Positions 1 through 44,767 of a stretch of 44,767 nucleotides of DNA are shown here, piece after piece. Position numbers and translations under genes: made by a program. Under the pieces are notes generated by a model that saw only the letters and a list, made by a program, of their open reading frames with translations, had not been told where the DNA came from and did not search any database. Position 1 is the stretch's first letter; each line of letters opens with the position of its first letter. This stretch comes from an uncultured Gammaproteobacteria bacterium (GTDB lineage Bacteria; Pseudomonadota; Gammaproteobacteria; JAADHQ01), in NCBI GenBank assembly GCA_947258755.1, contig CAMYJO010000028.1, forward strand, positions 1 through 44,767, given 5' to 3'.

Positions 1-1575
1 AGTAGTTATACCCAGTTCAGTATTAATCCAGGGAAGGAATGGTTCACCCCATGTAATGATGGCCATGAAAAAGCCAGGGAAAACGAACCATAAAATGGTG
101 GTGGATAAGGCCATCAGAAGTACCGCAGGCACCATATAGGATGTCACCCTGTCTGCAAATTCCTGAATAGGCACCTTGGAGCCCTGACACTCCTCGACCA
201 TTTTGATCACCTGGGAAAGGAAAGTATCTTTGCCCACTTTTATTGCCTTTACTTTTAGCAAACCATTCTGGTTAATAGTGGCACCGATGGCATTGTCACC
301 GACTTTCTTTTTCAGCGGCATGGACTCGCCCGTGGCCATGGACTCATCGATTGTACTTTTGCCTTCAATAATGACGCCATCTGTTGGTACTTTTTCACCC
401 GGTCTGACGATCATAACATCGCCTTCTTTCACCATTTCGATAGCTACTTCCTGCTCCACGCCATCGACTTCAATTCTTGCGGTCTTCGCACCAAGTTCCA
501 ACAGTTTCTTAATTGCCTGTGAGGCTCGACCCTTTGCCCTGACTTCAAGGTATCTGCCTAACAGGTGAAAAGTGACAATGGTTGTCGCCATCTCCATAAA
601 GCTGGCAGCAGGGAAAAAGAACACAGCAAGCCCCATAAGATAAGGCGGTACGGAACCCATGGTGATCAACACATCCATGTTGGCCCGACCATGACGTAAA
701 GCCCTTATAGACGATTGGTGTGTTTCCCAACCGAAGATGAAGACAATTGGAAAGCCAATCAGAGCTATAACGACATTGTAATAAGGTATAGGTGTCATCA
801 TGAAATGGGTCATCATTAAAACCATAATCACCGATGCCGGTACCAGGGCGTAGAATAATAACTTTTTAGCCTTCTCCACCTTGAGCAGGTCTTCATCTGC
901 TTTCTCTTCTTCGGCTGCCTCTCCTTCTGTTTTCACAACAGAATAACCTGTATCTTCAACTACTTTTTCAAGCTGAGTAGCTGTTGTAATGCTGGCATCA
1001 TATTCAATATTGGCTTGTTCAGTTGCAAAATTAACCGAGGCTTGCAAAACACCCTCTGCCTTGTTCAGTGCATTTGCAATAGATTGTGCACATGAAGCGC
1101 AGGTCATTCCTCCAAGTTTAAATATGACTTTCTCATGAGTGCTGGCTACATGATATCCAGTACCCTCAATGACCTTAACAAGATCACTTTCAGTAAGTAG
1201 CTTTGAATCAAACTCGATAGAGGCTTTTTCAGAGGCAAAGTTAACAACCCCCTTTGCCACTCCTGCTGTGCTATTCAAAGCACCCTCGATGGTGTTTACA
1301 CAGGAAGCACAACTCATACCTTTGATCGGAAGTGTAATGGTTTGCATGTTACTGTTATTCATAATTTTCTCTGTCATCGTTTCATTTTCATTCACAGTCT
1401 TTTCATTTGTTGCAGAAATTGGACTGGAAGCCGGGTTAACAAAAGCGGCAGGATCCGCATCAAACTTCTGTTTACAGTTAGTGCTGCAAAAGAAGTAACC
1501 GTTACCTTCATATGTTGTTTTAGCGGCAGCATTGTCTGCCTCAACATCCATACCACAAACAAGATCTTTGGTCAT
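1..1575 (-). CDS. copA: Copper-translocating P-type ATPase with N-terminal YHS domain (3' end outside window)
   Basis: This P1B-type ATPase should export Cu(I) from the cytoplasm using ATP. The frame is open from ATG at 1575 to the window edge (525 codons). Residues 1 to about 45 form a YHS-type metal-binding domain (starts MTKDLVCGMDV, with CSTNC further on). Two HMA domains follow, with GMSCASC and GGMTCASC copper sites. Membrane helices come next, then the actuator motif TGES at residues 415-418. The CPC motif, the DKTGT phosphorylation site and the nucleotide domain would lie beyond the window. A strong ribosome site (GGAGGAAG) sits just upstream. The start is one base after the stop of the truncated copA at 1577, so the two may be translationally coupled. 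Substrate assignment rests on the HMA and YHS motifs; the membrane metal site is not visible. Confidence 0.93.
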   Translation of the reverse strand, partial: MTKDLVCGMDVEADNAAAKTTYEGNGYFFCSTNCKQKFDADPAAFVNPASSPISATNEKTVNENETMTEKIMNNSNMQTITLPIKGMSCASCVNTIEGALNSTAGVAKGVVNFASEKASIEFDSKLLTESDLVKVIEGTGYHVASTHEKVIFKLGGMTCASCAQSIANALNKAEGVLQASVNFATEQANIEYDASITTATQLEKVVEDTGYSVVKTEGEAAEEEKADEDLLKVEKAKKLLFYALVPASVIMVLMMTHFMMTPIPYYNVVIALIGFPIVFIFGWETHQSSIRALRHGRANMDVLITMGSVPPYLMGLAVFFFPAASFMEMATTIVTFHLLGRYLEVRAKGRASQAIKKLLELGAKTARIEVDGVEQEVAIEMVKEGDVMIVRPGEKVPTDGVIIEGKSTIDESMATGESMPLKKKVGDNAIGATINQNGLLKVKAIKVGKDTFLSQVIKMVEECQGSKVPIQEFADRVTSYMVPAVLLMALSTTILWFVFPGFFMAIITWGEPFLPWINTELGITT

Positions 1576-1576
1576 A

Positions 1577-2197
1577 TCAAACTTCCTCCACTACAATGAT
1601 ACAGGCCGCCTCGAAATAGGCATGCTTGGGCAAAGTCGGTACGACATCGGGGAACAGCACCACCAACATTGAATACAACCAGGCCGAGCCGGTTCCCATG
1701 GCAATCAGGGTATCCATATTGGCGTTGTGTTGAGCAAAGGCCTTGCATGCGCCGCTAAAGAACTGACCACCGGAGTAGATCAACACGCCCAGGGTCAATA
1801 GCCCGACCACAAACCAGAATAGTCGCAGTAACGGTGAATCCATCGCCGGCATATAGCCAAACACACCGGCTAGCAATAATGGCACGCCGATGGCTGCCGC
1901 GACCACAGTCTTGCGCTGTAGCAAACGGTAGTGGGCGGCTTCCTGTGCCTGCTTCTGTTCATTGGCACGCTCATCGACCATCTCGGCAGCATCATAGCCT
2001 GCATCCTGCACCGCCTTGATTAAGGTGTCCGCATCAACACTGGCACTGATATCTGCGCTATGCTCAGCAAAATTAACACTGGCCTCACTGACCCCTGCTA
2101 CTCCCTGCAATGCCTTTTCGACCGCATTCACACAACCGGCACAGCTCATACCGGTAATGGACAGACGAATTTTTTGCTTATTGGTCATGGCAGTCAC
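1577..2197 (-). pseudogene. copA: Truncated copper P-type ATPase (N-terminal third only)
   Basis: The 206-residue product starts with a normal CopA N-terminus: one HMA domain (GMSCAGC near residue 17), a linker and about three membrane helices including MDTLIAMGTGSAWLYS. It ends abruptly after YFEAACIIV, where CopA proteins normally continue into the next helix. The actuator, CPC, phosphorylation and nucleotide-binding parts are all missing, so it cannot be a working pump. The last codons and the TGA stop are made from the ribosome-binding region of the intact copA at 1575. This suggests that a deletion or recombination joined the two genes. It could still be expressed as a membrane-tethered copper-binding fragment. 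An alternative start is the ATG at 2188. Confidence 0.8.
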
Positions 2198-2295
2198 TTA
2201 AATCCTGAGATGAGGGCAAACTATCAATAAAACAAGTTTAATCATACCGGTATTATCGAGATAGCAGGGTAAAAGCTACGTAAATAAAAGAAAAA

Positions 2296-3324
2296 ATGTT
2301 AACCTATAGGCCCATGCTGTTTCATCATCACATTCTGACTTATTTGGCTCTGACTGTCATTCTACTCACAGGTTCAAGCCTTTCCCATGCCGACTGGTTC
2401 AAACAGGAACAGGCTATTATGGGTACCATCATCCGGGTTGAACTCTGGCATACCGACAAGGAAAAGGCCGACAGCGCCATTCAGGCGGTCATGCAGAACA
2501 TGCACCGCATCGACAGAATGATGTCACCGTATAAAAAAGACAGTAGCCTGTCACGCATCAATCGCGAAGCGGCGCAACACGCGGTTCGAATCGAAACCGA
2601 ACTCTTTGACTTGATTGCAAGAGCACAACATTTCTCGCGCCTGACCCACGGCGCCTTCGATATCAGCTTTGCCAGTGTTGGTCGCCACTACGATTACGGC
2701 AATAAAAAACGCCCGACCGATGAGCAGATCCGCCGTCAATTACCCCATATCGACTACCGCCATATCCTGCTGGACAGCAAGGCACATAGCATTCGCTTTG
2801 CCCAGGCGGGTGTCAGCATTGACCTGGGTGGTATTGCCAAGGGCTATGCGGTCGATTCGGGCATCGCCATATTGAAGCAATTATCGATCGAGCACGCCAT
2901 GGTCACCGCCGGTGGTGACAGCCGCATTATCGGCGACAAGCGCGGCCGGCCATGGATGATTGGCTTACGTGACCCGAGGAAATCACGTGCCGTTAAGGGT
3001 ATGATTCCATTGATTAATTCTGCATTATCCACATCCGGGGATTACGAGCGCTATTTTGTCGAGGATGGCCAGCACTTTCATCATATCCTGCGACCCGATA
3101 CCGGCAAATCGGCCACAGAGTTACGCAGTGTCACCATCATCGGCCCGGATGCGACCAGTACCGATGCCCTATCCACCAGTGTCTTTGTGCTGGGACCGGA
3201 AAAAGGGCTGCAACTGGTTGAAAGCCTGGATGATATCGAGGCCGTGCTAATCGACCAGCACGACCGCATGATCTACTCATCCGGATTACTGGCCGGACAG
3301 GACAACAAACAACAAGTTAAATAA
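2296..3324 (+). CDS. apbE: ApbE-family FAD:protein FMN transferase
   Basis: ApbE enzymes attach FMN covalently to a Ser or Thr of exported redox proteins, using FAD and Mg2+. The 342-aa length is typical. Visible motifs are a signal peptide ending near SSLSHA, MGT (residues 42-44), SPYKKDSSLSRIN (77-89), GAFDISF (119-125), DLGGIAKGYAVD (176-187), TAGGDSR (204-210) and TDALST (289-294), which holds the Asp and Thr of the usual metal site. There is no lipobox, so it is probably soluble in the periplasm or anchored by the uncleaved helix. It is divergent from the copA pair and upstream of the TPR/ExbB block. The flavinylated target is not obvious; ApbE genes often sit near their substrates, so exported proteins in this window are candidates. 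A second ATG at 2314 is also possible. Confidence 0.93.
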   Translation: MLTYRPMLFHHHILTYLALTVILLTGSSLSHADWFKQEQAIMGTIIRVELWHTDKEKADSAIQAVMQNMHRIDRMMSPYKKDSSLSRINREAAQHAVRIETELFDLIARAQHFSRLTHGAFDISFASVGRHYDYGNKKRPTDEQIRRQLPHIDYRHILLDSKAHSIRFAQAGVSIDLGGIAKGYAVDSGIAILKQLSIEHAMVTAGGDSRIIGDKRGRPWMIGLRDPRKSRAVKGMIPLINSALSTSGDYERYFVEDGQHFHHILRPDTGKSATELRSVTIIGPDATSTDALSTSVFVLGPEKGLQLVESLDDIEAVLIDQHDRMIYSSGLLAGQDNKQQVK

Positions 3325-3612
3325 CCATAGATTTCAGTCAATTATATGACCCACTATCATTTTTACCGGTAATTGCCCAATAATCAAGTATTTCGACACT
3401 ATTTTCACTTGAATTCTGCCAGTTTTGTGATTGATCCAACAGTTTTGCTTACCGGTGTCGATAACAATAAACAACATGAAAACAAACAGATGCATATCGT
3501 TTCTGAAGCGTTTATTATCTCTGGATAAATTAGTGACAAAAATCGAAAAACAACACCACTGGCTAGGCCATTTCAACCCAAGAACAAACATACACAGCCA
3601 GGGAGGATTGGC

Positions 3613-4179
3613 GTGAAGATATTACTTACGATCGGAACTTGTGCGCTGCTGTTTTGCACCTCGCTGTTCGCGCAGGCTCCCGCTAACGAGACCGCGGCGA
3701 CTGCTACTACCGCAGCGACAGGTACTAAGGACATGCGTGGTCTGGACAATCAGATCCAGGACCTGAAAAAAGAAGTCCTGAAACTGAACCGTGATCTTTT
3801 TATCCTCGAAGAAGAACTGCTGTTTCCAGCCACGTCGCAGGTAGCCGTGTTCCTGTCAGTGGACGTCGGCGAGTTTTTCAAACTCGATGCCGTCACACTG
3901 AAGATTAATGACAAGGTCATTTCTAATTATCTCTATACAGATCGTGAAATCGATGCCTTGCATCGTGGTGGTGTCCAGCGCCTGCATGTCGGCAACCTGA
4001 AGGTCGGCAAACACGAATTGGTCGCCACCTTTACTGGCAAGGGACCACGTGGTCGTGATTACCGCCGCGCCTCAACCCTGGTCTTCGAAAAACTATCGGA
4101 CGCGAAATATCTGGAATTACAAATCGTCGACTCAGAAGCAAAGCATCAACCGGTATTTAAAATCAAGGAATGGGAATAA
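3613..4179 (+). CDS. Exported coiled-coil protein of unknown function, first gene of the TPR/ExbB block
   Basis: The GTG start follows a clear ribosome site (GGGAGG). The 188-aa product has a signal peptide (cleavage near LFAQA), an Ala/Thr-rich linker and a short heptad-like coiled coil at about residues 43-70 (LDNQIQDLKKEVLKLNRDLF). A beta-rich C-terminal half contains VGNLKVGKHELVATFTG, which looks like an immunoglobulin-like or carbohydrate-binding-like fold. No enzyme motif is visible. The stop overlaps the first possible start of the next gene, so it belongs to the same operon. The placement suggests a periplasmic structural or adaptor component of the envelope machine; that role is inferred from position only. 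Confidence 0.8.
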   Translation: MKILLTIGTCALLFCTSLFAQAPANETAATATTAATGTKDMRGLDNQIQDLKKEVLKLNRDLFILEEELLFPATSQVAVFLSVDVGEFFKLDAVTLKINDKVISNYLYTDREIDALHRGGVQRLHVGNLKVGKHELVATFTGKGPRGRDYRRASTLVFEKLSDAKYLELQIVDSEAKHQPVFKIKEWE

Positions 4180-6077
4180 TAACTAAGGCAGGCCCCTCGG
4201 TGAGACTTTTGCTGTCAGCTGCTTTAATAATAGCCCTGACCGGCATGTTTGTCCCTGTGCAATCAAGCCATGCCGCCATCGCTGAGAAAGTCACACTGAA
4301 AAAATTGCGTGACCTGGATTTCGGCCACTCACTATATTATTTTTTCCAGCGCGAATATTTGCCTGCCATCATCAACTTGACGGTCGCCCAGGAAAAGAAA
4401 ACCATCCCCCACCATGCGCATGACTCCGAATTATTGCTTGCCGGCATGTACCTTGCCTTTGGCATGCATCGTCAGGCGGGCGAACTTTTTGATCGACTGA
4501 TAACCGATGATGTGCCAGCGCGTGTCCGCAACCGTGCCTGGTTTTACCTGGCCAAGATCCGCTATCAACGTGAACACTATCAAGGTGCTGATCAGGCGAT
4601 CCAGAAAATTGATGGGCAGCTGCCGGGTGACATGGAACGCGAACGTCAACTGTTATTAGCCAACGTTCTATTAGCGCAACAACGCTACGCCGATGCCAAT
4701 AAACACCTGACCGAGATCAATGATACTTCGGTTTGGTCCACCTATGCCCGCTATAACCTGGCTGTATCAATGGTCAAGCAAGGGAATGCCGAACAAGGCC
4801 GCGAATTACTGCAAAAGCTGAGCGAGATCAAGGCTGTTGACAAGGAAACCCACGCAATAAGGGATCAGGCTAATGTTGCCCTGGGGTATTCATATATCCA
4901 GGAACAGCGGCCTGAAGAAGCGTTAACACAGTTGCGTAAAGTTCGCCTGCAGGGACATCTTTCTAATAAGGCTTTACTGGGTTTGGGTTGGGCCTACGAT
5001 CAGCAAAAAGATTATACGCGGGCGTTGGCTCCATGGCTGGAACTAAACAAACGTAACGTACTCGACTCCGCTGTGCAGGAATCATTGCTAGCCGTACCTT
5101 ATGCGCTATCCAAGCTGGGCAAGGATCAACGCGCACTGGAATATTACAAAAATGCAATCGAGATATATGCAAAAGAGATTCAACGCCTTGAAGAAACCAT
5201 TATCAATATCAGCAGTGGTAACTTTATTGACGAAATCCTGAGCAAACAAAGCTCGAATGAGATGGGCTGGTTCTGGGAAATGGAGAATGCTCCAGACAGC
5301 GCTGAAAGTCATTACCTGCTCGGCTTGCTTGCCAGCCATGCCTTTCAGGAATCCTTAAAAAATTATCGTGACCTGAACATCCTCAGAAAAAACCTGCAGG
5401 AATGGACGCATAACACTGCGGTTTTCGACACCATACTGGAAACACGGCGCCTGGCCTATGCTGAACGCCTGCCTGCACTGCAAAAAAATATTGAACGCAT
5501 TAACAACAATGAACTACAAGCAAAACGTGATCAGTATGATAGTGAGATCAAGCGCATCTTCCTGACGGATGACCTGTTGGCCATGGCTAATAACGAGGAA
5601 AAAGAACAGCTACAGACCTTAGCGAGAGTCAAAGAACGTATGCAAGGACTGTCCGCACACCGCAACGTCGATGCTGCCGAAGAAAAACACCGACTTCTGC
5701 TGGGCGTTATCAAATGGGACATTGCCAGTCAGTATGGCCCACGCTCATGGGCATTAAAAAGCCAACTCGGGCAACTTGATGAGGCCTTGAAGCAGAATAG
5801 CCAACGCTCAGCGAAACTGATGCTGGCCGAAAAACAGGCGCCACAACGCTTTGAAGGCTATGGCGAACGCATCGACAACAGCAGACAACGCATTGTCACA
5901 CTGCTCCAGCTCACCGACCAGGCACAACAGGATCAGCAGCGGCTGCTGGAGATGCTTGCTATAGACAAGCTCAGAGAACAACAACGACGCATTGACAGCT
6001 ACCTGACGCATGCTCAATTCTCGGTCGCGCAAATACAGGACAAGGCCTCACATAGCGATGAGGTCAGCAAGCCATGA
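4170..6077 (+). CDS. Exported TPR-repeat protein
   Basis: The 635-aa protein has a signal sequence (hydrophobic RLLLSAALIIALTGMFV, cleavage near SSHA) followed by helical TPR-like repeats, for example DVPARVRNRAWFYLAKIRYQ and RPEEALTQLRKVRLQG. The C-terminal third is long, charged and coiled-coil-like. TPR proteins scaffold protein complexes; no catalytic motif is seen. The GTG at 4200 is an alternative start with a better spaced purine-rich ribosome site (AAGGCAGG) and would put the signal peptide at the very N-terminus. The gene overlaps both neighbours: the 3' end shares ATGA with the next gene. In Agl/Glt-like clusters, similarly placed TPR proteins belong to the periplasmic part of the machine; the equivalence here is inferred from order and composition. 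Confidence 0.82.
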   Translation: MGIITKAGPSVRLLLSAALIIALTGMFVPVQSSHAAIAEKVTLKKLRDLDFGHSLYYFFQREYLPAIINLTVAQEKKTIPHHAHDSELLLAGMYLAFGMHRQAGELFDRLITDDVPARVRNRAWFYLAKIRYQREHYQGADQAIQKIDGQLPGDMERERQLLLANVLLAQQRYADANKHLTEINDTSVWSTYARYNLAVSMVKQGNAEQGRELLQKLSEIKAVDKETHAIRDQANVALGYSYIQEQRPEEALTQLRKVRLQGHLSNKALLGLGWAYDQQKDYTRALAPWLELNKRNVLDSAVQESLLAVPYALSKLGKDQRALEYYKNAIEIYAKEIQRLEETIINISSGNFIDEILSKQSSNEMGWFWEMENAPDSAESHYLLGLLASHAFQESLKNYRDLNILRKNLQEWTHNTAVFDTILETRRLAYAERLPALQKNIERINNNELQAKRDQYDSEIKRIFLTDDLLAMANNEEKEQLQTLARVKERMQGLSAHRNVDAAEEKHRLLLGVIKWDIASQYGPRSWALKSQLGQLDEALKQNSQRSAKLMLAEKQAPQRFEGYGERIDNSRQRIVTLLQLTDQAQQDQQRLLEMLAIDKLREQQRRIDSYLTHAQFSVAQIQDKASHSDEVSKP

Positions 6078-8890
6078 TGCGCTTATTAGCAAGTTTGCTA
6101 CTGGTACTATTGCTATCAGCCTGCTCATTCAACAGGGACAAAACAGAGCAACCGGCAACTATCGCCTCGATTGAAGGCAAACCGATCAATATCGAAAAAG
6201 GCACAGACCTGGATGCCAGCAGAAGCCAGGCCATCAGCAGTTATCGAAAATTCCTCAATAGTGCGGAACAAAACCGCTACCATGCAGAGGCCATGCGCCG
6301 CATTGCCGACCTTGAACTTGAAGAGCTGGAAGAGCGCATGTCTTCCTATTCCGGAACCCCCTCACAACAGGCGACCCATGCCGCCGACTATGACAAGGTC
6401 GTCAAGCTATACAACTCGATGTTGCTTGATCATCCCGACTACCCCAATAATGACGGCGTTCTGTATCAACTCGCCAAGGCCCATGAACAAAGCGGCGAGA
6501 TAGAAAAGGCCCTGCAGAGTTTTGACCGCCTAATCAAGGAACACCCCAAGTCTAAATACATCAGCGAAGTCCAATTCCGTCGCGGCGAGATCCTGTTTGT
6601 ACTGCGTCGTTACAAGGATGCCAATAGCGCCTACCAGGCAGTATTGAATGCCGGCAAGGACAATGTTTTCTATCAACGTGCCTTATATAAGCACGGCTGG
6701 TCGGAATTCAAACGTAGCCGTTTCGAAGAGGGCCTGGATTCGTTCTTTGCACTGCTCGACATCAAATACACTGACCCCGGCAGTGGCCAGATCAAGGCCG
6801 ATATTGTCAAATTGAGTCGTGGTGGAAAAGAACTACTACAGGATACCTTCAGGGTTATCAGCCTGAGTTTCTCCTACCTGGACGGAGCCCGCAGCGTCAA
6901 GGAATACTTTGGTCGAAACAAGCCACGTCCTTATGGCTATCGTGTCTACAGACATCTCGGCGACCTGTATATGAAGCAAGAGCGTATCCGTGATGCGGCA
7001 GACACCTATAACGCCTTTGTCCGTAGTGAACCCAATCATCCTGCAGCACCTGATTTTCAGACCAAGGTGATTGCAGCCTATAAGAAAGGTGGGTTCCTGA
7101 AACTGACTTTGAAAGCAAAAGAGGAATTTGCCGAGCGTTACAACAAAAACAGCACATTCTGGAAAATGCAGAGCGAGCAAGTTCGCCAGGGTATTGCCAA
7201 GCAACTCAAGTTGCACCTGGAAGACCTGGCCAAGTATTATCATGCCGAGTCACAGAAGCTGAAAAAGCCTGATAGCTATCGACAAGCCGCTCGCTGGTAC
7301 CGCATGTTCGTTGACTCCTTTCCACAGGACCCACAAACGCCGGGGATGAATTTCCTGCTGGCCGAACTATTATTTGAAAGTGGCGACTACCTCAACGCTG
7401 CCACTGAATACGAGAAAACCGCCTATCAATATGGCGAACATCCACGGCGCGCCGAGGCCGGTTATGCCAGCATCCTGTCCTACAGGGAACATGAAAAAAC
7501 GCTGGATGCAAGGCAACTGAAGAGTTTCCATGCGCGCACTATCGATAGTGAAATAAAATTCGCAGATACCTTTCCGCAACACAAACACACCGCCAGCGTC
7601 CTCAGCTCAGCTGCTGAAGATCTGTTCAAGGCCGGCCAAATGGACCGTGCCAGTCAAGTTGCACAACGGGTCATTAATATCCAGCCGCAAACAGACAAGG
7701 CCCTGCGTCGTACCGCCTGGACAGTTATCGCGCACAGCCATTTTGAGCGTAATCAATACGTCCAGGCCGAACAGGCCTACATCCAGGTACTGCAGCTGAG
7801 TGCGAACAACAGCAAACAGTATGCCGGCATGCATGAGCGTATGATTGCCTCTGTCTATAAACAAGGTGAACAACAACGAGACAGCGGCAAACCGCGTGAG
7901 GCCATCAAGCATTTTCTACGCATTGGTGTGCTCGATCCACGCTCAAAAATTCGCGCCAGCGCGCAATACGATGCGGCCGCCATCCTCATCCAATTAAAGG
8001 ACTGGAACCAGGCAGCCCATGTGCTTGAAGACTTCAGGCGCAGTTTCCCAAATCACGCCTTGAGCAAGACCGTCCCCGACAAACTGGCCGTCGTCTATCT
8101 CAACAATAAACAGCATGGCAAGGCTGCCGGTGAGCTGGAAAATATCGCCCGCAGCAGTAAGGATCCCTCAAGAGCCATGGAAGCCCGCTGGCAGGCTGCG
8201 GAATTATACGAAAAATCGGGCACCCGTCAGCAAGCATTAGCGGCATACATTAATTACACCAAGCTTTACCCAAGGCCGCTTGAGCGCTCGATAGAGGCAC
8301 ACAACAAAGTCGCCGAATTATACAAAAGCGGCAATAATTACGGTCAGTATCAGCAATGGTTACAAAAAATCGTCAGCGCTGAGGCCAGCGGCGGCAATCA
8401 ACGTACAGCGCGCACAAAATATCTCGCTGTCAGCGCAGCCTTTATTCTGGCAGAACCACAATACAAGGCATTCAACAATATTCGCCTGACCATACCGCTG
8501 AAACGTAGCCTGAAGAGCAAAAAGGCTAGCATGAAAACCGCATTGGCCAGCTATGAAAAGATTGCTGCATACAAGGTCTCCGAATACACCACCGCGGCTA
8601 CTTATCGCATTGGCGAGATCTATAATAAATTCAGCAAAGACCTGATTAAATCTCAACGGCCGCAAGGTCTGAAAGCAGATGAGCTTGAACAATACGAGGT
8701 ACTCCTCGAGGAGCAGGCCTACCCGTTCGAGGAAAAATCCATTGATTTACACGAGGCCAATGCCGCAAGAACCGCACAGGGCATTTATGATCAATGGGTG
8801 AAAAAGAGTTTCGAGATTTTAAAGAAACTGAAACCGAACCATTACCAGAAAACCGAACGTAGCGAGGTCAGCAGTCATGCCTTACAGTAA
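6074..8890 (+). CDS. Large TPR-repeat lipoprotein
   Basis: The 938-aa protein has a lipoprotein signal (LLLSAC, lipid Cys about residue 17) and TPR repeats over most of its length, such as NNDGVLYQLAKAHEQSGEIE and DAANSAYQAVL-like helices. It should be anchored to a membrane facing the periplasm and act as a scaffold. The start overlaps the upstream stop by four bases (ATGA) and its own end overlaps the next start, so co-translation is likely. Neighbouring ExbB, ExbD and TonB-like genes suggest it couples an inner-membrane motor to the outer membrane. The size and repeat layout resemble the large TPR component of myxobacterial Agl/Glt-type clusters; this comparison is from memory of the family, not from an alignment. 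Confidence 0.85.
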   Translation: MMRLLASLLLVLLLSACSFNRDKTEQPATIASIEGKPINIEKGTDLDASRSQAISSYRKFLNSAEQNRYHAEAMRRIADLELEELEERMSSYSGTPSQQATHAADYDKVVKLYNSMLLDHPDYPNNDGVLYQLAKAHEQSGEIEKALQSFDRLIKEHPKSKYISEVQFRRGEILFVLRRYKDANSAYQAVLNAGKDNVFYQRALYKHGWSEFKRSRFEEGLDSFFALLDIKYTDPGSGQIKADIVKLSRGGKELLQDTFRVISLSFSYLDGARSVKEYFGRNKPRPYGYRVYRHLGDLYMKQERIRDAADTYNAFVRSEPNHPAAPDFQTKVIAAYKKGGFLKLTLKAKEEFAERYNKNSTFWKMQSEQVRQGIAKQLKLHLEDLAKYYHAESQKLKKPDSYRQAARWYRMFVDSFPQDPQTPGMNFLLAELLFESGDYLNAATEYEKTAYQYGEHPRRAEAGYASILSYREHEKTLDARQLKSFHARTIDSEIKFADTFPQHKHTASVLSSAAEDLFKAGQMDRASQVAQRVINIQPQTDKALRRTAWTVIAHSHFERNQYVQAEQAYIQVLQLSANNSKQYAGMHERMIASVYKQGEQQRDSGKPREAIKHFLRIGVLDPRSKIRASAQYDAAAILIQLKDWNQAAHVLEDFRRSFPNHALSKTVPDKLAVVYLNNKQHGKAAGELENIARSSKDPSRAMEARWQAAELYEKSGTRQQALAAYINYTKLYPRPLERSIEAHNKVAELYKSGNNYGQYQQWLQKIVSAEASGGNQRTARTKYLAVSAAFILAEPQYKAFNNIRLTIPLKRSLKSKKASMKTALASYEKIAAYKVSEYTTAATYRIGEIYNKFSKDLIKSQRPQGLKADELEQYEVLLEEQAYPFEEKSIDLHEANAARTAQGIYDQWVKKSFEILKKLKPNHYQKTERSEVSSHALQ

Positions 8891-9509
8891 ATGGCTAATG
8901 CGCGCCTACATCATCATACTGACCCTGGGCATTCAGGCCTGCAGTACGACTCCGCTCAGTCCCGATGGCAAACAAGCGCCAACAAGCAAACAAGACGCGG
9001 GGCCATCAACTAGCGCACAAACGAGCGCCAATCCTGCCGCAATGAAGGCATATCAACAGGCCCTACAGGCTACTGAGAAGGGCGATCGTAAACGCGGCAT
9101 CAAACTATTCACCGCCATCAGTGAACAGTACCCGCAGTTCTCCGGGCCGCAGACCAACCTTGGACTGATCTATTTCAAGCAAGGGGATAGCGCCAAGGCC
9201 GAAGTGGCATTCAATAAAGCCATCGGTATCAACCCGAAAAATGCCACCGCCTATAATCATCTGGGTATTATTCATCGTCAGCAGGGGCGTTTTGATCAGG
9301 CCGAAAAGGCCTATCTGAGTGCCATCCAATATCAGCCTGCATATGCCAATGCGCACTTGAATCTGGGTATTCTGTACGACATATATCTACTTAAGTTAGA
9401 CAAGGCTTTACAGCACTATCAAAAATACCAGTCCCTACAGGCCACGGAAGACACGACTGTAAAAAAATGGACAATAGGTCTCAAGCGTCGCTTAAAAGTG
9501 TCGAAATAG
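8877..9509 (+). CDS. TPR-repeat lipoprotein (small)
   Basis: The 210-aa protein starts with a lipoprotein signal (LTLGIQAC, lipid Cys about residue 22), then a low-complexity Ser/Thr/Ala/Gln linker. At least three canonical TPRs follow (for example NLGLIYFKQGDSAKAEVAFN, YNHLGIIHRQQGRFDQAEKA and ANAHLNLGILYDIYLLKLDK). It overlaps the end of the larger TPR lipoprotein by 14 bases. The architecture resembles PilF/NlpI-type assembly factors and the outer-membrane TPR lipoprotein of Agl/Glt gliding-type machines (AglT/GltE). Given the neighbours the second comparison fits better. It probably localises or assembles an outer-membrane partner. Confidence 0.86.
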   Translation: MPYSKWLMRAYIIILTLGIQACSTTPLSPDGKQAPTSKQDAGPSTSAQTSANPAAMKAYQQALQATEKGDRKRGIKLFTAISEQYPQFSGPQTNLGLIYFKQGDSAKAEVAFNKAIGINPKNATAYNHLGIIHRQQGRFDQAEKAYLSAIQYQPAYANAHLNLGILYDIYLLKLDKALQHYQKYQSLQATEDTTVKKWTIGLKRRLKVSK

Positions 9510-9523
9510 TACATAGGTGAAAC

Positions 9524-9802
9524 ATGAAAAATTATGCGCTAATACTGGCCGGCTTACTGTTGTCATGCTCGGCGAACGCGGCAGATGAAGTCGAGCTGGA
9601 AGGCACCTCGATCATCGGCAACCGTGAATTACCCAAGGTACTTTATATAGCACCCTGGAAGAAGTCGCATATGAGCGAACTGGGACGCCCGGTCAACTCG
9701 TTAATGAATGAAGCCCTGGCGCCGATAGAACGTGACGTCATGACACGAACCATCCGCTATCATGATCAACTGGCGGAACAGGAGAGTGCAGACAAGCCCT
9801 GA
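9524..9802 (+). CDS. Small exported protein of unknown function
   Basis: The 92-aa product begins with a signal peptide (KNYALILAGLLLSCSANAA). It can be read as an ordinary signal cleaved at ANA or as a lipoprotein signal with LLSC. The mature part has GTSIIGNRELPKVLYIAPWK, then a charged helix. I recognise no family. It lies 14 bases after the small TPR lipoprotein and before a 137-base AT-rich gap that precedes the ExbB gene. A ribosome site (AGGTGA) sits upstream. The position suggests an accessory periplasmic part of the same machine. Confidence 0.72.
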   Translation: MKNYALILAGLLLSCSANAADEVELEGTSIIGNRELPKVLYIAPWKKSHMSELGRPVNSLMNEALAPIERDVMTRTIRYHDQLAEQESADKP

Positions 9803-9939
9803 ACGCTCAATCGGCTTATATTGCTAAATAATGTTAGTATTTTGTTAAACCGTTATCATATTAATAAACGATAAATTTTTATAATTCATGCGTGAAATAA
9901 AAACGGATCTAGAATCTGTTTCTCAGCAAGGAGATCTTT

Positions 9940-10590
9940 ATGGACACCTATAATGCAATAGTCAGCTTCTTTCAGGATGGGGGTGTATTTATGTACCCCA
10001 TTCTCATTATTTTCGCCCTGGGCCTGGCCATTGCTATCGAGCGTTACATATACCTGAGCCTGGCCAAGGTCAATAACCGCCGCTTATGGAATAAGATAAT
10101 ACCCATGGTCAAGATGGGCCGCTTTGATCAGGCCAACCAGATCATCGATAAATCGAAGGCTGCCATTTGCAAAATCCTGTCTTATGGCATGGACCGCATC
10201 AAGATTGCCCGTCAACGTGGTGACCTGGAAACAGCACTGGAAGAAGGCCTGATGGAGGTCATTCCACGATTGGAGAAGCGTACCCATTACCTGGCAACTC
10301 TGGCCAACATAGCCACCCTGCTAGGACTGCTCGGCACCATCATGGGTCTGATCGCTGCATTTACCGCGGTCTCCAATGCCGACCCTGCTGACAAGGCCAA
10401 TCTGCTATCGTCGAGTATCTCGGTGGCGATGAACACGACCGCCTTTGGACTGATGTCTGCAATCCCGTTGCTTCTGATCTATACCGTACTACAGACCAAG
10501 ACCACTGAAGTTGTCGATAGTCTGGAAATGGCATCGGTGAAATTTATGAATGCCGTTCATGAAGTCAAGGAAAGAGCCTCTAAATCATAA
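9940..10590 (+). CDS. MotA/TolQ/ExbB-family proton channel protein
   Basis: The 216-aa length and layout match ExbB/TolQ: one helix near the N-terminus (FMYPILIIFALGLAIAIERY), a cytoplasmic domain, and two C-terminal helices (LANIATLLGLLGTIMGLIAAF at about 121-141 and MNTTAFGLMSAIPLLLIY at about 168-185). These proteins form a pentameric inner-membrane channel around ExbD/TolR and convert proton flow into movement. A good ribosome site (AAGGAG) lies seven bases before the ATG. The AT-rich 137-base gap upstream could hold a second promoter. The stop overlaps the next gene by one base. The lack of pal, tolA and tolB argues against Tol-Pal; the partners here are TPR proteins and an AgmX-like protein. 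Confidence 0.93.
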   Translation: MDTYNAIVSFFQDGGVFMYPILIIFALGLAIAIERYIYLSLAKVNNRRLWNKIIPMVKMGRFDQANQIIDKSKAAICKILSYGMDRIKIARQRGDLETALEEGLMEVIPRLEKRTHYLATLANIATLLGLLGTIMGLIAAFTAVSNADPADKANLLSSSISVAMNTTAFGLMSAIPLLLIYTVLQTKTTEVVDSLEMASVKFMNAVHEVKERASKS

Positions 10591-11114
10591 TGAACAGATT
10601 TAATCGTTACCGGGATAATTCACCCCCGGAACTGAACATTACTGCATTTATGAACCTGATGGTGATCCTGGTGCCTTTCCTGCTGATTACTGCGGTGTTC
10701 TCGCGCATCACTATCTTGCAATTGAACTTGCCGGACAGTGGCAATCCCGCCATGGACAATCTTAAGAAAGAAATGAATCTTGAGATTACCGTGCGCAAGG
10801 ATTACCTCGATGTAGGCACCCGTGAGGCCGGCCGCATTCGATGCTTCAAGGCAACAGCAGAAGGCTATGACTTCAAGTCCCTGTCCGAACTCATTCAGCA
10901 AATTAAATTGCGCGTACCGGATAAAAAGAACATCAGTCTTTTGGCCGAAACAAACACCCCTTATGAAACCCTGGTATCACTGATGGATGCATCACGCTCA
11001 ATCAAACAGACTCAGGGCCTGACCGTGGTAGATGCCGAACTATTTCCAAATATAGCCATTGGCGATGCGCCACCACTGAATCCAGCACAACAAAAAGCCG
11101 GGTGTCCCTCATGA
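10590..11114 (+). CDS. ExbD/TolR-family protein 1, key Asp replaced by Asn
   Basis: The 174-aa protein has a cytoplasmic tail, one membrane helix (NITAFMNLMVILVPFLLITA, about residues 16-35) and a periplasmic domain (KKNISLLAETNTPYETLVSL), the ExbD/TolR layout. In ExbD and TolR the helix contains T-P-x-x-D, whose Asp carries protons. Here the matching residue is Asn22 (TAFMN). This subunit is therefore unlikely to conduct protons itself and may be a structural partner of the second ExbD at 11111. The start overlaps the end of the channel gene by one base, and the end overlaps the second ExbD with ATGA. Confidence 0.9.
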   Translation: MNRFNRYRDNSPPELNITAFMNLMVILVPFLLITAVFSRITILQLNLPDSGNPAMDNLKKEMNLEITVRKDYLDVGTREAGRIRCFKATAEGYDFKSLSELIQQIKLRVPDKKNISLLAETNTPYETLVSLMDASRSIKQTQGLTVVDAELFPNIAIGDAPPLNPAQQKAGCPS

Positions 11115-11614
11115 AGATGTCGCGCCGCGCCAGACGTATGCAGCGTCACCATAAGCGTAAGAAAGGTGCTATCGCCTTTAATATGGTCTCGTTAATGGAC
11201 ATCTTCACGATCCTGGTATTTTTTCTATTGGTCAGCTCTTCCGATGTCGAGGAATTGCAGAACAACAAGAGCATTCGCCTACCTGATTCAACTGCAGAGA
11301 AAAAGCCCAAGGAAACCCTGGTCATTATGGTCAACAATGATGACATCATCGTCAAGGGGCGCAAAGTGGCCAGTACTGCAGACGTACTAAACAGCAAAGC
11401 AACAACAATCGCACTACTGAAACAGGAACTCGATTACCAGGCCAGCCGCGCTAAACCGAACGAGCCCGGGAAAAAATTTGCCGGCGAAGTCACCATTATG
11501 GGCGACCGCAAAATACCTTATCAGGTCCTGAAAAAGATCATGGTCACCTGCGCCGGCAGCAATTTCACCAAGTTATCGCTGGCAGTCAACCAGGCTGGAA
11601 CGGGGACTAAATAG
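11111..11614 (+). CDS. ExbD/TolR-family protein 2, key Asp present
   Basis: This second ExbD/TolR-like protein (167 aa from the ATG at 11111) has a strongly basic N-terminus (RRARRMQRHHKRKKG), a helix FNMVSLMDIFTILVFFLLV and a periplasmic domain (GEVTIMGDRKIPYQVLKKIM). Asp30 in VSLMD is the expected proton-carrying residue, unlike in the preceding paralog. The ATG at 11111 forms an ATGA overlap with the upstream stop and is preferred over the GTG at 11102. Two unlike ExbD paralogs beside one ExbB recall AglQ and AglS beside AglR in myxobacteria. Only three bases separate it from the TonB-like gene. Confidence 0.92.
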   Translation: MKMSRRARRMQRHHKRKKGAIAFNMVSLMDIFTILVFFLLVSSSDVEELQNNKSIRLPDSTAEKKPKETLVIMVNNDDIIVKGRKVASTADVLNSKATTIALLKQELDYQASRAKPNEPGKKFAGEVTIMGDRKIPYQVLKKIMVTCAGSNFTKLSLAVNQAGTGTK

Positions 11615-11617
11615 ATC

Positions 11618-12553
11618 ATGAACCTGACAATGGATAGAGTCGTCGAACTACCCTGGTCTCGCTCTGATGAAGAAAGCAAACGTTTCCAAAAGATCCTGCT
11701 TGTAGTCCTCGCTATTGCTCTGGTCCTGGCTGTCATTATTCCTAACTTGACCGTCGAAAAGCCAGACCGCAAGAAGGCAGAAGAACTCCCTCCGCGTTTC
11801 GCAAAATTGATCCTGGAAAAGAAAACGCCGCCACCGCCTCCACCACCGAAGAAAGTGGAAAAGAAAAAACCGGAGAAGAAGCCGGTCAAAAAGAAAGTTA
11901 AACCCAAGAAAAAAGTTGTCAAGAAAAAGAAGGTCATACAACCTGACCCCGACAGGGCACGCAAGGTCGCTGAAAAATCAGGACTCCTGGCATTCCAGGA
12001 TGATTTGGCCGACCTCAGGACCAGCGTGTCTGATCAGGTCCTGAAAAGCAGTAGTTTACAGAAAGGGGGCAACCAGGCCGCAAAAACAACCCGCTCCATA
12101 ATTACCTCCAAGAATGCTACCAGTGGCAGTGGCGGTATCAACACCTCGCGACTCAGCCGGGATACAGGCGGTAGAAACCTGGCCAGCCGCAGTGTTACCC
12201 AGGTGAGCAGCAAACTGAAAGCCAAGAAGACCTCGGTTAAACGCTCTGGCGGCAGCCGTAAGGCCTCACGTTCCATAGAAGAGCTGCAGTTGGTGTTCGA
12301 CAAGAACAAAGGCGGTATCTATTCGATCTACAACCGCGCCCTACGCAAGGACCCAAGCCTGCAAGGCAAGGTGGTACTGAAACTGACCATCGCCCCGTCT
12401 GGACGCGTCACCCAATGTAAGGTTGTTTCCAGCGAGCTTAACAATCCGGCACTGGAACGCAAACTCGTCGCAAGGGTAAAACTATTCAAGTTCGGCGCCA
12501 GGAATGTTGACACCATGGTCACAACCTACCCCATCGAGTTCTTACCTTCCTGA
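11618..12553 (+). CDS. TonB-like energy transducer with AgmX/PglI-type C-terminal domain
   Basis: The 311-aa protein has a cytoplasmic N-terminus and one membrane helix (ILLVVLAIALVLAVIIP, about residues 25-42). A Pro/Lys-rich rod follows at about 66-110 (TPPPPPPPKKVEKKKPEK, then a basic stretch). The C-terminal domain (SIEELQLVFDKNKGGIYSIY through LQGKVVLKLTIAPSGRV to TTYPIEFLPS) is of the TonB-like type named after myxobacterial AgmX and PglI. Such proteins span the periplasm and pass motor force to outer-membrane partners. It ends the operon, directly after ExbB and two ExbDs, which supports a pmf-driven machine. The Lys-rich stretch gives a misleading Phe/Gly-rich reading frame on the other strand. 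Confidence 0.92.
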   Translation: MNLTMDRVVELPWSRSDEESKRFQKILLVVLAIALVLAVIIPNLTVEKPDRKKAEELPPRFAKLILEKKTPPPPPPPKKVEKKKPEKKPVKKKVKPKKKVVKKKKVIQPDPDRARKVAEKSGLLAFQDDLADLRTSVSDQVLKSSSLQKGGNQAAKTTRSIITSKNATSGSGGINTSRLSRDTGGRNLASRSVTQVSSKLKAKKTSVKRSGGSRKASRSIEELQLVFDKNKGGIYSIYNRALRKDPSLQGKVVLKLTIAPSGRVTQCKVVSSELNNPALERKLVARVKLFKFGARNVDTMVTTYPIEFLPS

Positions 12554-12763
12554 TAGCACCACTATCCTGGCTGCACCTGACCATTGTAAATTTATACAAA
12601 CCAGGTGACACTAAGGCTTAATTGCGACTACACTATAACTAGATTGGCCGCCTATACAATGATACCTATAATTTATGACACTGCCTGATACATTGATACA
12701 GCGAATATTTATTGCCAAAATATTGTTACACCCACGCTTAAGCATGCAAAAAGACGTAACGCG

Positions 12764-13987
12764 ATGATCTCAGCTCCCATTCCTGATAATGAACTCGACA
12801 GAATCCGCAAGCTCAAGGAGCTGGATATACTCGATACGCTGGAAGAACAAGCCTATGACGACTTGACCTTACTGGCAGCACAGATCTGCGAAACGCCGAT
12901 CGCCCTGGTTAGCCTGGTGGATACTGATCGCCAATGGTTTAAATCCCACTTTGGACTGGATGCTCGTGAAACCCCCCGTGACCTGGCATTTTGCGCCCAT
13001 GCCATTCTTGGCGATGATGTCATGGTCATCGAAGATTCGGCAAAGGATGAACGCTTTCACGATAATCCACTGGCGGCCGCTGCACCCGATGTTAAATTTT
13101 ATGCCGGCGCACCATTGATACTTAGCAATAATATCCATCTGGGGACGCTTTGCGTCATCGATAACAAGGCACGCAGTATTTCACCCGCACAAGTTAAGTC
13201 CCTTGAAGCACTGGCCCGCCAGGTTGTCAGCCAACTGGAACTGCGCCTGAAAATAAAAGAAATGAAACACCTGGACCAGGCCAAGGATGAATTTCTGGCC
13301 ATGGTCAGCCATGAGCTTCGCACCCCGCTGACATCTATCAATGGTTCGCTAGGCTTATTACGAAACATGAGCACTTCTTTACCTGACGAGGCAAGGGAAA
13401 TGCTGACTATTGCCTATCGAAATGGCGGCAGGTTACTGGATATTGTCAACGACATCCTCGACCTGGCGAAATTGGAGGCTGGCAAATTTGAAATCAAACC
13501 AGAGCTCATTGACCCCACTATCTTAATAGAGCGTGCAGTAGAGCTTAATAATAATTATTGCCAACAGTGCGACTGTAAATTACAAATCGAATTACTCCCA
13601 GCAGAATCGGCTATCAGGATATATGCCGATGAACAACGCCTGACACAGGTATTAAGCAACCTTATTTCCAATGCTGCAAAATTCACACGCAAAGACGACA
13701 CCATTATTATTTCTGTCAGCGTCGAAGATGATGGCGTCTGCTTCAAGGTCACTGATCATGGCATGGGGCTTACCAAACAACAACAAAAACAACTGTTCGA
13801 AAAATTCAGGCAAGTCAATACAAACAGCAACGAAAAAATGCCAGGGACAGGACTGGGGCTTAGCATTAGCAAGCATATTATTGAATTACACCATGGCACT
13901 ATTGCCTGTGAATCGAAACCCGATAAATACACCAGCTTTTATTTCACCCTACCGATCGCCAATGAATCAGCCCCGACCAAGGCTTGA
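12764..13987 (+). CDS. GAF-domain sensor histidine kinase
   Basis: The 407-aa protein has no membrane segment. Residues about 25-160 are a GAF domain (ETPIALVSLVDTDRQWFKSH, then FYAGAPLI and GTLCVID). A short linker leads to a HisKA domain with MVSHELRTP (phosphorylated His183), then a HATPase_c domain with N-box LISNAAKF, DHGMGL and GTGLGLSI. It is a complete cytoplasmic kinase sensing a small ligand or redox state. No response regulator is adjacent, so its partner is elsewhere. It is 210 bases after the TonB-like gene and probably has its own promoter. Confidence 0.95.
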   Translation: MISAPIPDNELDRIRKLKELDILDTLEEQAYDDLTLLAAQICETPIALVSLVDTDRQWFKSHFGLDARETPRDLAFCAHAILGDDVMVIEDSAKDERFHDNPLAAAAPDVKFYAGAPLILSNNIHLGTLCVIDNKARSISPAQVKSLEALARQVVSQLELRLKIKEMKHLDQAKDEFLAMVSHELRTPLTSINGSLGLLRNMSTSLPDEAREMLTIAYRNGGRLLDIVNDILDLAKLEAGKFEIKPELIDPTILIERAVELNNNYCQQCDCKLQIELLPAESAIRIYADEQRLTQVLSNLISNAAKFTRKDDTIIISVSVEDDGVCFKVTDHGMGLTKQQQKQLFEKFRQVNTNSNEKMPGTGLGLSISKHIIELHHGTIACESKPDKYTSFYFTLPIANESAPTKA

Positions 13988-14033
13988 TATACACCATCAT
14001 TGAAGCGACTATAAGCGCACGCGGGCCGCTGAC

Positions 14034-14477
14034 ATGAAAAACAAAAGCTATTTCTCCCTGAACGGTAAGTTCAATCCATTCAAACAGCTCGATCGCTGGC
14101 GCAACCCGTTTGAACAATCTTACACCTGCACTCTCGACGGGCATGACATCAAAATAGCATTAACCGAACGTGCTCGACAAGCATTACGACGACTCAATAA
14201 ACCGCTGCTTGTTGAAATGCAGTTGTACTTCTCCTGCATGGTCAAGAAAAGAGTGCTGTTTCACACTGAAACCCCTGACCTGCCTTCAACGCCCACCGGC
14301 GAGCACCTCAACATTGCCTTTCGCTGCGTACAATCAGACTCATGCGATCCGCAGGAATTTGCTACACATTATCCGGGCAAAAAAACATTAGATGCTGTTG
14401 CAGCTATAAAAATGCATCCACACCTGCTACAAATCGACTACAAAAATAAACGCTGGCAAGGGGAATTCACGATCTAA
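14034..14477 (+). CDS. Conserved-looking hypothetical protein
   Basis: The 147-aa product lacks a signal peptide and membrane segments, so it is probably cytoplasmic. It has a basic helix (LTERARQALRRLNKPLLVEM) and several Cys residues (YFSC, FRCVQSDSCD) spaced like a possible metal or disulfide site. I do not recognise the family. It begins 46 bases after the histidine kinase on the same strand and may be co-transcribed. A REPIN-like element follows. Confidence 0.72.
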   Translation: MKNKSYFSLNGKFNPFKQLDRWRNPFEQSYTCTLDGHDIKIALTERARQALRRLNKPLLVEMQLYFSCMVKKRVLFHTETPDLPSTPTGEHLNIAFRCVQSDSCDPQEFATHYPGKKTLDAVAAIKMHPHLLQIDYKNKRWQGEFTI

Positions 14478-14502
14478 CAGCCCGTAATGTGAATGCGTAT
14501 CC

Positions 14503-14684
14503 CGATGTACTGTAGGAGCGGCCCTTGGCCGCGATAAAACAGTAGCGGGTAGCTAGTGGCTAGTAGCGAGGTAAAATAGAACCCAAATCCTAGTCTTTTT
14601 CTAGCCACTAGCCACTCGTTACTAGCTACTCGAATATCGCGGCCAAGGGCCGCTCCTACAGAGATGTGGCTTACCAGTACATCG
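14503..14684. repeat. REPIN-like nested inverted repeat
   Basis: A perfect 24-base inverted pair, 14511-14534 and 14637-14660, has the REP-like form TGTAGGAGCGGC...GGCCGCGA. Inside it a second, imperfect pair (14541-14570 and 14601-14630) matches at 24 of 30 positions by my count and contains the repeated unit GCTAGTGGCTAG. Outside it an 8-base pair CGATGTAC (14503-14510) and GTACATCG (14677-14684) extends the symmetry. The whole would fold into a long cruciform. Two REP units in opposite orientation are the form of a REPIN, a non-autonomous element usually mobilised by a RAYT transposase. No RAYT gene is in the window. Confidence 0.85.
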
Positions 14685-14727
14685 ATATATCGGATGGACC
14701 GAAAATAAAAACTTTTTTCTTCGCCAC

Positions 14728-14757
14728 AAAAAAAGGGGCCCAGCGGCCCCTTTTTTC
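14728..14757. terminator. Bidirectional rho-independent terminator
   Basis: A hairpin GGGGCC-CAGC-GGCCCC is flanked by an A run on the left and a T run on the right, so it can work in both directions. It mainly ends the minus-strand DUF1501 operon, whose last stop codon is at 14773, and could also stop read-through from 14477. Confidence 0.9.
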
Positions 14758-14772
14758 AGCTTTCCTGTTCGC

Positions 14773-16383
14773 TCAGACAATTTGCGGAAACGCGATGTAG
14801 GGGCTCAATGAAGCAACGGAATTACCCAAACCACCAAACAGGCCTGCGTACTCGCCTTCCCTGCCCTGCAGGGCCAGATAGTTCAGGACTGCCGTCTCGG
14901 CCAGCAGATTGACGTTATTGGCCGCAGCACTGGACGCGGTATCGACAGAACCATCGGTACGGTACCAACCGATCTGGTCTCTAAGCACGGGCGGGCGGGC
15001 ACTGGCATTGGGATCGAAGAACAGCATCATCGAGCCGGCGGTGGAGGAATTATCTCCAGTCCATACACCTTTACCACGACCATCTGTGGAATCGTCGATC
15101 ATACCGTTACTGGCCAGTGAGCCATCACTGAACACATACATCAGTAATGGTGTATTATTGGCGGCCGCGTATTGCAGGCAAGCTCCCATGCAACGACCAG
15201 CGCGCAGGTCGCGAACCTCACCGTCCGAACGTCGGCCAGTATGATAATCATAGCCACCCATCGAAATCGTACCGACACCGGCATGGCCGTCGAGCACCAT
15301 TTTCATGACGGCTGCGGTCTTACGGAACTGTGAATCGCCATCATACTCTGCCTGGGTAAAGATACCGGTCCCGGCGAAATTCGCAGGATCGGCACCGTCG
15401 ATAATACGGCCGTCCAGAGATGGATCGATTTGTACATTAGCAAAACGGTCGGCAATATCCGCAGCCTTAAGGTAACCACAGCGTACCAAGTCACGGGCGA
15501 CATCGTCGGCGGTCACTAGTGTGCTGACCTGGTCTATCTTCTGGTTACTGATGCGGACAATGGATTCCATGACCGCAACCACATCATCCTTTTCGCTGAG
15601 AATACCGGTCAGGTTGCCGGTATCAACCATACCGGTCACATCCGAAGCACGATCGACCTTGGTAGGACGAATCTTGGGATCGATCATCCCCGCCGGCGCC
15701 ATCGAGTTGCCGCCGGAATCCGAGTTTTGTGAACCGATCAGGGTAACAATACCACCGTTCGCACCGGCCTTGGCGATGCCGTACATCGGGTTATGCGGGT
15801 TGTTACCGGTATCATTATCAGAACGCGCCGCTATCAGCGCGCCATTGATCTTGCCACGCGCAGTAACATCGGTGAGCTTGTCCAGTATCCCGCGTAGAAA
15901 CGCGCTATCCGAGTGGAATAATAAACCCAGCGTGGAGTCGGTGTGATCACCATTACTGGTGCCGGTCGCCGAGGCGTTAGCTTCAGCCACACCAGGGATT
16001 ACATCGCCGGGCAATCCGAACTTGCGATAACCGGCCGTGGTCATCAGGTCGGTCTGACCGCCCTGAGCGCCAGGCAACACATTGGAACCGGCAATACTGG
16101 CGCCACCGGCCAGGTCGAAACAAATCACTGGAATCGGATTGGCGCCCGCAGTCCCCAGGGTACAACTGGTCGACAGATTGTTCGCCAGTGTCGTCAGGTC
16201 AGAGGACAAGGCTGCCTGTGCAGCACGTGGGTTGGCAAACAGACTGAGGACCGAGCCACCCAATGTCATCCCCATACCGGAAATCAGGCCCTGTCGCAGA
16301 AAATCCCTGCGGCTAACGGGTAGTGGATGGTCCGGATATAATAACGGTGCATCCGGATGAAGAGGTTGATTTCTTTTCGTCAT
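14773..16383 (-). CDS. DUF1501-type protein with Tat signal
   Basis: The 536-aa protein carries a twin-arginine signal (SRRDFLRQG at about residues 24-32, then a hydrophobic stretch ending AAQA), so it is exported folded, probably with a bound metal. Family-like features are VICFDLAGGASIAGSN, a long Gly/Asp-rich centre, and GGYDYHTG near the C-terminus. This last matches the position of the GGWDTH motif of DUF1501 proteins, a family placed in the alkaline phosphatase/sulfatase fold group. The exact reaction is unknown. It is the last gene of a three-gene minus-strand group with two heme proteins. In Planctomycetes, DUF1501 genes pair with cytochrome-like genes; here the pairing is similar but in a different type of genome. 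Confidence 0.8.
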   Translation of the reverse strand: MTKRNQPLHPDAPLLYPDHPLPVSRRDFLRQGLISGMGMTLGGSVLSLFANPRAAQAALSSDLTTLANNLSTSCTLGTAGANPIPVICFDLAGGASIAGSNVLPGAQGGQTDLMTTAGYRKFGLPGDVIPGVAEANASATGTSNGDHTDSTLGLLFHSDSAFLRGILDKLTDVTARGKINGALIAARSDNDTGNNPHNPMYGIAKAGANGGIVTLIGSQNSDSGGNSMAPAGMIDPKIRPTKVDRASDVTGMVDTGNLTGILSEKDDVVAVMESIVRISNQKIDQVSTLVTADDVARDLVRCGYLKAADIADRFANVQIDPSLDGRIIDGADPANFAGTGIFTQAEYDGDSQFRKTAAVMKMVLDGHAGVGTISMGGYDYHTGRRSDGEVRDLRAGRCMGACLQYAAANNTPLLMYVFSDGSLASNGMIDDSTDGRGKGVWTGDNSSTAGSMMLFFDPNASARPPVLRDQIGWYRTDGSVDTASSAAANNVNLLAETAVLNYLALQGREGEYAGLFGGLGNSVASLSPYIAFPQIV

Positions 16384-16423
16384 GATTCTATTCCTTACTC
16401 AGATCTCTATTCACCAGATTAAA

Positions 16424-19087
16424 TTACTGCACCAGCATCGCTGCGCTACCCAGGGTTGATGCACACATCGCTTTGACCATAGATCGCGTTCTTGCGGCAT
16501 CCTGTACACAGGCAGGAGATCGCGGTGAACCATCTATTCTCAAATTCGTCGCACAACCGTTATACAAACGATCAAACAAGTTGCTCCCACCCGGACCGAT
16601 CAATTCTGCCTTGACTGTGGCCAGACTGGGCGCATTACTCAGTGCAGCACCCGTGCCCGGCAAACCGATCATCTTGTTATACAAGGCATTCACGATCTGG
16701 TTCTTCTGTGCCGAATCACCGCTACCAAATGCCGCATCCGGATTAGAGGTAAAGGCAAAAGTCCCGAAGAATGCAGTCCGTTTGGCGGCATCATCAACCA
16801 GTGAATCACAGTAGGCAATCGACAATTGCGCGACCCCCATCTGATGCGCTGACAGGAACCCGGCAATATTTTCCACTGCCGGTAGCTGCTGTTGCAGGAC
16901 ATTGTATTCATCGATCAGTCGATTCGGTGCACTGCCGGCATAGGGATCGACGAACATGTCGCGCGCTTCGAAGCCGCGCACGACGACTACAGCGCCATCA
17001 TGAGTGGACACAGCCACCAGTTGTTCAAAGGTCAGGAAGAACTCATCACCATCCGCACCTTTCTGGCTGGAAACGATAGTACCCAGGTCAGACAACTGCA
17101 CGCCTGCCCTTATATCGTCCGTAGTCGTGACAGTGACAGACATGTTTCTGTAAGCCTGCCCGACCGACACCTCTTTACCGTTGATACCAATGCGCATGCC
17201 CTTGATATCGATATCTGATGCCAATGCATCACTGCTGAGCCGGATAAATGTAGGCTTGGTGAACAGGTAACTGTAGTTATCATATTCACTGACTTCGAAC
17301 ATAATAAAGTCACTACATTCATTCGCATTGGTATTGCCGGGACAGGTATGATCCTTGACACCGAACAGCATCAGGAATTTGGCGCCGACACCTACATCAA
17401 AATTCTGTGAAATCTGCGTCTGATCCAGCACCCGATTATGGATGGCAACCAGACGTAGCTTACCAGCCCATTCGTTATTTCTGCCCTGATCGGCACCGAG
17501 GACGAAGGCATAATTACTATCCCAGTTAACCAGCGTGCCGATGGAACTTGCATCAGTCTCTTTCAGTTCGCCATTAACATAAAGCTTCTTGCCTTCAACC
17601 GGATCAACGGTGATGACCACATGCTGCAAAGTTGCCTGCAAGGTTTCATCCTGTGTCATGGTCGCCGGACTGCCGTCACCGAGGGTTACATTGGTGCGAT
17701 TGAGGAAATCGTATTCATACAATGACTGCCCCAGGGTAAAGTTCCTGTCACTTCCGCTACCACCCATATAACTGATGATATGCGCAGGACCTTCCTGGGT
17801 GACATTGGCCGGAACGACCCATGCCTCTAATGAATATTCACCGATATCCTTGATCGAGTTATAAAGTTTCTTACTATCGTTGACACTGGCCTGCGCCTTG
17901 GCACCATTCTTTAAATCAATACCGTAGCCACGCACCCAACCAAAGTCACCATTGGTGCCACTGAGCGACAGATTCATCGCCGGTTCAACACCACTGGTAT
18001 CATAAGCGGTCAGACCCGTACCACGCTTGAACTCATACAGGGCGACGATATTATTTTCATAGCGGTCACCACCACTGGCGACAATCGCATCGCTCAGCTT
18101 CAAAGCCTTACTGAACTTAAGATCAGCCGCGACAGCGGACTCTGTCAGGTTCTGTGCGAAAGCCGTGACTGCATCTTCAAGCTCCTGGGCATCGCTGCCG
18201 CAATTGGCTGGCGTCCAGCAATTATGCTGCTCTTCACGTAACCTGACGACGATACGGGACTTATCCGGGTTATCGAGATCAATCTTTTGCGCGCCCTTGA
18301 GTTCCTCATAGGCCTTGGTCGCATCACTTTCGGCAAAATAAGGTGTTTGCGGTGTGCGTGATGAACTGACATGGCAGCCAGCGCAATGGGTGCTTAGCAA
18401 ACCATGCAGACTTGTGGCAGGCGTTGGTAAACCGGTAAAACTGGTGACACCATCGGCATCATTATCCGGATAATTTTTACTCGCACCCGGATCAGCCAAA
18501 ACCGCCGGCGGAGTTAATTGAATGGTCTTGGTCGAACCAGGTCCGGCACTGCCTACCCAGCCATCGATGTAAGCATTGACAACATCGGAACAGACACTGC
18601 CTTCCGAAGGTCCCAACCAACAATTATGGTTGCGCACTTTCTCGACAAAGAATGACTGCGCTGTCTGCGCACGATCGATAAAGGCTACATTGGTTGTACT
18701 GTCCAGGCTCAAGGGATTATTGACATCGGTATCATCCATGATAGCGCGATAGGCGGCATTGACATCATCATTGCGGGCAAAGTATGGCGCCTGTGCTGTT
18801 GCCGAGGCTGGATCATGACAGGAACCACAACGGTTACCGGCACGCAGGTTGTCCCAGAAGCCGGTTTGAAAATCACGAATATCAGCTGTCTCTGCAGGCG
18901 GGCCGACATACGTTTGCAGCACCGGCGTCTGTGGATTGACATTGCTTTCGGTACTGGCACCGCCGCCACAAGCTGTCAGCAGCAATGCAGTCAGTGTAGC
19001 AAATCCAGCCCCTTGAAACAGACGAGATAAGCGTGACGCTTCCGGTTTACAGGACTGCTCGAGTTCAGCCGTTTGCATTTTTATCAT
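16424..19087 (-). CDS. Diheme c-type cytochrome lipoprotein with LamG domain
   Basis: From the ATG at 19087 the protein has 887 residues. That start has a GGAG ribosome site seven bases upstream; an ATG at 19102 would add five residues and is used for the numbering here. A lipobox LLTAC (Cys45) is followed by two heme sites, CGSCH (92-96) and CAGCH (240-244). Each lies in a repeated module: CxxCH, then APYFA or TPYFAE, then HNCW (159-162 and 293-296) with another Cys about 6-10 residues on. A LamG/concanavalin-like domain covers about residues 345-570 (YSLEAWVVPANV, LYVNGELKETD, LRLVAIHNRVLDQTQI). The C-terminal 300 residues are unknown. It is probably an outer-membrane-anchored redox protein binding a polymer or surface. 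Confidence 0.85.
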   Translation of the reverse strand: MIKMQTAELEQSCKPEASRLSRLFQGAGFATLTALLLTACGGGASTESNVNPQTPVLQTYVGPPAETADIRDFQTGFWDNLRAGNRCGSCHDPASATAQAPYFARNDDVNAAYRAIMDDTDVNNPLSLDSTTNVAFIDRAQTAQSFFVEKVRNHNCWLGPSEGSVCSDVVNAYIDGWVGSAGPGSTKTIQLTPPAVLADPGASKNYPDNDADGVTSFTGLPTPATSLHGLLSTHCAGCHVSSSRTPQTPYFAESDATKAYEELKGAQKIDLDNPDKSRIVVRLREEQHNCWTPANCGSDAQELEDAVTAFAQNLTESAVAADLKFSKALKLSDAIVASGGDRYENNIVALYEFKRGTGLTAYDTSGVEPAMNLSLSGTNGDFGWVRGYGIDLKNGAKAQASVNDSKKLYNSIKDIGEYSLEAWVVPANVTQEGPAHIISYMGGSGSDRNFTLGQSLYEYDFLNRTNVTLGDGSPATMTQDETLQATLQHVVITVDPVEGKKLYVNGELKETDASSIGTLVNWDSNYAFVLGADQGRNNEWAGKLRLVAIHNRVLDQTQISQNFDVGVGAKFLMLFGVKDHTCPGNTNANECSDFIMFEVSEYDNYSYLFTKPTFIRLSSDALASDIDIKGMRIGINGKEVSVGQAYRNMSVTVTTTDDIRAGVQLSDLGTIVSSQKGADGDEFFLTFEQLVAVSTHDGAVVVVRGFEARDMFVDPYAGSAPNRLIDEYNVLQQQLPAVENIAGFLSAHQMGVAQLSIAYCDSLVDDAAKRTAFFGTFAFTSNPDAAFGSGDSAQKNQIVNALYNKMIGLPGTGAALSNAPSLATVKAELIGPGGSNLFDRLYNGCATNLRIDGSPRSPACVQDAARTRSMVKAMCASTLGSAAMLVQ

Positions 19088-19166
19088 CCTAATTCTCCAC
19101 AAACCTGTTTTTCAGGCCCTTGTGCATTTATTAACAATCGTTTGTTGTCTCTATTTTCAAAAAAGG

Positions 19167-20471
19167 CTAGTAAACACTTCCATCCTTACAATAAGAGGCA
19201 GTCTCGGCAAAGATCTGCTTCATGTTGACAGCCCCACCAGCAATCGATGTAACTATCTGGTTTATCTTGGTGCGGTCTGCTGCTGATTCCATCGGATCCC
19301 TGATGCAAACCGTCTTGAACACCTTGCGTACCTGGCAACTAGCAAAGGCTTCACTGTTGGCCAGCTCCTGACCCATAGTCTTAGCACCCTGCCCACTGGA
19401 TTGTGAACCCGACCAGCCAAGCACGGCATTCGGACCCGAACGCCAGTAGTTGACCCAATCATCCGTACGGGTTACATAACCATGTTCAAAATTACTGGCA
19501 TTGATTAGATACTTTGGCTGCGCCCTGGTAGTACCTTTAGACAGATCATTCAGATCGACTGGACGCGAGGTGGAATCATAGACCAGTTGTCCATTGTCTT
19601 TCTGATCGCCTGGATAACTCCACTCATAGTAGGCGAAGGCCTGTGCCAGCGGATCCATACCGGCATGGCAACCGATACAGGAGTTCATGAAAATTCTACT
19701 ATCGCCGCCCGGGCTACGAGACACATCCTGGCGGATACGATCAGCGGGACGGGTTCCATCCTTGACCTGCTCCATGTCATTACATAAATGATTCATCATC
19801 GTAAATCGAAGCATGGCGCGGTTGGTGCCATCAACAAAAAATTCCCTGGCCGCAGCGCGTGTAGTCATCACACCGGCCGTGGCATTGGCATCCAATCCGG
19901 TTACTGCAGTTTGTGTACTGCGGCTTAATTCTGTTTTCAGATCAGCGCCACTATCTTCTATGGCTTCGTAATGGGCATTACTATTATTCTGGTATGCCGG
20001 TGAAGTGCTAGCGCCTGTGTAAATAATATTATCGGAAAGCACGGTCCTGAAATCGAGATCATCGCGGATCATACCAATCACGGTAGCGCTATAGTCATTC
20101 AAGGGTACAAAAACCGATTGCGCCTCATTCGTCCAGGGTGCTGCAAAATTCTTCAAGGTGACGTTGTAGAAGGACGAGTTCTCCATGGCAATATAAGCTG
20201 CCTTAACGGCGGGATCTGAACTCGAAGTCAACCCCGATACCGCTGCGTCACAGGCACTGGTATTAGTGGTAAAACAGGACTCCATTGTATCCAGGGTTGT
20301 CTCGGTAGGCGGCACGCCTGCCAGCCTGTCATGAATACGCTTGGCCATCAGCCTGTCTGCTGGTGCTGCATAGGCAGTCAAAGATGCGACAGTGACAAAC
20401 ACCGTAGCAATACTTGCCATCAGTGTTTTCTGCAACCGGTTAATTCTGAAATGTGCTTGATCAGTGTTCAT
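19167..20471 (-). CDS. DUF1592/DUF1588-like exported monoheme protein
   Basis: The 434-aa protein has a signal peptide (cleavage near TAYAA). It has one heme site, CIGCH (265-269), in the setting CIGCHAGMDPLAQAFAYYE. This resembles the CxxCHxxIDPLGFALE sequence of DUF1588, and FFVDGTNRAMLRFTM resembles the DUF1592 region before it. Those domains are common in large Planctomycete and myxobacterial surface cytochromes; here they form a compact protein. It is the first gene of the minus-strand trio and divergent from the HzsA-like gene across a 330-450-base control region. Residues near 151-155 read YTGAS, which resembles the core of an ApbE flavinylation site but may be chance. Its function is unknown beyond electron transfer. 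Confidence 0.78.
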   Translation of the reverse strand: MNTDQAHFRINRLQKTLMASIATVFVTVASLTAYAAPADRLMAKRIHDRLAGVPPTETTLDTMESCFTTNTSACDAAVSGLTSSSDPAVKAAYIAMENSSFYNVTLKNFAAPWTNEAQSVFVPLNDYSATVIGMIRDDLDFRTVLSDNIIYTGASTSPAYQNNSNAHYEAIEDSGADLKTELSRSTQTAVTGLDANATAGVMTTRAAAREFFVDGTNRAMLRFTMMNHLCNDMEQVKDGTRPADRIRQDVSRSPGGDSRIFMNSCIGCHAGMDPLAQAFAYYEWSYPGDQKDNGQLVYDSTSRPVDLNDLSKGTTRAQPKYLINASNFEHGYVTRTDDWVNYWRSGPNAVLGWSGSQSSGQGAKTMGQELANSEAFASCQVRKVFKTVCIRDPMESAADRTKINQIVTSIAGGAVNMKQIFAETASYCKDGSVY

Positions 20472-20802
20472 TGCAAGTGTCCTTGGGGTCCTGATTTATG
20501 CTGCTCGCCTGCCCTTTTATTCCATCCAGATGGTAACGGGACTCTTCCTTTCGTTTATTGTGGTGTTAATTCTTGATTAATTAGTTAGTAATTTCTGAGA
20601 ACTGTGGCGCATTTTCGTCGTATAGGCTTTTTTCTGCGATATATAACCTTTTTGCCCTATATTTTATTATCGACGCTACGTTTGAAAAACATATGATCAA
20701 GTTCACAATCCAGACAATTGGAGCTGATTTATCTCTATATATAACTTATATTTAACATTCGCTCAGGGCTTTAAGAGTCATTTATGGTATAAATGCAACA
20801 GT
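20472..20802. promoter_or_regulatory. Divergent control region, AT-rich
   Basis: About 330 bases separate the start of the minus-strand cytochrome trio from the plus-strand small ORF and HzsA-like gene. The stretch is AT-rich with several TATA-like blocks (for example near 20660-20672 and 20737-20753), so divergent promoters are expected here. I could not fix any single -35/-10 pair or operator with confidence. Confidence 0.5.
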
Positions 20803-20922
20803 ATGAATGAGCGCAACAAACTCGTCACACTGGCACAGCAAAATAAAGAAACCAGGACTGCCGGACGTTTATTATTAAAGAAAAACAAAAGACGGGCGCA
20901 TAAGTCAGCAAGAGGTAAGTAA
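20803..20922 (+). CDS. 39-aa basic small ORF overlapping the HzsA-like gene start
   Basis: The frame from ATG 20803 encodes MNERNKLVTLAQQNKETRTA followed by a Lys/Arg-rich tail, ending in TAA at 20920-20922. The last base of the stop is the first base of the next ATG (TAATG). That overlap is typical of translational coupling and suggests the small ORF is read, although no clear ribosome site precedes it. It has no signal peptide or membrane segment. It might be a leader whose translation controls the downstream cytochrome, or a small nucleic-acid-binding protein. It may also not be translated at all. Confidence 0.4.
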   Translation: MNERNKLVTLAQQNKETRTAGRLLLKKNKRRAHKSARGK

Positions 20923-23867
20923 TGATAGATTCTGCATCGAAACGGATTTACAAAACGTCCAGCCTGTTCAGGTTGGCTGTATATACTTGCGCGATCATAC
21001 TTGTCACTGCCTGCGGCGGCGCCGGTGAAAGCCAGGACCCTGACCCGGTCGTTATCGACCTGCCGATCGCCTATGTAAAACGACCCATCCCGCTGGACAA
21101 CAACCTGCAGCCGGCCCAGGCTGATGCCAGTGAGGCCCTGGTATTTAATGAAGGCGGCGACCTGTGGCTACGTGATCGCGCCAACCCGGCAGCACTTGCA
21201 CGTAACCTGACCCTGGTACAGACCGAAGGCCTGGGTGATGTCAAAGATGTTGAAGCCTCTTTCGATGGCAGCATGCTGGTATTCGCCATGCGCGAACCGG
21301 AGCGTGCTACCGATTTACAAACCCCGACCTGGAACATCTGGGTTTACCATATTGAACGTCAGGAACTCAAACGCGTCATTACCGACAGCATCATTGCCGA
21401 GGAAGGTGAAGACGTCGCCCCGCACTTTTTACCTGACGACAGAATTATTTTCAGCTCCACACGTCAGATTGCCAGCAAGGTTATCCGCACCGATGAAGGC
21501 TCGATCAACAACAACAATAAATCGGGTTATACGGCACTGGATGAAAGCAGGAATGAACATGCCTTGGTGTTGCACACATTGAATATACCCTGCAAGGGCG
21601 ATGACTTTGATAACTGTGCGGTCAACTCTTCCGCCGATATTAGCCAGATCTCATTCAACCAGAGTCACGACATCGACGCTTCGGTGTTGTCATCAGGGCA
21701 AATTATTTTTACACGCTGGGATCATGCCGGTGGCCGCAATGGCATGCACTTGTACAAGTCCAATCCGGACGGTACCGACATGAAACTGGTCTATGGACGT
21801 CAGAGCCATAACACTGGCACCGCAGGTAGCACCGTGCAATTCCTGCAGCCGCGGGAAATGTCTGACAACCGCTTGCTTTCCATTCTGCGGCCGTTCACTG
21901 GTACCTTTGGTGGCGGTGATATTATTGCCATCGACATCGACAATTATACCGACAACAGTCGTGCCATCCTCCCCAACCAGATTACGTCACTGACTGACGG
22001 ACAAGCGTCACTGATAGACAACAACGTATACACGAACACAAACCCGTCGCCGGGTGGTCGCTACAGTGCAGCTTACCCACTCTGGGATGGCACCGGCCGC
22101 ATGCTGGTCAGTTGGTCACCATGTCGCTTAATGGAAGCGACCACGATCGTGGCCTGCACTCCGGCAAGGCTAGCTAGCCCTACGGCACAAGAGGCACCGC
22201 CACTGTATGGACTGTTCATTTTCGACCCGTCCGATAAAACACAACTCCCTATCTTTCAGCCTGAAGAAGGCATTTTGTATAGCGATATTGTCGTTGCCCA
22301 AGATAGAACAAGACCAACCCCAATAGCCAACAAGGTACCCGGTATCGACCCCGAACTAAATCTGACGCTGGCCAACAATGGCAGTGGTCTGCTACATATC
22401 CGTAGCGTTTATGACATTGACGGCGTATTCAACAACCTCGGCATGAGTGCGACCAATAGAGCTACACTCAACAACCTGGCGATAAATGATCCCGATGGTT
22501 TAGGCGCACTGTATAATTTCTCACGTGACAACCTGTTGGTAGCATACCTGGCTGATCCCGCCAGATTCAGCTCGGATGATCGGCCGGCGCGTTTTTTACG
22601 CATTATAAAATCGGTTGGTATCCCAGATGAACTCAATGGTGCCGATTTTAATATCGATAACGATGCCTTTGGCCAAAGTGCCCAGCAGGGCATGCGCGAA
22701 ATCATCGGCTATGCGCCGATAGAGCCAGATGGCTCGGTTATGGTCGAGGTACCTGCCAATGTGCCACTGGCCATCAGTGTTGTTGACAAGAATGGCCGTC
22801 GTATCAGCCAACGCCACTTATCATGGATCCAGGTCAAGGCCGGCGAAACCGTGACCTGTAGTGGTTGTCATAATGCAAACCCGAACCTGGTCAACCCGGT
22901 CGATGGTATCCATGGACACAGCGTCGAACCGCTCGGCGCTAATCCCGGAGCACCACAAAACGGTTACATTTTCCCAGGCACCAATACCAATCCGTTAATT
23001 GTTGGCGATACCATCAGCTCACAGACCACCGGTCAGACCATGGCTCAGGCCCGCTATGGTGAGCAATGTGACAAAACAGCGACAACTGACTGCAGGCCCA
23101 ACTTTGATATCGATTTCTTCGACATCTGGACAGACGGGGCCGAAGCGGCATTCAGCTATGAATTCAGGCAACTCCTGATTGATGAGGTTATCCCACTCAG
23201 CGTTACCTGTTATGACCCCGCTTCTGCATTGAATAAGTGGCAGGCCAGTTGTCGCAACGTTATCAATTATCCGGAAACCATCCAACCCATCTGGGAGGCG
23301 GCACGTGCTGAAGATATCGTCTGTGATCCGACCCTGGTCATCAATGACCCGCGTTGCGATGTCTACATCAATCCACCGACACCGCCCGTAGTTCCCTATG
23401 TATTCCCGCTCACTGTCAACGTCGACAGCACCTGTACTTCTTGCCATACCCTGCAGACACCGCAGACCCGTCTGGCGCTGAACCAGGATCCGCGCAGGAA
23501 CAATAATCACGTGCTGTCCTACACGGAGCTGTTCCAGGGCGCCACGCTGCAGAACCAACAGGCCAGGAACCTGGTCACTTGCGAGGCCCTGACTATTGAG
23601 GTGCCGCTGGTACCACCAGACCCGCTTGACCCCACTGCGACCATGACCGTGCCCGATCTGCGCAGCATCACAGTTGGACCGCAAATGTCGGTCAATGGTG
23701 CCCTGTCGAGCGTGTTTTTCGATCGTTTTAACACTGATATCCTGTGTCAAACAGTCGACCACAAGGGTATGCTGTCTGATCACGAGAAGAAATTCCTATC
23801 AGAGTGGCTCGACATAGGCGGTCAGTACTTCAACGACCCGACCAATGCCAATGTGCCTGTGAACTGA
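20922..23867 (+). CDS. HzsA-like diheme beta-propeller lipoprotein
   Basis: The 981-aa protein has a lipobox LVTAC near residue 31. The N-terminal 400 residues contain propeller-type strands (LVFNEGGDLWLRDRANP, FDGSMLVFAMREPE, LPDDRIIFSSTRQ, SGQIIFTRWDHAGG). A middle domain carries PDGSVMVEVPANVPLAISVV and LSWIQVKAGETVTCSGCHN, which matches the conserved region of hydrazine synthase alpha-subunit-like (HzsA-related) proteins. Heme sites are CSGCH (646-650) and CTSCH (838-842). True hydrazine synthase is confined to anammox bacteria and needs HzsB and HzsC, which are not here. This is a relative of unknown substrate, probably at the cell surface. It leads the operon that continues with barrels, TlpA, DUF4266 and DUF3570. 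Confidence 0.87.
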   Translation: MIDSASKRIYKTSSLFRLAVYTCAIILVTACGGAGESQDPDPVVIDLPIAYVKRPIPLDNNLQPAQADASEALVFNEGGDLWLRDRANPAALARNLTLVQTEGLGDVKDVEASFDGSMLVFAMREPERATDLQTPTWNIWVYHIERQELKRVITDSIIAEEGEDVAPHFLPDDRIIFSSTRQIASKVIRTDEGSINNNNKSGYTALDESRNEHALVLHTLNIPCKGDDFDNCAVNSSADISQISFNQSHDIDASVLSSGQIIFTRWDHAGGRNGMHLYKSNPDGTDMKLVYGRQSHNTGTAGSTVQFLQPREMSDNRLLSILRPFTGTFGGGDIIAIDIDNYTDNSRAILPNQITSLTDGQASLIDNNVYTNTNPSPGGRYSAAYPLWDGTGRMLVSWSPCRLMEATTIVACTPARLASPTAQEAPPLYGLFIFDPSDKTQLPIFQPEEGILYSDIVVAQDRTRPTPIANKVPGIDPELNLTLANNGSGLLHIRSVYDIDGVFNNLGMSATNRATLNNLAINDPDGLGALYNFSRDNLLVAYLADPARFSSDDRPARFLRIIKSVGIPDELNGADFNIDNDAFGQSAQQGMREIIGYAPIEPDGSVMVEVPANVPLAISVVDKNGRRISQRHLSWIQVKAGETVTCSGCHNANPNLVNPVDGIHGHSVEPLGANPGAPQNGYIFPGTNTNPLIVGDTISSQTTGQTMAQARYGEQCDKTATTDCRPNFDIDFFDIWTDGAEAAFSYEFRQLLIDEVIPLSVTCYDPASALNKWQASCRNVINYPETIQPIWEAARAEDIVCDPTLVINDPRCDVYINPPTPPVVPYVFPLTVNVDSTCTSCHTLQTPQTRLALNQDPRRNNNHVLSYTELFQGATLQNQQARNLVTCEALTIEVPLVPPDPLDPTATMTVPDLRSITVGPQMSVNGALSSVFFDRFNTDILCQTVDHKGMLSDHEKKFLSEWLDIGGQYFNDPTNANVPVN

Positions 23868-24065
23868 TTCTGATGTGGATATTGATGCTCTTTTTATCGA
23901 GATCGGAGTAGTCAGCGTTAATATTCACATTTATACTGTATTCTGGCCTGGAAAGTCCTAAATACAGTCAAGAATAGCAGCAGACAGGCCGCTAACTGAT
24001 AGGCAATATAATAATTTTATAAGGTTTTGCCTGGCGTATTGAATTCAGCGCCGGGTGAAAAAATT

Positions 24066-24806
24066 ATGCGAATATTCTTTTTTTGTTTACTAGTATCACA
24101 GGCGATAAGCAGTGGGCTGGCACAGGCCAAGGAAACTTACCTGGAAGTCATCGTTACCGACCCGTTTATCGAAATGCATACCGGGCCGGCGTCAGGCTAT
24201 CCGGTATTTCATGTGGTCGAACGTGGTGAAAAAATCACGGTTCTGTTCAGTAAAACAGACTGGTATAAAATAAGAGCGAAAAAGAACAAGGAAGGCTGGG
24301 TACATCGGAACGAACTCAGACAAACCCTGACCCTGGATGGTAAAAAAACCGATTTCAGGGACGTCAGCATCGAGGGCTTCAAAAAAAGGCAATGGGAACT
24401 CGGTCTGCTTAGCGGCGATTTTGAAGGTGCTGCCAGTATGACACTGTATGGTACTTATTACCTGACACCGACATTGTCGACGGAACTAAACGCGACCCAT
24501 GCTATTGGTAACTTTTCCAGTAGTTTGATGGCCAATGTCAGGGTCGCGGCACACCCATTCCCGGAATGGCGTGTATCACCCTTTTTTGCTCTTGGTGCGG
24601 GCTATATACAGACCAGCCCGGATGGCACACTGGTCAGCCCTGTTGACCGCGATGATCCGATGGCCCACATGAGCCTGGGAACACATATATACCTGACAAA
24701 ACGTTTTATACTCCGGCTGGAATACAACAACTACAAAATATTCACCAGCAGGAATGACAATGAGGAAGTAGAGGAATGGAAAGCAGGCATTGCCGTCTTT
24801 TTTTAA
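24066..24806 (+). CDS. Outer-membrane beta-barrel protein with N-terminal SH3 domain
   Basis: From the ATG at 24066 (GGTGA ribosome site; the longer TTG frame from 24027 is less likely) the protein has 246 residues. It has a signal peptide ending near GLAQA, then a bacterial SH3 domain (about 25-80: IEMHTGPASGYPVFHVVERG, DWYKIRAKKNKEGWVHR). The remainder alternates polar and aromatic residues like an eight-stranded barrel and ends RNDNEEVEEWKAGIAVFF, with the terminal Phe typical of outer-membrane proteins. The SH3 part may bind peptidoglycan or a periplasmic partner. Its end overlaps the next gene by 31 bases, so the two barrels are probably made together. The family resembles the outer-membrane barrel group first described in myxobacteria. 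Confidence 0.82.
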   Translation: MRIFFFCLLVSQAISSGLAQAKETYLEVIVTDPFIEMHTGPASGYPVFHVVERGEKITVLFSKTDWYKIRAKKNKEGWVHRNELRQTLTLDGKKTDFRDVSIEGFKKRQWELGLLSGDFEGAASMTLYGTYYLTPTLSTELNATHAIGNFSSSLMANVRVAAHPFPEWRVSPFFALGAGYIQTSPDGTLVSPVDRDDPMAHMSLGTHIYLTKRFILRLEYNNYKIFTSRNDNEEVEEWKAGIAVFF

Positions 24807-25441
24807 AGGGCACATATAACACGCTCATTGCACTGATGATGCTGTCTATGGCAGACATCCATGCTGCCGAGCCGCTGGAAAGAAAGGCCGAGCAAATCAT
24901 CTTGCCCGAACTCGATCGACGCGAGATCAAACAGGCTGCCATCGATACCGAGGACTTCGAAATCGGGGTTTTTGGTGGCGCCCTCAGCATTGAGGACTTC
25001 GGTGTAAACCCGGTTGTCGGCGCCCGCCTGGCCTACCATATCAGCGAGGACTTTTTCGCTGAATTGAGCATCGGCGCCACTGAGGCCTCCGAGACCAGTT
25101 TTGAGGTTTTAAGTGGTGGCCTGCAATTGCTGACCGACGATGAGCGCGAATATTATTATTATAACGTGTCGTTAGGCTACAACATTTTTCACGGCGAGTC
25201 CTTTTTTGGCCAACGTGCATATAACAGTGACTTGTATGTAATAGCTGGCGTCGGCAATACCCACTTCGCCGATGATGATAACTTTACCTGGAATTTCGGC
25301 GTTGGCTATCGCTTTATTCCCAGGGACTGGTTCACGATTCACGTCGATGTTCGTGACCATATATTCAACTCTGACATCCTGGGTGCCGATAAACAGACAC
25401 ATAACCTGGAAATCCATGCCGGATTCACCTTCTTTTTCTAG
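24776..25441 (+). CDS. Outer-membrane beta-barrel protein
   Basis: The 221-aa protein starts inside the end of the preceding barrel gene. A signal-like stretch (TLIALMMLSMADIHAAEP) is followed by a charged periplasmic segment (about 35-60) and then barrel strands (FEIGVFGGALSIEDFGVNPV, YYYYNVSLGYNIFHGE, LYVIAGVGNTHFADDDNF, WNFGVGYRFIPRDWFTIHVD). It ends in HAGFTFFF, a good outer-membrane insertion signal. It fits the outer_beta-barrel group common in myxobacteria and some Gammaproteobacteria. It has no enzyme motif. Two neighbouring barrels suggest a heteromeric pore or an anchor for the surface cytochromes. Confidence 0.83.
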   Translation: MESRHCRLFLKGTYNTLIALMMLSMADIHAAEPLERKAEQIILPELDRREIKQAAIDTEDFEIGVFGGALSIEDFGVNPVVGARLAYHISEDFFAELSIGATEASETSFEVLSGGLQLLTDDEREYYYYNVSLGYNIFHGESFFGQRAYNSDLYVIAGVGNTHFADDDNFTWNFGVGYRFIPRDWFTIHVDVRDHIFNSDILGADKQTHNLEIHAGFTFFF

Positions 25442-25453
25442 TACGAGGTAAGC

Positions 25454-25960
25454 ATGAACACGAACTATAAACGACTTTTAACCGCCCTATGCCTGACCGG
25501 CGCGATGCTCTTTGCCTCCACCTCCCAAGCAGCTGCTGTAGGTGGTAATGCCCCTGACTTCACTCTGAAGAGTAAAGATGGCAACAACATTAAACTGAAC
25601 GAGTATCGTGGCGATGTCGTCATGATCAATTTCTGGGCCTCCTGGTGTGGGCCCTGCCGACAGGAAATGCCGGCGCTGGAACAGTTGTACAGCAAGTACA
25701 AGGACTTGGGCTTTGTCATCCTCGGGGTCAATCTCGACGAAGACTCGAACAAGGCCATCGCCATGCTCGATAAGACCTCGGTCAGCTTCCCGATCCTGTT
25801 TGATGAAACCAAGCAGGTCAGCAAGCTTTATAATGTCAGCGCCATGCCGACCACCTTCCTGCTTGATCGTAACGGCAAACTGCGCTACTTGCACAAGGCC
25901 TATAAACCGGGTTACGAGCATAAATACGCCAAGCAGATTAAAACCCTGGTCAGGGAATAA
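25454..25960 (+). CDS. TlpA/ResA-type thioredoxin-fold thiol-disulfide protein
   Basis: The 168-aa protein has a signal peptide (cleavage near SQAAA) and a thioredoxin fold with active site WASWCGPC (Cys65 and Cys68). It also has VILGVNLDED, the cis-Pro segment VSAMPTTFLLDRNGK and a C-terminal helix. TlpA/ResA proteins work in the periplasm, often reducing apo-cytochrome or copper-protein cysteines. It is 12 bases after the second barrel and 2 bases before the DUF4266 gene, so it is part of that operon. Likely clients are the CxxCH proteins coded here or the Cys-rich tail of the DUF4266 lipoprotein. This is inferred from linkage. Confidence 0.94.
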   Translation: MNTNYKRLLTALCLTGAMLFASTSQAAAVGGNAPDFTLKSKDGNNIKLNEYRGDVVMINFWASWCGPCRQEMPALEQLYSKYKDLGFVILGVNLDEDSNKAIAMLDKTSVSFPILFDETKQVSKLYNVSAMPTTFLLDRNGKLRYLHKAYKPGYEHKYAKQIKTLVRE

Positions 25961-25962
25961 AC

Positions 25963-26190
25963 ATGCGTCATTCCGTCATATTCATGCTGGTTGTTATAGC
26001 CTTGATAGGTAGTGGTTGCAGTAAAATAGAACCCTGGGTCAAACCCTATGAACGTGACCGTCTGGCTGATCCCATCATGAGCTTCAGCCGCGATCCGGTT
26101 TCATCGTCCTATCTGCATCATGTATATCAAGCACGCGAGGCAGCACGTGGTGCTGAAGGCGGCCAAGGTGGTGGATGTGGCTGTAACTAG
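25963..26190 (+). CDS. DUF4266 lipoprotein with GGGCGCN tail
   Basis: The 75-aa protein has a lipobox LIGSGC (Cys19), then KIEPWVKPYERDRLADPIMS. It ends in a Gly-rich tail GGQGGGCGCN with two conserved Cys. This is the layout of DUF4266 proteins, which usually occur directly upstream of DUF3570, as here. The function is unknown. The CxC tail could bind metal or be a thiol substrate of the TlpA protein encoded 2 bases upstream. The gene overlaps the start of DUF3570. Confidence 0.88.
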   Translation: MRHSVIFMLVVIALIGSGCSKIEPWVKPYERDRLADPIMSFSRDPVSSSYLHHVYQAREAARGAEGGQGGGCGCN

Positions 26191-27313
26191 AACCGCCCGG
26201 CATTGTCTCGCCGTTGGCCTGCTATTACTGAACACCGTTTGTCAGGCTGCCATATTACCTGAAGACAGGGCCGATGCCATGTACCACTCCTACGACGGTG
26301 GCGGCATCGAAATTACTGGCCCCTCTATTCTGGTACGCAAACAAATCGGTGACAGTTTTTCGGTATACGGCACCCATTATGTCGACACCATTTCCAGTGC
26401 CTCTATCGATGTCATCGCTACTGCCAGCCCCTATGCCGAGGAACGTACTGAAAACAGCATTGGTGTTGATTACCTGCGCGACAAAGTAACGATGAGTCTG
26501 GCCTATACCAATAGTGAAGAGAACGACTTTCATGCTAAATCGCTGCATCTTGGTGTCAGCCAGGAAATCTTCGGTGGTATGACCACGGTCTCGCTCGGCT
26601 ACTCACGTGGCTGGGATGATGTTGGCACCCTGGGTAATCCAGAAACTTTCGATACGGATCGTCATAACTATCGTCTTGGACTGTCCCAGGTGCTGACCAA
26701 AGACCTGATCATGGAGATCGGACTGGAAACCATTACTGATGAAGGTGAGCGCTTAAATAACCCTTATCGGCAAGTACGTTACCTTACATCGGCAACGACC
26801 TTCGACTTTCAAGATGAAGTCTACCCCAATACCCGCACCAGCAATGCCGTGTCCTTGCGCGCCAAGTATTTCCTGCCCTACCGCGCAGCCTTGCATGGTG
26901 AATATCGCTGGTTTGATGATACCTGGGGTATTACTGCGCAAAATTTCGAAATTGGCTATACCCAGCCGCTCAAGGACAACTGGACCTTTGATGTCAAAGT
27001 CAGGAGCTACAAACAGAATGAAGCTGATTTCTATAGCGACCTGTTTCCATTCCAGGATGCTCAAAACTTCCTCGCCCGTGACAAGGAAATGAGTAGCTTT
27101 TCAACACTTACGGTAGGTGCCGGCGTCAGCTACGAATTCGGCAAGGGCAACCTGGGTTTCATCGACAAAGGCAGTCTCAATTTTTCCATCAATCATATCG
27201 AATTCGAGTACGACAATTTCCGTGATGTCACTGCCGGTGGCACACCTGGATCCGAACCGCTATACAGGTTTGATGCCGATGTTGTGCAATTCTTCATTTC
27301 ATTGTGGTATTGA
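26177..27313 (+). CDS. DUF3570 outer-membrane protein
   Basis: The product (about 378 aa from the GTG at 26177; an in-frame ATG lies at 26120) has a signal peptide (CLAVGLLLLNTVCQA). A large region of barrel strands follows (SFSVYGTHYVDTISSASIDV, TMSLAYTNSEENDFHAKSLH, MTTVSLGYSRGWDD, LHGEYRWFDDTWGITAQNFE), ending VVQFFISLWY with an aromatic terminus. The GTG start follows AAGGTGG, overlaps the DUF4266 stop by 14 bases and puts the signal peptide near the N-terminus. DUF3570 proteins are predicted outer-membrane barrels of unknown function linked to DUF4266, thioredoxin and ApbE genes. A terminator follows. Confidence 0.9.
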   Translation: MAVTRTARHCLAVGLLLLNTVCQAAILPEDRADAMYHSYDGGGIEITGPSILVRKQIGDSFSVYGTHYVDTISSASIDVIATASPYAEERTENSIGVDYLRDKVTMSLAYTNSEENDFHAKSLHLGVSQEIFGGMTTVSLGYSRGWDDVGTLGNPETFDTDRHNYRLGLSQVLTKDLIMEIGLETITDEGERLNNPYRQVRYLTSATTFDFQDEVYPNTRTSNAVSLRAKYFLPYRAALHGEYRWFDDTWGITAQNFEIGYTQPLKDNWTFDVKVRSYKQNEADFYSDLFPFQDAQNFLARDKEMSSFSTLTVGAGVSYEFGKGNLGFIDKGSLNFSINHIEFEYDNFRDVTAGGTPGSEPLYRFDADVVQFFISLWY

Positions 27314-27360
27314 AAATCAGATACAAGGGTAAAGAGGAAAGATAAAAGTTAAAGGCCAAA

Positions 27361-27391
27361 AAAAAACCGCGCCAAATGGCGCGGTTTTTTT
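27361..27391. terminator. Bidirectional rho-independent terminator between convergent genes
   Basis: The hairpin ACCGCGCC-AAAT-GGCGCGGT is flanked by an A run and a T run. It ends the DUF3570 operon from the left and the small cytochrome gene from the right. Confidence 0.93.
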
Positions 27392-27406
27392 ATTATCGAC
27401 AGATAA

Positions 27407-27709
27407 TTATTTCAGGCTACTGTAGTAGGCGGCCAGGTTGTCGATATCGGCATCACTCAGAGCCTTGGCTGTGCTGGTCATCATCGGGTCCTTGCGCGTA
27501 CCGTCCCTGAAGGCCTTCAGTGACTTGACGATATAAGGGCCCTTCTGACCAGCCAGATTAGGCCAGACAGGATTATTACTGATACCGGTGGCACCATGGC
27601 ATCCAACACAGGCTGCCGCTTTGGCCTTACCTGCTGCTGCATCACCAGCTGCGTGCGCAACACCCGCGACCATAGACATGGCAACCAAGATTGCAGATAA
27701 CTGTTTCAT
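27407..27709 (-). CDS. Small class I cytochrome c
   Basis: The 100-aa protein has a signal peptide (cleavage near AHAAG), heme site CVGCH (34-38), the Pro/Gly segment [20 protein letters not shown] and a distal Met in [13 protein letters not shown]. This is the cytochrome c5/c553 pattern of soluble periplasmic electron carriers. It could deliver electrons from the exported cytochromes to a terminal oxidase. It is a single gene with a good ribosome site (AAGGAGA) and a shared terminator downstream. Confidence 0.95.
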
Positions 27710-28172
27710 ATAAATCTCCTTAAATGGGGGAAAAAATATTGGATTCCAATGATCCTGTACTAAATTCTAAACTGGTGAAACTGAATCGTAGCTGAACGAA
27801 ACCCCAGATAACGGTATTAATATCATGGTTATAGGGCTACGCTTCTGTTCAGCCAACTATTCTCTCAAAGCCAGGGGATGAAGTAAATTTTCATTTACTT
27901 ATGGCATTAAAAATATATCAAATACGCAGTGCCCTGGAAATAACATATTAATAAATATGAATTTTCATAAGCATCGCCAAATCAGCATTATGACTAAATA
28001 CCTGATCATTTTAATTGGACTTTACAACAAGGCAGGAAAATCTATAATTTATAGTATGTCGGAGTTAAGCGCTAAATATATAGCGTTATTAGAAACTGAA
28101 TAATTAGTTATTTCATTATTCACTACACGGAAGTTAAGCAAAAACCAAGCTGTTTATCAGAGGTGGCGTGAT
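27710..28172. other. Gene-free region between divergent genes
   Basis: This 463-base AT-rich stretch separates the cytochrome c gene (minus) from the HDOD gene (plus). It must hold both promoters. A short symmetric CGCTA/TAGCG pair lies around 28070-28085. I see no convincing ORF, RNA gene or repeat. Confidence 0.5.
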
Positions 28173-29033
28173 ATGGACATTTCAATCGACAAACTCATCG
28201 AGAAATCCGGCACTCCGGTATCCTTACCGGATGTATTTATAAAGATTAACCAACTAACACAGGACTCGAAATGCTCCGTCGCGGATATTTCAAGGGTTGC
28301 TGAAACGGATATGAGCCTGTCTTTAAGACTACTCAAAATCGTTAACAGCCCCTATTACGGCTTCCCGTCGACTATCGACAGCATCCCCAGGGCGATCACG
28401 ATTATCGGCGTCCAGAATCTACGCGATCTGACCCTGGCCACAACCACCGTCGACCTGTTTGCCAATAACCAGACCAAGCAGAATCATATCCGCCAATTAT
28501 GGCGTCATAGTCTTTTTTGCGCGATCAACTCCAGACTGTTGGCTGAAGCACTGAAGCTACATCATACTGAACGCTTTTTTGCCGCCGGCTTATTGCATGA
28601 CATCGGCCGTTTGATCCTGTTTCAAGGCATACCGGAAACCATGCACGAGACCATCAAGCAAGCAGCACGAACAGGTACCGCACTGACAACGATAGAGCAT
28701 GCACTATTGGGTTTCACCCATACTGACATCGGCTGCCGTATTGCCCACCAATGGAAGTTGCCGGAAAGCATCATTGAGACCATTGCCTATCACCATACGC
28801 CGGAAAAGGCGCGCCAATACCCTATGGAAACAGCCATCATTCATATAGCCAACCACATGGCCAACACGCTTGATGTTGAGAGTTCGATCGAGGTTGAAGA
28901 CCATGGCATCGACCACTATGCCTGGAAAATAAGTGGACTGAACATGGAAACGGTATATGAGGTGCTAAGTAAGGCCCCTGAACAATTCGCTGAACTACAA
29001 ACTGTATTGATGCCGAAAACCAGAGCCGCCTAG
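28173..29033 (+). CDS. HDOD-domain protein
   Basis: The 286-aa cytoplasmic protein matches the HDOD family. Residues about 15-210 include LPDVFIKINQLTQDSKCSV, VAETDMSLSLRLLKIVNSPY, SIPRAITIIGVQNLRDL, FFAAGLLHDIGRLIL and FTHTDIGCRIAHQWKLPESI. HDOD proteins are relatives of HD hydrolases and often act in signalling, linked to c-di-GMP or motility control. Here HDIGR keeps HD residues, so residual metal binding is possible. The ribosome site is GAGGTGG. It is monocistronic with a strong terminator. Confidence 0.92.
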   Translation: MDISIDKLIEKSGTPVSLPDVFIKINQLTQDSKCSVADISRVAETDMSLSLRLLKIVNSPYYGFPSTIDSIPRAITIIGVQNLRDLTLATTTVDLFANNQTKQNHIRQLWRHSLFCAINSRLLAEALKLHHTERFFAAGLLHDIGRLILFQGIPETMHETIKQAARTGTALTTIEHALLGFTHTDIGCRIAHQWKLPESIIETIAYHHTPEKARQYPMETAIIHIANHMANTLDVESSIEVEDHGIDHYAWKISGLNMETVYEVLSKAPEQFAELQTVLMPKTRAA

Positions 29034-29034
29034 C

Positions 29035-29078
29035 ATCAACAAAACAGGCGATGACATTGCATCACCTGTTTTGTTGAT
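29035..29078. terminator. Bidirectional terminator-like hairpin
   Basis: The arms ATCAACAAAACAGG and CCTGTTTTGTTGAT are complementary, with a further CGATG/GCATC-like pairing inside. T-rich sequence follows on the plus side. It sits between the convergent HDOD and DUF302 stop codons and serves both. Confidence 0.82.
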
Positions 29079-29079
29079 T

Positions 29080-29466
29080 TTATTTCAGCGCATCCCTGAC
29101 ACGATGCAGACGTGCAAGCACCTCATCTCCGAGTGCTTTCAACTCTTCGCGCTGGACCAGGCCCAGTACCGATGATGGATCCATAAAACCGACGGTTACC
29201 GAATCGTCTTCATTTTCTCGCACAATGACATTACAGGGCAGTAACAGACCGATATCGGGTTCAGCATCCATGGCCTGATTGGCCAATACCGGATTACAGG
29301 CGCCCAGTATTTTGTATGGACGTTTATCCAGGTCCAGTTTCTTTTTCATCACCGCCTTGACATCGATCTCGGTGAGCACACCAAAACCTTCCTTTTTCAG
29401 TTCTTCGGTCACCTTACTGACCGCATCATCAAAACTCTCGTTCACATTAACCGTAAAACCGTACAT
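29080..29466 (-). CDS. DUF302 protein
   Basis: From the ATG at 29466, preceded by GAGGAG, the protein has 128 residues. The frame extends to a TTG at 29481, which is less likely because it would include the ribosome site. Family features are FTVNVNESFDDAVSKVTEEL, VLTEIDVKAVMKKKL, YKILGACNP, GLLLPCNVIV and GFMDPSSVLG. DUF302 proteins are small, often next to copper or sulfur genes, and have conserved Cys residues in the ACNP and PCN motifs that may bind a metal or thiol. It is near the Cus operon on the same strand, separated by cytochrome and small membrane genes. Confidence 0.92.
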   Translation of the reverse strand: MYGFTVNVNESFDDAVSKVTEELKKEGFGVLTEIDVKAVMKKKLDLDKRPYKILGACNPVLANQAMDAEPDIGLLLPCNVIVRENEDDSVTVGFMDPSSVLGLVQREELKALGDEVLARLHRVRDALK

Positions 29467-29573
29467 ATTAAAACTCCTCAATAATCACCACCCATTTACA
29501 ATGTAGACATTCTAACATTGTTCAGGATTGGTATAAAATAACCATCATCCAATTGCCATCCGTCGATGTAGAA

Positions 29574-29702
29574 TTATTCCTTCCTGGTTGGAAATAGCAA
29601 TTTAAACACTCCGATTAATGCCACAAAAATAATCAGCCATACTAGCAATCCCAGAACCCAGTGTCCCAAGCCGAAAAATGGAAACCAACTATCACCATGC
29701 AT
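29574..29702 (-). CDS. 42-aa single-span membrane peptide
   Basis: The frame from ATG 29702 encodes MHGDSWFPFFGLGHWVLGLL, a hydrophobic continuation WLIIFVALIGVFKLLF, and a basic end PTRKE. A near-perfect ribosome site (AGGAGGG, seven bases upstream) precedes it, and it starts 19 bases after the cytochrome lipoprotein stop on the same strand. The single helix and short tails point to a small inner-membrane protein, perhaps stabilising a metal transport or redox complex. I do not recognise the family. Confidence 0.68.
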   Translation of the reverse strand: MHGDSWFPFFGLGHWVLGLLVWLIIFVALIGVFKLLFPTRKE

Positions 29703-29720
29703 GATTCTACCCTCCTGATG

Positions 29721-30200
29721 TTATCGGTCTGACGATCGATTACGTATAATTTCCTGGTTGTTTTTATACCAGGCAGCATAAATCTCATTTCTCCACTGCG
29801 ACTGCACCCAAAACAGGATATCCTGAGTTTCTTCATTGCTTAGCTTGCCTTTCCAGGGTGGCATATTACCTCCCAACCGCTGGGTACCGTTGTTAATAAT
29901 ATCCACCAGCACCGACATCGGATGATGCCAGGTATGCCCACTACCATTCAGCGGCGGTGGGCGATATTGTCCATTCGCATCCCGTTGTTGCCAGTTAAGT
30001 GCACCCTCACCCTGCTTGCCGTGACAAGCGGCACAGTTCTGCTGATACAGTTTTAGGCCGCGCGTATAACGTACCGGATCCTGTTCCAGTACAGGCTCTG
30101 AGGCTAACGTATCTATCTCAGTTTCCTGCGTCCTCTCCTCACAACCCATTAACAACAACATAACGCATGGCAGAACGATACTTACTACACCCATCATCAA
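29721..30200 (-). CDS. Monoheme cytochrome c lipoprotein
   Basis: The 159-aa protein has a lipobox (LLMGC, Cys20), a heme site CAACHG (56-61) followed by KQGEGALNW, and a distal Met region MPPWKGKLSNEETQDILFW. The fold is class I cytochrome c. It lies about 75 bases downstream of cusA in the same direction, so it may be read from the Cus transcript. It could serve periplasmic Cu(I) oxidation or ordinary respiratory transfer; nothing in the sequence decides this. Confidence 0.9.
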   Translation of the reverse strand: MMMGVVSIVLPCVMLLLMGCEERTQETEIDTLASEPVLEQDPVRYTRGLKLYQQNCAACHGKQGEGALNWQQRDANGQYRPPPLNGSGHTWHHPMSVLVDIINNGTQRLGGNMPPWKGKLSNEETQDILFWVQSQWRNEIYAAWYKNNQEIIRNRSSDR

Positions 30201-30274
30201 CCTCCTTTTCTATTACACCCATACCTTCATAAACTTCGTGTTTTCGTGGTCAACAGCATTTAATAAAAATCCTG

Positions 30275-33200
30275 TTACTTGTTGATCAAACGGCTTTTCC
30301 AGACCATATACACCGCGGGAATAACCACCAGGGTCAGGATCGTCGCACTGACCATTCCACCGACCATTGGCGCTGCAATGCGACGCATGACCTCTGAACC
30401 TGTACCGCTACCCAGCATGATGGGTAGCAGGCCGGCAATGATCGCTGCGACCGTCATCATAATAGGACGTACCCTCAATAAGGCTCCTTCGATTATAGCC
30501 TCACGCAGTTCCATCAATGACAAACTATGCACTTTGCCGCCTTCACTTTGATGTTTCTTGAATGCCTGATTTAGATAGACCAACATGACGACCCCTATCT
30601 CAACGGCGACACCAGCCAGGGCAATAAAACCAACTCCGACGGCAACCGACATATTGTAGCCCAACAGGTATAACAACCAGACACCCCCTACCAGCGCCAT
30701 TGGTAAGGTGCCCATAATAATCAGCACCTCGGTCAGGTTGCGGAAATTCAAGTATAGCAACAGTACAATAATGACCAGCGTAAATGGTATCACCACAGTC
30801 AGGCGCTCCTTGGCGCGTACCATATATTCATATTGACCAGACCAGGCCACCGAATAACCCGCCGGCAATTCAACCTGATCGGCAACCACTTGTCTCGCCT
30901 CCTCGACATAGGAACCAAGGTCACGGCCATCGATATCGACAAAGGTCCAGCCATTGGGTCGAGCGTTCTCGCTCTTGATCATCGCCGGCCCCATTTCCAC
31001 ACGAATGTCCGATACCTCCCCTAACGGTATGCGCGCACCAGACGGCGTCACGATCGGCAAGTTGCGTAACTCCTCAAGGGAATCACGTGTCTCACGCGGA
31101 TAACGGATATTGATCGGATAGCGCTCCAGCCCTTCAACGCTTTGCGCGACTTTCATACCACCAACTGCGGTCTTTACGACGTCCTGCACATCAGCAATAT
31201 TCAGACCAAAGCGTGATGCGGCCACGCGGTCAATATCCACAGTGACATAACGACCGCCAGCAACACGCTCGGAATAGACCGACAAGGTACCAGGGACTTT
31301 GGCAACGACCTCCTCCAGACGCTGGCCAATATCCTGTATCACTTTCAGGTCCGGACCCGCCACCTTGATCCCCACTGGTGTCTTGATACCTGTGGCCAGC
31401 ATATCGATACGGGTCTTGATCGGCATAACCCAGGCATTGGTCAAGCCCGGGAACTTGATCAGGCGATTCAACTCGGCTTTTAATCCTGCCAGATCCATAC
31501 CCGCACGCCACTCGCTGCGTGGCTTCAGCAGAATCGTGGTTTCGATCATGGTGAGTGGCGCCGGATCAGTCGCCGTTTCAGCACGCCCGACCTTACCAAA
31601 CACGCGCTTAACTTCAGGTAAGGTCCGAATTAATTTGTCGGTTTGTTGCAATAGCTCTTGCGCCTTACCGACTGATACTCCGGGAAATGTAGTCGGCATA
31701 TACATCAGATCACCTTCATCCAGGTCCGGCATAAACTCTGAACCGATCTTGGTGATCGGCCATAATCCCGCGATAACAATAATCAATGAAATCAGCAGCA
31801 CAGTTTTAGGCGCTTTCAAGATAATATTTATAAAGGGTCGATACAGGGCCACCAACACCCGATTGATCGGGTTCTTATGTTCAGGGACGATATGCCCGCG
31901 GATAAAATAACCCATCAACACCGGCACCAGTGTAATCGACAGACCGGCTGCGGCCGCCATCGCAAAGGTCTTGGTAAATGCCAGTGGAGAAAACAGACGT
32001 CCCTCCTGTGCCTCCAATGTAAACACCGGCAGAAAACTCAAGGTAATGATCAATAGTGAGAAAAACAGTGGCGGCCCCACTTCCCGAGTGGCCTCACGGA
32101 TGATACGCCAACGGTTTTCATCGGTCAGTGGCTCCTTCTCGATATGTTTATGTACATTCTCGATCATGACAATGGCCGCATCGACCATGGCACCAATCGC
32201 AATGGCTATACCTCCCAATGACATAATATTGGCATTGATGCCCTGAGACTGCATGATAATAAAGGCAACCAGGATACCAATCGGCAGGCTGATGATCACG
32301 ACCAGTGCCGAACGCAGGTGAAACAGGAACACAACACAGACCAGCGCGACAACAATGAATTCTTGCAGCAGTTTTTCACTCAATGTATCAACGGCACGAT
32401 GTATCAACGCAGAGCGATCATAGGTCTCGACGATCTCGACACCTTTAGGTAATCCATTTTTCAACTCATCCAGTTTCTGCTTCACACCCTTAATGGTCTT
32501 TAATGCATTCTCGCCATAGCGCATAACGACGATGCCACCGACCACTTCACCTTCACCATCCAGCTCGGCGATACCACGGCGCATTTGTGGGCCGAGACGA
32601 ATCTCAGCTACATCCTTTAGCAGGATTGGCGTACCTTGATCATTGACCCCTAATGGAATACGACGCAGATCTTCCAGATCATCGATGTAACCGGTGGCGC
32701 GCACCATATATTCGGCCTCGGCCATTTCAATAACCGAACCACCCACTTCCTTATTACCACGACTAATAGCCATGCGCACTTTTTGCAGTGGTATGCCATA
32801 GGCACGCAAGCGGTCCGGATTCAGGACTACCTGATACTGCTTGACCATACCCCCCACAGTGGCCACCTCGGACACACCGGCAACGGTTTGTAATTCATAT
32901 TTCAGAAACCAGTCCTGCAATGAACGCAATTGGGCCAGGTCATTGTTGCCACTTCGGTCAACCAATGCGTATTCATACACCCAACCGACACCAGTGGCAT
33001 CCGGACCTAGTGCCGGGCGTGCCTCCATAGGCAGACGACTGGCTACCTGACTCAGGTATTCCAACACCCGCGATCGTGCCCAGTACGGGTCGGTGCCGTC
33101 TTTAAAGATCACGTACACATAGGAGTCATTAAAAAATGAATAACCACGCACATTGGTCGCACCCGGCACTGCTAGCATGGCGGTTGTCAACGGATAGGTG

Positions 33201-33394
33201 ACCTGATCCTCAACCACACGTGGCGCCTGCCCCGGATAGGTGGTCTTGATAATCACCTGCACATCCGACAGGTCCGGAATCGCATCCAGGGGTGTCTGTT
33301 TAACAGCAAACAAACCCCATCCAATTAAAACAACAGTCAACAACAATACCAGGAAACGATTATTGAGCGACCAGTCGATGATTTTTGCTATCAT
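30275..33394 (-). CDS. cusA: CusA-type copper/silver RND efflux pump
   Basis: At 1039 aa this is a full-length heavy-metal-efflux RND transporter. Visible features include the N-terminal helix and PLDAIPDLSDVQVII, MGPDATGVGWVYEYALVD-like sequence (GPDATGVGWVYEYALV), the helix with AIGAMVDAAIVMIENVHKH carrying a proton-relay Asp, and MPIKTRIDMLATGIKTPVGI, the Met-containing sequence typical of the copper/silver subgroup. It pumps Cu(I) or Ag(I) from the periplasm and inner membrane through CusB and CusC to the outside, driven by protons. It follows cusB by 12 bases with an AGGAGG-like ribosome site. Confidence 0.96.
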   Translation of the reverse strand: MIAKIIDWSLNNRFLVLLLTVVLIGWGLFAVKQTPLDAIPDLSDVQVIIKTTYPGQAPRVVEDQVTYPLTTAMLAVPGATNVRGYSFFNDSYVYVIFKDGTDPYWARSRVLEYLSQVASRLPMEARPALGPDATGVGWVYEYALVDRSGNNDLAQLRSLQDWFLKYELQTVAGVSEVATVGGMVKQYQVVLNPDRLRAYGIPLQKVRMAISRGNKEVGGSVIEMAEAEYMVRATGYIDDLEDLRRIPLGVNDQGTPILLKDVAEIRLGPQMRRGIAELDGEGEVVGGIVVMRYGENALKTIKGVKQKLDELKNGLPKGVEIVETYDRSALIHRAVDTLSEKLLQEFIVVALVCVVFLFHLRSALVVIISLPIGILVAFIIMQSQGINANIMSLGGIAIAIGAMVDAAIVMIENVHKHIEKEPLTDENRWRIIREATREVGPPLFFSLLIITLSFLPVFTLEAQEGRLFSPLAFTKTFAMAAAAGLSITLVPVLMGYFIRGHIVPEHKNPINRVLVALYRPFINIILKAPKTVLLISLIIVIAGLWPITKIGSEFMPDLDEGDLMYMPTTFPGVSVGKAQELLQQTDKLIRTLPEVKRVFGKVGRAETATDPAPLTMIETTILLKPRSEWRAGMDLAGLKAELNRLIKFPGLTNAWVMPIKTRIDMLATGIKTPVGIKVAGPDLKVIQDIGQRLEEVVAKVPGTLSVYSERVAGGRYVTVDIDRVAASRFGLNIADVQDVVKTAVGGMKVAQSVEGLERYPINIRYPRETRDSLEELRNLPIVTPSGARIPLGEVSDIRVEMGPAMIKSENARPNGWTFVDIDGRDLGSYVEEARQVVADQVELPAGYSVAWSGQYEYMVRAKERLTVVIPFTLVIIVLLLYLNFRNLTEVLIIMGTLPMALVGGVWLLYLLGYNMSVAVGVGFIALAGVAVEIGVVMLVYLNQAFKKHQSEGGKVHSLSLMELREAIIEGALLRVRPIMMTVAAIIAGLLPIMLGSGTGSEVMRRIAAPMVGGMVSATILTLVVIPAVYMVWKSRLINK

Positions 33395-33406
33395 AATAAT
33401 CGCCTC

Positions 33407-35011
33407 CTATTCGCTTTTGCTGATGGAATTAATGATGTAGCCATTAGCGCCTTTTTCTAACTCGAAACTCACCTTGTCATCGGCCTTGAACTGACCCAAA
33501 GAAACTCCTTCCTTGACATCAAAATACATATTCATTTTCGGCCAGGCTAATGAGTCAATCGGCTCATGTGCTATTTTGATTTTATTTTCACCGCTGGCAA
33601 GCTCGGTGACCACACCGACACCCTGAATCACATCCATCGCCATGTCCATCTTGTTATCAGACATGTCAGATGGTTGACTCATGCGCACGAGACTGGCCTT
33701 CAGACTGGCCTCCGAATCAATCAGGAACTGTCCTGAGGTCACAACCGTGTCCCCTTCACTGAGACCACTGATGATCTCGACATAATCACCCGACTCGATA
33801 CCGGCCGTGACTTTACGAGGCGCATAACGCCCTTCCCCCTGCGCAATAATTACGCGCTCATCCATGCCGGCACGGATCAGTGCCTCACGCGGGATAATGA
33901 TCAGGTTTTTCTTGGCACCACCATAAATGGTGACATTGGCAAACATATTCGGCTTCAGCGCCTCGTCCGGGTTATCAAATCGTAGTCGCACCTTCAACGT
34001 CCGCGTCTTCGGATCGAGACTGGGATAGATGTATTCAACCTTGCCGGCCCATTCACGCCCGGGCAGGTAGGACAAACGCACTTCAGCTTCCTGGCCGACC
34101 TTGACCCAGTCAGACTGACTTTCAAACACTTCCGCCTGTAACCAGACGCTGGACAGATCGGCAAGACTCATGACCTCGCGCATCGGTTCGACAAACATAC
34201 CTTCTCTGACACTGAGCTTGGCGACGATGCCATCCTGCTTCGCATACACCGGCACATACTGGCGTACTCTTTTTGTCTTTTTCAAGCGACGAACCTGTCC
34301 CGGCGAAACTCCTAATGCCTGTAGACGTTCGGCCGATGCCGCGACCAGCATTTTATTGTTTATTCCCAGCGCCTGAACATATTCCTCCTGTGCATTCACC
34401 AGGTCTGGTGAATATAACTCGAATAGAACCTGCCCTTTCTTGACCCGTTCACCTTCGGACTTAACTGTCAGCTTCTCTATCCAACCCTTGGTACGCAGAT
34501 GAATATGTGAGATCTTGTTTTCGTCAAAATCAACATAACCAACGGTATCGATCCTGCGCCACAAACGTTTGCGTTCTGCCATCGCAGTGCGTACACCGAG
34601 ATTATTCTCAACCGCAGGGGAAATTTTCACCGACACGCCACCGCCCTCATCATAGACCGGCACCAGATCCATACCCATTGGTGATTGACCGGGTCCATCG
34701 CGCCGGTAAGACGGATCCATCGGTGCGACCCAGTACAGGATCTTCTTCTCACCCGATGCCTCGCTCTCTTCCTCAACTTCCTTCAGCACCAGATCCATAC
34801 CACAGAGCGGGCAATTACCGGGCTGGCCACGAACGATCTGCGGGTGCATGGGACAGACATAGTTGGGATCCTGATGCTTCAGACCATGTTCAACTGCCGT
34901 TTCACGTGAAGCCGATTCAGACTGCATCACATCGTTATCCATACCTTCCTGTGAACAAGCAGATAACAATAAGGTAATTGCAAACGCGCAGGTTATTTTT
35001 ATGTAGTTCAT
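33407..35011 (-). CDS. cusB: CusB-type periplasmic adaptor with heavy-metal-binding domain and fused CusF domain
   Basis: The 534-aa adaptor has a lipobox LLSAC (Cys19). A heavy-metal-binding domain follows (YVCPMHP at 51-57, CPLCGMDL at 67-74), with a degenerate second copy in which the Cys are lost (VAPMDP, SPMGMDL). Then come the barrel-sandwich and beta-barrel parts of a membrane fusion protein (KISHIHLRTKGWIEKLTVKS, DGIVAKLSVREGMFVEP). The last 71 residues are a CusF-like Cu(I) chaperone domain with His482, Trp490, Met493 and Met495 in the pattern H...WPKMNM. E. coli has CusF as a separate protein; here it is fused. The start shares TAATG with the cusC stop. Confidence 0.96.
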   Translation of the reverse strand: MNYIKITCAFAITLLLSACSQEGMDNDVMQSESASRETAVEHGLKHQDPNYVCPMHPQIVRGQPGNCPLCGMDLVLKEVEEESEASGEKKILYWVAPMDPSYRRDGPGQSPMGMDLVPVYDEGGGVSVKISPAVENNLGVRTAMAERKRLWRRIDTVGYVDFDENKISHIHLRTKGWIEKLTVKSEGERVKKGQVLFELYSPDLVNAQEEYVQALGINNKMLVAASAERLQALGVSPGQVRRLKKTKRVRQYVPVYAKQDGIVAKLSVREGMFVEPMREVMSLADLSSVWLQAEVFESQSDWVKVGQEAEVRLSYLPGREWAGKVEYIYPSLDPKTRTLKVRLRFDNPDEALKPNMFANVTIYGGAKKNLIIIPREALIRAGMDERVIIAQGEGRYAPRKVTAGIESGDYVEIISGLSEGDTVVTSGQFLIDSEASLKASLVRMSQPSDMSDNKMDMAMDVIQGVGVVTELASGENKIKIAHEPIDSLAWPKMNMYFDVKEGVSLGQFKADDKVSFELEKGANGYIINSISKSE

Positions 35012-36276
35012 TATTGTTCTCCCGAAATATACAGCACACGTGCCTGCGCCTTGACCCGATTAACATTGATGCGAATCGCTTTCAGATGCGTATCTAATTC
35101 CGTAATCCGAGCACGCATCAATGCCGGGAAATCAGTACGGTCATTCTGGTAAGCAGACAAGGAAGCCTCTGAATTCTGCTCAGCCTGGGGAATCAACGTA
35201 GCCTGATAAAATAGATGACGCTCATGTAGACGCTTCCATTCAGCGTATTGCTTGTCCAGCATCTGCCTGAGTTCCAGATAGCGCTGATCCTGCATTTGCT
35301 TACTGGCACCCAACTTATGTTGGCTGGCCTTGAGCCGGCGATCCTGGCGCTTCTCTTTAAACAATGGAACGTCCACCGTGACGCCGACAGAAAAAAAGTC
35401 AGCACGGTCGCTACCATTCGGATTTTGTCCATCACGCAGACCATAATTAACCCCCAGCATCCAGCCGGGTTTATAGGCTTCACGAGCCAGCGCAACATTT
35501 TGCTGACCCACTTCAACCTGAGACCTTGCCACCAGCATTTTCGGGTGCACATCCAGACGATCTTGTAAATCAATAATATCGAAGTCTTCTGCAAGCACTG
35601 GTAATTCGGCCGGCAAGGAAATGGCATCGGCCTGACGACCGACCAATACCGCCAACTCAGCACCTGCCTTTTCCTGACGTGTCTTGATGTCTATCAGCTT
35701 GTCATCCAGTCGACTTAATTCCAGTTGTGCCCGAATCACATCCTGCTGGTTTCGACGACCGGAGCCATAATAAAATTGAGTAACCTCGACCAATTGTTCA
35801 AACAGCTTCCTGTTTTCCTTGACCAACTCTTCGGCGCGCAACCAGTAATATAGTTCCAACCAACTCTGACGTACCTGTTTTTTCAACATCCATTCACGGT
35901 TCTGCGAGCGGTACTGATGCGCCCTGGCATCGACCAGTGAACGTTGCGCCTTGATATGGAGTGAATCACCTCGTGGAAACATCTGCTGCACACCCAGCTG
36001 GATCTGGGTCATCGGCTCCTGGTCACGGTTGAAGGTGTCGACCGGGAAATTCATCAGCCCGAAGCGCAGCTTAGGGTCCGGTAATTGGCCATCGGCCACG
36101 GATTTTTCCTGCAATGATTTCGCTAATGACTGGAAACGCTTTGTGCCCGGATCAATGGACAGGGCCATAGACTCAGCCTGCGCCAAGCTTAAAACTTGCC
36201 GCTCAATGGCATAAACACCGGTACTATTAAAAATAGTTAGTAGAAAAACGAGATAATAACGCTTAATGAAAAACAT
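35011..36276 (-). CDS. cusC: CusC/TolC-family outer-membrane efflux protein
   Basis: From ATG 36276, with AGGAG eight bases upstream (a TTG at 36297 is less likely), the protein has 421 residues. It has a signal peptide ending near GVYA and two long helical repeats of the TolC type (LSLAQAESMALSIDPGTKRF, ELSRLDDKLIDIKTRQEKAG, LKASQHKLGASKQMQDQRYL). TolC proteins form trimeric outer-membrane channels. It is first of the cusCBA set and overlaps cusB by TAATG, so the three are one transcript. Confidence 0.93.
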   Translation of the reverse strand: MFFIKRYYLVFLLTIFNSTGVYAIERQVLSLAQAESMALSIDPGTKRFQSLAKSLQEKSVADGQLPDPKLRFGLMNFPVDTFNRDQEPMTQIQLGVQQMFPRGDSLHIKAQRSLVDARAHQYRSQNREWMLKKQVRQSWLELYYWLRAEELVKENRKLFEQLVEVTQFYYGSGRRNQQDVIRAQLELSRLDDKLIDIKTRQEKAGAELAVLVGRQADAISLPAELPVLAEDFDIIDLQDRLDVHPKMLVARSQVEVGQQNVALAREAYKPGWMLGVNYGLRDGQNPNGSDRADFFSVGVTVDVPLFKEKRQDRRLKASQHKLGASKQMQDQRYLELRQMLDKQYAEWKRLHERHLFYQATLIPQAEQNSEASLSAYQNDRTDFPALMRARITELDTHLKAIRINVNRVKAQARVLYISGEQ

Positions 36277-36329
36277 AGTCCTGCTCCTGAAAAACAAACC
36301 AACATAGGTTAAACGGTTTTCAGGGTGAT

Positions 36330-36734
36330 TTAGATCAGCAGGATGCGGTAACTTGAGAAGTGTCTATCGGAGAAATAATCGTCTTGCCTGTCGACGGCAA
36401 TGGGCTGGATCAACAGCGGGTAAACAGCAGTAAAGCTGGCCACAGTGATCGGTAATACTACATCACTGAAGTCGACTAACTTTGCGGCGCCGTGATCAGA
36501 TAATACCGGTTGATTGATCAGGTAGTTCGTATCACAACCTTGTTTGTCGCCGTGCTCATGCTCGCTGTGCGCGTCCATTGGGCAGCAATCCATAGCGGCA
36601 TGCATTTTCTGCGCAGATTCGGTTTGGCTATCAGCAAAACAGTTTTGACAACTGAATGACAGCCACACCAGCACCAAGGCCGGTAACAGCAGCATTGAGA
36701 AAAGCTGTTTATGTTGTCTGATAAGTGCTAACAA
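36330..36734 (-). CDS. DUF2946-like Cys/His-rich exported protein
   Basis: The 134-aa product has an N-terminal signal or anchor helix (FSMLLLPALVLVWLSF) and a Cys/His-rich middle (CQNC, CCPMDAHSEHEHGDKQGC) that can bind copper. The C-terminal half ends SSYRILLI. The Cys/His centre and the RILLI-like end recall DUF2946-type proteins often found at the front of copper efflux operons. It is 53 bases upstream of cusC, in the same direction, and could buffer or sense periplasmic copper. Confidence 0.75.
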   Translation of the reverse strand: MLALIRQHKQLFSMLLLPALVLVWLSFSCQNCFADSQTESAQKMHAAMDCCPMDAHSEHEHGDKQGCDTNYLINQPVLSDHGAAKLVDFSDVVLPITVASFTAVYPLLIQPIAVDRQDDYFSDRHFSSYRILLI

Positions 36735-37227
36735 AATCCAAACCTTATTATTTATTTACTGATCAAAATAACGACACGGATGATCAATGTCAATGTGTTT
36801 GACCCGTTAATGCCGCAGACGTTCAAAATACCCACTGGCTATCATCAACATCGACCGACGGTATTCATAACCACACTTTGATTATAGCGCATATCATTGA
36901 TTTAACTAATAATATTTAGCAATGCCTGATTTTCTGGACACTTAATACCGGGTCAGGCCGCGGCACAAGCACCACCATAGTGCGTGTATGAGTCCTATGT
37001 TATTGTTTTATATGATCTTAATGGCCCTGCCTTGGGCTGGGCGGAGTTTACTTTGTAGCGCGCCTGACTATAATAGCCCCTCCACGCTCGCGCAGCAGGC
37101 CCTCGACGCGTGGCAACAGCCGGGTCGCTACTCTGCTCGCAATGACTAATGAATCAGAGACCCCTTAGTGTATACTGGGCAATTTTTAACGCACAACAGA
37201 TTCACCAAGATGGGCAGGAAAAAGCAT
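36735..37227. promoter_or_regulatory. Divergent intergenic region with a likely sigma-70 promoter for purEK
   Basis: Nearly 500 bases separate the copper operon (minus) and purEK (plus). TATAAT at 37069-37074 lies 16 bases after TTTACT at 37047-37052, a plausible promoter for purEK. TATACT further on, near 37171, is a second possible -10. I could not identify a copper operator for the minus-strand operon. No convincing gene is seen here. Confidence 0.5.
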
Positions 37228-37719
37228 ATGAAAAAACCGCTGGTAGGTGTGGTCATGGGCAGTAACAGTGACTGGAAGGTCATGAGTAATACGGTCGAGG
37301 TATTAAACGATTTTGGCATTGCGCATGAAGCCAAGGTAGTATCCGCCCATCGCACCCCAGACCTGTTATTTGAATACGCCGAAACAGCGGCAGAGCGTGG
37401 CATCCAGGTCATTATCGCCGGTGCCGGCGGTGCCGCCCATCTACCCGGCATGCTGGCTGCCAAGACCATCGTCCCCGTGCTCGGCGTACCGGTCACTTCG
37501 CGCGCCTTGAAAGGCCTCGATTCATTATTATCGATCGCACAAATGCCCAAGGGTATACCGGTAGCGACATTTGCTATTGGCGAACCGGGTGCAGCCAATG
37601 CCGGCCTGTTTGCGGTATCCATGCTGGCGAACCAGGATGATAAACTGGCGAAAAAATTGAACACCTTCCGTAAAAAACAACGCACCAAGGTGCGTGCCAT
37701 GAAGTTGCCAAAAGTATGA
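37228..37719 (+). CDS. purE: N5-carboxyaminoimidazole ribonucleotide mutase (class I PurE)
   Basis: PurE converts N5-CAIR to CAIR in purine synthesis. The 163-aa product from ATG 37228 has the standard length and begins [16 protein letters not shown]. Catalytic His41 lies in SAHRTP, and [11 protein letters not shown] follows. A longer GTG frame from 37168 would add 20 unlikely residues. AGGA precedes the ATG. The stop overlaps purK by four bases. Confidence 0.97.
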
Positions 37720-38852
37720 AAGTTCTGCCAGGCAGCGCCATCGGCATGCTCGGCGGCGGTCAACTCGGACGCATGTTCACGATCGCGGCACGGACCATGG
37801 GCTACGATGTGATCGTGCTCGACCCTGATACTGAAAGCCCGGCGGGCCAACTCGCCAATCGACATATCTGTGCCGACTATAATGATACGAAGGCACTCGA
37901 TACGATTGCCAATCATTGCGATGTTGTCACCACCGAATTTGAAAACATCCCGGCCAGCAGCCTCGAACACCTGGCGGCAACAGTCCCGGTACGCCCAGGC
38001 TCACAGGCCGTGACCATTACCCAGGATCGAATCCACGAAAAGAATTTTTTGCGCGAGCAAAACATCCCGACTGCACCCTTCGCCGTGATCAAGTCCGCAG
38101 ATGATCTAGATAAGGCCATTGCTGACATCAGCACGCCGTCGATCCTGAAAGTGTCACGCTTCGGTTATGACGGCAAGGGCCAGCACAGCATCAACTCTGC
38201 AGACGATGCCAAACAGGCATGGCAGACAGTCCAGCAAGAAGCCTGCGTGCTAGAGCAGCGCGTGTCTCTGGACATGGAGCTTTCGGTTGTACTTGCACGC
38301 ACGATAGATGGACAGGTTAACTGCTATCCCCTGGCCGAGAACATACATCAACAAGGCATACTCGATGTCAGTATCGTGCCTGCGCGGGTCGATGAATCAC
38401 TGCATCAACAGGTTATCGATATCGCTACACGCATTGCTGAAAAACTCGACTATATCGGCGTCATGGCTGTCGAGTTTTTTGTTGCCGATGGCAAACTACT
38501 GGTCAATGAAATTGCACCACGACCACACAACAGTGGCCATTACTCGCTTGACGCCTGTGTCACCAGCCAGTTTGAGCAACAGGTGCGCGCCGTTTGCGGC
38601 CTGAGCCTGGGCGAAACCCGCCTGTTGTCACCGGTGGTCATGGTCAATATGCTCGGTGACCTCTGGCATAACGGCGAGGCGCCTGACTGGCAGCAGTTGC
38701 TTGAGCATACCAATGTAAAATTACATCTATACGGCAAACAACAGGCACGTGCCGGGCGCAAGATGGGGCATTATAATGTTGTCGATGATAATATTGAGCA
38801 TGCCCTGATGTTGGCCAGTGAAATACAGACTGCGCTCAACCGAGCCCCATAA
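37716..38852 (+). CDS. purK: N5-carboxyaminoimidazole ribonucleotide synthase (PurK)
   Basis: This ATP-grasp enzyme makes N5-CAIR from AIR, bicarbonate and ATP, and hands it to PurE. The 378-aa protein starts with [12 protein letters not shown], has ATP-grasp segments ([41 protein letters not shown]) and [18 protein letters not shown], all typical of PurK. It overlaps purE with ATGA, so the two steps are co-translated. Confidence 0.97.
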
Positions 38853-38931
38853 TTTATGGCATTGGATGGTTTAAAAAACCGATACGAGTCCCTATAATTT
38901 CAACCTTTTTACAACACCGAGATAAAATACT

Positions 38932-39486
38932 GTGAACGAACAAAGTACTGCACGACGCACCTCCTATCTTTCCATTATGTCCCAGATGATCTTCATGAGC
39001 CGCTGGTTACAGGCTCCGCTCTACCTTGGACTGATTATCGCCCAGGGCGTGTATGTCTATCACTTCATGGTTGAATTAACCCACCTGGTCACCGGCGCCA
39101 ATGAGCTCGGCGAAACCGGTATCATGTTGATGGTGCTCGGCTTGATCGACGTCGTCATGATCGCCAATCTGCTGATCATGGTCATCATCGGTGGTTATGA
39201 AACCTTTGTCTCGCGCCTGAATATCAAGGAACACCCCGACCAGCCGGAATGGCTATCGCACGTCAACGCGGCGACCATGAAAATCAAACTGGCCATGGCC
39301 CTGATCGGTATCTCCTCGATCCATCTGTTAAAGACATTCATCAATGCCGACCAGATGGAATTTAACACCATCATGTGGCAGACCATTATCCATATGGCCT
39401 TCCTGTTGTCTGCCGTTGCCATGGCCTACACCGACCGCATCATGACCCGCACCATCCTCGAGGCACACGGCAAGGCGGAACATTAA
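38932..39486 (+). CDS. UPF0114 (YqhA-like) membrane protein
   Basis: The 184-aa protein (GTG start) has four membrane segments: LYLGLIIAQGVYVYHFMVE, GIMLMVLGLIDVVMIANLLI with MVIIGGYETFVSR, AMALIGISSIHLLKTFI and IIHMAFLLSAVAMAYTD. These match the UPF0114/YqhA family, whose function is unsettled. It lies between purK and a histidine phosphatase gene with no functional link apparent. Confidence 0.92.
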   Translation: MNEQSTARRTSYLSIMSQMIFMSRWLQAPLYLGLIIAQGVYVYHFMVELTHLVTGANELGETGIMLMVLGLIDVVMIANLLIMVIIGGYETFVSRLNIKEHPDQPEWLSHVNAATMKIKLAMALIGISSIHLLKTFINADQMEFNTIMWQTIIHMAFLLSAVAMAYTDRIMTRTILEAHGKAEH

Positions 39487-39507
39487 GCAGTCGTTGTAAC
39501 TACTATT

Positions 39508-40122
39508 GTGACAACGAACCCATACACCCTGATCGACCTGATCCGCCACGGCCAGCCCGAGGGCGGCAGCCTGTACCGGGGCCATAACATCGATGACCCG
39601 CTCAGTGAGAAAGGCTGGCAACAAATGCGCACAGCCATCGACGGCCGTACCCCCTGGCAACATATCATCAGCTCACCGATGCAACGTTGTCAGGCCTTCG
39701 CGCAAGAGCTAAGTGAAAAACATAATCTTCCGCTCAGCATCGAAACGGATTTCAGAGAGGTCGGCTTTGGCAGCTGGGAAGGCCTGACCCGTGAACAGGT
39801 CAAGGCAGACAAGGGTCAGGAATACGAAGACTTCTACCGCGACCCGGTCAACTGTCGCCCGATGGGCGCCGAGCCACTGGACGATTTCATCCAGCGTGTC
39901 ACCGACGCCTACCAGTCACAAATAAGCGAACATGCAGGCAAACACCTGCTGGTCGTCGCCCATGCCGGCGTCATGCGTGCCATCATCGCCCATACCCTAC
40001 GCAGCGCGCCACTGGGACTGTACCGTATCAAGGTCAACAATGCCGGTATCACCCGCATCCAGCACGACCAGCATGGTAGTCACCTGCTCTATCATAATGT
40101 GCGCCTGCGCGATATGTGCTAG
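39508..40122 (+). CDS. Histidine phosphatase family protein (phosphoglycerate mutase-like)
   Basis: The 204-aa protein starts at GTG 39508. The catalytic motif LIRHGQPEGG is at residues 11-20, the acid residue is in FREVGFGSWEGLTREQ, and the second His is in VVAHAGVMRAI. The layout matches alpha-ribazole phosphatase (CobC) and related broad phosphatases; no cobalamin genes are near, so the substrate cannot be fixed. It sits 21 bases after the YqhA-like gene and 9 before the methyltransferase, suggesting an operon. Confidence 0.92.
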   Translation: MTTNPYTLIDLIRHGQPEGGSLYRGHNIDDPLSEKGWQQMRTAIDGRTPWQHIISSPMQRCQAFAQELSEKHNLPLSIETDFREVGFGSWEGLTREQVKADKGQEYEDFYRDPVNCRPMGAEPLDDFIQRVTDAYQSQISEHAGKHLLVVAHAGVMRAIIAHTLRSAPLGLYRIKVNNAGITRIQHDQHGSHLLYHNVRLRDMC

Positions 40123-40131
40123 ATTGCCGCC

Positions 40132-40698
40132 ATGACTACCAAAGCCAATACCAAAACCAATAAAAGTGTAGCCCTGTCAAAACTAAAAGAGGACATCGTC
40201 TTCGAGGAAACCCTGTGTGGCCAGACCCTGACCTTCCACAGCACCTGGGGAATATTCTCACCGAAGAGTATCGACAAGGGTTCTATCATGATACTGGATT
40301 ATCTAGACATCGAACCCCACTTCGACTGCCTTGACCTCGGCTGCGGTTACGGACCCATTGGCTTGACGATGGCGCGCCTCGCAAACAAAGGTGAAACGAC
40401 CATGGTCGACAAGGACTTCATGGCCATCGAATACAGTAAGAAAAACGCTGCTACCAACAACATCAACAATTGCGACATCAAACTCAGCAACGGCCTGCAA
40501 CACATCCGCGACAAACGCTTCCACTGCATCGCATCCAACGTACCCGCCAAGGTCGGCAGCGAGATGATGACCATCATGCTCAACATCACCGGCCTGCGCC
40601 GCTATATCGAGCGCAACTTCAAGGATATTTTTGGTAATTACAAGAAATTGAAACAGGGTAAACAATACACAGTGGCGATGGCCAGAAAACCCGCGTAA
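40132..40698 (+). CDS. RsmC-like class I SAM-dependent methyltransferase
   Basis: The 188-aa protein resembles the methyltransferase-small group (RsmC/RlmG C-terminal half): FHSTWGIFSPKSIDKGS (about 35-52), SAM motif LDLGCGYGPIGL (about 64-75) and VDKDFMAIEYSKKNA. RsmC-type RNA methylases have an NPPF or NPPY motif at the catalytic position; here it reads SNVPAKVG. It may act on RNA, with a different catalytic loop, or on another substrate. It is the last core gene before the AT-rich cassette region. Confidence 0.88.
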   Translation: MTTKANTKTNKSVALSKLKEDIVFEETLCGQTLTFHSTWGIFSPKSIDKGSIMILDYLDIEPHFDCLDLGCGYGPIGLTMARLANKGETTMVDKDFMAIEYSKKNAATNNINNCDIKLSNGLQHIRDKRFHCIASNVPAKVGSEMMTIMLNITGLRRYIERNFKDIFGNYKKLKQGKQYTVAMARKPA

Positions 40699-40919
40699 TA
40701 AATCCCCTACTTGCAGTCAGACCAAGATTCACACGTCTTAAATACACCTTCCAGATCTGAGCTTTGTTAAGCCCCGCAATATCATGTCGCTTTTTTCTTT
40801 TTGATATTCGCATTATTTCTGGTCTAGATGAAAGAAATCACACTATATTTGCTTAAAATCCTGGCAAATGTCGCGAAAAGTCTGCTAGCATCAAAGTTAA
40901 GTGAAATTTAAATTTTGGT

Positions 40920-40980
40920 GTTATACGAATTGTCGTATAAGAAGGGCAAAGACGACATGTCGTCTAATATACTGTTAGAT
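40920..40980. other. Left boundary of the cassette array (possible attI or degenerate attC)
   Basis: GTTATAC at 40920-40926 is followed by the mirrored TCGTATAA (TTATACGA-attg-TCGTATAA). A palindrome GACGACATGTCGTC comes next, and then GTTAGAT at 40974-40980, the recombination point of cassette 1. The stretch has the symmetry of a recombination site but not the usual attC arm pairing. It may be a degenerate attC or attI remnant. No integrase gene lies to the left, where one would be expected. Confidence 0.45.
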
Positions 40981-40983
40981 TGC

Positions 40984-41358
40984 ATGAATATAAAAATGAC
41001 AATAAACAATAATAAATACTTCGTTCCATTTATATGCATGTTGCCTATGTCGGCATATGCACATGGTCTCTCTGTACAAGCACTCGCAACTGGTGCACTG
41101 ATTTATTTTTTGCCATTTATCCTCGGAATTATAATAGCCGGGAAAGGTGGACGTCTTTGGTTTTTTATATTAAGTGTATTATTTTATGCGGCAGTTTATA
41201 TTGTTGTATCTCTGCAAAATAATGTCTCTAATATTCTCTTTATAATGATTTTACCGTATTTTTTACTGATATTTGCATACTTGAAAAGAAAGACTGTGCA
41301 ATCTAACAAAAAATTCAACATGGACTCCGGTGCTGACGCACCTCCGCCAGTTAATTAG
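40984..41358 (+). CDS. Cassette 1: small membrane protein
   Basis: The cassette boundary at 40974 decides the start: ATG 40984 (or 40996) lies just inside the cassette, while the longer frame from 40915 would cross the joint. The 124-aa product has a signal-like segment (YFVPFICMLPMSAYAHGL) and about three further helices (LIYFLPFILGIIIAG, RLWFFILSVLFYAAVYIVV, ILFIMILPYFLLIFAYL). Its last 19 residues are encoded by the attC site itself. No family is recognised. There is no strong ribosome site, as in many cassettes. Confidence 0.7.
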   Translation: MNIKMTINNNKYFVPFICMLPMSAYAHGLSVQALATGALIYFLPFILGIIIAGKGGRLWFFILSVLFYAAVYIVVSLQNNVSNILFIMILPYFLLIFAYLKRKTVQSNKKFNMDSGADAPPPVN

Positions 41359-41367
41359 GCGTTATGC
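41301..41367 (+). other. attC site 1
   Basis: The R'' box ATCTAAC (41301-41307) and R' box GTTATGC (41361-41367) enclose AAAAAATTCAACATGG and CTCCGGTGCTGACGCACC-type inner symmetry, 67 bases in all. It joins cassette 1 to cassette 2. Confidence 0.85.
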
Positions 41368-41390
41368 GCTAATAAAACTAGAGACTACGG

Positions 41391-42113
41391 ATGGATTCTG
41401 ATCATAAGAAAATAATTACTATAGGCGCACCGCTAGAAGGCGAGTGGAAATATTTGAATCCACCAGGCCACCACCCTTATGCTTTTGACTTTGTGAAAAC
41501 AGATGATGACAATAAGAAAACACGTGGCAAAAGCTTACTACATTTCATATTTAATAAAATTCCATCCAATGAGTACTACTGTTGGGAAGAGCCAGTCCTT
41601 TCACCAGTTAATGGCGAGGTAATTCGTGCTGGTGATAACTGGCATGACCATAAATACACAAACTTATGGAATACGATAAAAATTTGGTATAACGCTACAT
41701 ATAAATTTCGACCAAGGAAAGAAGATGGGGTTTTGGATATACGACCCAATGCTGGAAACCACGTGATGATAAAGACCGATTCTGGCTACATCGTCTTTTT
41801 GGCCCATCTAAAGAATAATTCAATTACAGTAAAACAGGGTCAACGAGTATCGGAGGGGGAACAAATTGGGTTGGTAGGTAATTCTGGAAACTCAACCGCG
41901 CCGCATTTACACATTAATATATTTAATCAAATGGAGGACCCTTTTACCTCAAAGGTTCTTCCATTTGTGTTTAGCGATTATCATATGCTTGGCTCTCTAG
42001 GAGAGTGGGAAAATTGTACGGACTCCGTGCCTAAGGTGGGGGCCCTTATAAAATTTATGCGCATAACAAATCATTCAAAATGCACGCCGCAAAGCGGCGC
42101 CATTTCAAATTAA
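41391..42113 (+). CDS. Cassette 2: M23-family (LytM-type) peptidase
   Basis: The 240-aa protein has a zinc-peptidase M23 domain. First metal ligands are in GHHPYAFDF (His28, Asp33). Then come VLSPVNGEVIRAGDNW, GNHVMIKTDSGYIVFLAHL with His139, and GLVGNSGNSTAPHLHI with His172 and His174. M23 enzymes cut peptide bridges in peptidoglycan. There is no signal peptide, so it may act inside the cell, on another substrate, or be released by other means. The C-terminus runs into the attC site. As a cassette gene it would be a mobile peptidase of unknown role. Confidence 0.88.
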   Translation: MDSDHKKIITIGAPLEGEWKYLNPPGHHPYAFDFVKTDDDNKKTRGKSLLHFIFNKIPSNEYYCWEEPVLSPVNGEVIRAGDNWHDHKYTNLWNTIKIWYNATYKFRPRKEDGVLDIRPNAGNHVMIKTDSGYIVFLAHLKNNSITVKQGQRVSEGEQIGLVGNSGNSTAPHLHINIFNQMEDPFTSKVLPFVFSDYHMLGSLGEWENCTDSVPKVGALIKFMRITNHSKCTPQSGAISN

Positions 42114-42175
42114 AGGAGTCAGAGCCCTTTAATTTCGCACACACTTTCAACCGCCCTTTATTTTAATCGTTAGCA
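42061..42175 (+). other. attC site 2, lengthened by a GGAGTCAGAG repeat
   Basis: The R'' box GCATAAC (42061-42067) and R' box GTTAGCA (42169-42175) are 115 bases end to end. The inner hairpin CGCCGC-AAA-GCGGCG is intact. The right half contains ATTAAAGGAGTCAGAGCCCT, a partial palindrome closing in TTTAAT at 42110-42134, which looks like an added repeat. Confidence 0.82.
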
Positions 42176-42188
42176 CCCAAAGGAATAA

Positions 42189-42542
42189 ATGATGAATTTT
42201 GAAAATTTGAGCGAAAAAGAAGTTTTTGAGATAACAAATCCGATAATGGATAATCTGATGGATGCATCAACTAAAATCGACCATAAAAAGCATGTGCAGG
42301 ATTTCACTGACAGATTAAAAAGTATCGTTACACAAAAATACCTTCAAGAAGTGTGCGAAGAATATCAAAAAGAAAAAGGGTTCTTTTCAGAAAGAAGTTT
42401 GCTTTCAGTATTGCGCAGACCTGATTCAGCTATTATTACCTGGAAACAAAAATTTACGAAGGTTAGTGGTGAATATTTGGCTGAAATGGTATTGGTAAAT
42501 AAAAATGGTAGGTTTTTAGTAGATCATACGTGGGTAATTTAA
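42189..42542 (+). CDS. Cassette 3: hypothetical protein
   Basis: The 117-aa product (ATG 42189 or 42192, after AAAGGAA) has no signal or membrane segment. It is charged and helical in the first half (VQDFTDRLKSIVTQKYLQEV) and strand-rich at the end (YLAEMVLVNKNGRFLVDHTW). The C-terminus resembles small NTF2-like folds, but I cannot assign a family. It fills the cassette between attC sites 2 and 3. Confidence 0.72.
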   Translation: MMNFENLSEKEVFEITNPIMDNLMDASTKIDHKKHVQDFTDRLKSIVTQKYLQEVCEEYQKEKGFFSERSLLSVLRRPDSAIITWKQKFTKVSGEYLAEMVLVNKNGRFLVDHTWVI

Positions 42543-42543
42543 G

Positions 42544-42612
42544 TGCTAACAAGTTGCTTAACCTGGGAAAACCTACGTAGGGCTTCGGTTTCCTCTTAGC
42601 AAGGCGTTAGGC
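42544..42612 (+). other. attC site 3
   Basis: The R'' box TGCTAAC (42544-42550) and R' box GTTAGGC (42606-42612) are 69 bases end to end. Inner arms TTGCTTAA and TTAGCAA pair with one unpaired T, the extra-helical base typical of attC. A hairpin-prone centre (CCTACGTAGG) lies between. Confidence 0.9.
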
Positions 42613-42625
42613 ATATGAGGCAAAA

Positions 42626-43414
42626 ATGAAGATCAGACACTTTCTTTATAACTCATTCCTGATAGAAAACGGTAATAACAAAATTGCCATTGACCCGGGA
42701 CAATATTTTTCGATTTTTAATTTTAGAAGCCTAATCCCAAAAACAGAATGGAAGAGTGTCACGCATATTTTAATAACTCATGGTGACCCTGATCATCACT
42801 GGCAATCTGATCGGGTAGCGGAAGCTAGCAATGCACCAGTTGCATGTGGAAAAGATTTAGCTAAAGTCGAAGATGGCAAAACCCTACTAGTCGATCCTCG
42901 CGGTAAAGAATTGACGTCCTGGATCCCGTTCAAAAATGCACACCCATTAGATATTGGAGAGTCCGTCATTTTAGGTGATGTAGAAATTGAAGCTGTTAGG
43001 TCCGTACATGGCCCTATCATTGTGCCAATCCTGTGGTTCAAAATAAAAAAGCAACCTGGGCCAGGAGAGCGAGTTGGCATTGGTTCTGTAGGCTTCAAAA
43101 TCACACTAGATGGTAAAACTATTGTGAATCTGGGGGATTCAATATTTCTAAAGGAATGGACAGGATTAAAACCGGATGTACTGATGCTTCCTATTGGTGG
43201 AATGGGTGATAATACGTGGACAATGGATGTATCCGATGCGCTTGAAGCAGTGAAACTCATAGCACCAAAAAAGGTTATTCCGTGCCATTATAACATTCCA
43301 TTTTTGTGGATAAAGAATATCGCCCCAGCAGACGATCAATTATTCAAACGTGAAGTAGAGAAGCTAGGTATCGAATGCATCATCATGCAGCAAGGTGATG
43401 AGATCGAAATATAA
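42626..43414 (+). CDS. Cassette 4: MBL-fold metal-dependent hydrolase
   Basis: The 262-aa protein is a metallo-beta-lactamase-fold hydrolase of the UlaG-like type. It has NSFLIENGNNKIAIDPG near the start, metal motif THGDPDHHW (His52, Asp54, Asp56, His57), RSVHGPI, VNLGDSIFL, PIGGMGDNTWTMD and VIPCHYNIPF. It has no signal peptide and is probably cytoplasmic. The true substrate is unknown. It is a complete cassette cargo between attC 3 and 4, with AAGGCGTT of the attC just upstream of the start. Confidence 0.9.
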   Translation: MKIRHFLYNSFLIENGNNKIAIDPGQYFSIFNFRSLIPKTEWKSVTHILITHGDPDHHWQSDRVAEASNAPVACGKDLAKVEDGKTLLVDPRGKELTSWIPFKNAHPLDIGESVILGDVEIEAVRSVHGPIIVPILWFKIKKQPGPGERVGIGSVGFKITLDGKTIVNLGDSIFLKEWTGLKPDVLMLPIGGMGDNTWTMDVSDALEAVKLIAPKKVIPCHYNIPFLWIKNIAPADDQLFKREVEKLGIECIIMQQGDEIEI

Positions 43415-43415
43415 T

Positions 43416-43500
43416 GCCTAACAAATCATTCAAGTTCGCCCGCATAATGCGCGGACTGGGACCTCGCTAATCGCTCGGCCCCTTAATTCAAACGTTAGCA
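43416..43500 (+). other. attC site 4
   Basis: The R'' box GCCTAAC (43416-43422) and R' box GTTAGCA (43494-43500) are 85 bases end to end. The arms AAATCATTCAAG and CTTAATTCAAACG flank GC-rich complementary blocks. It joins the MBL cassette to the toxin-antitoxin cassette. Confidence 0.9.
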
Positions 43501-43549
43501 TCAACAATTTCATATTGACAGCTATAATCCATTGGATTACACTTGATGT

Positions 43550-43891
43550 ATGCAAACAATCGTGGAAGTGCCGGAATTTCAGAGAAGATCTGAAAGGCTC
43601 CTGAAGGATTCAGAAAGGCAAAGCATAATCAATTACTTAGCATCGCACCCGGCTGCAGGCGACATCATGCAGGGTACCGGTGGTATACGTAAATTGAGAT
43701 GGTCTGCTCAAGGTAAAGGGAAAAGTGGTGGTGTCAGGGTGATCTACTATTACCATAATGAAGGCATCCCATTATTTCTTTTAACCGTCTTTGGTAAGGG
43801 TGAAAAAGCAAATCTTACTAAAGCTGAGCGTAACGAATTAGCAAAATTTACATCAATACTTGTCGAAAATTATGGAGGCCAGGATGACTAA
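43550..43891 (+). CDS. higB: Cassette 5: RelE/HigB-family toxin
   Basis: The 113-aa protein matches RelE/ParE-superfamily toxins of the HigB-2 type: VPEFQRRSERLLKDSERQSI, then GGIRKLRWSAQGKGKSGGVR and VIYYYHNEGIPLFLLTVFGK, and a C-terminal helix NLTKAERNELAKF. These toxins usually cut mRNA on the ribosome. The antitoxin gene follows with an eight-base overlap, giving the toxin-first order of HigBA. Toxin-antitoxin pairs are common stabilisers of large cassette arrays. Confidence 0.9.
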   Translation: MQTIVEVPEFQRRSERLLKDSERQSIINYLASHPAAGDIMQGTGGIRKLRWSAQGKGKSGGVRVIYYYHNEGIPLFLLTVFGKGEKANLTKAERNELAKFTSILVENYGGQDD

Positions 43892-44171
43892 AGCATTTGA
43901 CAGCATCAAACAAGGCCTTGATGAAGCCATTGAGTTTTCTAAAGGCAAAAAGGGAAAAGCAGTAATTCATGAATTTACACCATTGGACGTAAAGAAAATA
44001 CGTGCAAAAGTTGGAATGTCTCAAACTGAATTTGCCTCAGCATTTGGTATTAGCGTTAGTACATTGCGCCATTGGGAACGTGGTGACAGAACCCCACATG
44101 GGCCCGCTCTTGTATTACTTAATGTTGTTGCAAAAGAGCCAAAAGCCGTCCTTAAAGCATTAAGCAGCTAA
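43884..44171 (+). CDS. higA: Cassette 5: HTH antitoxin (HigA/NadS-like)
   Basis: From ATG 43884, preceded by GGAGG, the protein has 95 residues (a TTG at 43860 is less likely). It has a helix-turn-helix of the Xre type (KIRAKVGMSQTEFASAFGIS, STLRHWERGDRTPHGPALVL). It should bind the toxin and repress the pair's promoter. It overlaps the toxin gene by eight bases. The stop is directly followed by the R'' box of the last attC. Confidence 0.91.
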   Translation: MTKAFDSIKQGLDEAIEFSKGKKGKAVIHEFTPLDVKKIRAKVGMSQTEFASAFGISVSTLRHWERGDRTPHGPALVLLNVVAKEPKAVLKALSS

Positions 44172-44172
44172 A

Positions 44173-44205
44173 TGCTAACTATGCGTTTCAACCGACGCCA
44201 ATAAT
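44173..44205 (+). other. Interrupted attC site 5 (left half only)
   Basis: TGCTAAC (44173-44179) is the exact partner of the cassette 5 start GTTAGCA. It is followed by TATGCGTTTCAACCGACGCC, a normal attC left arm. No matching right arm or R' box is found before the next gene. The perfect inverted repeat at 44206-44265 begins where the site breaks off. Confidence 0.75.
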
Positions 44206-44265
44206 AAGTGGGGTCAGAGCACAGTTTTCTCTAATATTAGTAACAACTGTGCTCTGACCCCACTT
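44206..44265. repeat. Perfect 21-base inverted repeat (GGGGTCAGAG family)
   Basis: Left arm 44206-44226 and right arm 44245-44265 are exact reverse complements around an 18-base loop. The core GTGGGGTCAGAGCAC recurs in part as GGAGTCAGAG at 42115 and GGGGTCAGAG at 44659. It may be a small mobile palindrome (REP-like or MITE) or a terminator-like hairpin. It interrupts attC 5. Confidence 0.85.
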
Positions 44266-44313
44266 CCACTAGTAATAAACTTATATCTTGATTCAATTTT
44301 AGTAGGAATTTTA

Positions 44314-44535
44314 ATGGCTAAAAAATATACATTACATTTAGATGCATTGGTTATAATTTGTTTGCTATTTCTGGCATCCATCCTTGCTAATATATATTTA
44401 ATTAAAATTAACAGCAATACGGGCAAGCAACTTATAGATGCGCAATCCGAACTTCTTCTGAGTCAATTAAATTTGTCGTCAAGGAATGAAGAATTGACAG
44501 CGTGTCAAAAAAAACTAGATAGCAACGCACAATAA
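44314..44535 (+). CDS. Small single-span coiled-coil membrane protein
   Basis: The 73-aa product has a membrane helix LVIICLLFLASILANIYL (about residues 12-29), then a coiled coil with heptad leucines (LIDAQSELLLSQLNLSSRNE). The start has TAGGAA upstream. I do not recognise a family. It lies after the broken attC and is not closed by a recognisable attC on its right. Confidence 0.6.
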   Translation: MAKKYTLHLDALVIICLLFLASILANIYLIKINSNTGKQLIDAQSELLLSQLNLSSRNEELTACQKKLDSNAQ

Positions 44536-44652
44536 AGTACATATACCTAATAAGTGTACTAGAGGGATTGCAATTTTTAATTAATAAAAACACTAAATTA
44601 GTTTAATGGAAACTTATACAATCTAAAAGAAGATCAATGGGGTAAGTCTCTA

Positions 44653-44767
44653 ATTAAAGGGGTCAGAGTGAACCTCCCCTAGTTTAACGGACACTTTTAA
44701 TCGAGGCAAAAGCCTCACGAAAGGAGTGTCCCATGACCAGTAAGAGAAGGCCATACAAAACGTATCC
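44653..44767 (+). mobile_element. Left end of an IS3-like insertion sequence (partial)
   Basis: TTAAAGGGGTCAGAG at 44655-44669 is followed by GAACCTCCCCTAGTTTAACG and GACAC, which resembles IS3-family terminal repeats. A small hairpin GAGGC-AAAA-GCCTC and a strong ribosome site (AAGGAG) precede ATG 44733. The rest lies beyond the window, so the exact element and the right end cannot be given. Confidence 0.62.
44733..44767 (+). CDS. Transposase OrfA start (partial)
   Basis: Only the first residues are visible: MTSKRRPYKTYP. They resemble the basic N-terminus of IS3-family OrfA proteins, which bind the terminal repeats. The ribosome site AAGGAG lies 10 bases before the ATG. The identification rests on 12 residues plus the upstream terminal-repeat-like sequence. 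Confidence 0.55.
   Translation, partial: MTSKRRPYKTY

Follow-up and report, generated by a model that had tools for sequence, protein, structure and literature searches.

A co-inherited gammaproteobacterial gene set that joins an Agl-Glt-like motor block to predicted outer-membrane heme and flavin-family proteins

Introduction

One of the questions raised by this locus concerns why the genes for a proton-powered envelope motor should lie beside those for heme, thiol and flavin-family proteins. Do the two groups belong to one inherited system, and what might such a motor do for proteins of this kind? The window considered here is the whole 44,767-nucleotide stretch that was analysed, from an uncultured gammaproteobacterium, and the genes in question lie between positions 2296 and 27313. 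A first-pass annotation had placed them in one envelope-spanning redox or surface system. Checked gene by gene, its gene positions are all correct, and most of its family labels (ApbE, three TPR proteins, ExbB, two ExbD, a TonB_C/AgmX tail, LamG, HzsA-like, two barrels, TlpA, DUF3570 and DUF4266) are borne out by profile matches, the exceptions being the DUF1501 and DUF1592-like assignments. Rfam and tRNA scans over the window gave zero matches.

The motor block

The first half of the locus is read from the forward strand and opens with smallA (3613..4179), which encodes an exported protein of ~190 amino acids with no match in Pfam, the orthologue alignment of which nevertheless holds 51 invariant columns in 9 rows. 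In nearly all loci it precedes TPR1 (4170..6077), an exported TPR protein of ~71 kDa that may, from its size and signal, correspond to GltC (compare PMC4488436); of 41 TPR1 orthologues, just 3 have a lipobox. TPR2 (6074..8890) is a large TPR lipoprotein in a GltD-like position, with a lipobox in 16/17 sequences, and is followed by TPR3 (8877..9509), a small GltE-like TPR lipoprotein that matches the NCBIfam GltE profile at E 6.9e-10, which is under the cut-off. All three have TPR matches. Between TPR3 and ExbB lies small92 (9524..9802), a gene absent from the first-pass annotation, which encodes a conserved exported protein of 92 amino acids; its family recurs in 13 loci including the window, and also in stand-alone motor blocks. 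Together smallA and small92 represent conserved extra genes clustered with the motor.

The motor itself comprises an ExbB/TolQ-type, AglR-like protein (9940..10590; PF01618, E 7e-28) and two ExbD proteins (both PF02472) encoded in the same locus, a layout that is identical in the stand-alone blocks. In ExbD1 (10590..11114) the motif NITAFMNLM has Asn in place of the proton-carrying Asp, as is the case in 23/24 relatives, and in ExbD2 (11102..11614) the Asp is retained within SLMD, as it is in 24/24. The TonB-like force arm (11618..12553) ends in an AgmX/PglI tail (NF033768, E 6.4e-20, above cut-off) and matches GltG (NF033760) at E 2.7e-14 over its C-terminal 90 residues, under the cut-off of that full-length equivalog model.

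What is this block? The Agl-Glt core complex (AglRQS with GltC, GltD, GltE and GltG) forms the ancestral portion of the gliding machinery of Myxococcus, with a role in gammaproteobacteria that is unknown (Luciano 2011), and has been described as a machine for transport at the cell surface (PMC3169522, PMC3858216). In Myxococcus, Agl-Glt serves gliding and Agl-Nfs the assembly of a surface coat, that of the spore. The TPR/ExbB/ExbD/ExbD/TonB-like block appears to match this core in its layout and, for the TonB-like arm, by profile, a resemblance that had gone unrecognised in the earlier annotation. The window shares with Agl-Glt systems the ExbB-type motor, the two ExbD proteins and the GltG-like TonB arm (PMC3169522, PMC3858216, PMC4488436), and with the gammaproteobacterial versions the clustering of three TPR proteins, here putative counterparts of GltC, GltD and GltE, and extra genes in one locus; its pair of small paralogous barrels is comparable to GltB/GltA. 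None of the gliding-specific genes GltF, GltH, GltI, GltJ or GltK was recognised here. The window differs in the attachment of heme proteins, thiol proteins and members of a flavin family to this core; cytochromes are not mentioned by Luciano 2011.

Barrels, thiol proteins and heme proteins

Downstream of the motor, a GAF sensor kinase gene and a hypothetical gene (12764-14477) separate the two blocks. This pair is conserved within the genus only. On account of such restricted conservation the sensor kinase gene was rejected as a part of the system, and so were the HDOD, Cus and copper ATPase genes.

Three genes then follow on the reverse strand. The first (14773..16383) encodes a Tat-exported protein of unassigned family, with a twin-arginine motif in the window copy and in 54/59 orthologues, and is a neighbour in 63/80 loci. 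The DUF1501 model is matched by 0/15 members at E up to 1, such that the proposed DUF1501 label is left with a likeness to DUF1501 motifs by eye only, and no PDB relative was found. The second (16424..19102; PF13385, E 2e-19) is a LamG diheme protein and predicted lipoprotein, with two CXXCH motifs in 70/70 sequences and a lipobox in 51/70. The third (19167..20471) is a monoheme protein, with a single CXXCH in 77/77. Its relatives match DUF1585/PSD2 (13/16 members, best E 1.5e-5) and DUF1588/PSCyt3 (8/16), domains of planctomycete-type cytochromes, which replaces the DUF1592-like label, and the window copy itself gives a PSD2/PSCyt3-type match only at E 0.08. Profile searches returned no PDB relative for either the LamG or the DUF1585/1588 protein.

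The remaining genes return to the forward strand. The HzsA-like protein (20922..23867; PF18582, E 3e-17) is a diheme beta-propeller and predicted lipoprotein (lipobox in 68/88) that is related to the hydrazine synthase alpha subunit both by profile (5c2v, E 8.9e-20) and by Foldseek (5c2v_A, E 8.1e-25), the latter from an AF2 model (pLDDT 58) that is poor over its C-terminal half and served for fold matching only. It is followed by a protein with an SH3 domain and a small outer-membrane barrel (24027..24806; PF08239, TIGR04565 partial), present in 76/80 loci and possibly a GltB-like partner, and by the small OMP_myx_plus barrel (24776..25441; TIGR04565, 168 bits against a cut-off of 60), which is confined to genomes with TPR2 (19/19) and is possibly GltA-like. 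Next come a TlpA/ResA-type thiol oxidoreductase (25454..25960; PF00578, E 1.4e-34; ResA model E 1e-39, under cut-off) and a small DUF4266 lipoprotein (25963..26190; PF14086), with a lipobox in 68/75 and a C-terminal CxC in 75/75 sequences.

The last gene encodes a DUF3570 outer-membrane barrel (26120..27313; PF12094, E 2e-35) of a family of ApbE substrates; since DUF4266 occupies the sequence up to 26190, its start is probably annotated too early. The AF2 model has 16 long strands (pLDDT 78), and MtrB is among its many barrel matches. Flavinylation at two [S/T]GA[S/T] motifs would be expected of this family, but the canonical glycine is replaced at both sites, which read DTISSAS and DVIATAS in the window and are of SSAS/TTAS type in nearly all relatives. 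The Asp and the final Ser are retained, and in the AF2 model both sites fall in one loop, placed on the outer face by strand counting. The gene for ApbE, the FAD:protein FMN transferase (2296..3324, forward strand; PF02424, E 6e-82), lies at the other end of the locus, 22 kb from DUF3570; it is one of 3 in the genome, and as an ApbE gene accompanies the cluster in only 19/80 loci it is an optional neighbour.

Co-occurrence and inheritance

If the two halves were unrelated, they would be found apart in most relatives and in different species. The opposite was found. Among 369 gammaproteobacterial genomes, 52 have the HzsA-like gene and 88 have TPR2, with TPR2 present in 51/52 genomes that have HzsA and in 37/317 of the others (Fisher p 2.8e-37, uncorrected for phylogeny). 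The two genes share a contig in 35/52 of these genomes, where all 35/35 pairs lie 8-22 kb apart and none is more distant, and a further set of named HzsA-positive genomes has TPR2 in 50/50. In the culturable Povalibacter uvarum DSM 26723, the HzsA cluster is present and TPR2 lies at another place in the genome. The sole HzsA-positive genome that lacks TPR2 has a fragmented hzsA with its heme motifs missing and no barrels nearby.

Gene order is near-invariant across 80 loci, and families with 30-60% identity have the two halves immediately next to each other. The evolutionary distances of LamG (r 0.91), DUF3570 (0.79), TPR2 (0.67) and TPR1 (0.64) follow those of HzsA, with correlations that include shared ancestry. 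The distribution is nested: upon the motor block are added the barrels, TlpA, DUF4266 and DUF3570, the HzsA-like cytochrome, and the trio of Tat, LamG and DUF1585-1588 proteins. Several HzsA loci (G083, G066 and G079) have the TPR genes with the motor elsewhere. The gene content, its conservation, this nested co-occurrence, and the domains and folds are matters of observation. It is because of these counts (51/52, 35/35, 50/50), together with the adjacency, gene order and distance correlations, that we regard the two halves as one co-inherited system. The view of the first-pass annotation that these genes form one set therefore stands, although the membership has to be amended in that the sensor kinase is no part of it, ApbE is optional and the motor also occurs by itself.

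In 37 genomes the motor block is present without HzsA, the stand-alone copies having unrelated neighbours. Of the two halves the motor is the older, a module able to exist by itself, and since it does so in many genomes its basic job does not require the cytochromes. The TPR2 tree is silent either way on a dedicated motor lineage, because it is not divided into one clade of linked and another of unlinked copies and its deep forks are poorly resolved.

A proposed mechanism and its alternatives

The reading that we favour, at a probability of roughly one in two, is that of one co-inherited envelope system in which an Agl-Glt-type core would set out a redox complex at the cell surface or operate it there. 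ExbB and the two ExbD proteins, one with the proton-carrying Asp, would drive the GltG-like arm, which would act through the periplasmic and outer-membrane TPR proteins on the small barrels. The redox module would consist of DUF3570, TlpA, DUF4266 and the HzsA-like and LamG diheme lipoproteins, with the monoheme and Tat-exported proteins as partners. Proton-driven cycling of the motor might then move barrels and heme lipoproteins at the cell surface or present them there, and these proteins could exchange electrons with, or act upon, an extracellular substrate. TlpA and DUF4266 may keep heme sites and thiols in the reduced state; ApbE, if present, may attach FMN to DUF3570. Surface exposure, electron flow, the substrate and the use of motor force are what we infer, as is the "redox or surface" character claimed originally. 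More tentatively, and with the odds somewhat against it, the system could constitute a further Agl-Glt class beside Glt and Nfs, in which a proton motor works a flavin/heme surface electron-transfer complex.

The strongest competitor, to which we would give a minority share of belief, is that the Glt-like core is mainly an assembly and export device, which draws on the proton-motive force for building the barrels and for flipping or exporting the cytochrome lipoproteins, with no later part in redox work. Agl-Nfs assembles a surface coat, both diheme proteins bear a lipobox, the motor block is commoner than the cytochromes, as would suit a general device with varied cargo, and two genomes (G038 and G020) have barrels without HzsA. 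However, the present data fit assembly and later mechanical action alike, and no surface-lipoprotein exporter of Glt-like type is known to us. Import of a metal or nutrient through the barrels, with the heme, flavin and thiol proteins reducing or releasing the cargo, seems improbable: the arm is of TonB_C type and flavinylation clusters elsewhere are linked to iron (PMC8238504), but a TonB-dependent receptor with a plug was not recognised in the conserved set, the barrels are either small or DUF3570, and the combination of two ExbD with TPR proteins is that of Agl-Glt rather than TonB.

Could the HzsA-like protein make or break an N-N compound? All its domains align with those of HZS alpha (5c2v), namely the beta-propeller, the HZS_alpha middle domain and the C-terminal heme domain, and both proteins have two hemes. 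In HZS alpha the motif CSGCHYGSY places a Tyr after the heme motif, which we take to be a heme ligand. This Tyr, which comes four positions beyond the CXXCH that binds the catalytic heme, is absent from 14/14 aligned HzsA-like members, and no HZS beta- or gamma-like gene was recognised in the conserved set. On these differences a hydrazine synthase was rejected, and nitrogen chemistry seems very improbable; the predicted lipoprotein nature and the genomic setting also differ. Least credible is a chance juxtaposition of independent neighbours, which the motor blocks found alone with unrelated genes, and the histidine kinase and Cus genes as instances of such neighbours in the window, might suggest, but which is contradicted by co-occurrence in 51/52 and 50/50 genomes, short distances in many families and the nested distribution.

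Relation to known systems

The set of ApbE, DUF3570, DUF4266 and thioredoxin is known (Meheust 2021, PMC8238504). As in those clusters, the present loci bring together DUF3570, DUF4266 with its C-terminal CxC and a thioredoxin-like protein, with ApbE in a minority; unlike them, they have the flavinylation glycine replaced, show no DsbD in the conserved set, and have a Glt-like motor and cytochromes attached, ExbD and TPR proteins not being mentioned by Meheust 2021. A possible architecture of an outer-membrane barrel with surface cytochromes is shared with MtrCAB-type conduits, from which the present system differs in the absence of a multiheme (10+) cytochrome, a smaller barrel and the attached motor. 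No paper joining motor and redox set was found in a search that mostly covered sources other than subscription papers and preprints.

For many uncultured marine and soil bacteria, then, a proton-powered envelope machine and outer-membrane heme and flavin-family proteins come as one inherited set. If the functional link is true, mechanical energy from the proton gradient would be coupled to surface electron-transfer proteins, something that was not found described in the searched papers. A genomic context is also provided for several orphan families, namely HzsA-like proteins outside anammox, DUF3570/DUF4266 and the DUF1585/1588 cytochromes. The Agl-Glt core, without a known role in gammaproteobacteria since 2011, gains a defined set of co-inherited partners that leads to a guess at surface redox work and supplies named organisms for testing it; carriers of the HzsA-like locus include Woeseia, Thiodiazotropha and tubeworm symbionts.

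Gene organisation and flanking genes

The cluster is rated here as a machine of the Agl-Glt kind joined to a set of redox partners, a union that appears to be new. The window is a contig from a draft gammaproteobacterial genome, taken in its full length of 44,767 bases; the gene set under study (2296-27313) begins with ApbE and ends with DUF3570. Between these lies the motor block (3613-12553), where mostly overlapping genes encode the exported protein smallA, TPR1, TPR2, TPR3, the exported 92-residue protein small92, ExbB, ExbD1, ExbD2 and a TonB-like arm. Genes for a GAF sensor kinase and a hypothetical protein separate this block from a pair of divergent operons, the minus-strand arm of which encodes a trio of a DUF1585/1588 monoheme protein, a LamG diheme protein and a Tat-exported protein, while the plus-strand arm encodes the HzsA-like diheme protein, an SH3-barrel protein, a second small barrel, TlpA, DUF4266 and DUF3570. 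Two labels of the first-pass annotation do not hold: its DUF1592 protein is DUF1585/DUF1588, and none of 15 orthologues of the Tat-exported protein, which it had called DUF1501, matched a DUF1501 model.

At 1-2197 (minus strand), a truncated piece of a copper P-type ATPase, with HMA and membrane parts, lies immediately upstream of a second P-type ATPase gene, of YHS-HMA-HMA type; the piece is conserved in one relative (G002). A 100-residue cytochrome c (27407-27709, minus strand) with weak PdsA/c550 similarity lies just downstream of DUF3570 and was not seen as a conserved neighbour. The set beside the cluster of a DUF302-like protein, a cytochrome c and CusCBA-type metal efflux genes (29080-36297, minus strand) is conserved only within the genus.

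Conservation of the cluster

Do these genes belong to one system? The first-pass annotation had proposed so, with co-occurrence of AgmX-like, HzsA-like and DUF3570 proteins as the test, and the proposal is upheld by finding the same genes side by side in relatives. Of 114 genomes searched, comprising its own and relatives that mostly belong to different families, 18 had real HzsA-like matches, a single negligible one being disregarded. In the neighbourhoods of these matches, inspected up to 60 kb, the same genes stood side by side in the order HzsA-SH3barrel-barrel-TlpA-DUF4266-DUF3570-(ApbE)-smallA-TPR1-TPR2-TPR3 at 30-60% identity; ExbB-ExbD-ExbD-arm is contiguous with these genes in four (G017, G046, G047 and G082), and the trio is divergent from HzsA in most loci. 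A second survey covered 80 further loci with organism names, chosen as the 80 best among at least 556 matches; many of them are truncated by a contig end or by the 10 kb limit of the flank. Here the neighbours of HzsA were the SH3-barrel protein (76), DUF1585/1588 protein (73), barrel (71), LamG (70), DUF4266 and DUF3570 (67 each), TlpA (64), Tat protein (63), smallA and TPR1 (39), TPR2 (32) and ApbE (19), with kinase, HDOD and Cus genes as single occurrences.

Among 369 evenly drawn gammaproteobacterial genomes, the HzsA profile matched 52 and TPR2 88, and 51 of the 52 HzsA-positive genomes carried TPR2 as well, versus 37 of the 317 without an HzsA match (Fisher p 2.8e-37, uncorrected for phylogeny). 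When on the same contig the two were 8-22 kb apart (35 cases), never more; the remaining pairs were split over different contigs, mostly in draft genomes. TPR2 was likewise present in each of 50 more named genomes that carry the HzsA cluster. HzsA protein distances correlate with those of all other members tested (r 0.63-0.91), which fits co-inheritance but also a shared species history. In 398 genomes drawn over the phylum, whose share from outside the class was not given, all ten further matches fell in the same class.

The motor block and its relation to Agl-Glt

Judged by gene composition and profiles, the motor block is like the Agl-Glt core complex (AglRQS, GltC, GltD, GltE and GltG), which in gammaproteobacteria occupies one region with one additional gene and has there an unknown function (Luciano et al. 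2011, PMC3169522). The Agl-Glt/Nfs systems are viewed as surface transport machines, with the core as the basal version (Wartel et al. 2013, PMC3858216). Profile matches of the TonB-like arm are to GltG (E 2.7e-14) and, for its tail, to AgmX/PglI (E 6.4e-20). The proton-carrying Asp is kept in ExbD2 of 24/24 relatives, and at this position ExbD1 has Asn in 23/24. The paired barrels resemble GltB/GltA (PMC4488436) in size and adjacency, the second being a member of the NCBI family OMP_myx_plus.

The redox partners and a proposed mechanism

By both sequence profile and fold, the best relative of the HzsA-like protein is hydrazine synthase alpha, from which it differs in lacking the Tyr after the heme motif. 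Lipoprotein motifs, found in 68/88 HzsA, 51/70 LamG, 68/75 DUF4266 and 16/17 TPR2 orthologues, predict anchoring of these proteins in the outer membrane, on either face.

ApbE can flavinylate DUF3570, a family found together with DUF4266 and thioredoxin-like proteins (Meheust et al. 2021, PMC8238504); the published motif is D-x-x-[ST]-G-A-[ST] (PMC12052999). In the window the two sites are D-x-x-S-S-A-S and D-x-x-A-T-A-S; absence of the glycine from at least one site extends to nearly all relatives. Since a glycine-to-alanine change roughly halved flavinylation of a model substrate (PMC12052999), flavinylation here is possible but unproven. The AF2 model of DUF3570 (16 long strands, pLDDT 78) matches outer-membrane barrels in Foldseek, and strand counting would place the motif loop (pLDDT under 50) on the outer face.

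What might such a motor do for a redox set? The best supported reading from sequence is a Glt-type machine that would be energised by proton flow through ExbB/ExbD2, its force being passed via the GltG-like arm and the TPR proteins to the outer-membrane barrels and heme lipoproteins, where it may assemble, export, move or open a redox complex. Each half, the Agl-Glt-type motor and the DUF3570/heme redox set, is of an already known kind; their stable union was not found described in the literature searched.

Exceptions and nested layers

The TPR/ExbB block is also found alone, beside unrelated genes. The small barrel occurs only in TPR2-bearing genomes (19/19), three of them without HzsA (G020, G095 and G038); in G020 and G095 the DUF3570 set adjoins the motor block. 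Because of these stand-alone motor blocks and barrel-bearing genomes without HzsA, the cluster is layered, from motor block to barrel/DUF3570 module to HzsA and trio. G037, the one HzsA-positive genome in which TPR2 is missing, carries hzsA as two pieces devoid of heme motifs (L175:2435-4255), with an intact trio but no barrel genes nearby; this is read as decay without the motor.

The third barrel-bearing genome without HzsA (G038) combines the trio with barrels, DUF3570 and TPR1; between trio and barrels lies a 168-residue predicted lipoprotein (L172:9290-9796, contig C66), a possible alternative partner in the HzsA place. In G103 the trio (Tat protein, LamG, DUF1585/1588) stands alone, with no HzsA or barrels nearby (L176:6551-11588, contig C98). 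Finally, G079 carries another TPR block of Glt-like type that lacks ExbB (L164:6587-17830, contig C5), adjoining type VI secretion-like genes assigned by eye as ClpV/TssH, TssG, TssF and TssE.
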